In this document: positions 1 through 64,000 of the stretch, piece by piece
Layout of the letters: each line of letters opens with the position of its first letter
How positions within the stretch are numbered: the first letter of the stretch is position 1
From: Aminobacter niigataensis
GTDB taxonomy: Bacteria > Pseudomonadota > Alphaproteobacteria > Rhizobiales > Rhizobiaceae
Assembly: GCF_014200015.1 (NCBI RefSeq)
Contig: NZ_JACHOT010000002.1
Location: forward strand, 1-64,000
DNA length: 64,000 nucleotides
Direction of reading: 5' to 3'
Notes under the pieces: generated by a model
What the model saw: only the letters and a program-made list of their open reading frames with translations
Databases searched by the model: none
Told to the model about the DNA's origin: nothing
Translations under genes and position numbers: made by a program

Positions 1-633
1 TTCAAACTGTCAACGACCTTTTTCCAACTTTTGCGAATTTTTTGCGACAAACTCCCAAACACCAACAAGACCCTGCGTAACCTCACCAAGAATTCCGTCC
101 CCACCCCCTGCAGACCAAGCCGGCGCCGCACAAAGCCTTCAATCCAGGCGCGAAAAGCCCAATCAAATCAGCTCGCAAGACGCGAGACACCCCCAAATCA
201 CCTGGAATCGAACACCGAAAAATATCTAGCCGACGCAGATTTTTCGGCGACGGGGCGATTTAGCGGTGATTCACAGCGTGCCAAGGCCAGCCAGCCATCG
301 AGGCGATCGTGCAGCTTCGGAATCCCGATATCCGTATGCCGCTATATGTATAAAGTATGCGGGCAGATCGGCGGGGTGTCCCATCCCGCCTTATATAGAG
401 AGGTAGGGACAAACTCCCCGCCCCGCCCGGAGCCCTATTCCCGCCCCAATGCGGGCAGATGTCTCGATGCGGCCCTGGCGCGGACGAGTCTGTGTGCGCC
501 ACTTACATATAGAGAGGGCAAGTTCGACGGTACCGCACGAGCGGCTTCGTTGACTTGGAGCGCCATGACAGGCAAATGTCTTGGCAACTAAAAGCAAGCG
601 GGCGCGAAGCGTCGGGGATTTTAGCCGCACTGG
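1..633. other. Intergenic stretch with no recognisable gene
   Basis: I see no convincing coding frame here; the open frames have no domain I recognise. It is more AT-rich than what follows. The motif TATAGAGAGG occurs twice (about 394 and 508) and GCGGGCAGAT twice (about 359 and 449). A small GC hairpin (370-375 pairing with 385-390) is followed by a TTATATA stretch. TTGACT at 550-555 is a possible -35 box for the peptidase gene at 634, but its -10 box is unclear. An untranslated RNA or a long promoter region is possible. Confidence 0.4.
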
Positions 634-2601
634 ATGCAGGATACGGACCAGACCATAGCCGAGCTCGGCAATGAGCCGCCGCTGATCGCGGATGGCCGCG
701 CCGGTCCCCCGGACCGTCGCGAGGTCTCGGCGCGCTGGCTGTCGGGTACCTTCCTGACCGGCGTGACTTCCTCCGTCTTGATGGGAGTGGCACTTTTCGC
801 TGCGCTCGACGGCCGCGAGAAACTGGCCACCCCGCCCGAGATCGCCGAACTCGCAACCCTTGCTGCCGGTGGCGACGCCGGCCAGAAGGCCAAGACCACG
901 CGCCTCGCGCCGCTGCGCCAGATCGCCAAGGCCAAGGACCGCCGGCGCATGGAAGTGTCGATGGTCACCAAGCAGGGCGACCGCGACGTGATCCGCACCA
1001 TGCCGTTCGTGCAGATCAAGATGGCGCTCGCCGCCAGCCACCCGACCACGCGCAATTATCCCGCCTTCGATCCGCTGACGGTGTTTGCCGAGGACGGTCC
1101 GGCGCAGCCGGTGGCCGTTGCCGCGACCGGCCAGATCTATGGCGTCAAGGTCGAGAGCGAGATGAGCCTCAAGACCGTCGACTTCCCCATCGATACCGCG
1201 GCCTTCGACGAGACCTCCGCACTTTCGGCCAACGAGGTCGAAAAAGTCGTCCGCGACGCCGGCGGCGACCTGACCGAGGGCGACATCCAGGTCGCCTCGC
1301 TGCATTACGTCGACCCGCAGCGCTTCGGCGACGCTTTCGCCGACCAGACGCTGGCCGGCTCCTACGGCATCAAGATCGTGCCCGAGAACGTCTCGGTCGC
1401 CAGCCGCGCCGATGTCGACCCCGAGACGCTGTCTTATGCCGAAGACATCATCGCCTTCGAGAAGGACCGCAAGATCGTCGATGCGCTGGCCGATTCCGGC
1501 TATGCCGGCGAGGATGCGCTCGGCATGGCGAATGCCGTGTCGCGGCTGCTCAACGCCACCGCCCTCAAGGCCGGCACCGTGCTGCGCGTCGGTCTCGAAG
1601 TCCGCGGCGATGTCGGCAAGATCGTGCGCACCAGCGTCTACGACCGCACCCAGCACATCCTGACCATCGCGCTCGACGACAAGAGCCAGTTCGTGCCCGG
1701 CGACGAACCGGAGCCGAATCCGGAGATCGCCACCGCCTTCGAAGATACGCCGACCGTGCCGACGACGGCGCGCGGCGCGCTGCCCACCGTCTATGACGGC
1801 ATCTACCGGGCCGCCTATTCCTACGGCATGTCGCAAGACATGACCAAGAAGCTGGTCCGGCTGCTCTCTTCAGACGTCGACTTCCAGTCGCGCCTCAATC
1901 CCGCCGACCGCATCGAGGTGTTCTTCTCGCAGCCCGACGGCGACGACAAGGCGTCGGAGGATTCCGAGCTGCTTTATGTCTCGGCGAATTTCGGCGGCAA
2001 CACCCGCAACTTCTACCGTTTCCAGATGGGCGACGGCGCGGTCGACTATTTCGACGAGGACGGCCGCAGCGCCCGCCAGTTCCTGCTGCGCAACCCGCTG
2101 CCCAACGGCAAGTACCGCTCCGGCTTCGGCGGCCGCAAGCACCCGATCCTCGGTTACGTCAAGATGCACACCGGCGTCGACTGGTCGGCGCCGACGGGCA
2201 CGCCGATCATCGCCGCCGGCAATGCCGTCGTCGAAAAGGCCGGCTGGGCCGGCGGCTATGGCAAACAGACGATCCTGCGCCACGCCAACGGCTACGAGAC
2301 GTCCTACAACCACCAGAGCCGCATCGCCCCGAACGTCACGCCGGGCGCGCGGGTCCGCCAGGGCCAGGTCATCGGTTATGTCGGCACCACCGGCCTGTCG
2401 ACCGGCTCGCATCTGCACTACGAGCTCATCGTCAACGGCACCAAGGTCGACCCGATGCGCGTGCGCCTGCCCACCGGCCGCGTGCTGACCGGCGAAGACC
2501 TCACCGCCTTCAAGCTTGAACGCGAGCGCATCGACGATCTTCTCAAGGAAGAGAGCAAGGACTCGCTGAAGGTGGCGAGCACCGCAAAGGCCAGCGGCTA
2601 A
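634..2601 (+). CDS. M23 family metallopeptidase (LytM-type murein endopeptidase), membrane anchored
   Basis: Predicted zinc endopeptidase acting on peptidoglycan cross-links in the periplasm. The 655-residue product has a short cytoplasmic N-terminus, one membrane segment near residues 38-60, a long middle region and a C-terminal M23 domain. Both metal-binding signatures are visible: HxxxD (H512, D516) and HxH (H593, H595). The architecture resembles MepM/NlpD-like proteins of rhizobia. I use the ATG at 634 because residues from about 10 onward already look coding; no strong ribosome site precedes it. It converges on the diguanylate cyclase gene, leaving only a 36-base gap. Which cell-wall process it serves cannot be told from sequence. 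Confidence 0.9.
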   Translation: MQDTDQTIAELGNEPPLIADGRAGPPDRREVSARWLSGTFLTGVTSSVLMGVALFAALDGREKLATPPEIAELATLAAGGDAGQKAKTTRLAPLRQIAKAKDRRRMEVSMVTKQGDRDVIRTMPFVQIKMALAASHPTTRNYPAFDPLTVFAEDGPAQPVAVAATGQIYGVKVESEMSLKTVDFPIDTAAFDETSALSANEVEKVVRDAGGDLTEGDIQVASLHYVDPQRFGDAFADQTLAGSYGIKIVPENVSVASRADVDPETLSYAEDIIAFEKDRKIVDALADSGYAGEDALGMANAVSRLLNATALKAGTVLRVGLEVRGDVGKIVRTSVYDRTQHILTIALDDKSQFVPGDEPEPNPEIATAFEDTPTVPTTARGALPTVYDGIYRAAYSYGMSQDMTKKLVRLLSSDVDFQSRLNPADRIEVFFSQPDGDDKASEDSELLYVSANFGGNTRNFYRFQMGDGAVDYFDEDGRSARQFLLRNPLPNGKYRSGFGGRKHPILGYVKMHTGVDWSAPTGTPIIAAGNAVVEKAGWAGGYGKQTILRHANGYETSYNHQSRIAPNVTPGARVRQGQVIGYVGTTGLSTGSHLHYELIVNGTKVDPMRVRLPTGRVLTGEDLTAFKLERERIDDLLKEESKDSLKVASTAKASG

Positions 2602-2637
2602 GTCTTTCCAGAATATTGCGGACGGCCGTCGGCAGGA

Positions 2638-3477
2638 TCAGCTTGCGACGCTTGCCCTGGCAGCGCCGTCGCGGCCAAACCCGTCGCTCCTGGCGCGCTT
2701 GGCGATGTACATCGCACGGTCGGCCGACGCGATCAGCGCCTCGGCGTCGCTGCCGTCGTCCGGGAAGACCGCAATTCCGACCGTGGCACCGACCGTCAGT
2801 TGCAGCAAACCGATCTCGATCGGCTTGGCGATGTCGCGTTGCAGCCGCTGGCTCAGGAAGAGCAATGCCTCGGGATTGCCGACGCCCGAGACGACCACGC
2901 CGAATTCGTCGCCGCCAAGCCGCGCCACCGTCGCCCCTTTCGGCGCCGCCTGGGTGATGCGCCGCGCCACCTCGACCAGAACGCCATCGCCGACGGCATG
3001 ACCATGCGTGTCGTTCACCGGCTTGAACCCGTCGAGGTCGATATAGATCACACCACAGCCGGACGAGAACTTTTCAGCGTTGCCGATGGTCGACTTGATC
3101 TCCTCGCGGAACCGGCGGGAGTTGGCGAGCCCCGTCAGCGGGTCGTGGCGGGCGGAATCATGGGCCAGGCGTTCCGCCGCTTCGCGCCGCGCGATCTCGC
3201 GCGAGAGCTGCCGGGTGCGAAAGGCGAGCATGACAAGCGCGACGATGCCCGCGCTAAGCAGCAGTGACAGCAACTCGTCCAGTTGCCATTCCTCATAGGT
3301 TCGGGTTGCCTCGTAGAGGCGCTCGAACAATTCGAGACGCGTGGCGACAGCGAACAAGGCGACGCTGAGTATCAACCAAGGTGCAAACGCTGCCATCCGG
3401 CGCCAATCGGCGCCGGCTGACCGGGTGCCTGTCGCCTCGCCCGTTTGCTGCTGCCGACGCTGATCGGATGCCGACAT
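2638..3477 (-). CDS. Membrane-anchored GGDEF diguanylate cyclase
   Basis: Predicted to make cyclic di-GMP from two GTP. Starting at the ATG at 3477 the protein has 279 residues: two membrane segments in the first ~75 residues, a short coiled linker (about 80-100), then one GGDEF domain with an intact RLGGDEFG active site and the D-x-D-x-F substrate-binding start (IDLDGFKPVND). The RxxD inhibitory site normally just upstream of GGDEF is absent, so product feedback through that site is not expected. There is no recognisable sensory domain beyond the membrane region. The open frame runs further upstream to 3783, but that part overlaps the MFS gene and does not look coding. Confidence 0.88.
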   Translation of the reverse strand: MSASDQRRQQQTGEATGTRSAGADWRRMAAFAPWLILSVALFAVATRLELFERLYEATRTYEEWQLDELLSLLLSAGIVALVMLAFRTRQLSREIARREAAERLAHDSARHDPLTGLANSRRFREEIKSTIGNAEKFSSGCGVIYIDLDGFKPVNDTHGHAVGDGVLVEVARRITQAAPKGATVARLGGDEFGVVVSGVGNPEALLFLSQRLQRDIAKPIEIGLLQLTVGATVGIAVFPDDGSDAEALIASADRAMYIAKRARSDGFGRDGAARASVAS

Positions 3478-3550
3478 CGTTGCCACCTTGTCCAGAGGTT
3501 GAGACTGGCTTGAAGGCCTTAACAAGGTGCTAAACGCCGTCGGCCGTATT

Positions 3551-5104
3551 TTATCCATCGGCACCGGCCGGCACAGTGCCGCCCTTGTCCGCGGGCGTCT
3601 TTCTTTTCCACGACGGCTGCGTGAACCAGGCGACCGCTGACGCAACGAAGCACATCGCAGCCGAGATGGCAGCGATCGCCGCGAAGGCATCGTTGGTGGC
3701 CGCCACCCGCAGTGCTTCCGCCGCCGCATCGAGCGGCGTGCGGACATAGGCGCCGAACTCCGCGCCGGGTGCGGCAGACCCAACGACGTTGGCGAAGACG
3801 ACGCCGGCGACCGCGCCGAGCGAGGCTACCGCCATCAGCCCTGCAGCACGGGCCAGCGCATTGTTGATGCCCGAGGCGAGACCAGTGTCTTCTTCCGGCG
3901 TCGCCCGCATCACGGCTGCCGACACCGGCGAGACGACGATCGCCATGCCGAGCCCCTTGAGCAGCAGGATCGGGAACGTCACCTGCCACAGCATCATCAG
4001 CGGCATGGTCAAGGCGAGGCCAAGATAGGAGAGGCCGACGATTGCCGCCCCCACGGTCAGCGGCCAGCGCGGTCCGATAGCATCGGAAAGCCGCCCCGAA
4101 TAGCTCGACAGGCCGGCGATGAACAGGGACAGCGGCAGGAACAGCAGGCTCGCCTCCCACTCCTTCGCTCCCCAGCCCGAGACGACCGTCATCGGCAGGA
4201 AAAACAGCACCGCGTTGAAGGCGAAGAACAGGATCAGCGTATAGAGATTGGCGCCGGTGAAGGCGCGCGAGGCAAACAGCTCGAGCTTGACCATCGGCGC
4301 GCGCGCCCGGTGTTCCCACAGAATGAAGACGGCGAAGATGACCGCGCCGCCGACGATCCAGGCCCAGGGCGAGACCGCCCGCGCCTCGACCGGCAGGCCG
4401 AAGGCGGTCAGCCCCCAGGCCATCAGGCCGAGGCCGGCGGTCGCAAGGATCGCGCCGACGATGTCGAGCCGGCGCTTCGACGACGGACGGTCCTGCGGCA
4501 CCTTGGTGAGCAGCATGGTCAGCGCAATCAATCCGATCGGCACGTTGATGGCGAAGATCAGCCGCCACATCCAATCGGCACCGAACGACAGCACCATGCC
4601 GCCAACGAACGGCCCCATCGCGGTGGTCAGCGAGGAGAAGGCGGCCCATTGGCCGATTGCCTTGCCGCGCGTCGCGTTGGGATAGGATTTGGCGATGAGG
4701 GCAAGACTGCCCGGCACCATGAGGGCAGCACCTATGCCCTGTGCCGCGCGCATGACGATCAGCATCTCGGCGTCGACGGCGAGCGCGCAGGCGGCCGAGG
4801 TGATCATGAACAGGACGATGCCTGTGGCGAAGATGTTGCGGACGCCGAAGACGTCGCCGGCGGCCCCGCCGAGCAGGACGAGCGCCGAAAGGAACAGCAT
4901 GTAGCCGTTGCTGATCCACTGGGCATCGACCAGCGACGCGCCGAGGTCCTCGCGAATGACCGGCATGGCAAGCGAGACCACCGAACCGTCGATGAAGCCC
5001 ATGCTCGATGCCAGGATCGCCGAGACAAGCACGTAGCGCCGCGCCGCGGGCGGGCAGAAGACGTGGTTGTTGTTCTGGGCAGGCGGGGTGGCGGTGGTGT
5101 CCAT
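3551..5104 (-). CDS. MFS transporter, DHA2/EmrB-QacA type drug exporter
   Basis: A 517-residue, strongly hydrophobic protein with about 14 predicted membrane segments, the number typical of the DHA2 drug:proton antiporter family. The first helix region holds the usual GFIDGSVVSLAMP and DAQWISNGYML segments, and motif C-like glycine/proline patterns follow. It probably exports a toxic or amphipathic compound by proton exchange; the substrate cannot be deduced. It lies alone upstream of the GGDEF gene on the same strand with a 73-base gap, and no regulator is adjacent. Confidence 0.88.
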   Translation of the reverse strand: MDTTATPPAQNNNHVFCPPAARRYVLVSAILASSMGFIDGSVVSLAMPVIREDLGASLVDAQWISNGYMLFLSALVLLGGAAGDVFGVRNIFATGIVLFMITSAACALAVDAEMLIVMRAAQGIGAALMVPGSLALIAKSYPNATRGKAIGQWAAFSSLTTAMGPFVGGMVLSFGADWMWRLIFAINVPIGLIALTMLLTKVPQDRPSSKRRLDIVGAILATAGLGLMAWGLTAFGLPVEARAVSPWAWIVGGAVIFAVFILWEHRARAPMVKLELFASRAFTGANLYTLILFFAFNAVLFFLPMTVVSGWGAKEWEASLLFLPLSLFIAGLSSYSGRLSDAIGPRWPLTVGAAIVGLSYLGLALTMPLMMLWQVTFPILLLKGLGMAIVVSPVSAAVMRATPEEDTGLASGINNALARAAGLMAVASLGAVAGVVFANVVGSAAPGAEFGAYVRTPLDAAAEALRVAATNDAFAAIAAISAAMCFVASAVAWFTQPSWKRKTPADKGGTVPAGADG

Positions 5105-5211
5105 GGCGCGAGACTATGTGCGGGAGGGGTGCGCGGGAAGTGACCAGGAAGACGAATTCTGGCAGCCAGGCGACATTGGGTTCTCCCGTGGTGGCCGGAG
5201 CGGGACACCCT

Positions 5212-5391
5212 CCCTTCTCCCCTTGTGGGAGAAGCTGGCCGAGCGAAGCGAGGTCGGATGAGGGGGTGTTGGACGGAGTGCGACATCTCCGAAATTCCCT
5301 GACACATCTGCAGCCTCTCATTTCTTCCAACACCCCTCATCCGTCGCCTTCGGCGACACCTTCTCCCACAAGGGGAGAAGGGGGCGCGCTC
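5212..5391. repeat. Inverted repeat pair, rhizobial mosaic-type intergenic element
   Basis: Arms 5212-5273 and 5326-5391 are near-perfect reverse complements (CCCTTCTCCCCTTGTGGGAG ... GATGAGGGG-TGTTGGA) around a spacer of about 52 bases. Each arm also carries an inner small palindrome. The whole could fold into a long stem. It resembles the short GC-rich mosaic repeats scattered between genes in rhizobial genomes; a similar fragment occurs at 63733. Confidence 0.8.
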
Positions 5392-5781
5392 CGTTCTGCC
5401 ACGCCCCGTTTCCGGTCTGGCCATTGCGCATGAAAAGTTCGGGAAGCGGAGCGCGAGGCCGTGCCTGCCGAATGTGAGTACGTGGCGCGAACCTCGCGTC
5501 CCGCCGGCGATTTCTGTCCCCGTCCGTTCCGCTTCCGGGGCATCGGGCATTTTCGCCCATGCCCCCACTAGCGCATCGTCCAGCGCACCCGGGCCGTAGT
5601 GCCCGAGGGGGAACCCTTGGACGGAACCTCCCCGGATCATGAGCCACGTTAGCCCACGAGCGGAGGCGCCGGTTCCTCCCCGCATGCCACCGTCGCGACC
5701 GGCGTTCCCGCGGGAGGAACTGGCGTGGATTGTACGGGAGGTTTGAGGGGCGTGGAGAATGGGGCGCGGCTATCCACGCGG

Positions 5782-5811
5782 GATGGTGACAGATGGTGAC
5801 AGATGGTGACA
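5782..5811. repeat. Three tandem copies of a 10-base unit
   Basis: GATGGTGACA occurs three times back to back without a mismatch, just beside the second inverted repeat. No gene overlaps it. It is a simple sequence repeat that could vary in copy number. Confidence 0.9.
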
Positions 5812-5860
5812 GGGTGCATCGAATAATTGGGCGGCATTGGGCCGCGGAGGCAGTTGCCAC

Positions 5861-6111
5861 GTCACGGCATGGATCCCCGGGTCTCCGCACGTCGCTTCGC
5901 TCTTACTCCGCCCGAGGATGACGATGGCGTTGGGGCTCGCGGCACATCGCGGACGTCGGTAACTGGCAGCAAGCGCTTCACTGCAGCCAAATTCCTGCAT
6001 TCCTGCCAATCGCTGCCCTTGGCGACTAGCGTCCCCCACCAATGCCGTCGTCATCCTCGGGCGGAGCAGGAGCGAAGCGAACTGCAGAGACCCGGGGATC
6101 CATGCCGTGAC
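5861..6111. repeat. Second inverted repeat pair with ~75-base arms
   Basis: Arms 5861-5934 and 6036-6111 are near-perfect reverse complements. They begin GTCACGGCATGGATCCCCGG and end near a CCGCCCGAGGATGACGA segment. The spacer is about 100 bases and holds no gene. The first 19 bases recur as a fragment at 24030-24048. With the pair at 5212 it fills most of the 1.2-kb gap between the MFS and GST genes, so no protein gene is expected there. Confidence 0.8.
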
Positions 6112-6254
6112 CGTCCCGTCTAGCTGACGGTGAAGGATCGCGACTGAGGAGATGTTGCGAGAGCTTCTGCGTGGCGATTGATCTCAGAAAAAAGCGAAAG
6201 CGTGGAAAACCTCTCCACGTTCGACACCTGTCACCCGAGAACAAAGCCCTATAC

Positions 6255-6320
6255 TTTCCGCAATCGGAAACTTTCCCTTGCCAATCTCCCGACGATAAGA
6301 TAGTTTCCGCAAACAGAAAC
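6255..6320 (+). promoter_or_regulatory. Paired operator-like palindromes ahead of the GST-ArsR-SRPBCC operon
   Basis: Two matching sites lie 49 bases apart: TTTCCGCAATCGGAAAC at 6255-6271 (arms TTTCCG/CGGAAA) and TTTCCGCAAACAGAAAC at 6304-6320. The second is only 20 bases before the GST start codon. The arrangement suits an ArsR dimer blocking a promoter between them (possible -35 TTGCCA at 6278). The likely binder is the ArsR protein encoded in the same operon; this is inference. Confidence 0.55.
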
Positions 6321-6340
6321 CATTGGAGTCGCCCGGCATC

Positions 6341-7021
6341 ATGGCGCTGACGCTTTACAGCCACCCCCTCGCCTCGTTCTGCCACAAGGTGCTGATCGCG
6401 CTCTACGAGAACGACGTGCCGTTTCAGGCCGAAACCGTCGACTTCGGCGATCCTGGCTCGGCGGCGGCATTGCTGGAGAAGTGGCCGGTCGGCAAGATTC
6501 CGGTGCTGCGCGACGATGCCCGCGACCGCACCGTGCCTGAGACCGGCATCATCATCGAATATCTCCAGCAGCATTATCCGGGCCCGGTGCCGATGCTGCC
6601 CGCTCACGCCGACAAGCGGCTCGACGCCCGGCTGTGGGAGCGCATTTTCGACCTCTACGTCAGCGTGCCAATGCAGAAGATCGTGACCGACCGGATTCGC
6701 CCCGAAGGCAGCAACGATCCGTTCGGCGTGGCCGACGCCCGGCGCACGTTGGACACTGCCTATGCGATGATCGAGACCCAGCTGGCGGGCAAGACCTGGG
6801 CGATGGGCGAAGATTTCACCATCGCCGATTGCGCAGCCGCACCGGGACTGTTCTTCGCCTCGATCGCGCATCCATTCGCCAGCGGCCAGCACAATCTCGC
6901 CGCCTATTTCGAGCGGCTTGTCGCGCGCCCTTCGATCAAGCGCACGCTTGCCGAGGCACGCCCCTATTTCCAGTTTTTCCCCTACCGCGAGGCGATGCCG
7001 GAGAGGTTTCTGCATGACTAG
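6341..7021 (+). CDS. Glutathione S-transferase family protein
   Basis: A 226-residue protein with the two-domain GST layout. The N-terminal thioredoxin-like domain (about 1-80) has YSHPLASFCHKV in the catalytic position, the cis-proline segment GKIPVLRD and the glutathione-binding PETGIIIEYL. The helical C-terminal domain carries the conserved FTIADCAAAP turn. It probably conjugates or reduces an electrophile with glutathione. The start is the ATG at 6341; the frame also opens with a TTG at 6323, but the known family start fits the later codon. It is the first gene of a three-gene operon with an ArsR regulator and an SRPBCC protein, so expression is probably relieved by an inducer. Confidence 0.88.
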   Translation: MALTLYSHPLASFCHKVLIALYENDVPFQAETVDFGDPGSAAALLEKWPVGKIPVLRDDARDRTVPETGIIIEYLQQHYPGPVPMLPAHADKRLDARLWERIFDLYVSVPMQKIVTDRIRPEGSNDPFGVADARRTLDTAYAMIETQLAGKTWAMGEDFTIADCAAAPGLFFASIAHPFASGQHNLAAYFERLVARPSIKRTLAEARPYFQFFPYREAMPERFLHD

Positions 7022-7045
7022 ACGACATGCCGGTGGAGTGTGGCG

Positions 7046-7387
7046 ATGATGGACCCGCAGCAACTGGATCGCATGTTCACCGCCCTCGCCGATGCCGGCC
7101 GACGCGGCATGGTCGAGCGGCTGAGCATCGGCCCGGCCACCGTCAAGGAACTGGCCGGACCGGCCAACATGCGGCTGCCTTCCGCTCTCAAGCATCTCAA
7201 GGTGCTCGAGGACGGCGGCATCGTCGTGTCGCGCAAGGTTGGACGGACGCGGACCTACAACATGCAGCCGGCGGCGTTCGCCGCCATCGACGAGTGGGTG
7301 CGCAAGCGTCAGACGGCCATGAACCAGGCCTTCGATCGCCTGGTCGAGGCGATGAACGAAATGCCCGAGGAGCAAGACCGATCATGA
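7046..7387 (+). CDS. ArsR family winged-helix repressor
   Basis: A 113-residue ArsR/SmtB-type regulator. Its winged helix-turn-helix spans about residues 8-85, with a recognition helix in MRLPSALKHLKVLEDGGIV and a wing VGRTRTYN. No metal-binding cysteine cluster is visible, so sensing of an organic ligand is more likely than a metal. A GGAG at 7035 fits the ATG at 7046; a GTG at 7040 is an alternative. Its stop overlaps the start of the next gene (ATGA). ArsR-SRPBCC pairs are a common arrangement in which the partner may bind the same ligand. It probably represses its own operon through the palindromes at 6255-6320. Confidence 0.85.
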   Translation: MMDPQQLDRMFTALADAGRRGMVERLSIGPATVKELAGPANMRLPSALKHLKVLEDGGIVVSRKVGRTRTYNMQPAAFAAIDEWVRKRQTAMNQAFDRLVEAMNEMPEEQDRS

Positions 7388-7860
7388 CCGCGTCATCCGT
7401 CGCCCACACCACCTTTGTCATCGAGCGCGAACTGCCGGCTGGCCCCCGGCATGCCTTTCGTTTCTGGTCGGAGCCGGAGCTCAAGGCGCGCTGGAACGAC
7501 TGCCATCCCGACTGGACCGTGCTCGAAGACAGCTTCGATTTCCGTGTCGGCGGCATCGAGGCCAAGCGCTGGCGCATGCCCGACGGCACCGAGCTGGCAT
7601 TTCGCGCCGACTATTTCGACATCGCGGCCGGCCAGCGCATCATCTACGGCTTCGAAATGAGCCATGCCGGCAAGCGGATCTCCGCTTCGCTTGCGACCAT
7701 CGAGCTTTTGCCCGAAGGGGCGCAGACGCGGATGAGGTTCACCGAGCAACTGGCGTTCCTCGGCCCTGCCGACGCCATGGCGGCGCGCATCTCGGGCACA
7801 GGAACGGGATTCGACCGGCTGGTCGAGGTCGTCGCAAGGGAGGCGGCAAGCGTGCACTAA
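7384..7860 (+). CDS. SRPBCC (AHSA1/START-like) domain protein
   Basis: A 158-residue single-domain protein with the AHSA1-type SRPBCC pattern. It opens with an IERELPAGPRHAFRFWSEPELKARW segment and later has a GTELAFRADYFDI strand and a TRMRFTEQLAF strand. The fold forms a deep hydrophobic pocket for small ligands; no enzymatic activity can be assigned. The start at 7384 overlaps the arsR stop by four bases, implying translational coupling. Its 3' end overlaps the convergent GNAT gene by four bases. Confidence 0.85.
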   Translation: MTASSVAHTTFVIERELPAGPRHAFRFWSEPELKARWNDCHPDWTVLEDSFDFRVGGIEAKRWRMPDGTELAFRADYFDIAAGQRIIYGFEMSHAGKRISASLATIELLPEGAQTRMRFTEQLAFLGPADAMAARISGTGTGFDRLVEVVAREAASVH

Positions 7861-8354
7861 CTCGCGTCGAAGCCTTCGTGGAAAGCGACCTCGCCGCTGG
7901 GAACCTCGTCGCCGAATGCCAGCCGCTGGACATACTCCGATGGGATGTCGCCATAGGTAAGGTCGGGGTCGGCGACGAAGGCAAAGCGGCTGTAGTAGGC
8001 CGGATCGCCGACAAGCACGCAGCCCTTGGCTCCCAATTGCCGCAGCGCTTCGAGCCCGTGGCGGATGAGGGACTGGCCGGTGCCCCTGCCCTGCCGGTCG
8101 GGCCAGACTGAAACCGGCCCGAGGCCGTACCAGCCGAGGTCCTTGCCACCGATGGTCACCGGCGAGAACGCAACGTGGCCTAGAATCTCGCCATCGTCTT
8201 CGGCGACCAGCGACAGCGTCAAGGCACCGGCATCGCGCAAGGCGTCGACGATGGCCGCTTCGGTTTGGCTCGAATGCGGAGCATCGGCGAATGCGGCGCG
8301 AGTGAGCGACCGTATGGTGTCGACATCCTCGGGCCGTTCAGCGCGTATCTTCAT
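7857..8354 (-). CDS. GNAT family N-acetyltransferase (YhbS-like)
   Basis: A 165-residue acetyl-CoA-dependent acyltransferase. Motif A, the acetyl-CoA pyrophosphate loop, is clear as PDRQGRGTGQSLI, preceded by LGPVSVW. The C-terminal DPAYYSRFAF segment is typical of the YhbS/small-GNAT group. The substrate is unknown. I choose the ATG at 8354, where MKIRAERPEDVD matches the normal GNAT start; a start at 8393 would add 13 residues. Confidence 0.82.
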   Translation of the reverse strand: MKIRAERPEDVDTIRSLTRAAFADAPHSSQTEAAIVDALRDAGALTLSLVAEDDGEILGHVAFSPVTIGGKDLGWYGLGPVSVWPDRQGRGTGQSLIRHGLEALRQLGAKGCVLVGDPAYYSRFAFVADPDLTYGDIPSEYVQRLAFGDEVPSGEVAFHEGFDAS

Positions 8355-8411
8355 CCAGGTGCCCTGTGTTCCTTGCGGTCTTGACCGGTTCATGCCCGGC
8401 CATGTCCCTCG

Positions 8412-9989
8412 TCAGCGGTCAGCACGCCTGAGGGTGCCAAGGTGGTTTTCGTCGAGCGATTCGATCGTCACCGCCGAGGCCTTTCCGTCAGGCCCGATGG
8501 CAAAGCGGACTGCCGAAGGCATGTCGGGCATTTCCGGATTTGGAAAAGCCAGGAAAAGATCGCGGTCGAAATGCGTCAACGGATAGGATCGGGCGCCATC
8601 CGGACCGACCTGAAGCACAAGGCCGTTTTCCGCGCCCGAAACCACGGCGTCGCCGACGAAATCGTTGGAATAACGGCCCGCATAGGCTCCGTTCGGCAAT
8701 GCTGGCGTGGCCGGCGACGGCGGCGTGGCGTACGTCGCCTTGGCAGCCGCGACAGCCGGGCCAAACAGGCCGTCGAAGACCGTGTTCCACGACTTCACCC
8801 AGTCCTTGTCGACCCTTCCATCGAAGACGAGATCAGCGAAGCTGTCCGACAATCCCTCAGGCACGCCTGTCGGGAAAGCGTTGACGAGGATCACGATACC
8901 GAGCTTCTGCTTCGGAAACAGCGTGACCAGGCTGCGCGCACCGACGCTGAAAGCGCCGGCATGGCCCCAGCTCAGGCCATGACGACCGAACTCGACATTC
9001 CAGCCAAGACCGTAGAACGAAGCCCCGCCCGTGACAGGGTTGCTGCCGCGGGTCATCAGCGGGACATGGGTCTGATCCAGCGCATCGGCCGCGATCAGCG
9101 TCTTTCCGCCATAGACCCCGTTGCCGAGTTCGAGACGGACCCACTGCACTAGGTCGCGCACGGTGGAACTGATACCGCCGGCGGGCGCCTGCGCGTCCGG
9201 CTGACGCTGGACCTTTGCTGCCCATGCACCGCCGATCTTGACGTGGAGAGCGGCGCGATTGGCATGCTTGACGAAATCGGCATGGCGAGAACTGGTCGAT
9301 GTCATGTCGAGCGGGCGGTAGAGCTTTTCCTCGGCGACGTCTTCCCACGCTTTGCCTGTCGATTTGGCCGCCGCGACAGCCCCCTCCGTCAGCCCGAAAT
9401 TGCTGTAGGAATAGCCGGCGCGAAAACTCGACGACGGTGCGACGAACCGCAAGCGGCGCAGGATTTCCGTGCGGTCGTAGCCGATGTCCTCGAGGTCGTC
9501 GCCGGCCGTGCCGGGAAGGCCGCTGCGGTGGGCAAACAGGTCGCGGATGGTGAGTTGGCTTGTCGGATAGGGATCGGCAAGCCGAAAGGCCGGATCCAGG
9601 TCAACGATCCTCGAGTCCCAGGAAACGAGCCCCTCGCTGAGCAGCGCCGCCACGACGGTGGAGGAAACCGGCTTGGACAACGAGGCGATCTGGAACACGG
9701 TGTCGGCGTCGACCGCTTCGGGCTTGCCTACCTCGCGCAGTCCAAATCCCTTGAGGTAGACGACTTCGTCATCATGCACGACGCCGATGGCGAGGGCCGG
9801 CACGCCGCCATCGGCAACGACGGCTTCGGCCTGCTGCTCGAGTTTTGACAGCGCGGCAGTCACTTGCTCGGGCGTGACTTGTTCCGGCGTGACCGTCTGA
9901 GCCAGGGCCGGGCCCGGCGCGAGCGTCATGGCCGAAAGAACAACCCAGCTCTTCCAGCGGCGAACAAACCAGTCTGCGGGTAGTCGCAT
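8412..9989 (-). CDS. Serine hydrolase of the class C beta-lactamase/esterase family, exported
   Basis: A 525-residue protein with a signal peptide (cleavage likely after ALA at about residue 30) and a beta-lactamase-fold catalytic domain. The nucleophile motif SxxK is S103-L-S-K106 and the second motif YxN is Y195-S-N197. A WGHAGAF segment stands where beta-lactamases have K-T-G, which fits an esterase or D-alanyl peptidase-like enzyme better than an antibiotic-resistance enzyme. TPEQV is repeated in tandem just after the signal peptide. The C-terminal 100 residues form an extra domain common in this family. It is a single gene, probably periplasmic. Confidence 0.85.
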   Translation of the reverse strand: MRLPADWFVRRWKSWVVLSAMTLAPGPALAQTVTPEQVTPEQVTAALSKLEQQAEAVVADGGVPALAIGVVHDDEVVYLKGFGLREVGKPEAVDADTVFQIASLSKPVSSTVVAALLSEGLVSWDSRIVDLDPAFRLADPYPTSQLTIRDLFAHRSGLPGTAGDDLEDIGYDRTEILRRLRFVAPSSSFRAGYSYSNFGLTEGAVAAAKSTGKAWEDVAEEKLYRPLDMTSTSSRHADFVKHANRAALHVKIGGAWAAKVQRQPDAQAPAGGISSTVRDLVQWVRLELGNGVYGGKTLIAADALDQTHVPLMTRGSNPVTGGASFYGLGWNVEFGRHGLSWGHAGAFSVGARSLVTLFPKQKLGIVILVNAFPTGVPEGLSDSFADLVFDGRVDKDWVKSWNTVFDGLFGPAVAAAKATYATPPSPATPALPNGAYAGRYSNDFVGDAVVSGAENGLVLQVGPDGARSYPLTHFDRDLFLAFPNPEMPDMPSAVRFAIGPDGKASAVTIESLDENHLGTLRRADR

Positions 9990-10070
9990 GCGCCCGGCTC
10001 CCTCTGCACCCAGCCTGCAGCTTCAGGCTACAGGTTGACGCAAGGGAATCCAAGCTTGGCCGTTACCGCC

Positions 10071-11444
10071 CTATTCCATGAACTCGACCGGCACGCCCGA
10101 CTTGACGATCTTGGCGAGCTCGCGCGCGTCCCAATTGGTCAGGCGCACGCAGCCATGGCTCTCGGTCTTGCCGATCTTGGACGGGTCGGGGGTGCCGTGG
10201 ATGCCATAGGTCGGCTTGTCGAGCGCGATCCAGACCGAGCCGACCGGGCCGTTCGGCCCCGGCGGGATGGTCAGCACCTTGTCGTTTTCGCCCTGCTTGA
10301 AATTGATCTTGGGATTGTAGGTGTAGTTGGGATCGAGCGCGACCCGCGACACCGCGTGGATGCCGGTCGGCGACGGCGTGTCGCTCGACCCGATGGTCGC
10401 GGGATAGGCGGCGACCAGCTGGCCCTCGGCATTGTAGGCGCGGACCTGCTTCAGGCTCTTGTCGGCGATGATGCGCGCGACCGGCTTGTTCACCAGCTTG
10501 CCGAAATTGGCGACCTTCACGATAGTGCCGGGGCGGTTGAAATTGGCCTCCGGGTTGAGGGCCTTGAGATAGTTCTCGTCCATGTGGAAACGCTCGGCCA
10601 GCATTTCGGTGACCGAGGTGAAGCTCATGCGCTCGAGCTTGGCCTTTTCGCTGTAGTCGGCCGGAACCGAGGCGACGAACGGGCCGGCGGCATCTTCAGG
10701 GGTGATGGTGTAGGAGCCGAAGGCGTCGCCGCCGGTCTCGGCCAGGGCCTGCTTGATGCCCTCGGCGTCGGTCGACTTGAGGCTCGTGCCGGTCAGCTCG
10801 TTGTAGGCGGCCAGCGCCTTGTCGACATTGGAGCCGAAGCGCCCGTCGATGACGCCGGGCGAAGCACCGGCGCGGTCGAGCAGGATCTGCAGGGCGGCGA
10901 CGTCCTCGCGGCCCTTGACCGCGATCGACGGCTCGAGCGGCTGTTCGGTGATGCGCGGCGTCGACGGCAGCGCCGGCTGGTCGTCGGGGCTCTGCAGCGG
11001 CTCGCGCGCAACGACGCGCGGACCGCCCGGCGCATCGGGGAAGGCGTTGGGGTCGTCGTAATAGTCGTCGTTGGGGTCGGCCGGAACGGCAGGCGCATCG
11101 TCGGAATAATAGCCGTCGTCGGCCGGCCCGATCAGCACGTCGCCCTCGCGGTAGTCGCGGCGAAGCTCCTGGCGGCGCAATTCGCGGCGCAGCGCCTGGC
11201 GGTTGAGCCGCGTCTCCGGCGGCTGCACGGCGATGACCTTGCCGGTATAGGGATCGACCAGCACGCGGTTACCGCGGCCGTCGTAGAAGATCTCGACGTC
11301 CTCGCTTTGGGCGAGGCGGATGGCCTGCGGGTCCCTCTCCACGCGTTGCGGCGCGGCTTCACCGGTGGGCGACACCGCGGCCATTGCCTGGAGGGCCGAC
11401 AGGCCGGTGGCCATGGCCGAAAGCACAACGATCTTGCGCAACAT
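10071..11444 (-). CDS. L,D-transpeptidase with peptidoglycan-binding domain (YkuD/ErfK type)
   Basis: A 457-residue exported enzyme predicted to form 3-3 cross-links in peptidoglycan or attach proteins to it. It has an N-terminal signal peptide (cleavage after AMA, near residue 23), an arginine-rich and low-complexity segment, a peptidoglycan-binding-like motif (LLDRAGASPGVIDGRFGSNV), a LysM-like region and a C-terminal YkuD domain. The catalytic motif is SHGCVRLTN with H430 and C432. I place the start at the ATG at 11444, where the signal peptide begins; the open frame extends to 11546 without coding character. Confidence 0.88.
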   Translation of the reverse strand: MLRKIVVLSAMATGLSALQAMAAVSPTGEAAPQRVERDPQAIRLAQSEDVEIFYDGRGNRVLVDPYTGKVIAVQPPETRLNRQALRRELRRQELRRDYREGDVLIGPADDGYYSDDAPAVPADPNDDYYDDPNAFPDAPGGPRVVAREPLQSPDDQPALPSTPRITEQPLEPSIAVKGREDVAALQILLDRAGASPGVIDGRFGSNVDKALAAYNELTGTSLKSTDAEGIKQALAETGGDAFGSYTITPEDAAGPFVASVPADYSEKAKLERMSFTSVTEMLAERFHMDENYLKALNPEANFNRPGTIVKVANFGKLVNKPVARIIADKSLKQVRAYNAEGQLVAAYPATIGSSDTPSPTGIHAVSRVALDPNYTYNPKINFKQGENDKVLTIPPGPNGPVGSVWIALDKPTYGIHGTPDPSKIGKTESHGCVRLTNWDARELAKIVKSGVPVEFME

Positions 11445-11623
11445 GGTCGCCAAATCTCTCCGAATCTCGACCGCCGCCAAGGCGGTCACGGTGGAATCAC
11501 TGTTGTCCACCGTCATCCAATAACGATCTGCTAACCCTTCCAACATGAACAGGGCATGAAAATGGCCGCTTTGCAGGCATTTGCGGTCATTTCCGGCCGC
11601 AGGCAGCGGCTGGGCAGGGCGAG

Positions 11624-11992
11624 CTAGGTTCTAGACGGCAGCCCGAGCAGCTGGCGGGTTGCCTTGGGAAGTTTCACCGCAATCAGCCGGTGGCTTTCGC
11701 CGATGTAGTCGCGCAGCCCCCGGTCATCCATGGTTTCGCCGGTCTGGCGCTGGATCCATTTCATGCCGCGCGAGGCAAGATAGGGCGCGGGTCTCAGGCC
11801 CGGCTGCTCCTTCAGGATGTCGAACGCCATCTCGGAAACCTTGAAGGAGACGGCGAGCCCTGCGCCGTCACTCCAGCCGCCGATGGCAAAGACCTTGCCG
11901 CCGACCTTCCAGACATGCGCACCGCCCCACTGCACGACATGGGTCGTATGCGGCAGCGAGGCGCAGAAGCCATTGTATTCGTCGAGTGTCAT
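11624..11992 (-). CDS. MmcQ/YjbR family protein
   Basis: A 122-residue protein of the MmcQ/YjbR (CyaY-like fold) family, marked by HVVQWGGAHVWKVGGKVFAI and the SRGMKWIQ segment near residue 80. Family members may bind DNA, but no biochemical role is settled. A G-rich ribosome site lies about ten bases before the ATG at 11992. It is divergent from the membrane-protein gene at 12100. A second, more distant family member is encoded at 23559. Confidence 0.8.
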   Translation of the reverse strand: MTLDEYNGFCASLPHTTHVVQWGGAHVWKVGGKVFAIGGWSDGAGLAVSFKVSEMAFDILKEQPGLRPAPYLASRGMKWIQRQTGETMDDRGLRDYIGESHRLIAVKLPKATRQLLGLPSRT

Positions 11993-12099
11993 GGTCACGA
12001 TACCCCCCCGCAATTCTTTCAATTATTCCGCAATGGAAGCTAACTTTACTTTCACGATGCCGTGTGATTAGTCCCGGTGCGCACAAAGGAAAATCGTCG

Positions 12100-12867
12100 A
12101 TGGAAAACGGCGGCAACATCTGGTCCACGTCGCTACGCATCATGAAGAAAGAGATCATTTACGTCCTGGCGTATTGCGCGATGATCGTGGTTTTCCTGAT
12201 GATCGAAGAAAAAATGGAGAATACATCCGCGAGCTCCATCGCGCTGACGTTCGCATCCGCGATGTTGGCAATCCCTGCACATTTATCGGTTCTGTCCCGC
12301 CTCGGCACGGCAGACGCCATGCGTGAACTGCAAAGCAAGAGCCCAAGATACATCGGCAGCTTCGTGTTCCGCACAATCGTCCTGGGCGTAATTTCCTGCG
12401 CACCAATGCTGGCCCTGGTCATATTCCTGTCTGCAAACAACTGGGGAAGGACCAGCCTCATTGCCACGGCAGTTTTGGTACTGCTTTTGTCGGCAGCCCT
12501 GGTTTTCGCAAAGTGGGGAACCATGCTGCCCGCCATCGTCATGCAGAGCGACAAAACATTTGCAGCCGCCGGGCGCCGCGGCAGAATGAGTTTTTTCTAT
12601 GCATTCCCTCGGCTGCTCGTGTCGTTCGGCCTCTTGAGCGTTGTACAGATCCTGGCTATCGCAGCCGCAGCCAACATGCTGGGCGCAGGGGACTCCTACT
12701 TCCCGGCAGCAGGCGGCTTTGATTTCGGCCTCCTGCTCAGCGCGATGATTGCCACAGCCATCAGCAGCTACCAGATCGTCATGACTGCGGTCATTCTCTC
12801 ACGCTCCTACCTGCGGGCCGAAAACGCCGCCAACGGTCGTGATCTCGTTGCGGTTGAGGCGATTTGA
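12100..12867 (+). CDS. Conserved hypothetical integral membrane protein
   Basis: A 255-residue protein with about six predicted membrane helices and no motif I recognise. The ATG at 12100 has an AAGGA ribosome site twelve bases upstream; the open frame before it is not coding-like. The gene is less GC-rich than its neighbours and uses more A/T-ending codons, which may point to a more recent arrival. It is followed at once by a strong hairpin shared with clpB. A function cannot be given. Confidence 0.7.
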   Translation: MENGGNIWSTSLRIMKKEIIYVLAYCAMIVVFLMIEEKMENTSASSIALTFASAMLAIPAHLSVLSRLGTADAMRELQSKSPRYIGSFVFRTIVLGVISCAPMLALVIFLSANNWGRTSLIATAVLVLLLSAALVFAKWGTMLPAIVMQSDKTFAAAGRRGRMSFFYAFPRLLVSFGLLSVVQILAIAAAANMLGAGDSYFPAAGGFDFGLLLSAMIATAISSYQIVMTAVILSRSYLRAENAANGRDLVAVEAI

Positions 12868-12901
12868 AACTGGCCCTTGCTGTTTCCAGCAAGGGCCAGT
12901 T
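12868..12901. terminator. Perfect 15-bp hairpin between convergent genes
   Basis: A 15-base stem (12868-12882 with 12887-12901, core CTGGCCCTTGCTG) closes on a TTTC loop. It starts one base after the stop codon of the membrane-protein gene and lies just past the clpB stop. It has no long U-run on either strand but probably ends transcription from both sides. Confidence 0.75.
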
Positions 12902-12908
12902 CATCACA

Positions 12909-15515
<2,607 letters not shown>

Positions 15516-15655
15516 TCGATGTCTCCATTCCGTACCCGGCCCGCTTTGCGGCACCGGTCTGGCTCAAGGTGACGGATCCGCCCAAACGGGCCGGACCCAA
15601 CTGAGCGTGATATGGTGAGTAGGACGATATCCCTCAAGACGTATTGATCGAAGTC

Positions 15656-15700
15656 AAAAAACAAAAAAAGGCGGCGGGAGTTTCTGGCTCCCGCCGCCTT
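15656..15700 (-). terminator. Rho-independent terminator of the DUF4167 gene
   Basis: A perfect 13-bp stem (15668-15680 with 15688-15700, AAGGCGGCGGGAG) with a 7-base loop. On the minus strand it is followed by a run of T interrupted by one G. It sits 36 bases past the DUF4167 stop and also insulates clpB. Confidence 0.9.
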
Positions 15701-15735
15701 CTATTCTCAATGTTCCGACGATGTCGGCGTGCTGA

Positions 15736-16554
15736 TCAGCTGTCGGCTACGGCAAGCCCGCCTTCGGGCACCGGTGCCTCGGCAGCGGCCTCGCCTTCCG
15801 GCGCAGCGGCGCGTTCGCCGCGGCGCGGACGACGGCCACGACGCGGTGCCGCGGCAACTTCGCCCTCGGCCGCTTCAACGGCAGGTGCTGCCTCGGCGAC
15901 CGCTGCTTCCGGCTGCGGCTGCTCGACGGCAGCGGCTTCGACCTGCGGAGCTTCGGCCTGAGCGGCCTCAGCCTGCTGGTCGGGCTGGCGACGCTCGGGA
16001 CGGCGGCCTTCGTGACGCGGACGGCGCTCACGGCGACCTTCGCGCGGCTGACCTTCGCCGGCTGCCTCTGGATTGAGGGCGACTTCGGCGGGCGTGCCTT
16101 CGATCTCCGGCTGCGGACCAGTGCCGTTTGCGACCGGCTCCTGCTGCGGCTGCTGGACTTGCGCCTGCTGATCGGCAACGTTGTTGCCAACGCCGTCATC
16201 GTCGCGCTCGTCGTCCATGTCGCCGTCGAACTCGTCGCGGCTCTGTTGCTGGTGCTGGATCGGCATCTGCGCCATGGCGGCAGCGATGATGCGGTTGTAG
16301 TGCTCTGCGTGCTGAAGGTAGTTTTCGGCCATCACGCGATCGCCAGAGCTTTGCGCGTCGCGCGCCAGCGTGGCGTATTTTTCGGCGATCTGCTGCGCGG
16401 AGCCACGGATCTTTACGTCCGGACCGTTGCTCTCGTAGTTGCGCGTAAGCGGGTTTGGACCCTTGCGGTTGCTGTTATTATTATTGTTGTTGCTATTGTT
16501 ATTATTGTTGTTGTTACGACCGCGCATGCGCCTGTTCTGCTGTTGTGGCCTCAT
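15736..16554 (-). CDS. DUF4167 domain protein with poly-asparagine tract
   Basis: A 272-residue protein of the DUF4167 family, which is typical of Rhizobiales and found between prmC and clpB. The N-terminus is Arg/Asn-rich with two long Asn runs (about residues 14-27). Next comes the conserved core at about 35-95 (NPLTRNYESNGPDVKIRGSA ... EKYATLARDAQSSGDR ... AENYLQHAEHYNRI), then a long Gln/Ala/Glu- and Arg-rich disordered tail. The Asn tract is a run of AAC/AAT codons, so the DNA there is an imperfect trinucleotide repeat. Basic patches suggest nucleic-acid binding, but this is inference. A strong terminator follows. Confidence 0.9.
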   Translation of the reverse strand: MRPQQQNRRMRGRNNNNNNNSNNNNNNSNRKGPNPLTRNYESNGPDVKIRGSAQQIAEKYATLARDAQSSGDRVMAENYLQHAEHYNRIIAAAMAQMPIQHQQQSRDEFDGDMDDERDDDGVGNNVADQQAQVQQPQQEPVANGTGPQPEIEGTPAEVALNPEAAGEGQPREGRRERRPRHEGRRPERRQPDQQAEAAQAEAPQVEAAAVEQPQPEAAVAEAAPAVEAAEGEVAAAPRRGRRPRRGERAAAPEGEAAAEAPVPEGGLAVADS

Positions 16555-16860
16555 CAGATTCTCTTTGTGTTGAATTCATCCGAACGGGGGCACTTAGGCG
16601 GCCTGCCGTTTCGTATCTTTCCGCCCGTGATCGCCCGCAACATCTTTGCGTCGGCGCCACATGCCATCCTGTCTCGGTTTCATGTCACTTGCCGGACGAT
16701 CCCCGCACGAAGCTAGAGCGTCGTCTACGCAAGAAGGCAGCTAGTTTCGAAGGAAACCGAATCGTTAACAGCACTGCCTGCTTCGTCTCATCCGGTTGCC
16801 GGAAACTAGCGGCATTCACTTTCCTTGCCAAGCGGTTTTTTTAGAGCCGTTTGGCGGTGG
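16555..16860. other. Intergenic region between DUF4167 and prmC
   Basis: No gene is seen. It holds an imperfect hairpin just past the prmC stop (16827-16835 with 16847-16855) whose loop contains seven T residues, and a 9-base inverted repeat GCTAGTTTC (16740-16748) / GAAACTAGC (16802-16810). The DUF4167 promoter must lie here. Confidence 0.5.
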
Positions 16861-17715
16861 TCAGCGCCGGAACACGAGCACCCGGTCGTTGCCGCCCAAG
16901 TCCTTGTGCTGGGCCAACAAATGGTAACCGGCCTGCTCGAATATTTCGGTCACGTCGCGTCGCTGGTCGCGCCCGATTTCGAGCCCGACAAGGCCATCTT
17001 TCTCAAGATGGCGCGCAGCACCCGACGCTATCGTTCTGTATGGCTCAAGACCGTCCGGGCCACCGTCGAGCGCGCGGCGCGGATCAAAATTGCGAACCTC
17101 GTTCTGCAAATCCTCGATCTCTGATGAGGATATATAGGGAGGATTTGAGACGATTAAATGGTGCCGGCCATCAATCTCTGAAAACCAGTCGGATTTTTTT
17201 GCCGAAAAGCGCGCCGAGACCCCCAATTGCCCGGCATTTGCCGCAGCGGTCGCCAGCGCATCGTCGGAGACGTCGACGCCGGTCGCCACGGCCCGCGGCT
17301 CCTGGGTGACCAGCGCAAGCGCAATGGCCCCGGTGCCGGTGCCGAGATCGAGAATACGGCAGATGCCGTCGCGCGCCGCAGTCTCGCGCACAAAGGGCAA
17401 CACCGCATCGACCAGCGTCTCGGTGTCCGGGCGCGGCTCCAGCGTTTCGGCCGAGAGGCTGAGCCGCATGCCGTAGAAATCGCGATAGCCGAGGATGCGG
17501 TGTACCGGCTCGCCGGCAAGTCGGCGGTCGAGTGCTGCCTCGATTTCAGCGACCTGCCCGACGATCCTGTCGGGCGAAGAGATCGCGTCAGTGCGTGTCG
17601 TGCCGGAGAAATGCTCGACGAGCAGCCGGGAATCGAATGCCGCGTCCGCGATGCCGGCGTCGGCAAGGCGCTGGCGCGCATGACGCAGGAGTTCGCCGAG
17701 CGGACGCTCAGCCAT
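16861..17715 (-). CDS. prmC: Release factor glutamine N5-methyltransferase PrmC
   Basis: A 284-residue enzyme that methylates the glutamine of the GGQ motif in peptide release factors using S-adenosylmethionine. The N-terminal helical domain (1-90) is followed by a Rossmann methyltransferase domain with the SAM loop [14 protein letters not shown] and the substrate-glutamine motif NPPY at residues 191-194. Its start overlaps the end of prfA by eight bases, so the enzyme is made together with its substrate RF1. Confidence 0.95.
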
Positions 17716-18787
17716 CCGAGCCCATGTCGGCCAGAAGCTTCGACTGGTGGTCGGCGATCAGCGCATCGACGACGTCGTCGAGTTCGCCCATCATCACGCG
17801 GTCGAGCTTGTAGAGCGTCAGGTTGATGCGGTGGTCGGTCAGCCGCCCTTGCGGGAAATTGTAGGTGCGGATGCGCTCGGAGCGGTCGCCCGAGCCGACC
17901 TGCGACTTGCGCGACGACGAGCGTTCCTCGTCGGCGCGGCTGCGCTCCATGTCGTAGAGGCGCGCACGCAGGATCTGCATGGCGCGGGCACGGTTCTGGT
18001 GTTGCGATTTTTCCGCCTGGACCACCATGATGCCGGTCGGCAGGTGGGTGATGCGCACCGCCGAGTCTGTCGTGTTGACGTGCTGGCCACCCGAACCCGA
18101 GGCACGCATCGTGTCGATGCGGATGTCTTCGGGGCGGATGTCGATGTCGACCTCCTCGGCCTCCGGCAGGACGGCAACCGTCGCGGCCGAAGTGTGGATG
18201 CGGCCGCTGCCTTCGGTCGCCGGAACGCGCTGGACGCGGTGGACGCCGGATTCGAACTTCAGATGGGCGAACACGCCCTTGCCCGATACGGTGGCAATGA
18301 TTTCCTTGAAGCCGCCGGCATCGCCGTCGCTGGCGGAGGCCACCTCGAAGCGCCAGCCACGCGAGGCGGCGTAACGCTCGTACATGCGATAGAGGTCGCC
18401 GGCGAACAGGGCGGCCTCGTCGCCACCGGTGCCGGCGCGGATTTCGAGGATGGCGTTGCGCTCGTCGGCCGCGTCCTTGGGCAGGAGCAGGATCTGGATT
18501 TCGCGCTGCAGCGCCTCGATGCGGTCCTCGACCTCGGGCTTGTCCATCTCGGCGAGGGCACGCATCTCGGCATCCGTGCCCTTGTCGGACAGCATCGCCT
18601 CGAGATCGACGAGTTCCTGCTCGGCGCCGCGCAGTTCGCGGATCCTGGCAACAAGGTCCTGGATGTCGGAATATTCAGACGCCAGCTTGACGTAGACGTC
18701 GGGGGCCGGGCCAGCCGCCATCTGTGCTTCGAGCATGTCGAAGCGCTTGACGACCTGGTTCATTCTGTCGTGGGGCAGGCTGATCAT
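17708..18787 (-). CDS. prfA: Peptide chain release factor 1
   Basis: A 359-residue RF1 that reads UAA and UAG stop codons. The GGQ motif is G233-G234-Q235, at the same position as in E. coli RF1. The region upstream carries the usual codon-recognition domain. The open frame extends well beyond 18787, but the family start MISLPHDR and the ATGA overlap with the ptsP stop fix the start at 18787. It is translationally coupled to ptsP upstream and prmC downstream. Confidence 0.95.
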
Positions 18788-21060
18788 AGGGGTATGGAAC
18801 GGTCGTCCGCAAAGGCCTGGAGCAACGCGCGCATCGGCAGGTTGGCGGCAGGACCGGAAAGGTTGTCGTCGAGGAAGGATTTCAGCTCGCCGAGAGGAAG
18901 TTCCGTCAGCATCGCCTTGACCGGGCCGATGGAGGCCGGGGACATGGAGATCGAGCGGTAGCCGAGGCCAAGCAGTGCCATCGCCGAGATCGGCTTGCCG
19001 GCGAGTTCGCCGCACAGCGTGACCGGCGTGTGGTTGCGCGCACCGGCATCGGCGATCTGCTTGAGCACCCGGAGGAACGGCACCGACAGCGGGTCGAAGC
19101 GGTCGGCGAGCTGGGTGTTGCCGCGGTCGGCGGCCATGACGAACTGGAACAGGTCGTTGGAGCCGACCGAGACGAAGTCGACCGCCTGCATCAACTCGTC
19201 GAGCTGCCACAGGAGCGACGGAACCTCGATCATCGCGCCGAGCTTGAGGCTCGTCGGCAGATGGTGGGCGAAGCGCGACAGGTGGCGCACCTCACGGTCG
19301 ATGATCTCGCGTGCCTGGGCGATTTCCGAGAGTTCGGTGACCATCGGCAGCATGACCTTGAGCTCGCGCCCGCCGGCAGCCTTGAGCAGCGCGCGGACCT
19401 GGGTGCGCAGCAGGCCGGGACGGTCGAGGGTGAGCCGGATGGCGCGCCAGCCGAGCGCCGGGTTCTCTTCCTCCTGCACCGAGCCCTTGAAATAGGGCAG
19501 CACCTTGTCGCCGCCGATGTCGATGGTGCGGAAGGTGACGGGGCGGCCGCGGGCGATGTCGAGCACGTCGCGGTAGAGTTTTTCCTGCGCTTCGGCGCGC
19601 GGGAAGGTGGAGGCGACCATGAACTGCAGTTCGGTACGGAACAGGCCTATGCCGGCAGCGCCCGCCTCGGCCAGCTGCGGCAGGTCGACGGCAAGGCCGG
19701 CATTCATCAACAGGTCGACCTTGACGCCGTCCTTGGTCTCGGACGGCTTCTTGCGCAGTTCGCGGTAGAGTTCCTGCCGACGCGCGCGGAAGCGCACCTT
19801 TTCGGCGTAAGCGGCTTCCAGATCGGGCTGCGGACGCAGATGAACCGCCCCCTCCTCACCGTCGACGATGATCGGATCGCCGTTTTCCGACATGGAAACG
19901 GCGCCCTTCATCTGGCCGGCGACGGGAATGCCCATGGCGCGCGCGACGATGACGACGTGGCTGGTAGGCGCACCGTCTTCCAGCACCAGGCCGCGCAGCC
20001 GGTCGCGGGGATAGTCGAGCAGTTCGGCAGCACCCATCGAGCGCGCGACGATGATGGCGTCCTTGGGCAGCGATGCGGCGATCGTCTCGGGACCGCGGCC
20101 CATCAGCTGGCGCAGGAGGCGGTTGGCGAGATCGTCGAAATCGCTCATCCGCTCGCGCAAATAGGGATCGGTCATGTGCAGCATGCGGGCGCGCATGTCG
20201 CTCTGGACCTTTTCGACCGCAGCCTCGGCCGTCAGGCCATTGCGGATCGCCTCTTCGAGGCGGCGCACCCAGCCGCGGTCGTTGGCAAACATCCGGTAGG
20301 CTTCGAGAACCTCGCGATGCTCGCCCTCGAAGGCGACGTCGCGGCGCTCCAGCATGTCGTCGATCGACAGGCGCAGCGAACCGAGCGCATCCTCGAGCCG
20401 GCGCAGCTCCTCCTCGCTGTCCTCGTTGAACAGGTTGGTGACGACGATGCGCGGCTCATGCAGCACGACATGGCCAAGGCCGACGCCTTCGTTGAAGGCG
20501 ATGCCGGTAAAGCTGGCCGGGCGCGACATGTCGAGCTCGAGGCCGGGCCGGCTCAGCCGGCCGATGTCGCCCGACGCAATCATCTCGGCGATGACCATGG
20601 CGGTGGTTTCGAGCGCCTCGATCTCGTCGTCGCGATAGTGGCGCATGGTCTTGTTCTGGACGACCAGCACGCCGAGCGTGCGCCCTGCCCTGAGCACCGG
20701 CACGCCGAGGAAGGAATGATAGATCTCCTCGCCCGTCTCCGGCAGGTAGGCGAAGGCGGGGTGTTCCTGGGCGTTGGACAGGTTGAGCGCGCGGGCGCTC
20801 GCCGCGATCGTGCCGACCAGGCCCTGGCCGAGACGCAGCTGGGCCAGGTGAACGGCATTCGGGTTCAGACCGACGGTGGCGTAGAGCTCAAGCACCGAGT
20901 CGGCGCGCAGCACGTAGAGCGAGCAGACCTCGGCCACCATGTTGGCGGCGATATCGCGCACGATCCTGTCGAGCCGTTCCTGTGGCTCGAGAGGCTCCGC
21001 CATCAATTCGCGGAGCCGTTTCAGAAGTACGCGTGGCCCAGCGGCCATGTCACGTATCAT
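18784..21060 (-). CDS. ptsP: Phosphoenolpyruvate-protein phosphotransferase PtsP (enzyme I-Ntr)
   Basis: A 758-residue first enzyme of the nitrogen PTS, which moves phosphate from PEP to the HPr-like protein NPr. The N-terminal GAF domain (about 20-160) senses nitrogen status, in known cases by binding glutamine. A PEP-utiliser domain follows with the phospho-histidine in [15 protein letters not shown] (H368), then the TIM-barrel PEP-binding domain with C683 in [10 protein letters not shown]. It sits between lysC (77-base gap) and prfA (four-base overlap), the standard rhizobial order. Confidence 0.95.
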
Positions 21061-21137
21061 TCACCGTCTCCAATGGTTTGGACCCGGCACGGCACATGCT
21101 GCACGCCGGCAACGCGGTGACGCTCGACTCCTTGATA

Positions 21138-22391
21138 CTACTGCTTATCGAGACCGTAGACGGAATGCAAAGTGCGAACCGCAAGTTCGGTATACGGGCC
21201 GTCGATAAGGATCGAGATCTTGATCTCCGACGTGGTGATGGCGCGGATGTTGATGCCCTTGGCAGCCAGCGCCTGGAAGGCAGTGGCCGCAACGCCGGCA
21301 TGGCTGCGCATGCCGATGCCGATGACCGACACCTTGGACATGCCCTCGTCGTGCTGGACGGCATCGTAGCCGATGTCGGGGCGGATCTTCTCGAGCACGG
21401 CCAGCGCCTTGTTGACGTCGCCCGAGGGCACGGTGAACGTCATGTCGGTGAACTTGCCATCCTCCGAGATGTTCTGGACGATCATGTCGACATTGATGTT
21501 GGCCTCGGCCAGCGGGCCGAAGATGCCGCCCGCAACACCCGGTCGGTCGGCGACCCGGCGCAGCGAGACCTGAGCTTCGTCCTTGGCGTAGGCGATTCCG
21601 GTGACGACCTGCTGTTCCACGATTTCTTCCTCGTCACAAATGAGCGTTCCAGGCGGATTGAGAAAGTCGCCCATGCCGGGCGCATCCGGATCTTCGAAGG
21701 AAGAACGCACGAAGGTGCGAACGCGATGCACCATGGCGAGTTCGACCGACCGGACCTGCAGCACCTTGGCGCCGAGCGAGGCCATTTCGAGCATTTCCTC
21801 GAACGAGATGCGCGACAGCCGCCGCGCCTTGGGCTCGATCCGCGGATCGGTAGTATAGACGCCATCGACGTCGGTGTAGATGTCGCAGCGATCAGCCTTC
21901 ACCGCCGCAGCGATGGCGACGGCGCTGGTGTCGGAGCCGCCACGGCCGAGGGTGGCGATGCGGTTATCCGGGCCGATGCCCTGGAAACCGGCGACGACGG
22001 CGACCTGGCCTTCCTGGAAGCGCTTGACCAGGAACGAGCCGTCGATGTCGAGGATGCGGGCGGCACCATGGGAGTTGTCGGTCTTGATCGGGATCTGCCA
22101 GCCCTGCCAGGACCGCGCATTGACGCCGATGTTCTGCAGCGCGAGCGCCAGCAAGCCAGCCGTTACCTGTTCGCCCGACGCGACCACGGCGTCATATTCG
22201 CGTGCGTCGTGCATCGGCGAGGCGTCGCGGGTCCAGGCGACCAGTTCGTTGGTCTTTCCGGCCATGGCCGAAACCACCACCGCAACCTCGTGGCCCGCGT
22301 CAACCTCGCGTTTGACATGACGCGCCACGTTGCGGATTCGGGCGATGTCGGCGACGGACGTACCGCCGAATTTCATCACGATGCGCGCCAT
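21138..22391 (-). CDS. lysC: Aspartate kinase (aspartokinase)
   Basis: A 417-residue enzyme that phosphorylates aspartate, the first step to lysine, threonine, methionine and diaminopimelate. The kinase domain opens with KFGGTSV at residues 7-13, and two ACT regulatory domains occupy about residues 265-417. The ACT domains imply feedback by lysine and/or threonine. Length is normal. It heads the ptsP-prfA-prmC cluster on the minus strand and is divergent from ubiG. Confidence 0.96.
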   Translation of the reverse strand: MARIVMKFGGTSVADIARIRNVARHVKREVDAGHEVAVVVSAMAGKTNELVAWTRDASPMHDAREYDAVVASGEQVTAGLLALALQNIGVNARSWQGWQIPIKTDNSHGAARILDIDGSFLVKRFQEGQVAVVAGFQGIGPDNRIATLGRGGSDTSAVAIAAAVKADRCDIYTDVDGVYTTDPRIEPKARRLSRISFEEMLEMASLGAKVLQVRSVELAMVHRVRTFVRSSFEDPDAPGMGDFLNPPGTLICDEEEIVEQQVVTGIAYAKDEAQVSLRRVADRPGVAGGIFGPLAEANINVDMIVQNISEDGKFTDMTFTVPSGDVNKALAVLEKIRPDIGYDAVQHDEGMSKVSVIGIGMRSHAGVAATAFQALAAKGINIRAITTSEIKISILIDGPYTELAVRTLHSVYGLDKQ

Positions 22392-22418
22392 AGAAGCGAA
22401 ATGCCCTTACCATAAACG

Positions 22419-22437
22419 CCGGCCCCGAGGGGGCCGG
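22419..22437 (-). promoter_or_regulatory. GC hairpin in the lysC leader
   Basis: An 8-bp perfect stem, CCGGCCCC with GGGGCCGG around a GAG loop, lies 28-46 bases ahead of the lysC start. It has no U-run. It could affect lysC mRNA stability or translation; no known lysine riboswitch structure is recognisable around it. Confidence 0.35.
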
Positions 22438-22667
22438 AAAATGAGTGAAAACACCGGTCTGCGACACGGTGCCGAATGCGCGGCCTGCATAGCCAAAACA
22501 CGCGCATTCCGCAAGGACGCCCGGCCAGACAAATCAGCGCGATTTTTTTTGCCGGCGCGCAAAGTCGGCGCGTGGATTTCGATGCAGTGTCGAACCGCAG
22601 CGGAATTGTCGCCTTGACAATCCCCGCGCCAGACCCGACTTCCTTGCGCTCGAAGGAGACCACAGCA

Positions 22668-23414
22668 ATGCCAGATCCCCGCCCATCGACCATCGATGCC
22701 GGAGAAGTCGAGCGGTTCTCGGCGCTCGCCGCCGAATGGTGGAACCCGAACGGCAAGTTCCGCCCGCTGCACAAGTTCAACCCGATCCGCCTGGGCTACA
22801 TCCGCGACCAGGTCGCCGCACGCTTCGGCCGCGACACCCATGCCGCACGGCCCTTCGAGGGCCTGCGCATCCTCGACATCGGCTGCGGCGGCGGCCTGTT
22901 GTGCGAGCCGATGGCCCGCCTTGGCGCCGAAGTGGTGGGGGCGGACGCCTCGGCCACCAACATCGAAGTGGCCAAGATCCACGCAGCCGAAAGCGGCGTG
23001 ACGGTAGACTATCGCGCCACCACGGCTGAAGACCTCGCAGATGCGGGCGAAAAATTCGACATCATCCTCAACATGGAAGTGGTCGAGCACGTCGCCGACG
23101 TCGAGCTGTTCGTCAAGAAATGCGGCGAGATGGTCAAGCCCGGCGGCATCATGTTCGTTGCCACCATCAACCGCACCTTCAAGGCGCTTGGCCTCGCCAT
23201 CGTCGGCGCAGAATATGTGCTGCGCTGGCTGCCGCGCGGCACCCACCAATACGGCAAGCTGGTGCGCCCGGAAGAACTGGACAAGGCGCTCACCGGTGCC
23301 GGCCTCGCCACCATCGACCGTACCGGGGTGACATACAACCCGCTGGCCGATCGCTGGCAGAAATCCCGCGACATGGACGTCAACTACATGGTGCTGGCGG
23401 AAAAGGCGGCCTGA
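22668..23414 (+). CDS. ubiG: Ubiquinone biosynthesis O-methyltransferase UbiG
   Basis: A 248-residue SAM-dependent methyltransferase that performs both O-methylations in ubiquinone synthesis. Visible signatures are the [20 protein letters not shown] start, SAM motif [14 protein letters not shown], and the NMEVVEHV segment. An AGGAG site eight bases upstream selects the ATG at 22668 over the longer open frame. A GGCGGCC/GGCCGCC hairpin spans the stop codon and may act in termination. Confidence 0.95.
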
Positions 23415-23558
23415 GGCCGCCGCTCCCCGTTTCCAGCGACGTTCGGGATCAGGCGTCGAGCGAGCCCGATAGCCGTTGCGCCAGCAGAGCGCTTGAAACT
23501 TGCGCCGTCCGTCCGGAACCCTAAAGTGGTGAACTCGCCACATCGGGATCGAGGAGCC

Positions 23559-23900
23559 ATGACACCCGAGAATGTCAGACGGATCGCCCTGGAGCTGCCC
23601 GCGGCGACCGAGAAATCGCATTTCGGCAAGCCCGACTTCCGCGTCCGCGACCGTGTCTTCGCCACCCTGCCCGAAGACGGCAACGCCGTGGTCAAGCTGA
23701 CGCGCGACCAGCAGGAGATGATGTGCGGCCGTGAACCGGCACTGTTTCAGCCGGTGGACGGCGGCTGGGGCAAGCAGGGCTGGACCCGCGTGATACTGGC
23801 AACAGCCGACGAGGCGGCATTGCGCAGCGCGGTGGTGACGGCCTGGCGCAACATGGCGCCGGTTACGTTGCGCAAGGCGTTTGATCTGGCGGGTGGGTGA
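23559..23900 (+). CDS. MmcQ/YjbR family protein
   Basis: A 113-residue YjbR-like protein. The VRRIALELPAATEKSHFGKPDFRVRDRVFATL segment is the family hallmark, and a GKQGWTRVIL strand follows. It starts at the ATG at 23559 with a GAGGAG ribosome site. The role is unknown; family structures resemble CyaY and may bind DNA. It stands alone. Confidence 0.85.
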   Translation: MTPENVRRIALELPAATEKSHFGKPDFRVRDRVFATLPEDGNAVVKLTRDQQEMMCGREPALFQPVDGGWGKQGWTRVILATADEAALRSAVVTAWRNMAPVTLRKAFDLAGG

Positions 23901-24029
23901 GGTTGCGAGTTTCTCGGCACTAGCTGGGGTCTTCTGTAACAAGCCTTGGGTGGCGGGACGCGACGCCAGTCCGTGAGCGCGCGCTCGGATCGATTTGCAG
24001 TTGGTCTGCACCGGAATTGCGGTGGAAAG

Positions 24030-24048
24030 GTCACGGCATGGATCCCCG
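24030..24048. repeat. 19-base fragment of the 5861-6111 repeat
   Basis: GTCACGGCATGGATCCCCG matches the outer end of both arms of the repeat at 5861-6111 exactly. It lies in the 246-base gap between the YjbR gene and DUF1178, where I see no gene. It is probably a decayed copy. Confidence 0.7.
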
Positions 24049-24146
24049 ACACTCTCCGCTCCACAAGGGCGCAGGTCAGTCACCAGACCCTAGGGCGTGG
24101 CAAGTAATAGCCGTCTCACACAGGGGGAGAAGGAAACGTCTCCCAG

Positions 24147-24572
24147 TCAGTTCCGGTCGTCGGGGAAAACCGGCAGCGGCATGAATTCGATGCCGTCCTC
24201 GGCAAGGCCCTTGGCCTCTTCGATGGTCGCAGCGCCATAGATGCCGCGCGCCTCGGTCTCGCCGAAATGGATCTTGCGCGCTTCCTCGGCGAACTTGTCG
24301 CCGACATTCTCGGCGTTTTCACGCACCTTCTCGGACAGGTCCTTGAGCGCTGCCATCATCTTGCGCTGCTGCTCGCCCATGGCGAGCGCAACCTTTTCCT
24401 GCTTGCGCGAGGTCGAGACGGCTGGCGCCATCAGTGCCTTTTCGACCTTCTGCGAGCCGCATTCGGGACAGGAGACGAAACCGCGCTTGCGCTGGGTTTC
24501 GAAGTCGTCGTTGCTGCGGAACCAGCCCTCGAAGTCATGCGCGCGGTCGCAATGGAGGGAAAATCGTATCAA
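24147..24572 (-). CDS. DUF1178 family protein
   Basis: A 141-residue protein of the DUF1178 family. It has an N-terminal zinc-ribbon-like start (MIRFSLHCDRAHDFEGWFRS followed by SCPECGS), a Met/Lys-rich middle with ALAMGEQQRKMMAALKDL, and the conserved C-terminal HFGETEARGIYGAATIEEAKGL stretch. The function is unknown. Its start overlaps the stop of the nitrilase-family gene (ATGA), making it the last gene of comF-grxC-nitrilase-DUF1178. Confidence 0.9.
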   Translation of the reverse strand: MIRFSLHCDRAHDFEGWFRSNDDFETQRKRGFVSCPECGSQKVEKALMAPAVSTSRKQEKVALAMGEQQRKMMAALKDLSEKVRENAENVGDKFAEEARKIHFGETEARGIYGAATIEEAKGLAEDGIEFMPLPVFPDDRN

Positions 24573-25435
24573 GATGCGGCTCCCCGGAGCGCTCCCTGGC
24601 CCGTGCCACGAAGCGATACGCTGAATTCGCGCGCATTCTTGAGATTGGGGATCTTCTTGCGTGCATCGGCCGAATGCTGGGTGTCGATCTCGGCGACGAT
24701 GACGCCGGGCTCGTCATGGGCGGCCTCGGCAAGAATGCGGCCCCACGGGTCAATGATCAGCGAATGGCCGAAGGTCTCGCGGCCGTCCTCATGCTTGCCG
24801 CCCTGGCCAGCGGCGATGACGAAGGCGCCGTTTTCGATGGCGCGGGCGCGCAGCAGGACATGCCAGTGGGCTAGGCCGGTCTGGCGGGTGAAGGCGGCAG
24901 GCGCGGTCAGCACCTCGGCACCGGCAAGCGCCTCGGCGCGGAACAGTTGCGGGAAGCGCAGGTCGTAGCAGATGGCAAAGCCGATCCTGGCGAGCGCCGT
25001 GTCGGCGACGACGGCTTCCGTGCCCGGCTCGTAGGCCGAGGATTCGCGCCAGCTCTCGCCATTGTCGAGGTCGACGTCGAACATGTGGATCTTGTCGTAG
25101 ACAGCTAACGTCGAACCATCGGGCCCGAACAGGAACGCCCGGTTGGCGAGCTTGCCGTCGGCCCGCACGATGGCCGTCGAGCCGACATGCAGGTGGATGC
25201 CGAGTTCGGCAGCGAGCTTGCGGCCGGTGGCCACGATCAGGTCGCGATCCTCCGAGGTGAAGGCCGTGGCACGGGCATCCTTGTCGCCGACGATGGCGCC
25301 GGTCATCTCGGGTGTCTGCACATACGTCGCACCCTGTCCGGCAGCCTCGCGCACCAGGGCCTCGAAATCACGGGCGTTGCGCTCCGGCTCCTTGCCCGAA
25401 CGCATCTGCACCGCTGCCGCCTTGAAAATCGCCAT
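24569..25435 (-). CDS. Carbon-nitrogen hydrolase of the nitrilase superfamily (Nit/omega-amidase-like)
   Basis: A 288-residue amidase with the catalytic triad E43 (QTPEMTG), K115 (YDKIHMFD) and C156 (AICYDLRFP). The sequence belongs to the Nit1/Nit2-like branch, whose members hydrolyse deaminated glutathione or alpha-ketoglutaramate; repair of deaminated glutathione would fit the adjacent glutaredoxin gene. That specificity is inferred, not seen. Gap to grxC is 15 bases; DUF1178 overlaps its stop. Confidence 0.9.
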   Translation of the reverse strand: MAIFKAAAVQMRSGKEPERNARDFEALVREAAGQGATYVQTPEMTGAIVGDKDARATAFTSEDRDLIVATGRKLAAELGIHLHVGSTAIVRADGKLANRAFLFGPDGSTLAVYDKIHMFDVDLDNGESWRESSAYEPGTEAVVADTALARIGFAICYDLRFPQLFRAEALAGAEVLTAPAAFTRQTGLAHWHVLLRARAIENGAFVIAAGQGGKHEDGRETFGHSLIIDPWGRILAEAAHDEPGVIVAEIDTQHSADARKKIPNLKNAREFSVSLRGTGQGALRGAAS

Positions 25436-25450
25436 GGTCCGTCCTCAGGT

Positions 25451-25714
25451 CTATGCGCCGGCAGCGAGAAGTTGATCGAGCCTGCCTTGCGCATCGAGCG
25501 CATGCAGGTCGTCGCAACCGCCGACATGGGTGTTGCCGATGAAAATCTGCGGGAACGTCGCGCGGCCGTTGGCGCGCGTGACCATTTCCTGCCGAAGCTC
25601 AGGCGAGAAGCTAGCGTCATGCTCGGTGAATGCAACGCCCTTGCGCTCCAAAAGGCGCTTGGCCGCAGTGCAGTAGCCACACATCATGCGCGTATAGATA
25701 GTCACATCGACCAT
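25451..25714 (-). CDS. grxC: Glutaredoxin 3
   Basis: An 87-residue thiol-disulfide oxidoreductase with active site C12-G-Y-C15. Most class I glutaredoxins have CPYC; the CGYC form is common in rhizobial GrxC. The cis-proline segment FPQIFIGNTHVGGCDDL for glutathione binding is present. It lies 26 bases behind comF in the same operon. Confidence 0.93.
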   Translation of the reverse strand: MVDVTIYTRMMCGYCTAAKRLLERKGVAFTEHDASFSPELRQEMVTRANGRATFPQIFIGNTHVGGCDDLHALDAQGRLDQLLAAGA

Positions 25715-25740
25715 GACAGAAACCCGTTATCCTTGGTCGA

Positions 25741-26550
25741 CTATATAGGGTCTGCATCGTCGGGCCGGAAGTCCCCAGGCAGCACGCGCGCGAATGTCAG
25801 AACGTCGACACTGCGCGCGCCGCCTTTCCTGAGCGCCCGGGTGACGGCCGAAACGGTGGCCCCGGTGGTGTAGACGTCGTCGACCAGAAGCACCCGCCGG
25901 CCGCGGATTTCGATCTCCGCCTCGGGCGGAACGACAAAGGCCGCCCGGACGTTGTCTTCGCGCTCACGTTGGCCAAGGCCGATCTGCTGGCGAGTGCGCT
26001 TGACTCGGCGCACGGCGGTGGGCGCGAAAGGCAGGCTGGAAAGCGAGGCAATGGTGCGGGCAAGCTCCGCCGACTGGTTGAACTGGCGCCAGAAGAAGCG
26101 GCGCCAATGCAGCGGAACCGGCACCACGACCTCGGCATCGGCGACCAGTTCAGTGCCGGCGCGCAGCATCCAGCGCGCCATCCATGGCGCGAGATCGGTG
26201 CGGTCGTGGAACTTGAGGCCCTGGACCATGCGCCGGGCGACACCGGAATAAGCAACGGCGGCGCGGGCACGGGCGAAGGGCGGCGGATTGGCGATCGCCT
26301 CGGCGGACAGGAAGCCGGCGCCGAAATCGTGGGCAAACGGCGTGCCCATCACCTCGCACCATGGCTTTTCAAGGAAGCGAAGCCGGGGCCAGCAGGCACC
26401 GCACAAGGCGCCTGGCTGCGTCACCTGCCGCCGGCAGCCGGCGCAAACCGGCGGGAACAACAAGCGCGCCGGCCAGGTGGCGACAGCGGAAGCGAGGCTC
26501 TTGATCTCCGGCATCGGATCGGCCACGACAGGTTTGGGTCGGGCGACCAT
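25741..26550 (-). CDS. ComF family phosphoribosyltransferase-like protein
   Basis: A protein of about 269 residues. Four N-terminal cysteines in CxxC-type pairs (PPVCAGC ... GALCGACWP) form a likely zinc site, and a phosphoribosyltransferase domain follows with the PRPP loop VLLVDDVYTTGATV. ComF proteins assist DNA uptake in competent bacteria, but in rhizobia their role is untested. The start is uncertain: ATG at 26550 gives 269 residues and ATG at 26514 gives 257; neither has a strong ribosome site. The open frame upstream to 27093 overlaps a divergent gene and is rejected. Confidence 0.85.
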   Translation of the reverse strand: MVARPKPVVADPMPEIKSLASAVATWPARLLFPPVCAGCRRQVTQPGALCGACWPRLRFLEKPWCEVMGTPFAHDFGAGFLSAEAIANPPPFARARAAVAYSGVARRMVQGLKFHDRTDLAPWMARWMLRAGTELVADAEVVVPVPLHWRRFFWRQFNQSAELARTIASLSSLPFAPTAVRRVKRTRQQIGLGQREREDNVRAAFVVPPEAEIEIRGRRVLLVDDVYTTGATVSAVTRALRKGGARSVDVLTFARVLPGDFRPDDADPI

Positions 26551-26581
26551 AACAGAAACCCGGCAAGGAAGGACATCGCCC

Positions 26582-27454
26582 GTGCAACCGATCTTTGACG
26601 CCAGCCTCGTGATCGCCCACCGCCGGCGCGCAGTGGCGCAAGCCATTGCCGGCGCGGATTTCCTGATGGCGCGCGCCGCTGAAGACCTAGCCGACAGGCT
26701 GGCCGCGGTGGAGCGCAAGTTCGAACGGGGTGCCGCGATCTTCTCGGTCAGCCCGGCGGCGACCGCCGTGCTGGCAGCCAGCGGCAAGGTGGCCGAACTG
26801 GTCCGGGTCGAGGCCGACAAGAGCTTTCTCGGCGGCGGTCCGGGCATCGTCTCCGATCCCGAGACCATTGCGCTCGAGCCGGCAAGCATCGACCTCGCGG
26901 TATCGCTGCTGGCGCTGCAGGAGGCCAACGACATTCCCGGCCAGCTGATCCAGATCAGGCGTGCGCTGAAGCCGGACGGGCTGTTCCTGGGTGTGCTGGC
27001 GGGTGCGGGAACGCTTGCCGAATTGCGCGAAAGCCTGCTGGCGGCCGAAACCGAGCTGACCGGCGGGGCGAGCCCGCGTGTCATCCCCTTCACCGACGTG
27101 CGCGACGCCGGCGGGCTGCTGCAACGGGCGGGACTTGCCCTGCCCGTGGCCGACGTCGAGACGGTAACGGTGCGCTACGACACGATGTTCGGGCTGATGG
27201 CGGATTTGCGGGCAATGGGCGTAACGAGCGCGCTCGCCGACCGGTCGCGAAAACCGGCGACGCGGCGATTGTTCCAGCGCGCGGCCGAAATCTATGCCGA
27301 GCGCTTTTCCGATCCCGACGGGCGCGTGCGGGCGAGCTTTTCGTTCGTCTGGCTGTCGGGATGGGCGCCAGACCCGTCGCAGCAAAAGCCGCTCAAGCCG
27401 GGGTCGGCGCAGGTTTCGCTCGCCAGGGTGCTTGGCGAGGAGGGCAAGAAATAG
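26582..27454 (+). CDS. BioC/NDUFAF5-like methyltransferase-fold protein
   Basis: A 290-residue protein beginning at a GTG (26582) with an AAGGAAGGA ribosome site. The start QPIFDASLVIAHRRRAVAQA and the body match the alphaproteobacterial NDUFAF5-related group. In mitochondria the homologue acts in complex I assembly; in bacteria the role is open. The usual SAM motif I is replaced by a degenerate FSVSPAATAVL, so SAM use should be tested. It is divergent from comF with 31 bases between starts. Confidence 0.8.
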   Translation: MQPIFDASLVIAHRRRAVAQAIAGADFLMARAAEDLADRLAAVERKFERGAAIFSVSPAATAVLAASGKVAELVRVEADKSFLGGGPGIVSDPETIALEPASIDLAVSLLALQEANDIPGQLIQIRRALKPDGLFLGVLAGAGTLAELRESLLAAETELTGGASPRVIPFTDVRDAGGLLQRAGLALPVADVETVTVRYDTMFGLMADLRAMGVTSALADRSRKPATRRLFQRAAEIYAERFSDPDGRVRASFSFVWLSGWAPDPSQQKPLKPGSAQVSLARVLGEEGKK

Positions 27455-27475
27455 CCCGGTTCAGGCTATGCCTGT

Positions 27476-27649
27476 TCAATGCCTATTCAGGCCTTGCTGA
27501 ATGTCCTTGTTGTTGTCGCCCCAAAGCAGCCTGAGCTGCTCTGCCATCTGCGAAAAGCCGCCGGCCATCACCACTGCAATCAGAGCAGCAATGAGGCCAT
27601 ACTCGATCGCCGTGGCACCCCCCTCGTCCCTCAGAAATCGCTTTATCAT
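27476..27649 (-). CDS. Flp/Fap type IVb pilin, small
   Basis: A 57-residue protein that is easy to miss by length cut-offs. MIKRFLRDEGG is followed by ATAIEYGLIAALIAVV: a basic leader, a prepilin-peptidase site after G11, glutamate at +5 and tyrosine at +6 of the mature protein, and a hydrophobic helix. This is the Flp (Tad pilus) pattern. It is made as a precursor, cleaved by a TadV/CpaA-type peptidase and assembled into thin adhesive fibres. No tad/cpa genes are nearby, so it is an orphan pilin gene. It converges on the methyltransferase gene with 21 bases between. Confidence 0.85.
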   Translation of the reverse strand: MIKRFLRDEGGATAIEYGLIAALIAVVMAGGFSQMAEQLRLLWGDNNKDIQQGLNRH

Positions 27650-27752
27650 CGGTCGCGTCCACCCGTGTCGTTGGTCAAAAACATAGCGGCGACAGATTAA
27701 GAAAGGTTAATGGCATAGCCTTAACGTGCAGTGAAGCGCACGCGGCACATCC

Positions 27753-28067
27753 TCAGCACTGGCCGCTGCGGCGGCCGTTGTCGTGAATGACGCATACCGC
27801 CTGCGGTGTGTCCTGCAGGACGCTGCGGCGCAGCGTATAGCTGGCATTGCGGCCAACGGAGCCTGTCGCGGTGTAGTCGAGTCCGTCGAAGCGCGCCTGC
27901 CCGATCCAAGGGCGCGTGCGGCTGTCGAGATAGGGCGTGGCGATGAGCGCCAGCGCTACGGCCGCAAAGCCGAACAGCAATGCGACACGCAAGATGCCGG
28001 CGCTGGCCCTGGCGGCCGAGGACTGGCGTTCGGGGCGGATGAGATCCCACTCCTTGTCAGCCTGCAT
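27753..28067 (-). CDS. Conserved hypothetical single-pass membrane protein
   Basis: A 104-residue protein with a cytoplasmic N-terminus (MQADKEWDLIRPERQSSAAR), one membrane helix (about 26-46) and an extracytoplasmic tail with two cysteines (AVCVIHDNGRRSGQC). A GGGGGA ribosome site supports the ATG at 28067. The pattern looks conserved in Mesorhizobium-type genomes, but I know no function. It lies 103 bases upstream of the Flp pilin gene on the same strand; a link to the pilin is only a guess. Confidence 0.7.
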   Translation of the reverse strand: MQADKEWDLIRPERQSSAARASAGILRVALLFGFAAVALALIATPYLDSRTRPWIGQARFDGLDYTATGSVGRNASYTLRRSVLQDTPQAVCVIHDNGRRSGQC

Positions 28068-28170
28068 AGGCACGTCCCCCGCGAAAACCCATGTCGCCGC
28101 ACATTGCACGCGACGGCCACTCAATTTTTCACGATTGGATAAACTTTGACTTAACGCTGACTGATACGCG

Positions 28171-28584
28171 TCAGAGCAGGTCGATCAGGAACGGTATCAG
28201 CGGCTCGTCGGCGGGCGGCATCGGGTAATCGCGCATCTGCTTGGGCCGGACCCATTTCAGCACCTGGCCTTCCCGCGGCTCAGGCGTGCCCCAGAAACGG
28301 CGGCAGACATAGAGCGGCATCAGCAGATGGAAGTCTTCGTAGGTGTGGCTGGCGAAGGTCAGCGGTGCGAGGCAGGCGATCTTGGTTTCGATGCCGATCT
28401 CCTCGCGCATCTCACGCACGATGGTTTCCTCCGGCGTCTCGCCCTGTTCGACCTTGCCGCCGGGAAATTCCCACAGGCCGGCAAGCTGCTTGCCCGCGGG
28501 CCGCTGGGCCAGAAGCACCCGGCCATCGGCATCGACGAGCGCGCAGGCGGCCACGAGCAGCAGGCGTTTTCCCTGTTGGGTCAA
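28171..28584 (-). CDS. mutT: NUDIX hydrolase MutT (8-oxo-dGTP diphosphatase)
   Basis: A 137-residue sanitising enzyme that removes 8-oxo-dGTP. The full Nudix box GGKVEQGETPEETIVREMREEIGI is present, and the C-terminus has the KWVRPKQMRDYPMPPAD segment typical of MutT. I choose a TTG start at 28584 because a GGAGG site overlapping the end of the GNAT gene sits six bases before it and the fold begins there; the frame upstream lies inside the GNAT gene. It is the last gene of argJ-GNAT-mutT. Confidence 0.9.
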   Translation of the reverse strand: MTQQGKRLLLVAACALVDADGRVLLAQRPAGKQLAGLWEFPGGKVEQGETPEETIVREMREEIGIETKIACLAPLTFASHTYEDFHLLMPLYVCRRFWGTPEPREGQVLKWVRPKQMRDYPMPPADEPLIPFLIDLL

Positions 28585-28585
28585 G

Positions 28586-29359
28586 TCAGGCCTCCGGCGG
28601 GCGGCGATAGTGATAGCGATAGACTTCCTTGAAGCCCATCTTCGAGTAGAGGCGGATGGCGCCGACATTGTCGGCTTCGACCTGCAGCCACGCCTGGCGC
28701 GCGCCCCTGAGGCGTGCCCATTTGAGCGCCGACAGGATCAGCCGGTGGCCGAAGCCCTTGCCGCGCTCGGCTTCGGTCGTGGCGATCTCGAACAGGCCGG
28801 CAAGGTCGGTGTCGTGGACGCAGATTGCAGCCGTCACCGGCTGCTCGTCCTGCTCGAGCACGAACAGGCCGGCTTCCGGCTGGATGGCGCCGATGATCTC
28901 GGACAGGCCGGGCCTCAGCGACGGGTCGAGGCCGTGAACGGCCATCGAGGCGCTGACGAAGCGTCCGATGTCCTTGAGCGGGATCTGGTCCATCGCGTTT
29001 TCGACGACACCGTCGTCGAGCGACAGGCGCATCACCATCGATTCGGAGAAGACGCTCCAGCGCTCGCGATCGAGATGGGCGGCGACCGCCGGCCCCGACA
29101 AGGGCGACATGCGGAAGGTGAGAGGCCGGCCATAGGCCTCGAAGCGGCGGCTGGCGCGGGCGATGCGGTCGGGAATGTTGCGGATGTCGGCCGGGTCGAG
29201 CGGGTTGACCGAGTTGAGCCGCTTGGCCGGATGCCCTGCCGTCAGCCGCACCAGCCAGGTGCCGTCATAATGCACCGCCGCCGCCGGCCAGGCGCGAAAG
29301 CCCGCCGCCTCATAGCGGCGGACGATTGCGAGTTCGTGCGACGGGCGATTCTGGTTCAC
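28586..29359 (-). CDS. GNAT family N-acetyltransferase
   Basis: A 257-residue protein with a GNAT domain in the C-terminal half. The acetyl-CoA loop is TTEAERGKGFGHRLI and the fold ends in GAIRLYSKMGFKEVYRYHYRR. The N-terminal half (PAAAVHYDGTWLVRLTAGHPAKRLNSVNPLD) is the pattern seen in the argJ-linked GNAT of rhizobia. The acceptor is unknown. The likely start is the GTG at 29359, seven bases past the argJ stop. The stop is one base from the mutT start, so expression is coupled. Confidence 0.85.
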   Translation of the reverse strand: MNQNRPSHELAIVRRYEAAGFRAWPAAAVHYDGTWLVRLTAGHPAKRLNSVNPLDPADIRNIPDRIARASRRFEAYGRPLTFRMSPLSGPAVAAHLDRERWSVFSESMVMRLSLDDGVVENAMDQIPLKDIGRFVSASMAVHGLDPSLRPGLSEIIGAIQPEAGLFVLEQDEQPVTAAICVHDTDLAGLFEIATTEAERGKGFGHRLILSALKWARLRGARQAWLQVEADNVGAIRLYSKMGFKEVYRYHYRRPPEA

Positions 29360-29366
29360 GCTGCTG

Positions 29367-30608
29367 TCAGCTCCGGTAGTCGCCGTTGATGGCAACATAT
29401 TCCTTGGTCAGGTCGCAGGTCCATACCGTCGCCTTGCCGCGGCCAAGACCGATGTCGGCGCGGATGACGATGTTGTCGCCCTTCATGTAGGCCGAGGTCG
29501 CCGCTTCCGAATAACCAGGGTCGCGCTCGCCATTGTGGGCAAGGCGATTGTCGCCGAACCAGATCGACAGCAGGTCGCGGTCGGCAGGCTCGCCAGCCTT
29601 GCCGACGGCCATGACGACGCGGCCCCAATTGGCGTCCTCGCCGGCTACGGCGGTCTTGACCAGCGGCGAATTGGCGATGGACAGCGCGATGCGCTTGGCC
29701 GAACGCGCGGACTTGGCGCCGGTGACGGTGACTTCGACCTGCTTGCGCGCGCCTTCGCCGTCGCGCACGACCTGAAGCGCAAGCGTCTTGAGCATCTTGT
29801 TGAGCGCACGGCGGAAGGCGCCGAGGCGCGCATCCTTGGGATCGGAAATCTTCGGCGCGCCGCGCTTGGCCGCGGCCCCGGTGGCAAACAGCATCAGCGT
29901 GTCGGACGTCGAGGTGTCGCTGTCGACGGTCACCGCATTGAAGGTCTTGGCGGTGCCGCGCGACAGCATGTCCTGCAGCACGTCAGCGGCAATCGGCGCG
30001 TCGGTGGCGACGAAGGACAGCATCGTCGCCATGTCGGGCGCGATCATGCCTGCGCCCTTGGCGATGCCGTTGATGGTGACGTCGGTGTCGCCGAGCTTGA
30101 CCGTCGCGGTCACCACCTTGGGATAGGTGTCGGTGGTCATGATCGCCTTGGCGGCCTCGATCCACTGGTCGGACCTGGCGTCCTTGACCATGCCGGAAAG
30201 CAAATGGCTGAACTTGCCGGCGTCGAGCGGCTCGCCGATGACACCGGTGGAGGCGAGGAAGACGTCGCCAGGCGTGCAGCCGGCGGCCTTGGCAGCGGCC
30301 TGGCCGGTCAGCGTGGTGGTCTCGCGGCCCTTCTTGCCGGTAAACGCATTGGCGTTGCCGGAATTGACGACCAGAATACGCGCCTTGCCGCCCGAAAGGT
30401 TCTGGCGGCAGAAATCGACCGGTGCCGAGGGGCACTTGGAACGGGTGAAGACGCCTGCCGCCGCCGTGCCTTCGTCGAACACCATGGCCACCACGTCGGT
30501 GCGACCCTTGTACTTGATGCCCGCTTCGGCAGTGGCAATGCGGACGCCATCGATGGCGGGCATCTTGGGATATTTTTTCGGTGCAAGCGGGGAAACGGCA
30601 GTCGACAT
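29367..30608 (-). CDS. argJ: Bifunctional ornithine acetyltransferase / N-acetylglutamate synthase
   Basis: A 413-residue enzyme of arginine synthesis that recycles the acetyl group from acetylornithine to glutamate. The self-cleavage site is in [14 protein letters not shown], with T195 expected as the N-terminal nucleophile of the beta chain after cleavage. Length is normal. The start is the ATG at 30608 behind a GAGG site; the upstream frame includes a leader hairpin and is not coding. It heads a tight operon with GNAT and mutT. Confidence 0.95.
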
Positions 30609-30627
30609 CAGGGAACCTCTGCGGGCT

Positions 30628-30660
30628 CGGGAAACGGTGAGGGTTGGCACCGTTTGCCCG
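30628..30660 (-). promoter_or_regulatory. Hairpin in the argJ leader
   Basis: A stem of 8 bp (AAACGGTG 30632-30639 with CACCGTTT 30648-30655) extends by CGGG/CCCG past one bulged G. It lies 20 bases ahead of argJ and 52 bases past the small membrane gene. It may be a weak terminator of the latter or a leader structure of argJ; there is no U-run. Confidence 0.4.
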
Positions 30661-30711
30661 ATAGCGCGAGGCTTCGCAAGGCGTTTCACCTCACGAAGGC
30701 GTGGTCCAGCC

Positions 30712-30945
30712 TCAATGCACCGCCGGATTGAGGAAGCCGCGGAACAGCCGCTGGACGGCGGGGATCAGCCCCCAGATCATCGTCGCCACCATCAGCGGCG
30801 CAATCAGCAGGGTGCGCTGCCAGATCGTCCAGCCATCGGTCAGCGGCATGACGACGTAAAGAAGGACCGTGATCAGCGGATAGACACCGATCAGGACCAT
30901 CAGGGCGAAGCGCGGGCGGGAAAAGCGGGTTTGGGAGGCAGTCAT
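30712..30945 (-). CDS. Small membrane protein beside a TetR regulator
   Basis: A 77-residue protein with two membrane helices (about 13-33 and 43-63) and no recognised domain. The ATG at 30945 has GGAG upstream; a TTG at 30951 is also in frame. Its promoter must overlap the palindromes at 30962-30995, which separate it from the divergent tetR. It is therefore the probable TetR target, perhaps a small transport or stress protein. The function is not known. Confidence 0.7.
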
Positions 30946-30961
30946 TTCCAATCTCCATCGG

Positions 30962-30995
30962 AACGAAACGTTTCGTTATATAAAACGGGCCGTTT
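30962..30995. promoter_or_regulatory. TetR operator: two adjacent palindromes
   Basis: AACGAAACGTTTCGTT (30962-30977) is a perfect 16-base palindrome. AAACGGGCCGTTT (30983-30995) is a perfect 13-base one. CGTTTCG recurs 22 bases apart (30969, 30991), about two helical turns. TTATATAA between them could be a -10 box. The position between divergent tetR and the small membrane gene makes this a likely TetR operator. Confidence 0.7.
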
Positions 30996-31045
30996 CGTTT
31001 CGTCAAGAGCTGGTGTATGGATTTGTCGACGAACCGGAGAACGAG

Positions 31046-31639
31046 ATGAGCACTGAGCAAGACGCGGCGCGGAAATCGATCGGCGCACGGCGCAGCCCCG
31101 AAAGCGCCGACGCGATCCTGGAAGCGGCCGAGGCGGTGCTGATCGAAAACGGCTATGCGGGCTTCTCGATCGAGGCCGTGGCGCGCCGTGCCCGCGCCGG
31201 CAAGCCGACGATCTATCGCTGGTGGCCGAACAAGGCATCGCTGCTGCTTGAGGTCTACCAGCGCCAGAAGCGCGACATCGACTATCCCGACACCGGCAGC
31301 ATCGAGGAAGACCTGTTCGGCTTTGCCAGGAGCCTGTTCGTCCACTGGCGCGAGACGCCATCTGGCGGCATCTTCCGCTCTCTGCTGGCCGAGGCCCAGT
31401 CGGATGCTTCAGCAGCCGAAGCGCTGGCCGAATATGCCGCCGGGCGCAGGGCCAACACCGGCAAGATCGTCGCCCGGGCCAAGGCGCGAGGCGAGGTCGC
31501 AGCACATGTCGACCCCGAACAGGTCGCCGACATGGTCGCTTCCTACGCCTGGGTGCACCTGCTGACTGGCCGGCTGGATGAGGACGACGCCACGTTGCGC
31601 CGGGCGATCCGCATGATCGTGAACGGCATCAAGGCTTGA
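31046..31639 (+). CDS. TetR/AcrR family repressor
   Basis: A 197-residue regulator. The N-terminal helix-turn-helix (about 20-65) ends in the typical ARAGKPTIYRWWPNKASLL. The C-terminal ligand domain is of the TetR_C_11/16-like type with VASYAWVHLLTG. The ATG at 31046 has a GGAGA site. It probably represses itself and the divergent small membrane gene through the palindromes at 30962-30995. The inducer is unknown. Confidence 0.9.
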   Translation: MSTEQDAARKSIGARRSPESADAILEAAEAVLIENGYAGFSIEAVARRARAGKPTIYRWWPNKASLLLEVYQRQKRDIDYPDTGSIEEDLFGFARSLFVHWRETPSGGIFRSLLAEAQSDASAAEALAEYAAGRRANTGKIVARAKARGEVAAHVDPEQVADMVASYAWVHLLTGRLDEDDATLRRAIRMIVNGIKA

Positions 31640-31669
31640 GGCATCGCTGAAGCTTGAGGCATCGCTGAA
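31634..31669. repeat. 18-base tandem duplication across the tetR stop codon
   Basis: GCTTGAGGCATCGCTGAA is present twice with no mismatch (31634-31651, 31652-31669). The first copy contains the TetR stop codon, so the protein is unchanged. It looks like a recent slippage event. Confidence 0.9.
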
Positions 31670-31695
31670 GACTGGCTGCAACGCCGCCGGGCGAT

Positions 31696-32328
31696 TCAGC
31701 TGCGCTGGAGCGCGATGTGCACGCCGAGACCGACAAGCACTGCACCGCCGGCGCGCCGCATAAGCCTTTGCGCCCGGCTCGAGCGCTGCAGGCGGCCGAT
31801 CAGGAGGCCGGCCAGCACAACGCCGACAATGTCGGCAACCGTGAACATGGTGTTGACCAGAATTCCGAAGATGAGGAACTGCAGCCAGACCGGGAAAGTC
31901 GCGGATGCGTCGATGAACTGCGGCAGGAAGGCCATGAAGAAGATGGCCGTCTTGGGGTTGAGCACTTCGACTGCGACGCTTTCGACGAAGGCGCGACGGC
32001 CGGACTTCTGTCCCATGCCGGAGGGGTTGAAATCGCCCTGTTTGCGGCCGCGGAACATCGAAATGCCCAGCCAGACGAGATAGGCGGCGCCCGCAAGCTT
32101 GACCGCCATGTAGAGCCACGGAACCGCGTGGAACAGGAATGACAGCCCGGCGGCAGCCGCAACGACATGCACATAGCCACCAATGTGGATGCCCAATGCA
32201 GCCATGAAACCGGAACGGCGCCCGCGCGCCATCGTCTGGGCGGCAGCGTAGAGCATGGCCGGTCCGGGGATGAAGGCGAAGATTGCCGCCGTGGCAAGGA
32301 ACGCGAGGATCAGGTCGGCAGACGGCAT
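31696..32328 (-). CDS. LysE/RhtB family exporter
   Basis: A 210-residue membrane protein with about six helices. The LysE-family start FIPGPAMLYAAAQTMARGRRSGF and the middle AVEVLNPKTAIFFMAFLPQF are clear. Such proteins export amino acids or related solutes. The ATG at 32328 has an AGGAG site. It converges on tetR with a 56-base gap, so the TetR operator does not obviously control it. Confidence 0.9.
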   Translation of the reverse strand: MPSADLILAFLATAAIFAFIPGPAMLYAAAQTMARGRRSGFMAALGIHIGGYVHVVAAAAGLSFLFHAVPWLYMAVKLAGAAYLVWLGISMFRGRKQGDFNPSGMGQKSGRRAFVESVAVEVLNPKTAIFFMAFLPQFIDASATFPVWLQFLIFGILVNTMFTVADIVGVVLAGLLIGRLQRSSRAQRLMRRAGGAVLVGLGVHIALQRS

Positions 32329-32460
32329 GCGATGCTCCTGGAAACGGGGCACTCCGCTCAGCACCCCCTGAGAAGTCCCAATTTGGCGACCATCGGACCC
32401 AACGTCATTCAGCCACCGGCGAGGTGAGAACGCGCCAGATGGTCAAACTGCGAGCGTCGC

Positions 32461-32495
32461 AAACAAAAAGGGCGGCGCCAACTGACGCCGCCCTT
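32461..32495 (-). terminator. Rho-independent terminator of ppiC
   Basis: A perfect 10-bp stem (AAGGGCGGCG 32468-32477 with 32486-32495) has an 8-base loop and on the minus strand runs into TTTTTGTTT. It sits 21 bases past the ppiC stop. Confidence 0.9.
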
Positions 32496-32516
32496 CTGAA
32501 ATCGAGTTGAAAGGGC

Positions 32517-33434
32517 CTACTTCGATGCGTCGATGGCGTCGATGGCCTTCTTGAGCTCGGGGTCGGTGACTTCGACCTTGCCGGCGGCGCGGATCTGCTT
32601 GACCAGGTCGATGTACTTCTCGCGGATGACGAGCGACTTGACCTCTTCCTTGACCGCGTCGAAGGCCGGCGGCTGCTGCGAGCGCTTGTCCTCTACCTTG
32701 ATGATGTGCCAGCCGAACTGCGTCTGCACCGGCTCCTTCGAGTAGGCGCCGACCTCGAGGGCGAGAGCCGCCTTCTCGAATTCCGGCACCATCTGGCCGG
32801 GGCCGAAGAAGCCGAGGTCGCCGCCCGAGGTCTTGCCGCTCGGATCAGTGGTGTTTTCGTTGGCAAGCTTCTGGAAATCCTCGCCGCCATCCAGCTTCTT
32901 GATCAGGGCGTCCGCCTCTTCCTTGGTCTTGACCAGGATGTGGCGGGCATGAACCTCGTTGACCGGCTTCTGGGCCGCGATTTCCTTGTCGTAGCGGGCA
33001 CGGATCTCGTCGTCGGTGACCTTGCCCGCGACTTCCTTCTCGACGAGTTCGCCATGCAGCGCGCGCTGGTCGAGGAAGGCCATGCGGCGCTGGAAGTCGG
33101 CGTCCTTGTCGAGACCCTTTTCCACGGCCTGGGCCGCCATCAGCCTGATTTCGATGATCGACGACAGCGCCGCGGCACGACGCTGCTCCGGCGGCAGGCG
33201 GCCAAATTGGGCGCCGAGGTCGCTTTCGGCCAGCGAGATGTCGGCTTCGGTGACGTCCTGGCCATTGACCGTGGCAACGATCGTGTTGGGATCTACCGGT
33301 GCCGCTGCGGGAGCCGCGGGCTGGGCTGCTGGCGCAGCAGCTTCCTGGGCGGCGAGAGGCAGCGACGACAGCGCCACGAGCCCGGCTGCAAGCCCGACGC
33401 GGGCAAGCGAGGCGCTACGGAACGAAAAAGACAT
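32517..33434 (-). CDS. Periplasmic parvulin-type peptidyl-prolyl isomerase
   Basis: A 305-residue exported folding factor. It has a signal peptide with cleavage near residues 28-30, an Ala/Pro-rich linker, a SurA-like helical N-domain, and a PpiC rotamase domain (about 160-255) marked by EVHARHILVKTKEEAD, GGDLGFFGPGQMVPEFEKAA and TQFGWHIIKV. It is divergent from secA with a 238-base promoter region between; secretion motor and periplasmic folding factor side by side makes functional sense. Confidence 0.93.
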   Translation of the reverse strand: MSFSFRSASLARVGLAAGLVALSSLPLAAQEAAAPAAQPAAPAAAPVDPNTIVATVNGQDVTEADISLAESDLGAQFGRLPPEQRRAAALSSIIEIRLMAAQAVEKGLDKDADFQRRMAFLDQRALHGELVEKEVAGKVTDDEIRARYDKEIAAQKPVNEVHARHILVKTKEEADALIKKLDGGEDFQKLANENTTDPSGKTSGGDLGFFGPGQMVPEFEKAALALEVGAYSKEPVQTQFGWHIIKVEDKRSQQPPAFDAVKEEVKSLVIREKYIDLVKQIRAAGKVEVTDPELKKAIDAIDASK

Positions 33435-33672
33435 CTAAACTCTCCGATGGGGGGATGACGCACTTCCAAATCAACCTGAATGTGGCGGAATTTGGCGTCT
33501 TCGGCAGGCTCTCTGCAACGTTGACATAAGTTGTGCCCCCTCTTATCTGTCCATCGTCTTCGCGTCCAGAACCGTTTTCCGGGCGCTTTTCGCGTTGAAC
33601 CTGCCACCGCCTTGTCCCCGGCAGGTTCGGCCGGCGGACAGTCGGCTTCATTCGAATTGAAAGGGCCACTTG

Positions 33673-36396
<2,724 letters not shown>

Positions 36397-36477
36397 CCGG
36401 CGACTGGGACAATCCAGCCTCGAACATTGAACGGCGGCCCATTGGGTCGCCGTTACAGTTTCCGAAGCCTTCCGCTC

Positions 36478-36810
36478 CTAAATGTGCCTGTAGCTGGCAA
36501 TGTCGGCTTTGATGCCCAGCCGTGCGATCAACTCCTGCGGGTTGAAATTCGCTTGCGCGTGCATCGACTGCACCTTGGCCTTGGCCGATGCGATCGCAGC
36601 CTCGCTTTCCCACTCGACGATCGTGATGACATTGTGCTCTCCAGGCATCGATGGCTGCTCCAGAACCATGTCCTGCAGGAAGCCCGGCTGCACTCTCAGC
36701 AACTCGTGCGTCTGCCGAACCTTGTCGAGAAACTCGGCGCGCGCACCGTCTGGAACGGTGAACCTGTCGACCCTGTAGATACGTTGCGCCTTGCTGGCGT
36801 CCTGACCCAT
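36478..36810 (-). CDS. Antibiotic biosynthesis monooxygenase (ABM) domain protein
   Basis: A 110-residue dimeric alpha-beta barrel protein. RIYRVDRFTVPDGARAEFLDKVRQTHELLRVQPGFLQD with the later NVITIVEWESEAAIASAKA is the ABM pattern seen in small cofactor-free monooxygenases and signalling proteins. The substrate is unknown. The ATG at 36810 follows an AGGAGGA site; a start at 36858 is possible but less supported. Confidence 0.82.
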   Translation of the reverse strand: MGQDASKAQRIYRVDRFTVPDGARAEFLDKVRQTHELLRVQPGFLQDMVLEQPSMPGEHNVITIVEWESEAAIASAKAKVQSMHAQANFNPQELIARLGIKADIASYRHI

Positions 36811-37126
36811 CTCGTCCTCCTCTCTTCGACTTGACAGAAAGGACTTGTGCAACCTCAACCGTTATTGAGGTCAAGCGCCATTTTCAGATTTGCAGCTCGG
36901 TCTGGTTTTGCGGGCAAACAGCTTTTGAAGCATCGCAAGAAATGCTTGTACCGTGGTCGCGTGAAGATCTGCCAATGGCGCAGGAGACGCTGGCGAGACA
37001 ACCGGTTACCGCCATCCCGAAAGGCGGAAGTGCTTCTTTGCCAACCGGCGGTGACCACATTGTGATTCCAAGCGACGGTCCGGTAGTTTGCTTTGCCCGA
37101 CGGATTGGCTAGAATGGGATTCCTTA
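36811..37126. other. Intergenic region, no gene seen
   Basis: This 316-base stretch is less GC-rich than its flanks. It contains a short hairpin CCTCAA/TTGAGG at 36853-36870. Open frames on both strands lack any family pattern. It must hold divergent promoters for the ABM gene and the membrane-protein gene. Confidence 0.5.
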
Positions 37127-37861
37127 ATGATATTCCGAAGAGAAATCTCATTGCCTTCCGATACCGGTTCGAATTCATCTAATTTCATTGCGTCTCCCTT
37201 TTTGCTCTTCTGGGTCGCGTTATCTGGACTTGTCGTGAGCCTGCTCGCCGCCGCAGTGATGTCGGCGGATATGGCTGCTGCTTTGCTCCGAGAGAACGGG
37301 CCGGTAGAGATGGCAAGTGCCGTCTTGCATTTCGTCGTCGCGATCGTTGCGGCAGGCATCTGGTTTCGTCGGGGCGGGCTGGCTGGGCTGATCGCGCTTG
37401 GCGCGCTGCTCCTCGGCGTTCGTGAGCTGGATTGGCATCACGCCTTCACGACATACGGCCTTTTCAATCTGCGCCAGTATCTCAGGCCGGAAGTGCCAAT
37501 CGTGGAGAAACTCGCAAGTGCGGGGACCGTCCTCCTGATCGGCACGGTGGTGGTGGCGTTGCTGATAAGATCGCTGGATCACATCAAGCATCTGGTGACG
37601 CGCAGGCCGCCGGCTGCCTATGGCGCGATCGTGCTTGTCGCCTACCTGCCGGCGCTGAAGATCCTCGACGCCATCCCCCGCTGGTTCCGGGAGGCCGATA
37701 GCGCCTTGCCTGCAACGGCTCTGAAGTACGCCCGCGCGCTCGAGGAAATCAACGAGATGTGGCTGCCGGTGCTGGTGCTGCTGTTCTTGCTGCAGCTGTA
37801 TCTGCCGCCGCAGACCAGCCAACGCAACGCGGTCCCGAGCTACCAGGGCGCGCACCGCTGA
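37127..37861 (+). CDS. Hypothetical integral membrane protein
   Basis: A 244-residue protein with about six membrane helices. The motif GVRELDWHHAFTTYGLFNLRQYL between helices 3 and 4 is the most distinctive part; I do not recognise the family. GGGA precedes the ATG at 37127. The C-terminus is short and cytoplasmic. The next gene (acyl-CoA synthetase) is 113 bases downstream on the same strand, but nothing else ties them. Confidence 0.7.
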   Translation: MIFRREISLPSDTGSNSSNFIASPFLLFWVALSGLVVSLLAAAVMSADMAAALLRENGPVEMASAVLHFVVAIVAAGIWFRRGGLAGLIALGALLLGVRELDWHHAFTTYGLFNLRQYLRPEVPIVEKLASAGTVLLIGTVVVALLIRSLDHIKHLVTRRPPAAYGAIVLVAYLPALKILDAIPRWFREADSALPATALKYARALEEINEMWLPVLVLLFLLQLYLPPQTSQRNAVPSYQGAHR

Positions 37862-37974
37862 TCCACGTCACTTGACGCCGCCAGGGGCAGGAGCTACGCG
37901 ACAGGCCTGTCCACGGCGCCTGGAGCTCATGCCCGGCGCCAGTCCCACTCGCGGAGGAGCGGAGACGACCGTCC

Positions 37975-39606
37975 ATGCTCGAACGGCGCGACACCTACGA
38001 CACCCTCTACCGCGACTTCCGCTGGAACATCCCGCAGAAATTCAACATCGGCACCGCCGTGTCCGACCGCTGGGCTGCGATCGATCCCGAGCGGACGGCG
38101 CTCCTCGACTACCATGTCGAGGGGGCGGCCGAAAAACTCTCCTTCGGCGAGCTGTCCCGCCGCTCCAACGCCTTTGCCCATGCGCTGCGCGCCCGCGGCG
38201 TGCGTCGCGGCGACCGGGTGGCGCTGCTGTTGCCACAGAGCTTCGAGACGGCCATCGCCCATGTCGCCATCTACAAGCTCGGCGCGATAGCGGTACCGCT
38301 GGCGCTGTTGTTCGGCGTCGAGGCGCTCGAATACCGGCTGCAGACGGCGGGTGTGCGGGCCATCGTCACCAACGAGGCCGGTTTCGCCAAGGTCGGCCAG
38401 ATCGCCGGCCGGTTGCCCCAGCTTGAAACCATCGTCGTTGTCGGCAGCGGCGGGCTGGACGACTTCCAGCGCCTTGTCGCTTCGCATGCACCTGACTTTA
38501 CCGCCGAGGATACCGGTCCCGACGATCCGGCGATGATGATCTTCACCTCGGGCACCACGGGGCCGCCCAAGGGCGCGCTGCATGGCCATCGCGTGCTGCT
38601 CGGGCACCTGCCCGGCATCCAGATGGCGCATGAGTTCCTGCCGCAGCCGGGCGACCTGATGTGGACGCCGGCAGACTGGGCCTGGGCCGGCGGGCTGCTC
38701 AACCTGCTGCTGCCGGGCCTCTATTTCGGCCTGCCGGTGGTGTCCGCCCGCTTCGACAAGTTCGATCCCGAGGCAGCGCTTGTGCTGGTCGAGAAGATGG
38801 GCGTGCGCAACGCCTTCATCCCGCCGACGGCGCTACGCATACTGAAGACCGTGCCCGACATCGGCAAGCACTTCCGGCTCGGCCTGCGCAGCATCGGCTC
38901 GGCCGGCGAAGCGCTCGGCCGCGAGACTTATGATTGGGCGGCCGGCGAACTCGGGCTCACGGTCAACGAGTTCTACGGCCAAACCGAATGCAACGCGGTG
39001 CTCGCCTCCTGCGCGGCCCTCGGTGTGAGCCGCGGCGGGGCCATCGGCAAGGCCGTGCCCGGCCACCAGGTCGCCATCATCGACGACAAGGGCCGTCGCG
39101 TACCTGCCGGCGAGCCTGGCCAGATCGCCATCGCCAGGCCCAACCCCGTCATGTTCCTCGAATACTGGCAGAGTCCCGAAGCGACCGAGAAGAAATTCAT
39201 CGGCGAGTGGATGACGACCGGCGACCAGGGCATCAAGGACCACGACGGCTACGTCACCTTCTTCGGCCGCGACGACGACGTCATCACCTCCGCCGGCTTC
39301 CGCATCGGCCCGGGCGAGATCGAGGACTGCCTGACCGGCCATCCCGCCGTCGCGCTGGCCGCTGCCGTGGGCAAGCCCGACGCGCTGCGCACCGAGATCG
39401 TCAAGGCCTATGTCGTGCTCAAGGACGGCGTTGCGGGCAACGCGGCGCTGGCCGACGAGATCAAGCTCTGGGTGCGCGAGCGCCTGTCGGCGCACGAATA
39501 TCCGCGCGAGGTCGAGTTCGTCGATTCGATGCCGCTGACCACCACCGGCAAGGTTATCCGCCGCATTTTCCGCGACCGGGCCAAGCGCGAGGCGAAAACG
39601 CTCTAG
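37975..39606 (+). CDS. Acyl-CoA synthetase (AMP-forming), medium-chain/acetyl-type
   Basis: A 543-residue ANL-family enzyme that activates a carboxylic acid with ATP and CoA. The P-loop-like motif MIFTSGTTGPPKG, the VNEFYGQTECNAVL motif, WMTTGDQG with the hinge that follows, and the C-terminal lysine in LTTTGKVIRRIFRD (catalytic for adenylation) are all present. The acid used cannot be fixed; the DFRWNIPQKFNI start resembles medium-chain and propionate-type synthetases. It ends four bases into the convergent acetyltransferase gene. Confidence 0.9.
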   Translation: MLERRDTYDTLYRDFRWNIPQKFNIGTAVSDRWAAIDPERTALLDYHVEGAAEKLSFGELSRRSNAFAHALRARGVRRGDRVALLLPQSFETAIAHVAIYKLGAIAVPLALLFGVEALEYRLQTAGVRAIVTNEAGFAKVGQIAGRLPQLETIVVVGSGGLDDFQRLVASHAPDFTAEDTGPDDPAMMIFTSGTTGPPKGALHGHRVLLGHLPGIQMAHEFLPQPGDLMWTPADWAWAGGLLNLLLPGLYFGLPVVSARFDKFDPEAALVLVEKMGVRNAFIPPTALRILKTVPDIGKHFRLGLRSIGSAGEALGRETYDWAAGELGLTVNEFYGQTECNAVLASCAALGVSRGGAIGKAVPGHQVAIIDDKGRRVPAGEPGQIAIARPNPVMFLEYWQSPEATEKKFIGEWMTTGDQGIKDHDGYVTFFGRDDDVITSAGFRIGPGEIEDCLTGHPAVALAAAVGKPDALRTEIVKAYVVLKDGVAGNAALADEIKLWVRERLSAHEYPREVEFVDSMPLTTTGKVIRRIFRDRAKREAKTL

Positions 39607-40883
39607 CGTTTGAGCAGGCTGCGCATGCGGTCGCGCAGCTTGACCGCGAGCTTGCGCGTCTGGCGATAGAGATGCAGCTGCGAGGCGGCCTGGCGGGTGA
39701 CACGGTCGGCATCGGGCGTCAGTCCGACGACGATGGTGCCCATCGGCTTGCGTTCGCTCCACATCCGGCCGACCAGCGGGTGGTCGGGCACGGCGCAGGA
39801 ATCGGTGACCATGACGTTGGGGTCTTCAAGATGCTGCGCGGTCACCGCCATCATCAGCAGCGCGCCCGGCGAATAGGCAGACAAGGTCTCGTCATAGGCG
39901 GTCTTCCAGGTATAGGCGACACCCGCCTCGACGAAGACGACGAGGCTGGCAATGGTGCGGCCGTCGAGCGTCAGCGAGTGGATGCGGCACATGTCTTGTT
40001 CCGACATCCGGTGCACCGCCTCGCGGGCGAAGGCGGCACGGTAGCGGTCGATCGCCATGGCGGTGCGCTGGCGGCCTTTCCAGCCGGACGCCTCCAGCGT
40101 CAGGAACTGCTCGATGGCATGGCGCACATCGTCCTGGGTGCGCGCAACCTTGTGCTCGACCACGCCCTGTTCGGCGAGCCGGCGCTCGAGCCGGCGGAAC
40201 TCCTTGTAGTGGCGATTGCCGAGCGCGGCCTTGAGATAGTCGTCGCCGTCGCGCTCGCTTTCGAGGAAGGGGCGCTCGAACTGGCCGGTAATAGCCAGCG
40301 GCAAGCCGCGGCTTTCGGCCGTCGCACTCAGCATGCGGGCGACGGCGCCATCGAGGCGCATGTCGGGCAGCACGAAAACCCTCGGCAGCTTGAGATGCGG
40401 CCGCGCCAGCATGGCGAAGAAATCGGCGATCACGCCTTCGGGGTCGTCGCGGTCGAGCAGCGGCGTGCCGAGCGGACCGAACGGGCTCGACCAGGTCCGC
40501 ATCACCGGCACGCCGAGCGGCACCGCCGGCTTCTCGATCGAATAGGGCACGAGCAGGCGCAGCCGGCTGCGAAACTCGTTGCCGTCCCGGATGACGGCAA
40601 GCCGCACCTCGCGGTCCTCGAGCCTCGGCATGGCGGGCGCCAGGAAGCGCGGGTTGAAGAAGACGTTGGGCTCGATGGTACGGGCGCAGAGGTGGTCGAG
40701 CTCCTCGACCAGGTCGAAGCCGGCCGAAGCCGGATAGATGGCGAGCCGCCTGAGCGGCCGCTCGCTGGCGGTCAATTCAAGCTGGGCGAGGTCGGCAAGG
40801 TCGGTCGGAACGCCGGCAATGCCGGCGATCATCGAACCGGCCGGGCCGCCGCTGGTCTCTTCGAGAAGCGGGATGGCTACCAT
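39603..40883 (-). CDS. GNAT-fold acyltransferase of the BcsL/CelD (Acetyltransf_6) type
   Basis: A 426-residue protein of the GNAT superfamily group found with polysaccharide genes. Diagnostic segments are NRHYKEFRRLERRLAEQG, the ASGWKGRQRTAM block, and a C-terminal SAYSPGALLMMAVTAQHL stretch. It probably transfers an acyl group to a surface polysaccharide precursor; the acceptor is unknown. The ATG at 40883 has a GGAGAAAG site and overlaps the flippase stop by one base (TGATG), so the two proteins are made together. Confidence 0.85.
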   Translation of the reverse strand: MVAIPLLEETSGGPAGSMIAGIAGVPTDLADLAQLELTASERPLRRLAIYPASAGFDLVEELDHLCARTIEPNVFFNPRFLAPAMPRLEDREVRLAVIRDGNEFRSRLRLLVPYSIEKPAVPLGVPVMRTWSSPFGPLGTPLLDRDDPEGVIADFFAMLARPHLKLPRVFVLPDMRLDGAVARMLSATAESRGLPLAITGQFERPFLESERDGDDYLKAALGNRHYKEFRRLERRLAEQGVVEHKVARTQDDVRHAIEQFLTLEASGWKGRQRTAMAIDRYRAAFAREAVHRMSEQDMCRIHSLTLDGRTIASLVVFVEAGVAYTWKTAYDETLSAYSPGALLMMAVTAQHLEDPNVMVTDSCAVPDHPLVGRMWSERKPMGTIVVGLTPDADRVTRQAASQLHLYRQTRKLAVKLRDRMRSLLKR

Positions 40884-42307
40884 CAGGCTTTCTCCAATGT
40901 GCGTCGGACGGGGATGAATAGCACCATGACGATGCCGAGCTTGCGCCATACGGTGAACGACAGCGCGGTCGCCTCGAAGATCATCGCCGCCGAGGTGGCG
41001 ATTGCCGCGCCCCACAGGCCGAGCGTGGGGATGAACACGACGTTGAGGCCGATGTTGAGGGCGAGTGTCGCGGCATAGACCATGGCGCAGACGTTCTGGT
41101 AGCCGCTCATGGTCAACACGCTTTCGCATGGGCCGACCGCCGATCGCGCCACCACCGCAGCCACGAGCAGGAACAGCAGCGGATAGCCCTCGTCGAAGCC
41201 GGGGCCGAACATGCCGAGCAGCGGCTTGCCGAGCACCAGCACGACAAGCCCCATCAGCAGCGACGGCCAGAACGTCCAGGACACTGTTTCGCGGGCGAAG
41301 CCGGCCAGCTTTTCCGGCTCGCCATGGGCGATATGGGCATAGCGCTGGGCAACGCCCGCCTTGACCGAGAAATAGACGAAGTGGACCAGCGCCAGCGTCT
41401 TCACAGTCGCGAAGTAAACCGCGACATGGTCCGGTTCCATGTAGAAGCCGACCATCAGCACGTCGGCATTGGTGAGCAGGAAAAAGAAGCTCTCGACCAG
41501 GAAGATCGGCAGCGAGATCTTGAGCCAGTAGCCGAGCAGGATAGTGCGCGGCCCGGCGGGAATGCGCTTGTCGGTCCGCGAAGTGACGCGGACGAGCTGG
41601 GCGATGGTGGTGACGTAGGTGGCGGCGATCGCGGCGCTGACGGCGGTCTCGGCGGTCGGCGCAAGGCCCGACACCACGGCCGCCGCCATGAACAACAGGA
41701 TCAGAAGCGGCCGCACGATGTAGGTCGGCACAAGCGCCTGGAACGCCCAGGCGTTGGCGCGCGCCAGCCCTTGCAGCACGTCCGACAGCGCCAGCATCGG
41801 CAGGCAGAACATGCCGAGGAAAAACGGTACGACGTAGTAGCTCTCGATCTTGTCCGAGAGCAGCCAGACGCCGGCCATGGCCAAGGCGGTGATGACGGTC
41901 GAAGCGACGAGCACGAACAGCCGGCTCGCCACAAGCACGCCGCGCAGTTCGGCGAGCATGCCCTTTTCGCGGTATTCGGGGATGAAGCGGATGACGGAGG
42001 TGTGGAAACCGAAGCAGGACAGGGAACCTGCGATGATCATCGACACCCAGACGAGCACGAAGATGCCGTATTCGAAACCGCCCATCCAGCGGGCCAGCAG
42101 CACCTGGCTGACGAATGCGATGGCGGCGCTGACAATGCGCACGGCAAAGGCGATCAGCGACATGCGGCCGGCTTCGCCGCGCTCGTCGGCGCTGAAAAGA
42201 ACGGCGTCGACGCGACGCAGCAGCGGCGCGATGCGCGAGGCGATCTGCCCCGGCAGCCACCGTTCGGCCGTCATCGCTGCGGAAAAACGCAACTCAACAC
42301 ACTCCAT
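40883..42307 (-). CDS. Polysaccharide flippase (MOP superfamily, Wzx-like)
   Basis: A 474-residue membrane protein with about 12-14 helices. The start of the membrane part, FAVRIVSAAIAFVSQVLLARWMGGFEYGIF, is the typical opening of the polysaccharide-transporter (PST/MOP) family. It should move lipid-linked sugar units across the inner membrane. Two starts are possible (42307 and the ATG at 42274), neither with a clear ribosome site. No glycosyltransferases are nearby, so the pair serves a pathway encoded elsewhere. Confidence 0.85.
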   Translation of the reverse strand: MECVELRFSAAMTAERWLPGQIASRIAPLLRRVDAVLFSADERGEAGRMSLIAFAVRIVSAAIAFVSQVLLARWMGGFEYGIFVLVWVSMIIAGSLSCFGFHTSVIRFIPEYREKGMLAELRGVLVASRLFVLVASTVITALAMAGVWLLSDKIESYYVVPFFLGMFCLPMLALSDVLQGLARANAWAFQALVPTYIVRPLLILLFMAAAVVSGLAPTAETAVSAAIAATYVTTIAQLVRVTSRTDKRIPAGPRTILLGYWLKISLPIFLVESFFFLLTNADVLMVGFYMEPDHVAVYFATVKTLALVHFVYFSVKAGVAQRYAHIAHGEPEKLAGFARETVSWTFWPSLLMGLVVLVLGKPLLGMFGPGFDEGYPLLFLLVAAVVARSAVGPCESVLTMSGYQNVCAMVYAATLALNIGLNVVFIPTLGLWGAAIATSAAMIFEATALSFTVWRKLGIVMVLFIPVRRTLEKA

Positions 42308-42392
42308 CTTCCGCGAATTTCGCTGACAGGATGTACTGGACAGCGATTAAGAAACGGTTGGGCGGCAACGTTGTGGCCAGGAGATGCCGGGC

Positions 42393-42623
42393 ATGATCTC
42401 GCAAGATGAGCGCAAGTCGATGTTGCGGGCCCATTCGATCGGCCCGACAATGATCCGTTATCTCGAAGAGATCGGCATCGGGCGGCTGGCCGATCTTCGC
42501 GGCGCCGATGCCGCCGAGATCGCGCTCCGCATCGACATTGCGCTCGGCCGCAAGCACATCAACAGCCTGGGCGTGGCGGCCCTTCGAAATCTGATCGAGC
42601 TTGCCAAGCGCGAGACGGGGTGA
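42393..42623 (+). CDS. Small helix-hairpin-helix-like protein
   Basis: A 76-residue protein. HSIGPTMIRYLEEIGIGRLADLRGADAAEIALRI reads as a helix-hairpin-helix fold akin to the C-terminal domain of TfoX or the Cdd1 family, which suggests DNA contact. GGAG nine bases before the ATG at 42393 favours that start over 42384. It is divergent from the flippase. The specific role is unknown. Confidence 0.65.
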   Translation: MISQDERKSMLRAHSIGPTMIRYLEEIGIGRLADLRGADAAEIALRIDIALGRKHINSLGVAALRNLIELAKRETG

Positions 42624-42760
42624 GCAGGTGCGCTTGCGCGACGGCGTAGGCGTCCCTCGCAGCCAGGCTCTCTTCCACGGTTTAGGGATAACGTCGCGCA
42701 CGACGATACAAACACTTGGCTCGTGCCGCCGATCACGCGACCGTGCCTCCGGAGTTCGGA

Positions 42761-43672
42761 TCAATCCGCCTGTTGACCGCCCTGCCATGCCCCCATGATC
42801 ATGCGACGGAAGTGTTCGGCAGCGGGTGAAAGCGTGGCAGCGCGCCGGCGGACGATGCCGATCGTCCGGGAAATCAGCGGATTGCCCAGCGGCCTCGTGA
42901 TGATGATGGGATGATCGGGTCCGGGTGTCGCCGTGCGCGGAAGCACGGAAATCCCGAGGCCTGCCTCCACCAGGCCGAGCGAGGTCGACAGGTGCGTCAC
43001 CTCGTAGGACCACCGCAGTTCGATGTTCGACCGCGCAAGCGTCGCGTCGAGCATGGTGCGGTTGCCGCTGGAGCGGTGCACGGTGATCAGCGGGTACGGC
43101 GCCAGATCCATCCAGCCGACCTCCTGCCGCATCGCCAGGGGATGATCGCGCCGCGCCGCCAGCACGAACGGATCTTCGGCGATGCGATCGAAGATGAGCT
43201 CCGGGTCTGAGGTGCCGATGAAGTTGATCCCGAATTCCACTTCGCCGCGCGAGACGGCCTGCAGCCCCTCCGTCGCCGTCAGGTCGAGGATGCGGAAGCG
43301 GATGTCGGGATATTCCTGGTTGAACTGCTTGATCACCGTCGGCAGGAAATAGAAGGCGGCAGTCGGCAGGCAGGCGATCGTCACCAGCTCGCTTCGCCGC
43401 ACGCCCCGACCGCGGGCCGCAAAGAGGGAGCTGTCGAACTCCTCCAGCATGCGCTGCACCAGCGGCACAAGTTCGAGGCCGAGCGCGGTGGGCGAAACAT
43501 GCCGGGTGGTGCGCTCCAGAAGCGGCGCACCTATCGATGCCTCCAGCTTCTGGATGCGGCGGCTGAGCGCCGGCTGCGACAGGTTCAGGGCATCGGCCGC
43601 CCGGTGAAAGCTTTCAAGCTCGACGACGCCGAGAAAAGCCCTGAGATCGAGGATTTCACAATTGATGCTCAT
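42761..43672 (-). CDS. LysR family transcriptional regulator (divergent to tctC)
   Basis: A 303-residue regulator. The N-terminal winged helix (about 5-65) has AADALNLSQPALSRRIQKLE, and the C-terminal two-lobed ligand domain follows. It is transcribed away from the tricarboxylate transporter gene tctC with 178 bases between, the standard layout for a LysR activator that senses the transported compound. A candidate LysR box is at 43703-43719. Confidence 0.9.
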   Translation of the reverse strand: MSINCEILDLRAFLGVVELESFHRAADALNLSQPALSRRIQKLEASIGAPLLERTTRHVSPTALGLELVPLVQRMLEEFDSSLFAARGRGVRRSELVTIACLPTAAFYFLPTVIKQFNQEYPDIRFRILDLTATEGLQAVSRGEVEFGINFIGTSDPELIFDRIAEDPFVLAARRDHPLAMRQEVGWMDLAPYPLITVHRSSGNRTMLDATLARSNIELRWSYEVTHLSTSLGLVEAGLGISVLPRTATPGPDHPIIITRPLGNPLISRTIGIVRRRAATLSPAAEHFRRMIMGAWQGGQQAD

Positions 43673-43702
43673 GACGCATCACTGCTCCAAAATTTTGCAC
43701 TT

Positions 43703-43719
43703 AACTTAATAATCCAGTT
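43703..43719 (+). promoter_or_regulatory. Candidate LysR box upstream of tctC
   Basis: AACT-N9-AGTT forms an interrupted inverted repeat inside an AT-rich stretch between the divergent lysR and tctC genes. It fits the T-N11-A rule and lies about 130 bases before tctC. Confidence 0.45.
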
Positions 43720-43805
43720 GGCGCATATGCCTCAAGGGTGAAACGACGAAGATCATGCCCGCCGATGGCGATCATGGGACTTGGCGTTTCCAATCGTTAT
43801 GTGTA

Positions 43806-43820
43806 CGTTTGTATACATTT
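43806..43820 (+). promoter_or_regulatory. GntR-type operator candidate (site A) at tctC
   Basis: CGTTTGTATACATTT contains the perfect 8-base palindrome TGTATACA (43810-43817), 31 bases before the tctC start. Related sites occur at 47182, 53380, 57953 and 58059. Confidence 0.55.
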
Positions 43821-43850
43821 GAACGCATAGCTATTTTGGGGAGGAAAAAC

Positions 43851-44951
43851 ATGGCTGATTTTACGCGTCGTCAACTGCTTGCCGCCGGCTCCGCCGCAGC
43901 GGTACTTGGACTAGGCGGAGTGCGCCCGGCATTTTCGCAGGCCTCGGTCGATTTCGCCGGCAAGACCGTCGAATGGTGGATGCCCTTCTCCGAGGGCGGC
44001 GGTTCGGACGTCTGGGCGCGATTCTTCGCCCCCTATCTCTCGAAATATCTTCCGGGCAACCCGAACGTCGTGGTCCGGAACGTGCCCGGCGGCGGGTCGA
44101 TCACCGGGTCGAACGAATTCGTCGCCCGCGCGCGGCCCGATGGGCTTGCGATCCTTGGCACGTCGGGATCGACGCAGTTTCCGTTCCTGCTCGGCGATCC
44201 ACGCGTGCGCTACGATTACGCCAAGCTCATTCCCGTACTCGTCTCGCCGACGGGCGGCGTCTGCTACCTGCCCGCCAAGTTCGGCGTCAAGACGCCGGCC
44301 GAACTGAACAAGATCAAGGACCAGGACCTGGTCTACGGCAGCCAGGGCGCGACCTCGCTCGACCTCGTGCCGATGCTTGCCTTCCGCCTGCTCGGCCTCA
44401 AGGTCCGCCATGTGTTCGGCATGCAGGGGCGCGGCGACGGCCGCCTTGCCTTCGAACGCGGCGAAGCGACGATCGACTACCAGACCTCCTCCGCCTACCT
44501 GACCAACGTCACCCCGCTCGTCGAGGCCGGCACGGCCGCTCCGATGTTCTCCTGGGGCGTCCTCGACGCCCAGGGCAACGTCGCCCGCGATCCGACATTC
44601 CCCGACCTTCCCCACTTCGTCGAAGCCTACGAGATGATGCATGGCAAGAAACCGTCCGGCATCGAATATGACGCCTACCTCGCCTTCTTCGGCTCCGGCT
44701 TCGCGGCCCAGAAGCCCTGCATGCTGCCGGAAGGCACGTCGGACGACATCGTTGCGACCTATCGCAAGGCCTTTGCCGACGCCGTGGCCGATCCGGAACT
44801 ACAGAAGGCCAAGGGCGACGTTCTCGGCGACTACACGCAGGCCGTCGGCAGCGACATCGAGCAGCTCTACAAGGTCGCCACGACGATCAAGCCCGAAGCG
44901 CGTGACTGGGTGCGCAACTTCCTGAACACGGAATACCAGGTCAAGCTCTGA
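43851..44951 (+). CDS. tctC: Tripartite tricarboxylate transporter binding protein TctC (Bug family)
   Basis: A 366-residue periplasmic solute-binding protein that captures a carboxylate and delivers it to TctA/TctB. The signal sequence FTRRQLLAAGSAAAVLGLGG has paired arginines before the hydrophobic core, so Tat export is possible instead of Sec. The mature part starts near residue 31 and has the Bug-type VEWWMPFSEGGGSDVWARFFAPYLSKYLPGNPNVVVRNVPGGG segment. GGGGAGG precedes the ATG at 43851. The carboxylate bound is unknown; the neighbours suggest a tricarboxylate. A GntR-type site and a LysR box lie upstream. Confidence 0.92.
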   Translation: MADFTRRQLLAAGSAAAVLGLGGVRPAFSQASVDFAGKTVEWWMPFSEGGGSDVWARFFAPYLSKYLPGNPNVVVRNVPGGGSITGSNEFVARARPDGLAILGTSGSTQFPFLLGDPRVRYDYAKLIPVLVSPTGGVCYLPAKFGVKTPAELNKIKDQDLVYGSQGATSLDLVPMLAFRLLGLKVRHVFGMQGRGDGRLAFERGEATIDYQTSSAYLTNVTPLVEAGTAAPMFSWGVLDAQGNVARDPTFPDLPHFVEAYEMMHGKKPSGIEYDAYLAFFGSGFAAQKPCMLPEGTSDDIVATYRKAFADAVADPELQKAKGDVLGDYTQAVGSDIEQLYKVATTIKPEARDWVRNFLNTEYQVKL

Positions 44952-44961
44952 TCGACAGAGT

Positions 44962-44985
44962 GCCCGCCGCCGACAGGCGGCGGGC
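44962..44985 (+). promoter_or_regulatory. Intercistronic hairpin between tctC and the TctA-TctB gene
   Basis: A perfect 10-bp stem, GCCCGCCGCC with its complement, closes on a GACA loop ten bases past the tctC stop. No U-run follows, so it more likely protects the tctC message and allows higher expression of the binding protein than of the membrane subunits. Confidence 0.6.
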
Positions 44986-45092
44986 AAGCCTGCACGACGC
45001 CTGTCGGCGCTCGAACATCCACCTGCCGACATTGACCAGGCTGGCGCGAAGGCGCCGCCCAGCAACTGTTGCCCATCGAAAGGACAGCCACA

Positions 45093-47117
45093 GTGATCGA
45101 TGTGTTCGTCACTTCGCTCCAGAACCTGCTGACCCTCCACCACCTCAGCTACATGATGATCGGCGTTGCGATCGGCCTCGTCGTCGGCATCCTGCCGGCG
45201 CTCGGCGGCATTGCCGGCATGTCGCTGCTGCTGCCATTCGTCTACGGCATGGAGCCGACCGCAGCGATTGCGATGATGGTCGGCCTGCTGGCGGTCATTC
45301 CCACCTCCGACACCTTCTCCTGCATCCTCATGGGCATTCCGGGGTCGTCCGCCTCGCAGGCGACAGTGCTCGACGGCTTCCCCCTCGCCCGCAAGGGCGA
45401 AGCAGCACGCGCGCTGAGTGCGTCTTTCTCGGCGTCCATGATCGGCGGCCTTTTCGGCGCGCTGTGCCTGACCGCCATCGTCATCGTGGCGCGTCCGCTC
45501 ATCCTGAGCTTCACCTCGGCCGAACTGTTCATGCTGGCCATTTTCGGCCTGTCCATGGTGGGCGTGCTGTCGGGCAGCAGCCTCGCCAAGGGCGTGGCCG
45601 CCTGTGCGCTGGGCCTCGCCTTCGGGGCGATCGGCACCGCTCCGGCAAATGGCGGCGAACGCATGACCTTCGATTCGCTGTACCTGATGAGCGGCCTCGA
45701 GATCACCATCATCGGCCTCGGCATCTTCGCGCTGCCGGAAGTGCTCGACCTGCTGCGCGGCCAGACAAGCATCTCGAGCACCGGCAAGCTCGGCCAAGGC
45801 TGGCTGACCGGCGTGCGCGACACCTGGCGGGAAAAGTGGCTGACGCTGCGCTGCGCGACGATCGGGGCCTGTGTCGGCCTGATGCCGGGCCTTGGCGGCA
45901 GCGTTTCGGACTGGATCTCCTACGGCCACACCGTCCAAAGCGCCAAGGACAAGTCGCAATTCGGCAAGGGTGACATCCGTGGCGTCATCGGCCCGGAAGC
46001 GGCCAACAATTCCTGCGCCGGCGGCAACCTGATCCCGACCCTGCTGTTCGGCATCCCCGGCTCCGGCTCGATGGCGATCTTTCTCGCCGCGATGATCCTG
46101 ATCGGGCTGCAACCAGGGCCCGGCATGGCCGATCCGAAGCGCGACCTCGACCTCACCTATACCGTGGTCTGGACGCTGGCGCTCGCCAACGTCGTCGGCA
46201 CCGCGGCCTGCATCGCCCTGTCGCCGAGCATCGCGCGCCTCACGACGATCCGCTTCGTGCTGTTCGCGCCCTTCATGATCCTCATCATCGTCTTCGGCGC
46301 ATTCCAGTCGACCCGCTCCTTCGAGGACATCCTGGCCCTGCTGGTCATAGCGCTGACGGGCATCTTCCTGAAGCGCTTCGGCTGGCCCCGACCGGCCTTC
46401 CTCATCGGCTTCGTGCTTGCCGGCCAGGTCGAGACCTATTTCTACCAGGCGGTCCAGTTCTACGGCTATGGCTTCCCGCTTCGGCCCATCGCCGTCGCCA
46501 TCGCACTGATTACGATTGCCTCGCTCTGGTTCACCAGCCGGTCGCGCCAGGCCCCGAAGGAGGAAACCGTCCCCGGCGGCATCACGACCGACATCGACTT
46601 CGAGCGCGAGGAAGACGAAACGGCCGCCGCCAAGAACCTGTGGCCGCAGGTGATCTTCACCGCTGTCACCTTCGGCTTCTTCATCTTCACGATCGCCGAA
46701 GGCGCACAGAACTCGTTCCTCGACGCGGTGTTCCCGGTCTCGGTGGGAATTGTCGGCCTCCTCACTGCCGCCTTCGTGCTGTTCTGGCAGGTCAGGGGCG
46801 CGACGGGACGTGGGCCGGCAGGCACCGTCAATTTCGATCTCGATGACGGCGCGAGCAGCGGCAGCCTGTGGCGGTTCGTCGGCTGGCTGGTCGGCTTCGT
46901 CATCGCGATTGGCCTTCTCGGCTTCACCCTCGCACTCGTCGGCTTCTTCCTGACGTTCCTGAAGGTCGTCGCCAAATCAAGCTGGCTGCAGGCGAGCGTC
47001 CTGACCGCTGCAGCCGTCGGCCTGGTGCTGGTGCTGACGTCGATCCTCAACATGAACCTGCCGGGCGGCCTGCTGCAGCACTACTTCTACAGCCAGCTGG
47101 TCTGGCCCCTGCGCTGA
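45093..47117 (+). CDS. tctA: TctA-TctB fusion: membrane subunits of a tripartite tricarboxylate transporter
   Basis: A 674-residue membrane protein. Residues about 1-500 are a complete TctA large subunit with the duplicated glycine-rich signatures GILPALGGIAGMSLLLPFVYGM and GLMPGLGGSVSDWISYG, plus GIPGSSAS and GIPGSGSMAIF. After an acidic linker (DIDFEREEDETAAAK, near residue 505) come about four more helices that match a TctB small subunit in size and position. No separate tctB is present, which supports the fusion. It starts at a GTG (45093) behind AAAGGA and ends at a strong terminator. Confidence 0.9.
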   Translation: MIDVFVTSLQNLLTLHHLSYMMIGVAIGLVVGILPALGGIAGMSLLLPFVYGMEPTAAIAMMVGLLAVIPTSDTFSCILMGIPGSSASQATVLDGFPLARKGEAARALSASFSASMIGGLFGALCLTAIVIVARPLILSFTSAELFMLAIFGLSMVGVLSGSSLAKGVAACALGLAFGAIGTAPANGGERMTFDSLYLMSGLEITIIGLGIFALPEVLDLLRGQTSISSTGKLGQGWLTGVRDTWREKWLTLRCATIGACVGLMPGLGGSVSDWISYGHTVQSAKDKSQFGKGDIRGVIGPEAANNSCAGGNLIPTLLFGIPGSGSMAIFLAAMILIGLQPGPGMADPKRDLDLTYTVVWTLALANVVGTAACIALSPSIARLTTIRFVLFAPFMILIIVFGAFQSTRSFEDILALLVIALTGIFLKRFGWPRPAFLIGFVLAGQVETYFYQAVQFYGYGFPLRPIAVAIALITIASLWFTSRSRQAPKEETVPGGITTDIDFEREEDETAAAKNLWPQVIFTAVTFGFFIFTIAEGAQNSFLDAVFPVSVGIVGLLTAAFVLFWQVRGATGRGPAGTVNFDLDDGASSGSLWRFVGWLVGFVIAIGLLGFTLALVGFFLTFLKVVAKSSWLQASVLTAAAVGLVLVLTSILNMNLPGGLLQHYFYSQLVWPLR

Positions 47118-47123
47118 ACTTCC

Positions 47124-47149
47124 GCCCCGGCGGCAACGCCGGGGCTTTT
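47124..47149 (+). terminator. Rho-independent terminator after the TctA-TctB gene
   Basis: A perfect 9-bp stem GCCCCGGCG/CGCCGGGGC around a GCAA tetraloop is followed by TTTT. It lies seven bases past the stop codon. It separates the transporter transcript from prpF, which must have its own promoter. Confidence 0.9.
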
Positions 47150-47169
47150 GCATGCCGATTTTCAGAGTG

Positions 47170-47196
47170 TGCAATTGCATCCAATTGTCGACATTA
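47170..47196 (+). promoter_or_regulatory. Operator candidate (site D) at prpF
   Basis: A perfect palindrome TGCAATTGCA (47170-47179) overlaps CAATTGTCGACATTA (47182-47196), which aligns with the GntR-type sites of the region. The 12-mer GCATCCAATTGT here (47177-47188) is repeated exactly at the gntR/abrB site (53375-53386). Confidence 0.5.
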
Positions 47197-47211
47197 CCGA
47201 ACGAGGTCACC

Positions 47212-48315
47212 TTGCCCGCACAACACGCCATTCCCTGTATCCTCATGCGCGGAGGAACATCGAAGGGACCCTATTTCAAGATGCAGGATATCCCGCAGGA
47301 CCCAGATGTCCGCGCGCGGGTGCTGCTGGCCGCCATGGGCTCGCCCGACATCCGCCAGATCGACGGCATCGGCGGCGCCGATACGCTGACCAGCAAGGTC
47401 GCGATGGTCGGCCCGTCCGACCGGGAAGGCGTCGATGTCGACTATCTCTTCGCACAGGTTTCGGTAGACAAGGCAATCGTCGACACCTCGCCCTCCTGCG
47501 GCAACATGCTGTCCGGCGTCGGCCCCTTCGCCATCGAGATGGGCATGGTGCCGGTCAACGGCGAAAAGACCAGCGTCGTCATCTACGACATCAACACCCA
47601 GAGCCGCATCGAGGCGATCGTCGAGACGCCGGACGGTGTCGTCAACTACGAGGGCAAAGGGCGGATCGACGGGGTCCCGGGCACGGCGGCCGAGATCCGG
47701 CTCAATTTCATGGACATCGTCGGCTCGAAGACGGGCACCCTGTTGCCGACGGGCAAGCCGGTGGAGGTGATCGACGGGGTCAAGGCCACGCTCATCGACG
47801 TCGCGGTGCCGATGATGATCGTCCGCGCCGCCGACCTCGGCAAGACGGGCTATGAGTCAGCCACGGAACTCGATGCCGACAAGGATTTCTTCGCGCGCAT
47901 GGAAGCGATGCGCATGGAAGCGGGCCGGCGCATGGGCCTCGGCGACGTGACCGGCAAGGTGGTGCCGAAGATGGCCATGCTGGCGGCGCCGCGCGAGGGC
48001 GGAAGCGTCGCCGCCCGCTACTTCGTTCCGCACAAGACCCACGCGGCCTTCGCCGTCACCGGCGGGCTGTGCGTCTCCTCCTGCGTGCTGGTTCCCGGCA
48101 CGGTGGCAGCCGGCATCGCCAACCGGCCCGAAGGCGACGACTGCACGGTGATCATCGAGCATCCGACCGGCGTCATCGACGTCGCCATGACGACGAGGCC
48201 CGACGGCAACTCCGTCGAGATCATCAGCGGCGGCGTCGTGCGCACCGCGCGCAAGCTGATGGAAGGCACCGTCTTCGTGCCCGCCGCCACGCTGGCATCG
48301 ACGCCGGCGGCCTGA
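47212..48315 (+). CDS. prpF: PrpF family isomerase (aconitate/methylaconitate or 4-oxalomesaconate type)
   Basis: A 367-residue protein with the diaminopimelate-epimerase fold of the PrpF group. The hallmark start is IPCILMRGGTSKG, followed by TSKVAMVGPS with K62 and SPSCGNMLSGVGPFAIE with C96, the likely acid-base pair by analogy with PrpF. Relatives isomerise trans- and cis-(methyl)aconitate or tautomerise 4-oxalomesaconate (GalD). In this cluster conversion of trans-aconitate to cis-aconitate is attractive but unproven. I choose a TTG start at 47212 with a GAGG site; an ATG at 47152 would lie just past the terminator and read through the operator. Confidence 0.88.
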   Translation: MPAQHAIPCILMRGGTSKGPYFKMQDIPQDPDVRARVLLAAMGSPDIRQIDGIGGADTLTSKVAMVGPSDREGVDVDYLFAQVSVDKAIVDTSPSCGNMLSGVGPFAIEMGMVPVNGEKTSVVIYDINTQSRIEAIVETPDGVVNYEGKGRIDGVPGTAAEIRLNFMDIVGSKTGTLLPTGKPVEVIDGVKATLIDVAVPMMIVRAADLGKTGYESATELDADKDFFARMEAMRMEAGRRMGLGDVTGKVVPKMAMLAAPREGGSVAARYFVPHKTHAAFAVTGGLCVSSCVLVPGTVAAGIANRPEGDDCTVIIEHPTGVIDVAMTTRPDGNSVEIISGGVVRTARKLMEGTVFVPAATLASTPAA

Positions 48316-48366
48316 GCCGCTGGCCGCCCAAACAACGGCATACCCGCTTCTGGAGTCCGTAACATC

Positions 48367-49425
48367 ATGAAACTGCTTGTCCTTCCCGGCGATGGCATCG
48401 GCCCTGAAATCGTCGGCGCGACCGTGGCGGTGCTGGATGCGGTCGACCGCCGCTTTTCGCTCGGCTTCAGCTACACGACACGGGACATCGGCCTCGCATC
48501 ACTGCAAAAGATCGGCACGACGCTGCCGCCAGACCTGCTCAAGCAGGCGCGCCGAATGGACGGAACCCTGCTCGGCCCGATTTCCACTCTGGACTATCCG
48601 CCCCGCGACAAGGGCGGTATCAACGTCTCGGCTGCCTTCCGCACCCAGCTCGACCTCTTTGCCAACATCCGCCCCGCACGCACCCGCGAGGGCGTCTTCC
48701 ATCGCGGCACGGCGATGGACCTCGTCATCATGCGGGAGGCGACGGAGGGCATGTATCCCGACCGCAACATGTATGCCGGCAACGGCGAATACATGCCAAC
48801 GGAAGACATGGCGATCTCGATGCGCAAGGTGACGGCAACGGCAAGCGAGCGCATCGCAAGGGCTTCCTTCGAACTGGCGCGGAGGCGCCGCAAGAAGGTC
48901 ACGGCGGTGCACAAGGCGAATGCCTTCGTCCTGACCGACGGACTGTTCCTGAAGGAGGTGCGCAAGGTCGCAGCCGACTATCCCGACGTGCAGTTGGAGG
49001 AGGTCCTGATCGACGCGATGGCCGCACTGCTGGTTCGCGACGCAAGTCGCTACGACGTGATCTGCACGACCAACTTCTACGGCGACACCCTGTCCGACCT
49101 GGCTTCCGAACTCTCCGGCAGCCTGGGCCTGGCAGGCTCCCTGAATGCCGGAACGGACAATGCCGCCGCCCAGGCCCAGCACGGCTCAGCGCCCGACATC
49201 GCCGGCCAGGACAAGGCCAATCCGACCTCCATGATCCTGTCGGCGGCGATGCTTTTGCACTGGCACGGCGAGCGTTCGGGCGACCCGCGCCACGTCGAGG
49301 CCGCGACCTTGATCGAGCGCACCGTCGACCGGGTCATCTCCAACGCTGCGACCCGTACCGGCGACCTCGGCGGGCCACTCGGCACGAAGGCGTTCACCGA
49401 CACCCTCATCGCCGCTTTGGGCTGA
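48367..49425 (+). CDS. Isocitrate/isopropylmalate dehydrogenase family enzyme
   Basis: A 352-residue NAD(P)-dependent beta-decarboxylating dehydrogenase. It has the N-terminal LLVLPGDGIGPEIV, the substrate loop FANIRPARTREG, a catalytic lysine region KVTAVHKANAFVLTDGLF, and the metal-binding signature TTNFYGDTLSDLASELSGSLGLAGSLN. The substrate-loop sequence matches neither leucine-pathway LeuB nor housekeeping Icd closely, so a dedicated 2-hydroxy-tri- or dicarboxylate is likely. It follows prpF by 51 bases and is probably co-transcribed. The product would be a 2-oxo acid. Confidence 0.87.
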   Translation: MKLLVLPGDGIGPEIVGATVAVLDAVDRRFSLGFSYTTRDIGLASLQKIGTTLPPDLLKQARRMDGTLLGPISTLDYPPRDKGGINVSAAFRTQLDLFANIRPARTREGVFHRGTAMDLVIMREATEGMYPDRNMYAGNGEYMPTEDMAISMRKVTATASERIARASFELARRRRKKVTAVHKANAFVLTDGLFLKEVRKVAADYPDVQLEEVLIDAMAALLVRDASRYDVICTTNFYGDTLSDLASELSGSLGLAGSLNAGTDNAAAQAQHGSAPDIAGQDKANPTSMILSAAMLLHWHGERSGDPRHVEAATLIERTVDRVISNAATRTGDLGGPLGTKAFTDTLIAALG

Positions 49426-49437
49426 ACTGGAGACGAA

Positions 49438-49468
49438 GACGGCGCGTGGGCCTTGCCCTCGCGCCGTC
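49438..49468. terminator. Hairpin between convergent dehydrogenase and RraA genes
   Basis: A perfect 9-bp stem GACGGCGCG (49438-49446) with CGCGCCGTC (49460-49468) and a 13-base loop lies 12 bases past the dehydrogenase stop and 34 bases past the rraA stop. Without a U-run it may still end transcription from both directions. Confidence 0.5.
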
Positions 49469-49502
49469 GCGATCGATGGGTCACCATGTGGCCCTAGCCC
49501 AG

Positions 49503-49997
49503 TCAGCCCGCCTGATGCACGGCCTTGTCGGCCACCAGAACGCCGTCCGCGTCGGCATAAAGATATTGCCCCGTACGGAACTCGACGTTGCCGAAAGCAA
49601 GCGGCACGTCGCGTGCACCGTGGCCCGTCTTGCCGCTCTTCTTCGGCGCCTGGCCGAGCGCCATAACGCAGAAGTCCATGGCATCGATATCGGCGCTGTC
49701 GCGGATCGCGCCGTGGATCAGCAGCCCGCGCCAGCCATTCGCCAGGCCGAGGGCCGCGATCTGGTCGCCGACCAGGGCACAGCGCAGCGATCCGCCTCCG
49801 TCGACGACGAGAACCCTGCCCGTGCCGTCGCTTTCGAGCGTTGCCCGCAGCAGCCGATTGTCCTCGAAGGTCTTCAGCGTGACGACTTCGCCATGAAATC
49901 CCTTGCGCCTGCCGTATGTTTTCCATTGCATTTCGCAGAAGCGCACCTCGGCGTCGTTGCTATCGACCAGGTCCGCCGTCTTAACGATGTCCGTCAC
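49503..49997 (-). CDS. RraA family protein (aldolase/decarboxylase type)
   Basis: A 164-residue protein starting at a GTG (49997) behind GGAGGAAG. The motif GDQIAALGLANGWRGLLIHGAIRDSADI (GD...G..G....G..RD) defines the RraA/HMG-aldolase family; the Arg-Asp pair binds the enolate and metal in the aldolases. Family members either inhibit RNase E (RraA) or cleave 4-hydroxy-4-carboxy-2-oxo acids and decarboxylate oxaloacetate. In a catabolic cluster next to a dehydrogenase, the enzymatic role is more likely. The first 17 bases overlap the upstream hydroxyacid dehydrogenase gene. Confidence 0.85.
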   Translation of the reverse strand: MTDIVKTADLVDSNDAEVRFCEMQWKTYGRRKGFHGEVVTLKTFEDNRLLRATLESDGTGRVLVVDGGGSLRCALVGDQIAALGLANGWRGLLIHGAIRDSADIDAMDFCVMALGQAPKKSGKTGHGARDVPLAFGNVEFRTGQYLYADADGVLVADKAVHQAG

Positions 49998-50970
49998 GAT
50001 CTTCCTCCCTCTTCGGCTCGGCCAGCAGCCGTATGGGCGCGCCGGCGCGCCAGGCCTTAATATTCTCGACCGCATCACGATAGAAGGCCCCATAGGCACC
50101 CTCGGTCACATAGCCGAGATGCGGCGTCAGCACGGTATTGGGCGCCGTGCGCAACGGATGGCCGGCCGGAAGGGGCTCGATGTCGAAGACGTCGAGTCCG
50201 GCCTTGATCCGCCCCTGCCGAAGCGCCTGCACCAGGGCCGCCTCGTCCACCAGCGGCCCGCGTGCGGTGTTGATCAACCACGCGCCCTGTTTCATCTGTC
50301 CGAGTTCGCCGGCCCCGACGACACGCCGGCTTCGCTCGCTGAGGACGAGGTGCAGCGACACCACATCGGCCTCGCGAAACAGCGTCTCCTTGTCGACGCG
50401 GCGTGCGCCGGTCTCGGCGGCGCGTTCGTCCGTCAGGTTCGGGCTCCAGGCGATCACCTCCATCCCGAACGCCTTGGCGATCGGCACCATGCGTCCGCCC
50501 AGCTTGCCGAGCCCGACGAGCCCCAGCGTCCTGCCGCCGATGATCGTGCCGACCGTTTGCTGCCATCCCCCCGCCCGGATGCGGGCGTCCTCCTCGGGGA
50601 TCGAACGGGCGAGCGCCAGGATCAGCCCCCATGCGATCTCCGGCGTTGCATGGGCGGATTCGCCCGCATGGGTGTGACAGACGGTGATGCCGTGATCGAC
50701 CGCCGCCTCCATGTCGATGGTGCGCACGCGAGCGCCGGTGACAACCACCAGCTCCAGGGCCGTCAGCCTGCCGAGCAGCGAGGCCGGCAGCGGCATGCGC
50801 TCCCGCATGAGGCAGAGCACGTCGAAACCGGCGAGAGCGCGGGCGGCTTCGTCCTCTGTTGCGAGGTTCCGGCCAAAACGGACGATCTCGCAATCATCGC
50901 CGAGCGAGGCCCAGTCGGCAAGCGAGAGTGCCACATCCTGATAATCATCGAGGATCGCGATACGGAGCAT
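49981..50970 (-). CDS. D-2-hydroxyacid dehydrogenase
   Basis: A 329-residue NAD(P)-dependent oxidoreductase of the D-isomer-specific family. The Rossmann motif is GLVGLGKLGGRM; the catalytic residues are in NTARGPLVDE (Arg), GLDVFDIEPLP (Glu) and LTPHLGY (His). It would interconvert a 2-oxo acid and the D-2-hydroxy acid. Its 3' end overlaps rraA, so they work together, possibly on a 2-oxo or 2-hydroxy product of the aldolase. A GGAAAGG sequence precedes the ATG at 50970. Confidence 0.9.
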   Translation of the reverse strand: MLRIAILDDYQDVALSLADWASLGDDCEIVRFGRNLATEDEAARALAGFDVLCLMRERMPLPASLLGRLTALELVVVTGARVRTIDMEAAVDHGITVCHTHAGESAHATPEIAWGLILALARSIPEEDARIRAGGWQQTVGTIIGGRTLGLVGLGKLGGRMVPIAKAFGMEVIAWSPNLTDERAAETGARRVDKETLFREADVVSLHLVLSERSRRVVGAGELGQMKQGAWLINTARGPLVDEAALVQALRQGRIKAGLDVFDIEPLPAGHPLRTAPNTVLTPHLGYVTEGAYGAFYRDAVENIKAWRAGAPIRLLAEPKREEDRDGHR

Positions 50971-51038
50971 GCGTTCAGACCTTTCCAAGCGCGTCTGGAT
51001 CAAGGGAAATGCCCGCCCGCCCGGCATCGCGAGCCCGC

Positions 51039-51950
51039 CTACCCCAGAGGGATGTAACTCTTGCGCGCGAGCGTCAGGAATTCGCGGATTGGCCTCGAAA
51101 GCGGGCTCGACTTGCGGCGCACGGCGAGCAACTTGCGGATCGCCCAGTCGTCCGAAAGGCGAACACTGATGACATCGGTTCCGGCAAGCAGATGCAGGCT
51201 CGTCGAGCGAAGGAAGCCGATGCCGAAACCGGCTTCCACCATCCGCACCAGCGACGGGAAGGTTTCGACCCGCACCCGCTCGCCGAGCGCCCGGCCGCTG
51301 CGGGCGGCAGCAGCGCTCAGCAGCCGATCCAGCGCGCCGCTGTGGTGGATTCCCACCACCTCGTGTTGCGCGACATCGTCGAAGGCAATCGGCTTTCCCG
51401 ATCGCAAGCGCTCCGCCAAAAGATGGTCCGGCGCGCAAAGCACGATCACATTGTCGTCCTCGAATATCTCGGTCTCGAAGCGGGCGACATCGTTGTTGTC
51501 GGCCACGAAAGCGATATCGGCCTGTCCGTCGTCCATCGCCGCAAGCGCAAGACCGGCCGACATCTCCTGGATATCGAGGCTGATGCCCGGATTGGTTTCC
51601 GCAAAGGTCGCCAGCAGTTCGGGAAGCCTGCCCGACAGGGCCGAACTGGTGCAGGCGAGCCGCAGCGATCCGCGGGTGCCGGTGGCAAAATCGACCATCT
51701 GGGTATGGAGATCGGCGATCTCCCTCAGGATCTCCCGGCACCCGGAAACGTAGAGCTCTCCCGCCGGGGTCAGGCGCACCCCCTGCAGGGAGCGGTCGAA
51801 GAGCGCGACCCCGAGCCGGGCCTCGACTTCGCTGATCCGCCGGCTGACAGCCGAAGCGGCGATGTTTTCATGCTCTGCCGCCCGCCCGATGGACCCGTAT
51901 CGGGAAACCGCGACGACGAGGCGCGCGGTCACTGGATCGAACGGTGGCAT
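51039..51950 (-). CDS. LysR family transcriptional regulator (second of the region)
   Basis: A 303-residue LysR protein with helix-turn-helix GSIGRAAEHENIAASAVSRRISEVE and a normal ligand-binding domain. It lies upstream of the hydroxyacid dehydrogenase-rraA pair on the same strand with 68 bases between, so it may be transcribed with them. Its ligand is unknown. It is clearly different in sequence from the LysR at 42761. Confidence 0.9.
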   Translation of the reverse strand: MPPFDPVTARLVVAVSRYGSIGRAAEHENIAASAVSRRISEVEARLGVALFDRSLQGVRLTPAGELYVSGCREILREIADLHTQMVDFATGTRGSLRLACTSSALSGRLPELLATFAETNPGISLDIQEMSAGLALAAMDDGQADIAFVADNNDVARFETEIFEDDNVIVLCAPDHLLAERLRSGKPIAFDDVAQHEVVGIHHSGALDRLLSAAAARSGRALGERVRVETFPSLVRMVEAGFGIGFLRSTSLHLLAGTDVISVRLSDDWAIRKLLAVRRKSSPLSRPIREFLTLARKSYIPLG

Positions 51951-52242
51951 GTCGCCCCTCCGTCAGTGCCGGCACGGCCGTGTGGTCGGCCAGAGCAAAG
52001 TCGCGTCTGATCCGCCCGAGCAGCCGGTCGTCGAAACGGTGCAGCCGATAGTCGGCGCAGCGCCGGACGAATGCCAGATACCGCTCGATAGCCACTATAG
52101 AATTGGTGAGGATGACCAGTGCCACGGCACGCTCCACCGACTGGAGATTGTTCTGTGTCCATGGTCTATCGGCTCCTGTTGCTGCCGTGTAGCGACGGTT
52201 GGCGAGGGCGGCATCTCGGTTGGGCAACACCCGCCATCTTCT
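51951..52242. other. Gap between abrB-like and lysR genes; possible gene remnant
   Basis: No firm gene. On the minus strand one frame gives a fairly protein-like stretch (SVERAVALVILTNSIVAIER and RRDFALADH), but it lacks a proper start, runs into lysR and matches no family I know. It may be a decayed gene or simply the leader of lysR. Confidence 0.3.
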
Positions 52243-53343
52243 TCAGCCCTTACCCGTCGCTCCTGCCAGCCGCAACCAGGCCGGCAGGATCAAGGGAGTG
52301 GCGACAACGATGATCACCACGCGGCTGAGATGGTGCAGGCTCACGAAGGCGGGGTCCGCATTGAACGAGATGGCAATCAGGCTCATCTCCGGCAGGCCTC
52401 CGGGCACAAGCGCGAGCAGGCCGATGGCGAAGGGGATATCGAGAAACCGGTCGAAACCGATGGCGAAGATCACCGCCATGGCCAGGCTGAAGCAGGTGAG
52501 CACCGTCCCGAGGATGACGCCGGTGACCAGCACCCGCCGCTCGACGCCGATAAAATGCTGCCCGATCGTTGCCCCGATCACCACCTGAGCGACCGCGATC
52601 ACCAGACCGGGCACTCCCGCACCCGTCAGGCCCGTGACGTGGGCCAGGGCGCTCAGCATCAGCGGGCCGGTCAGATTTGCGGCCGGCAGGCGGAGACGGC
52701 GGCCGAGCAGGACACCAACGACGGCGCAGAAGACCAGCACGGCCGCGTCTGCGAGCGGCAAGGCCATGGTCCAGTCGACCGTGCGGTCGACAGTGCCCCC
52801 GCCGATCGCCGCAAGCGCCCCCGACAGGCTGAGCGACAGCGGCACGGTGGTGATCAGCAGCACCAGGCGCGTCGCGTGAACCATGCTCACGCTGCGCACG
52901 TCGGCCTTGAAGGACGAGGCCATCACGATCAGTTCGCTCAGGCCGCCCGGCATGCCGCTCAGGGCCGCCGTGGTCGGGTCGAGCCTGCCCAGGCGGCGGC
53001 AGATGAAAATACCGAAAGCGGCGGTGATGATGGTGTAGACGGCGACGGCGGCGAGACTTGCCGACCACTCGCCTGCCTGGCGCAGGACCTCGGGCTTGAA
53101 GGCGCTTCCGACCATGAGCCCGATGACGGCGATCATGGCCGCCCGGGGCTTCGGCGAGGCGTTCACGCGCACACCCGCAATGGCAAGCACCGTCGTGACC
53201 GCCATGGCGCCGAGCATCCAGCCGAGGGGCAGGCCGAGCAAATAGCCCAACGCGCCGCCGGCCGTGCCGAAGGCAAGCGTGCGCAGCGTATGGAACAGAG
53301 GGATGGCCTCACCTCCCCCTCGCATTGTCCAGCTGTCATACAT
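52243..53343 (-). CDS. AbrB family membrane protein (duplicated AbrB domain)
   Basis: A protein of about 366 residues with 10-11 helices and the family's internal duplication: each half carries a PGG signature, GMPGGLSELIVMA and LVPGGLPEMSLIA. The family was once mislabelled ammonia monooxygenase; it is regarded as a transporter or regulator of uncertain substrate and often sits in carboxylate clusters. The start is uncertain (GTG 53361, ATG 53343 or ATG 53325). It is divergent from gntR across a shared operator candidate. Confidence 0.82.
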   Translation of the reverse strand: MYDSWTMRGGGEAIPLFHTLRTLAFGTAGGALGYLLGLPLGWMLGAMAVTTVLAIAGVRVNASPKPRAAMIAVIGLMVGSAFKPEVLRQAGEWSASLAAVAVYTIITAAFGIFICRRLGRLDPTTAALSGMPGGLSELIVMASSFKADVRSVSMVHATRLVLLITTVPLSLSLSGALAAIGGGTVDRTVDWTMALPLADAAVLVFCAVVGVLLGRRLRLPAANLTGPLMLSALAHVTGLTGAGVPGLVIAVAQVVIGATIGQHFIGVERRVLVTGVILGTVLTCFSLAMAVIFAIGFDRFLDIPFAIGLLALVPGGLPEMSLIAISFNADPAFVSLHHLSRVVIIVVATPLILPAWLRLAGATGKG

Positions 53344-53379
53344 CGGCAGGCGCCAAATCACGTCGCTCTATTCTGCATC

Positions 53380-53394
53380 CAATTGTATGCAATA
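53380..53394. promoter_or_regulatory. Operator candidate (site B) between abrB-like gene and gntR
   Basis: CAATTGTATGCAATA includes ATTGTATGCAAT, a near-palindrome with 10 of 12 symmetric bases. It lies between the divergent starts and shares the 12-mer GCATCCAATTGT with the prpF site. Autoregulation by GntR is likely. Confidence 0.6.
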
Positions 53395-53461
53395 CAGCAA
53401 GACCGTGGACAATGGCCAGTTCCTTCTATAGCCGGAATGTCCACACTGGAGAGAGCATGCG

Positions 53462-54121
53462 ATGACCGCATCGAAGGATCTGCTGTCCAAGACCCGCGGC
53501 CAGAGCACCTATCAGGCCATTCTGGCGGCCATCCGGGACGGCATATACCGGCCGGGCGACCCGCTGCGCGAGGAAGAGGTGGCGGCACGCCTGAGCGTCA
53601 GCCGGACGCCCGTCCGCGAGGCCCTCGGCCGGCTGCAGGAGAAAGGCCTTCTCGAGGCGGCACCGGGTCGCGGCGTCGCCGTGTCGATCCTGTCAATGCG
53701 GCAGATTTTCGAACTCTACGCCATGCGCGAAGAGCTCGAGGGCATTGTCGCCCGCTATGCCGCGCGACACGCAACCGAAGCCGAGATCGCCAATCTCGAA
53801 CGCCTCAACGCCCAATTCGCCGCCGCGGCCGACGATCCGAAGCTCGCCGCGCAATGGAACCGTCAGTTCCACGCCCGGCTCTACGATGCTGCCCGCAACC
53901 GCTACCTTCGCCAGGCCGTCGAAGACCTGCAGGAAACGATCGCGCTTCTGCCTGACACGACCTTCATCCAGGAAGGCCGCACGGCTACCGCGACCCAAGA
54001 GCATGTCTCCATCATGGAGGCAATTCGCCAACGCGACGCGGAAGGCGCGGAGAAGGCCGCCGTCGACCACATCAAGGCCGCGCTCGAAGTCCGCCTGATC
54101 ATCACCAAGACCGATAGCTGA
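53462..54121 (+). CDS. GntR family regulator, FCD subfamily
   Basis: A 219-residue regulator. The winged helix (about 15-78) ends in VSRTPVREALGRLQEKGLLEAAPGRGVAV. The all-helical FCD domain follows with its metal-binding histidine pattern (RQFHARLYDAARN, QEHVSIMEAI). FCD members typically sense carboxylic acids and bind TNGTNNNACNA-like palindromes, matching the TTGTATACA-type sites in this region. GGAGAG precedes the ATG at 53462. It is the best candidate for a cluster-wide repressor. Confidence 0.92.
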   Translation: MTASKDLLSKTRGQSTYQAILAAIRDGIYRPGDPLREEEVAARLSVSRTPVREALGRLQEKGLLEAAPGRGVAVSILSMRQIFELYAMREELEGIVARYAARHATEAEIANLERLNAQFAAAADDPKLAAQWNRQFHARLYDAARNRYLRQAVEDLQETIALLPDTTFIQEGRTATATQEHVSIMEAIRQRDAEGAEKAAVDHIKAALEVRLIITKTDS

Positions 54122-54172
54122 AACCGCTCGGCCGCCTGCCTCAGGCCAGACAGGGGCCCCGGCCGAGAACGC

Positions 54173-54910
54173 TCAGGCGAGTTGCATCAGTCCCGAGACG
54201 AAATAGACGGCGCCGATCCCGGTCACGATCCAGCGTGTCCAGGCGCGGAAATTCGCATCCGTCATGCGCTGCAGGATGATGTTTCCGGACCGTGTGCCGA
54301 GGACCGCGATGGGCACCGCCGCGACGACCGCGAGCCAGCCCTCCGACGAGAGCGTCAGCGCGGCGTCCCAATAGAATGCCACCTTCGTCGCATGGGTCAG
54401 GAACTGGATGGCAGCCTTGGTGGCGATGATCGTCCGCCTGTCCATTGCGGTACGGATGAAGAAGATGTCGATGCTCGGTCCCGAAACCCCGACGCTGATC
54501 GCCAGGCCGCCGGATATGAAGCCGCAGGCGTAGGCATGCAGCGGCTTCGACGCATCGAGTTCCAGCTTCTTGACCGGCACCCATACGAGAACCGGCATCA
54601 GGCCGATGACGATGGAGACGACGACGAGGCTCGGGCGGTAGGCGACGACGTACAGCAGGAGAGCGGCGCTGAGCAGCCCGGCGCTCAGGATGGCCAGGAT
54701 GCGCAGGTCCAGGTAGTCGCGCGAGAACCAGGCCCGCGATCCGTTCGAGACCATCTGCACCATGCCGTGGACCGCGATCGCGGTCGCCACCGGCACGAGG
54801 AAGAACAGGACCCAGAGCAGGATCATCCCGCCGGCCATTCCGAAGATGCCCGACAGCAGCGATGTCAGGAACACGGTGATCGTCATGCAGGCGAAGAGAA
54901 CAGCGGTCAC
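54173..54910 (-). CDS. TauE/SafE family membrane protein
   Basis: A 245-residue membrane protein with about eight helices and the TauE/SafE signature LSGIFGMAGGMILLWVLFFLVP near the N-terminus and GGLAISVGVSGPSIDIFFI in the second half. The family exports organic anions such as sulfite or sulfoacetate; here a carboxylate product is conceivable. It probably starts at a GTG (54910). It converges on gntR with 51 bases between. Confidence 0.85.
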   Translation of the reverse strand: MTAVLFACMTITVFLTSLLSGIFGMAGGMILLWVLFFLVPVATAIAVHGMVQMVSNGSRAWFSRDYLDLRILAILSAGLLSAALLLYVVAYRPSLVVVSIVIGLMPVLVWVPVKKLELDASKPLHAYACGFISGGLAISVGVSGPSIDIFFIRTAMDRRTIIATKAAIQFLTHATKVAFYWDAALTLSSEGWLAVVAAVPIAVLGTRSGNIILQRMTDANFRAWTRWIVTGIGAVYFVSGLMQLA

Positions 54911-54958
54911 GGATCGGTCCGGGATTGTCCGGGCGGAGGCGCCGGCGCGGGGTCGTTC

Positions 54959-55016
54959 GGCGGCAGGATCTGCCGCCGTCTTTTGGCATGGGCGCCGGAT
55001 TGATCGCCGGCGCCCA
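54959..55016 (-). terminator. Two tandem hairpins past the acnA stop
   Basis: GGGCGCCGG/CCGGCGCCC (54990-54998 with 55007-55015) lies 18 bases past the acnA stop. GGCGGCAG/CTGCCGCC (54959-54966 with 54970-54977) comes next. Both stems are perfect; neither has a clear U-run on the minus strand. They separate acnA from tauE. Confidence 0.6.
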
Positions 55017-55033
55017 CTTCGAGTTGTCCGCGC

Positions 55034-57724
<2,691 letters not shown>

Positions 57725-58128
57725 GTGCGATCCATCCTTGTCTGTTCAGCCTACACGGGAACGGACTCCGATGGCATGCAATCACGCGCAAAGGTGCGGG
57801 TACGGCCATTTCCGCTGTCCGGCCCCAAGCAACCCGAGCCGTTCAAGGCGGCGCGTGCGCTGGTTCGGCGCATATTCGCTTTCCATGCCGACCGCTGGCA
57901 TGGTCGAACTGGCATATAGCGGATTCCCGAAATCCCGCCACAAGAATGCATCCATTTGCATACTGCCATTAGGCGATTGGGGGCTTCTCCAAAGGCGAAG
58001 CCTTGTTTTCATTTCATTTTCATCGATCGAAAGGCAGTCACCCAGCCGTGGCCAACTTGACTGTATACAAATGTGTGCAATAAGGCACTGGAGGTCAAAT
58101 CAACGGCAGAGGCGGATCGGTTCCAGGG
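57725..58128. promoter_or_regulatory. Divergent promoter region of acnA and tcuAB with operator candidates
   Basis: This 404-base region has no credible gene. It contains a short hairpin CATGCC/GGCATG (57884-57902) and two members of the motif family: site E, CATTTGCATACTGCC (57953-57967), preceded by TGCATC, and site C, with the perfect TGTATACA palindrome (58062-58069) inside 58059-58073, 56 bases before tcuA. Confidence 0.55.
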
Positions 58129-59550
58129 ATGATTGGCGCATCGACAGAATACGACGTGCTCGTCGCCGGCGGCGGCAATGCCGCCCTGTGCGCGGCAATC
58201 AGCGCCAGGCGCGCGGGCGCCAGCGTGCTCGTCGTGGAAGCAGCCCCGCGCTTCTATCGGGGCGGCAATACCCGCCACACCCGCAACATGCGCTGCGCGC
58301 ACGACGCAGCAACGGAAACGCTCTCCGGCCCCTATTTCGAGGACGAGTTCTTCGACGACCTGCTGCGCGTGACCGGCGGCAACACGGACGAGGATCTGGC
58401 GCGCATGATGATCGCCGAATCCAAGCGGATGCTGACCTGGATCGCCGAGCAAGGCGTGCGTTTCCAACCCTCTCTCGGCGGCACACTCAGCCTGGGTCGC
58501 ACCAACTCCTTCTTCCTCGGCGGCGGGCGGGCCATGCTCAACGCCCTCTACCGGACCGCCGAAAGCCTCGGAGTCGAGGTCGTCTATGACGCGGAGGTCG
58601 TGGGCCTCGACATTGAAGGCCCGCAATTCCGCTCGGCTCGGGTCCGGCACGCCGGCAGGGAAACCGCCGTCCGGGCAAGGACCTTCGTCGCGGCCAGCGG
58701 CGGCTTCGAGGCGAACATCGAATGGCTGAAGGAGGGCTGGGGCGAGATCGCCGATAACTTCCTGATCCGCGGCACGCCCTACAATCGCGGCACGGTGCTG
58801 AAGATGCTGATCAACAGCGGCGTCAGGCACATCGGCGACCCGACTCAATGCCATGCCGTTGCGATCGACGCGCGCGCGCCGAAGTTCGACGGCGGCATCA
58901 TCACGCGTCTCGACTGCGTGGTCTTCGGCATCGTCGTCAACAAGCATGCCGAGCGGTTCTACGACGAGGGCGAGGACGTCTGGCCGAAGCGCTACGCCAT
59001 CTGGGGCCGTCTTGTCGCCGCCCAGCCCGACCAGATCGCCTATATCGTCTTCGACGCCTCGTCGCTCGAGCTCTTCATGCCGTCCCTCTTTCCGCCGGTG
59101 CAGGCGTCGACGCTGGGCGAGCTTGCCGGCAAGCTCGGGATCGAGGCCACAGCGCTCGAACGCACGGTCGCCGCCTTCAACGACGCGGTTCGGCCCGGCC
59201 ACTTCGACCACACGAGCCTCGACGACTGCCGCACCGAAGGCATCGAGCCCCAAAAGAGCCATTGGGCGCGGCGCATCGAGCAGGCGCCCTTTTATGCCTA
59301 TCCGGTCCGGCCGGGCATCACCTTCACCTATCTCGGCGTCAAGGTGGACCGCCGGGCGCGCATGGTGATGGAAGACGGACGGCCTGCCGACAACATGTTC
59401 GCCGCCGGCGAGATCATGGCCGGCAACGTGCTCGGCCAGGGCTATGCCGCAGGGATCGGCATGACCATCGGCAGCGTCTTCGGACGCATCGCCGGCCGCG
59501 AAGCCGCTGCACTCGTTTCGTCCACCTGCCCGTCGTCGGAGGCCGCATGA
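58129..59550 (+). CDS. tcuA: Tricarballylate dehydrogenase TcuA (FAD-dependent)
   Basis: A 473-residue flavoprotein of the fumarate reductase/succinate dehydrogenase flavoprotein-like family. The FAD loop is VLVAGGGNAALCAAISARRAGASVLVVEAAP and the C-terminal FAD-binding segment is FAAGEIMAGNVLGQGYAAGIGMTIG. RFYRGGNTRHTRNMR is characteristic of the TcuA group. In Salmonella TcuA oxidises tricarballylate to cis-aconitate. The tight overlap with tcuB supports that assignment. An alternative is another saturated carboxylate. Confidence 0.88.
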   Translation: MIGASTEYDVLVAGGGNAALCAAISARRAGASVLVVEAAPRFYRGGNTRHTRNMRCAHDAATETLSGPYFEDEFFDDLLRVTGGNTDEDLARMMIAESKRMLTWIAEQGVRFQPSLGGTLSLGRTNSFFLGGGRAMLNALYRTAESLGVEVVYDAEVVGLDIEGPQFRSARVRHAGRETAVRARTFVAASGGFEANIEWLKEGWGEIADNFLIRGTPYNRGTVLKMLINSGVRHIGDPTQCHAVAIDARAPKFDGGIITRLDCVVFGIVVNKHAERFYDEGEDVWPKRYAIWGRLVAAQPDQIAYIVFDASSLELFMPSLFPPVQASTLGELAGKLGIEATALERTVAAFNDAVRPGHFDHTSLDDCRTEGIEPQKSHWARRIEQAPFYAYPVRPGITFTYLGVKVDRRARMVMEDGRPADNMFAAGEIMAGNVLGQGYAAGIGMTIGSVFGRIAGREAAALVSSTCPSSEAA

Positions 59551-60680
59551 ACATCCACGCTCCGTTTGAGCCGGCGCATGCGACGGCAAGCCTCGCCGAG
59601 GCGGATCGCCTGATGACGGTCTGCAACTCCTGCCGCTATTGCGAAGGGCTCTGCGCCGTCTTTCCGGCAATGGAGATGCGGCGCGCCTTCTCGGACGGCG
59701 ATCTCAACTACCTTGCCAATCTCTGCCACAGTTGCGGCGCCTGTTTTCACGACTGCCAGTTCTCGCCGCCGCATGAGTTCGACGTGAACGTGCCTAAGAC
59801 GCTGGCGATCGTGCGCAACGACTCCTACCGTGCCTATGTCTGGCCGCGCGCCTTTTCAGGCCTTTTCCATCGCAACGGGCTGGCGATCAGCCTCATCGCC
59901 GCAGTGAGCGTCGCCGTCTTCGTCGCCGGCTTTGCTGCCTGGCACGATCCGTCCGTGCTGTTCGACGCGCATACCGGCCCGGGCGCCTTCTACAAGCTGA
60001 TGCCGCACGATGTCATGGCCCTGCTTTTCGGTGCGGCCTTTGCCTACGCCATCGTCGCCCTCGCCATGGGCGTCCGCAATTTCTGGAAGGACATCGGCGA
60101 ACCCTTGGCAACGCTCGGTGAACCTGCCTCGCTGTGGCAGGCGATCAAGGATGCCTGCAGCCTGCGCCATCTCGACGGCGGCGGCGTCGGCTGCATGAAC
60201 GAGGACGAGGCCCCGACCGACCGCCGGCGCCTCTATCATCACATGACGTTCTACGGTTTCATGCTCTGCTTCGCCGCCACGTCCACGGCGACGCTCTACC
60301 ACTACGTGCTCGGCATGGAAGCGCCCTACCCGGTCTACGATCTCCCTGTCGTGCTCGGCACGATCGGCGGCATCGGCCTCCTCGTCGGACCTGCCGGCCT
60401 TCTTCACGCGAAATGGCGGCGCGACCCCGTCCTCAAGGACGGCTCGCGCACCGGCATGGACGTTGCCTTCCTCGCCATGCTGTTCCTGACCAGCCTGACG
60501 GGGCTGCTGCTGCTCGTCCTGCGGGCCACGCCTGCCATGGGCCTGCTGCTCGCCCTCCACCTTGGCGTCGTCTTCAGCCTCTTCGTCACCATGCCCTACG
60601 GCAAGTTCGTCCACGGCATCTACCGGTTCCTGGCCCTGGTTCGCTACGCCAGGGAAAAGCGGCAGATCGGCGGCGCCTGA
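59547..60680 (+). CDS. tcuB: TcuB: iron-sulfur/heme membrane protein that reoxidises TcuA
   Basis: A 377-residue protein with two four-cysteine [4Fe-4S] motifs near the N-terminus (C26, C29, C32, C36 and C60, C63, C66, C70) followed by about six membrane helices with histidines suited to heme binding. In Salmonella TcuB passes electrons from TcuA's FADH2 to the quinone pool. The start is fixed by the ATGA overlap with tcuA. No TcuC-type MFS transporter follows; TctC/TctA-TctB may take over uptake. Confidence 0.9.
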   Translation: MNIHAPFEPAHATASLAEADRLMTVCNSCRYCEGLCAVFPAMEMRRAFSDGDLNYLANLCHSCGACFHDCQFSPPHEFDVNVPKTLAIVRNDSYRAYVWPRAFSGLFHRNGLAISLIAAVSVAVFVAGFAAWHDPSVLFDAHTGPGAFYKLMPHDVMALLFGAAFAYAIVALAMGVRNFWKDIGEPLATLGEPASLWQAIKDACSLRHLDGGGVGCMNEDEAPTDRRRLYHHMTFYGFMLCFAATSTATLYHYVLGMEAPYPVYDLPVVLGTIGGIGLLVGPAGLLHAKWRRDPVLKDGSRTGMDVAFLAMLFLTSLTGLLLLVLRATPAMGLLLALHLGVVFSLFVTMPYGKFVHGIYRFLALVRYAREKRQIGGA

Positions 60681-60879
60681 CCGAGAATCTGGTGAAGAGC
60701 ACTCTCAGAATATCGAGCCTGAATGGATCAAAATGCGGTGCGATGAAAAGCATTTGTATCCGGCATCTCTAATAAATGTTGATACCCATAGCCGGCGCTG
60801 TTGTGGCAAGGGCGGTTACTTTTCAGATTGCAGGAAGCGTGTTATCGACCCCCCACGGACAATTGTACTTGGGGGACCT

Positions 60880-61551
60880 ATGAGACAGCTATTGCTTGCC
60901 ACGAGCGCGCTGGCGCTTGGTGCCGGAACTGCTGCCGCGCAGGATCAGGCTTACGACTGGTCGGGAGCGTATGTCGGTGTGCAGGCCGGGTATGCCGTGG
61001 GTCAATCCCTCTACACAAACACGGACTTCCCCACCGAATACGTCAACTACGATCCTGACGGTTTCTTTGGTGGCGTCTACGCGGGCTACAATTTTCAGAT
61101 GTCAAACAATGTCGTTCTGGGCGTTGACGGTGACCTGAACTTCACGGGCATCAAGGGAACCAATGACTACTGGTGGGTAGGCGGAATCCCGGTTCCGACA
61201 GCAAGCGCTGAGATCAAGTACACAGCCGCGCTTCGTGCGCGTCTCGGCTATGCAGTGGGTCGGTTCCTGCCATATGTCGCCGGCGGGCTTTCCGCGGCAA
61301 AATACGACTTCGATTTCGTTAGGGATAGTACCGGCTTCGTATACTATGATGAAAGCAAGTCCATGTTCGGCTGGAATGTCGGCCTGGGCGCCGAATATGC
61401 GGCCACCGACAATCTGGTTCTGCGCGCCGAGTATCGCTATTCTGATTATGGCTCCAAAAGCTTCGCGCAGCCGGACTTCTTCAGTATAGATGATGCCAAC
61501 GTCACGCTGTCGTCGCACGACTTCCGCTTAGGGGTCGCCTACAAGTTCTGA
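60880..61551 (+). CDS. Outer-membrane beta-barrel protein (Omp25/OmpA-like porin family)
   Basis: A 223-residue protein with a signal peptide (cleavage after AAA or AAAQ near residue 20) followed by alternating beta-barrel strands: YDWSGAYVGVQAGYAVG, GGVYAGYNFQMSNNVVLGVDGD, LRARLGYAVGRFLPYVAGGLS, LGAEYAATDNLVLRAEYRYSDYG. It ends in the outer-membrane signature AYKF. This is the Omp25/Omp31-like type of Rhizobiales. GGGGGA precedes the ATG at 60880. It is less GC-rich than tcuAB, and the 199-base gap before it has no gene. Confidence 0.88.
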   Translation: MRQLLLATSALALGAGTAAAQDQAYDWSGAYVGVQAGYAVGQSLYTNTDFPTEYVNYDPDGFFGGVYAGYNFQMSNNVVLGVDGDLNFTGIKGTNDYWWVGGIPVPTASAEIKYTAALRARLGYAVGRFLPYVAGGLSAAKYDFDFVRDSTGFVYYDESKSMFGWNVGLGAEYAATDNLVLRAEYRYSDYGSKSFAQPDFFSIDDANVTLSSHDFRLGVAYKF

Positions 61552-61673
61552 CGCCGGCCCCGTCATGATCGGCATATGCACTTCCATCTTTGGTGGCGGC
61601 CCCATACCCGCAAGACGGAGTGTCAACGCATTGGTCATCTGTCAGAGGGGCCGAGCCCCCCTGACACTCAAGG

Positions 61674-62126
61674 TCATTTCTTCAATGCAGCGAATTCTTT
61701 CGAGACCCTGTCGCCCTTGGAAAGTCGCGATGGCTCATTGTCTCGATATGCGTCCGCTTTCGCTTCATCGCCGGACCAGCGCATAAAGTACTTCTCGCCC
61801 GATTTGTGCCACGTGTAGCAGTCATCGACCTTCTGCTTTTTTCCCGATGCCACTTGAACGGTTTCAATGGTCAGGCACATCTTGTTGCCAGACACTTTCC
61901 AGTTGCCTTCGCCGTAGGCCTTTTTGTCTTTACGCACCATTTTCGCAGAGCCATCGGAAGCGAAGAAGATGCGGACGCTTTTCCAGTCAGACGACTTACC
62001 CTCGTACATGCTACGGACTTCTTGAGACGACAGCTCAGTCGCACCTTCCGGTAATGTCGCAGATAGCGTCGTTGACAGTGGTACACATGTAAAGAAAATC
62101 GCAGTCACACTAAGCCTGAATTTCAT
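61674..62126 (-). CDS. DUF995 family exported protein
   Basis: A 150-residue protein with a signal peptide (cleavage near residue 23) and the DUF995 body: LPEGATELSSQEVRSMYEGKSSDWKSVRIFFASDGSAKMV, then GEGNWKVSGNKMCLTIE and DDCYTWHKSGEKYFMRW. The family is confined mainly to Rhizobiales and has no known function. A GGAGG site supports the ATG at 62126. The gene is visibly AT-richer than most of the window, and lies beside a tRNA 3' end. Confidence 0.85.
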   Translation of the reverse strand: MKFRLSVTAIFFTCVPLSTTLSATLPEGATELSSQEVRSMYEGKSSDWKSVRIFFASDGSAKMVRKDKKAYGEGNWKVSGNKMCLTIETVQVASGKKQKVDDCYTWHKSGEKYFMRWSGDEAKADAYRDNEPSRLSKGDRVSKEFAALKK

Positions 62127-62280
62127 CACACAACCCTCCCAATCTCGCGATCAGTATTAGCAATGACTAATGTATCACGAAAGAAGGGGATATACTATGA
62201 GAAGTGAGAGCCTGCCTGCGGGCCGCGTAGCGGGTCCCTTCAGGTACGATGCTGATTTATTGGCTTTCCACCATAGTTAG

Positions 62281-62365
62281 TGGTGCCCCTAGCCGGGATC
62301 GAACCAGCACTCCTTGCGGAACTCGATTTTGAGTCGAGCGCGTCTACCAATTCCGCCATAGGGGC
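62281..62365 (-). tRNA. tRNA-Leu (anticodon CAA)
   Basis: An 85-base tRNA on the minus strand with encoded CCA (62281-62283). Acceptor stem GCCCCTA pairs with TAGGGGC, discriminator A, anticodon stem CTCGA/TCGAG with loop CTCAAAA giving anticodon CAA for UUG codons. It has a long variable arm as in class II tRNAs and the T-loop GGTTCGATCCC. Confidence 0.95.
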
Positions 62366-62548
62366 CTGCCCTAAACGGACAGATCGGTCGCGGACTATAC
62401 GGTCAGCCACCCGTCCGTCAACTGCCCTGGCATGCGATTGTGCGACAGATTGTGCAAGTAAAGCTCGTTTCGCATTCGTGAACTCCTCACGCATTGTGCG
62501 CCACAGCATTTCTTCCTAAACAGGCAGCGCGTTATCCTAGGGGGCCAG

Positions 62549-63136
62549 ATGCTTCGCCGACTCTACGACTGGACCTTGTCGCTCGCGGCAAGGAAATCCG
62601 CCGAATGGTGGCTGGCTTTCATCGCCTTCATCGAAAGCTCGATCTTCCTGGTGCCGGCCGACGTGCTCTATCTGCCGATGGCGCTGTCGCGGCCCGACCG
62701 CGCCTACCGCTACGCGATCGTGGCGACCGTGGCCTCCGTGCTCGGCGGAATCGCCGGCTGGTTCCTCGGCCATTACGCCTTCGAGGCGGTGGCAAAGCCG
62801 GTGCTCGAATTCTACGGCAAGTATGACGAATTCGAAGCGCTCAAGCTCGCGTCCGGCACCGGCATCATCCTCTTGATGCTGGTCACCTCCGGCCTTTCCC
62901 ACCTGCCGCCGATCAAGGTGGTGACGATCCTTGCCGGCGTCGTCGGCTTCCCGCTCGGCTGGTTCATCGTCTCGGCGATCATCGCCCGCGGCGCCCGCTT
63001 CCTGTTTTTGGCATGGCTGCTCAGGACCTATGGCGAGCCGATCAAGCACTTCATCGAAAAGCGCCTCGGCCTGCTGGCCGGCATCGCGGCCGCTGCCCTC
63101 ATTTTGCTCTATCTTCTCGTCAAATACCTCCACTGA
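62549..63136 (+). CDS. YqaA/DedA-like (SNARE-associated type) membrane protein
   Basis: A 195-residue membrane protein with about four to five helices. FIESSIFLVPADVLYLPMALSRPDRAYRYAIVATVASVLGGIAGWFLG and the later SHLPPIKVVTILAGVVGFPLGWFI match the YqaA/VTT family, which includes lipid scramblase-like and membrane-homeostasis proteins. GGGGG precedes the ATG at 62549. It lies 37 bases before dsbB and is probably in one operon with it. Confidence 0.87.
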   Translation: MLRRLYDWTLSLAARKSAEWWLAFIAFIESSIFLVPADVLYLPMALSRPDRAYRYAIVATVASVLGGIAGWFLGHYAFEAVAKPVLEFYGKYDEFEALKLASGTGIILLMLVTSGLSHLPPIKVVTILAGVVGFPLGWFIVSAIIARGARFLFLAWLLRTYGEPIKHFIEKRLGLLAGIAAAALILLYLLVKYLH

Positions 63137-63173
63137 GCGGCAAGCGCCGGTAACAACAGCTGGGCAACACGAA

Positions 63174-63689
63174 ATGACCACCCTCGCCTCCCCGACAGGC
63201 CGCAGCCAGACGCTGACGGCGCTTTTCCTCGCCGTTGCCATGGCCGTCGTCGTCGGCACCGCCCTCGGCTTCCAGCACATCGGCGGCTACATGCCCTGCA
63301 AGCTCTGCCTAGAGCAGCGCACGCCCTATTATGTCGGCGTGCCGCTGATGGCTCTGGCCGCCCTTTCGTCGGCCATGCACTGGCCGGCCTGGATGACCCG
63401 GGCGCTGCTGGCACTTGGCGGGCTGCTGATGCTCTACGGGCTTTATCTCGGCGCCTTCCACGCCGGCGTCGAATGGCGCTGGTGGGCCGGCCCGACCGAC
63501 TGCGCGGCGGTGAGCGGCACCATCGACACCGGCGGCAAGGGCTTGCTCGACGTGCTCAACGAGGTCGTGCCGCCGCGCTGCGAGGATGCGGCACTTCGCG
63601 TGCTCGGCCTGTCCTTCGCCGGCTGGAACGTGCTCGCCAGCGCATTCCTGGCGGTCGTGGCGCTGCGCGGTGCGTTCAGGAAGGGGTGA
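63174..63689 (+). CDS. dsbB: Disulfide bond formation protein DsbB
   Basis: A 171-residue membrane protein with four helices that reoxidises a DsbA-type enzyme and passes electrons to quinone. The first redox pair is C42-K-L-C45 just after helix 1-2 and the second is C110 and C136 in the second periplasmic loop. The start is the ATG at 63174; the longer frame overlaps the YqaA-like gene. No dsbA is visible in the window. Confidence 0.9.
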   Translation: MTTLASPTGRSQTLTALFLAVAMAVVVGTALGFQHIGGYMPCKLCLEQRTPYYVGVPLMALAALSSAMHWPAWMTRALLALGGLLMLYGLYLGAFHAGVEWRWWAGPTDCAAVSGTIDTGGKGLLDVLNEVVPPRCEDAALRVLGLSFAGWNVLASAFLAVVALRGAFRKG

Positions 63690-63732
63690 CGGCGTTGGGG
63701 AGTTCGCGATCTGTCGCGCCCCGTCCCGCCGG

Positions 63733-63757
63733 ACATCTCCCCCGCAAGGGGGGAGAT
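63733..63757. repeat. Short palindromic repeat fragment
   Basis: CATCTCCCCCGCAAGGGGGG and the following AGAT form a near-palindrome of the same class as the 5212-5391 arms (CTCCCC...GGGGAG core). It sits between dsbB and the convergent HNH gene and may serve as a terminator for both. Confidence 0.6.
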
Positions 63758-63771
63758 CAGATCAGCCTTCA

Positions 63772-64000
63772 TCAAGGCTCCAGTTCGACATCCCAATAGA
63801 GATAATCCATCCAGCTTTCGTGCAGATGGTTGGGCGGGAACAGCCGGCCGTTGTTGTGCAGGTCGTGCACCGTCGGCTGGAACGGTTTCTGCAGCGGCCA
63901 CATCTTGGCCTTGGCCGGCATCAGTCCGCCCTTGCGCAGGTTGCACGGCGAGCAGGCGGCGACGACGTTTTCCCAGGTCGTCGCCCCGCCGCTGTGGCGC
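63772..64000 (-). CDS. HNH endonuclease, C-terminal part (cut by the window edge)
   Basis: The last 75 codons of a minus-strand gene whose start lies beyond 64000. RHSGGATTWENVVAACSPCNLRKGG is the end of an HNH nuclease motif with the CxxC-type zinc cysteines and the catalytic N/H region; KGGLMPAKAKMWPLQKPFQP follows, and the tail is LHESWMDYLYWDVELEP. Small HNH proteins of this sort are widespread in rhizobia; the substrate is unknown. I cannot judge its total length. Confidence 0.8.
   Translation of the reverse strand, partial: RHSGGATTWENVVAACSPCNLRKGGLMPAKAKMWPLQKPFQPTVHDLHNNGRLFPPNHLHESWMDYLYWDVELEP

What the first reader, a model, noticed from the sequence alone, without database searches (positions are those of the whole stretch)
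42761..60680. Compact tricarboxylate-type catabolic region of unusual composition
Seen: TctC, a TctA-TctB fusion, PrpF, an isocitrate/isopropylmalate-type dehydrogenase, RraA, D-2-hydroxyacid dehydrogenase, AbrB- and TauE-type membrane proteins, AcnA, TcuA-TcuB, two LysR and one GntR/FCD regulator, all within 18 kb. Known: TcuA/TcuB oxidise tricarballylate to cis-aconitate in Salmonella; PrpF relatives isomerise aconitates; aconitase takes cis-aconitate to isocitrate. Inference: the region imports tricarballylate and/or trans-aconitate and feeds the TCA cycle. The combination with the dehydrogenase, RraA and hydroxyacid dehydrogenase does not match the classical tcuABC operon and suggests a second substrate or branch.
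Basis: partly seen in the sequence, partly recalled or inferred. Interest (0 to 1): 0.75.

Follow-up and report, generated by a model that had tools for sequence, protein, structure and literature searches.

The report
Mobile tricarboxylate island with cloned aconitase
The region is an inserted island of genes that probably lets a soil bacterium feed on plant tricarboxylic acids, is marked by one private DNA signal, and carries a second copy of the cell's own aconitase gene that is kept nearly identical to the original.

Summary
Window ~42.62-62.28 kb is an insertion beside tRNA-Leu; its marker gene idh occurs in 2 of 10 genomes of the host genus. The same gene order, with three more genes, lies on two annotated Shinella plasmids; five plasmids of other alphaproteobacteria carry a core (tctC, tctAB, prpF, idh, tcuAB, gntR) in other orders. 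So the genes travel together. An 18-bp palindrome marks the tctC, gntR/abrB and tcuA promoters; these four sites are the only matches (up to 1 mismatch) in the 5.28-Mb genome: one private regulon.

The surprise is acnA. It is a second copy of the housekeeping gene with 201 bp of upstream DNA, 98.8% identical to the chromosomal copy but 82% to the acnA of the Shinella cluster; cluster acnA copies are not one clade (AU p = 1e-5). In the four draft genomes seen with the island, acnA breaks at contig ends as a collapsed repeat. This is concerted evolution. I infer tricarballylate/trans-aconitate catabolism to 2-oxoglutarate. The dehydrogenase lacks the isocitrate-dehydrogenase pocket signature, and the substrate of hydroxyacid dehydrogenase and RraA stays open.

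The parts
42618..62280 (.). genomic island (19.7 kb) inserted between a block that is inverted in relatives (37.9-42.6 kb) and tRNA-Leu(CAA)
   Evidence: In same-genus G143 window 42617 abuts 62280 almost directly, in G153 with 2.3 kb of other DNA between; idh in 2 of 10 genus genomes; no exact repeat of 13 or more bases from the tRNA region found in 80 kb
42761..43672 (-). lysR1, LysR regulator divergent from tctC
   Evidence: PF03466 167 bits, PF00126 76 bits; relatives 52-81% identical stand divergent to prpF in other genomes
43810..43827 (.). operator-like palindrome in front of tctC
   Evidence: 1 mismatch to TGNATNCAWWTGNATNCA, conserved in 5 aligned relatives
43851..44951 (+). tctC, periplasmic binding protein of a tripartite tricarboxylate transporter
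   Evidence: PF03401 34.0 bits, cut-off 27
45093..47117 (+). tctA-tctB fusion permease (start not certain)
   Evidence: PF01970 387 bits; PF07331 20.8, under cut-off
47126..47150 (.). terminator-like hairpin with T run between tctAB and prpF
   Evidence: seen in the sequence printed, also in Shinella; not scored
47176..47193 (.). weaker operator-like site in front of prpF
   Evidence: 2 mismatches here, 1 mismatch in Shinella HZN7
47212..48315 (+). prpF, PrpF-superfamily isomerase (open frame from 47152)
   Evidence: NF033377 498.7 bits, cut-off 440; TIGR02334 201.9, cut-off 440.55; nearest solved structure LigU 6p3j, E 3e-108
48367..49425 (+). idh, isocitrate/isopropylmalate-type dehydrogenase
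   Evidence: PF00180 288 bits; no equivalog cut-off reached among 18 families listed; N-x-S in place of S-x-N
49503..49997 (-). rraA, RraA/aldolase-like
   Evidence: PRK09372 203.9, cut-off 136; PRK12487 165.9, cut-off 196
49981..50970 (-). D-2-hydroxyacid dehydrogenase
   Evidence: PF02826 186 bits; no equivalog cut-off reached
51039..51950 (-). lysR2; the Ldh gene that relatives carry between it and the hydroxyacid dehydrogenase is missing here
   Evidence: PF03466 127.5 bits
52243..53361 (-). AbrB-type membrane protein
   Evidence: PF05145 251 bits, TIGR03082 206.9
53374..53391 (.). operator-like palindrome between abrB and gntR, perfect match
53462..54121 (+). GntR/FCD regulator, candidate reader of the operator
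   Evidence: PF00392 72 and PF07729 96 bits
54173..54910 (-). TauE/SafE-type membrane protein; CoA transferase and second prpF of Shinella are missing between it and gntR
   Evidence: PF01925 57 bits
55034..57724 (-). acnA, second copy of the housekeeping aconitase
   Evidence: 33 base differences in 2691 and 2 residue differences from the copy on C4; tree and AU test
55035..57925 (.). duplicated unit: acnA and 201 bp upstream
   Evidence: 2891 bp, 98.8% identical to the housekeeping locus, ends at the stop codon
57947..57964 (.). operator-like palindrome, distal to tcuA, 21 bases beyond the duplicated unit
58062..58079 (.). operator-like palindrome, proximal to tcuA
   Evidence: conserved in 5 aligned relatives
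58129..59550 (+). tcuA, FAD tricarballylate dehydrogenase
   Evidence: 712.8 bits, cut-off 369
59547..60680 (+). tcuB, membrane iron-sulfur/haem electron carrier
   Evidence: CitB 481.3, cut-off 246.6; PRK15033 489.6, cut-off 524
60871..61551 (+). outer-membrane beta-barrel inside the insertion; link to the pathway not shown
   Evidence: PF13505 87.6 bits
62281..62365 (-). tRNA-Leu(CAA), right border of the insertion
   Evidence: ARAGORN

Best explanation
The region is a horizontally moving catabolic island for tricarballylate and/or trans-aconitate-type tricarboxylates. Shown: it is an insertion at tRNA-Leu; its gene order is shared with Shinella plasmids and its core with other alphaproteobacterial plasmids; its promoters share a private 18-bp palindrome; its acnA is a host-derived second copy kept like the chromosomal gene (concerted evolution). 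Inferred: the Tct transporter brings the acid in, TcuAB dehydrogenates tricarballylate to aconitate and passes electrons to the membrane, PrpF interconverts aconitate isomers, AcnA hydrates cis-aconitate to isocitrate, and Idh (or the housekeeping enzyme) yields 2-oxoglutarate; the GntR/FCD protein reads the palindrome, LysR1 senses the acid at the tctC promoter; D-hydroxyacid dehydrogenase, RraA and (in relatives) Ldh deal with a hydroxy or oxo acid in a side branch that is not identified. Gene conversion between the 2.9-kb island copy and the chromosomal acnA is the likely cause of their likeness.
For: TcuA/TcuB models; conserved order in Shinella and in the same site in G151; operator: 4 sites in the window against 0.03 expected, the same 4 and no others in the genome, reversed-pattern control 0; 39 sites in 33 cluster loci (645,782 bases), against 1 site in 61 unrelated idh loci (1,021,125) and 0 in 24 rhizobial loci (431,185). 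acnA: 98.8% to own chromosomal copy, 93.1-93.6% to four congeners, 82% to the Shinella cluster copies; one clade of cluster copies rejected, p-AU 1.02e-5; G151, with the island in the same site, has acnA 95.3% like the window's although tctC-idh is 93.3% and tcuAB 92.1%; broken acnA with shared contig ends in G151, G397, G402 and G406, one full-length acnA in the other 18 Shinella genomes. PrpF of tct loci is a distinct set: 2 label changes on the tree against 14.5 in shuffles. TarR/TarA/TarB precedent (PMC11495376: abstract and passages); TcuA/TcuB function (PMC10468695, PMC8593673: passages).
Against: No growth, expression or enzyme data. PrpF passes the 4-oxalomesaconate tautomerase model and fails the PrpF one. 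idh reaches no isocitrate-dehydrogenase cut-off and has N-x-S where solved NAD isocitrate dehydrogenases have S-x-N. Two clusters (L017, L018) have a 34% TcuA paralog and no tcuB or acnA; the Paracoccus clusters have no acnA or rraA. 17 of the 33 cluster loci have no operator match at one mismatch. The pattern was written from the window and its relatives, so only the more distant loci test it independently. G157, without idh, also has an acnA cut by a contig end. The collapsed copies are inferred from contig ends; two of the edges differ by one base.
Confidence: 0.6

Rival explanations
1. The island serves another acid: a hydroxylated or C7 tricarboxylate that runs over a 4-oxalomesaconate-like intermediate to an aldolase (RraA here, a LigK-type aldolase in Roseivivax), with Idh, Ldh and D-hydroxyacid dehydrogenase acting on the hydroxy acid; TcuAB is one entry among several.
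For: PrpF passes the 4-oxalomesaconate tautomerase model, 498.7 against 440, nearest structure LigU; Roseivivax marinus has a PIG-L protein, a CHA aldolase and a second tautomerase next to the same core; Ldh-hadh-rraA carries the operator in 6 of 8 Rhizobiaceae loci where that Ldh was seen; idh lacks S-x-N.
Against: In Roseivivax the tct-linked PrpF and the PrpF beside the aldolase fall into different groups of the tree, so the tct-linked one is probably not the tautomerase. No hydratase of that pathway was annotated in the window or in the two Shinella loci.
Confidence: 0.25
2. The likeness of the two acnA genes comes from separate recent duplications of the host gene into the cluster in each lineage, not from gene conversion.
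For: Each island copy sits beside its host's gene in the tree; the promoter part is host-like too.
Against: In both genera the copy stands at the same place, between tauE and tcuA, ends at the stop codon, and begins 182-201 bp before the start codon; G000 and G151 share the insertion site and still differ in acnA.
Confidence: 0.15
3. The region is a chance neighbourhood of unrelated transport and acid genes.
For: Several transcription units on both strands; idh relatives also occur away from tct and prpF (15 of 19 genome loci).
Against: Conserved order on Shinella plasmids, shared private operator.
Confidence: 0.03

Closest known systems
tcuRABC tricarballylate locus of Salmonella (TcuA dehydrogenase, TcuB electron carrier, TcuC transporter)
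   Same: adjacent tcuA and tcuB over curated cut-offs (TcuB over one of two)
   Different: tripartite Tct transporter and AbrB/TauE-type proteins instead of TcuC; own acnA, prpF, idh, hydroxyacid dehydrogenase, rraA; GntR/FCD signal at the tcuA promoter
tar trans-aconitate system of Bacillus velezensis (TarR LysR, TarA PrpF-type aconitate isomerase, TarB importer; PMC11495376)
   Same: LysR gene divergent from a unit that holds transporter and PrpF
   Different: transporter of another family, tcuAB, acnA and idh in the same regulon; activity of the window's PrpF unknown
Cluster on Shinella sp. HZN7 pShin-03 and WSC3-e plasmids (annotated, apparently not studied)
   Same: same genes in the same order, 81-86% DNA identity
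   Different: the window has lost Ldh, CoA transferase and the second prpF, and sits beside a tRNA on a 650-kb contig
Sulfolactate clusters with two dehydrogenases of opposite handedness and a Tct transporter (recalled, not searched)
   Same: D-hydroxyacid and Ldh-type dehydrogenase plus tripartite transporter and TauE in relatives
   Different: no sulfolactate lyase was annotated; tcuAB, prpF and acnA present

Membership tests
tricarballylate utilisation (tcu) locus | TcuA over its curated cut-off | tested here: met
   712.8 against 369; 595.1 against 372.55
tricarballylate utilisation (tcu) locus | TcuB over its curated cut-off | tested here: inconclusive
   CitB 481.3 against 246.6 met; PRK15033 489.6 against 524 not met
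tricarballylate utilisation (tcu) locus | TcuC-type transporter in the operon | tested here: not met
   after tcuB comes a beta-barrel gene; the transporter of the island is TctC-TctAB
tricarballylate utilisation (tcu) locus | growth on tricarballylate | not testable with these tools
   needs a strain
4-oxalomesaconate tautomerase (GalD/LigU) | curated score | tested here: met
   498.7 against 440
4-oxalomesaconate tautomerase (GalD/LigU) | catalytic Lys and Cys | tested here: met
   both letters present at the two positions changed in deposited LigU variants; their catalytic role is recalled
4-oxalomesaconate tautomerase (GalD/LigU) | groups with PrpF that stands beside oxalomesaconate hydratase and CHA aldolase | tested here: not met
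   tree of 43 PrpF rows: the window is with tct-linked rows, the Roseivivax gene beside the aldolase elsewhere
2-methylaconitate isomerase PrpF | curated score | tested here: not met
   201.9 against 440.55
aconitate isomerase of the tar type | trans-aconitate isomerase activity | not testable with these tools
   needs purified protein
isocitrate dehydrogenase (NAD) | curated equivalog score | tested here: not met
   best isocitrate model PRK08997 278 against 510
isocitrate dehydrogenase (NAD) | S-x-N pair before the substrate arginine | tested here: not met
   N-x-S in the window and in 32 of 34 rows examined; S-x-N in 6lky and 6ltf
aconitase AcnA | curated score | tested here: met
   1381 against 945
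HMG/CHA aldolase (RraA-like) | curated aldolase score | tested here: not met
   PRK12487 165.9 against 196; the RraA model PRK09372 is met
tripartite tricarboxylate transporter | TctA, TctB and TctC domains | tested here: inconclusive
   TctA and TctC over cut-off, TctB 20.8 against 29.1
concerted evolution of paralogs | paralogs in one genome more alike than orthologs between genomes | tested here: met
   98.8% within G000, 95.3% to G151, 82% to Shinella; p-AU 1.02e-5

The most novel reading that the evidence does not exclude
The island carries stand-ins for the enzymes that its own substrate poisons. Tricarballylate is reported to inhibit isocitrate dehydrogenase in Salmonella (PMC8593673, passage), and is recalled as an aconitase inhibitor. 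The island brings a second aconitase, held identical to the cell's own by gene conversion so that it always fits the host, and a dehydrogenase whose carboxylate pocket reads N-x-S instead of S-x-N, which could make it a tricarballylate-tolerant isocitrate dehydrogenase. A mobile catabolic island would thus use the host's housekeeping gene as a self-updating part.
Probability: 0.25. Interest if true: 0.78.

Novelty: new variant of a known kind. Interest (0 to 1): 0.6.

Why it matters
It gives a testable unit for how bacteria use tricarballylate and trans-aconitate beyond the Salmonella and Bacillus systems, with a defined operator and a conserved gene set in plant- and sea-dwelling alphaproteobacteria. 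The acnA copy is a rare clear case of a mobile element whose central-metabolism gene is continually overwritten by, or with, the host's own; such genes would be missed or mis-dated by gene-transfer methods, and their collapse breaks draft assemblies. It also shows that the automatic name '4-oxalomesaconate tautomerase' is probably wrong for the tct-linked PrpF group.

Tried and rejected
Rejected: acnA as a dedicated catabolic isozyme (two residues differ from the housekeeping protein). Rejected: overwriting of the chromosomal acnA by a Shinella plasmid copy; Shinella genomes with the cluster also form one clade on ccmA-ccmB (100/100), so their distinct acnA is explained by kinship. Rejected: tRNA attachment repeat; none of 13 or more exact bases. 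Considered: itaconate, propionate (2-methylcitrate) and protocatechuate/gallate pathways; their marker enzymes were not among the island's genes, except the tautomerase name. Considered: sulfolactate-type racemisation by two dehydrogenases (recalled; no lyase annotated). Searches for papers on this gene set (one search was on RraA) listed none that describes it; I saw capped lists of 6-20 titles, and most subscription papers are not held. Bosea vaviloviae has an acnA-idh pair on a plasmid, but that idh has the canonical S-x-N, so it is not the same arrangement. The plasmid relatives that I read in detail were picked from hit lists, not drawn at random.

Full report
What is there. In order: lysR1 (-), tctC and a tctA-tctB fusion (+), prpF and idh (+), rraA and a D-2-hydroxyacid dehydrogenase (-, overlapping), lysR2 (-), abrB (-), gntR/FCD (+), tauE and acnA (-), tcuA and tcuB (+). 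TcuA passes both tricarballylate-dehydrogenase models; TcuB passes one of two; the TctB half is under its cut-off. Nothing in base composition sets the island apart except a lower G+C at 60-62 kb.

It is an island. In G143, a genome of the same genus, window position 42617 lies next to position 62280, the edge of tRNA-Leu, with the 37.9-42.6 kb block inverted; in G153 the same block and the tRNA are 2.3 kb apart; for G156, the third genome read, only the right side aligned. Of ten genomes of the genus, two (G000 and G151) have the idh gene, and G151 has the island between the same neighbours. No attachment repeat was found.

It travels as a unit. Shinella plasmids of strains HZN7 and WSC3-e carry the genes in the same order and add three: an Ldh-type dehydrogenase next to the hydroxyacid dehydrogenase, and a CoA transferase with a second prpF next to tauE. 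G151 has the Ldh but not the other two; the window has none of the three. Three of 21 genomes of the Shinella group have the cluster (the group was recognised because contig length and acnA position of G404 equal those of Shinella sp. PSBB067). G024 and G125 of another genus have the whole set, Ldh, CoA transferase and second prpF included, but with a 34% TcuA paralog and without tcuB or acnA. Paracoccus alcaliphilus and P. marcusii, Thalassospira marina, Pacificitalea manganoxidans and Roseivivax marinus plasmids carry tctC, tctAB, prpF, idh, tcuA, tcuB and gntR in other orders; of 19 genome loci brought in by idh at 46% identity or more, 4 have tctC, tctAB and prpF, and one of these, a Pelagibacteraceae genome, also has an acnA.

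It is one regulon. Upstream regions share an 18-bp palindrome, TGNATNCAWWTGNATNCA. With up to one mismatch the window has four sites (0.03 expected), at tctC, abrB/gntR and twice at tcuA, and the whole genome of 5,283,805 bases has these four and no others; the reversed control pattern has none. In 33 cluster loci (645,782 bases) there are 39 sites in 16 loci; 17 loci have none. 61 unrelated idh loci (1,021,125 bases) have one site and 24 rhizobial loci (431,185 bases) have none. Since the pattern was written from the window, HZN7, G151, G402 and G406, the test that counts is in more distant loci: a site lies between gntR and tcuA in Thalassospira and Methylobacterium nodulans, between gntR and abrB in P. 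marcusii, between prpF and the hydroxyacid dehydrogenase in G004, and before the TcuA paralog in G024 and G125; a site in the Pelagibacteraceae locus is not next to a recognised gene. In six loci (G151, G397, G402, G406, HZN7, WSC3-e) a site stands 59-66 bases before Ldh, which leads the Ldh-hydroxyacid dehydrogenase-rraA unit; in G024 and G125 it was not seen there. So these enzymes belong to the regulon; in the window the Ldh gene and its site are gone. That the GntR/FCD protein reads the site is inference from its recurrence at the gntR promoter.

The aconitase. The host has two acnA genes, one here and one beside ccmAB, mdh and sucCD on contig C4. The two share 2891 bp at 98.8%: the coding sequence and 201 bp in front of it, ending at the stop codon. 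Of 33 coding differences 28 are in third positions; two residues differ. Against four congeners the window gene is 93.1-93.6% identical, against the Shinella cluster genes 82.0-82.1%, although the other island genes are 81-86% identical to Shinella's. A tree of 13 acnA genes puts the window copy with the host's own (100/100) and the two Shinella cluster copies with Shinella; a tree with the cluster copies as one clade is rejected (difference in log-likelihood 552.9, p-AU 1.02e-5). In draft genomes with the cluster, acnA is broken at contig ends on both sides: in G397, G406 and G151 the tcuA-side and the ccmA-side contigs, and the tauE-side and the housekeeping contigs, end in the same bases (identical stretches of 75-95; the 3' edge of G151 differs by one base in 100), and in G402 one contig holds the whole gene, whose ends match the other contigs (77 bases identical at the 5' edge, one difference in 117 at the 3' edge). 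The other 18 Shinella genomes have one full-length gene each. A caution: G157, which lacks idh, also has acnA cut by a contig end. G000 and G151 share the insertion site, so their island copies descend from one; yet the window copy is 98.8% like its own chromosomal gene and the G151 gene is 95.3% like it. This is concerted evolution, most simply by gene conversion. A control against overwriting by the plasmid: on ccmA-ccmB the Shinella genomes with the cluster also form a clade.

What it does. Known: TcuA turns tricarballylate into cis-aconitate and TcuB passes the electrons on (passages and a reference title in PMC10468695 and PMC8593673); a PrpF-type isomerase with divergent LysR and an importer makes trans-aconitate usable in Bacillus velezensis (PMC11495376, abstract and passages). 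Inference: import by Tct, dehydrogenation by TcuAB, isomerisation by PrpF, hydration by AcnA, oxidation by Idh or the housekeeping enzyme to 2-oxoglutarate. The weak links are PrpF and Idh. PrpF scores as 4-oxalomesaconate tautomerase (498.7 against 440) and its nearest solved structure is LigU. But on a tree of 43 PrpF rows the 23 with a tctAB gene close by need two label changes against 14.5 in shuffles, and in Roseivivax, which has both, the PrpF beside a PIG-L protein and a CHA aldolase is in another group than the tct-linked one; the tct rows are not shown to be one clade. So the automatic name is probably too wide. Idh reaches no equivalog cut-off and has N-x-S where NAD isocitrate dehydrogenases have S-x-N; 32 of 34 relatives examined share N-x-S, among them genes in quite other surroundings (Cupriavidus, Pantoea, Rhizobium NXC24 with 3-oxotetronate kinase). 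It keeps the Asp-Ile pair that marks NAD use in this family (recalled). RraA has an Arg-Asp-x2-Asp stretch like that of pyruvate aldolases (recalled motif; PMC5065237 passages say that most such homologs carry one of two aldolase motifs), but does not reach the aldolase model.

Bold reading. A review passage states that accumulated tricarballylate inhibits isocitrate dehydrogenase in Salmonella (PMC8593673; the original papers are not held). An island that eats such a compound and brings a second aconitase and an altered-pocket dehydrogenase may be carrying stand-ins for the poisoned steps. Against it: the same dehydrogenase group occurs away from tcu genes.

Verdict. Observation confirmed; interpretation partly supported; the new parts are the private operator, the island borders and the concerted evolution of acnA.

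Noticed in passing
L163 (Rhizobium bangladeshense), L042, L027, L028, L030, L032, L034: A LysR gene (67-81% like lysR1 in the loci) divergent from prpF, with an ABC transporter in L163: looks like a rhizobial counterpart of the Bacillus tar system.
   Followed up: partly
L167 17609-20050 (Roseivivax marinus plasmid): PIG-L protein, CHA aldolase and a second tautomerase, a lower gallate-type module, directly beside the tct-prpF-idh-tcu core.
   Followed up: partly
L056 (Pelagibacteraceae AG-895-L23): tctC-tctAB-idh-prpF core with an acnA gene at 60% identity in a SAR11-type genome.
   Followed up: no
L160 8001-11759 (Bosea vaviloviae plasmid): acnA followed by a canonical S-x-N isocitrate dehydrogenase-type gene and genes for polyhydroxyalkanoate; another plasmid-borne aconitase (84% identical protein).
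   Followed up: no
window 37900-42617: Block with a flippase-like gene that is inverted relative to G143 and G153.
   Followed up: partly
L046 (G008) 789-9929: TcuA paralog within 10 kb of an acnA-like gene of 49% identity, perhaps AcnD-type.
   Followed up: no
L127 22917-24317 (Shinella HZN7): CoA transferase of 466 residues with about 200 N-terminal residues outside the family III domain and only its first 204 of 366 profile positions matched.
   Followed up: no
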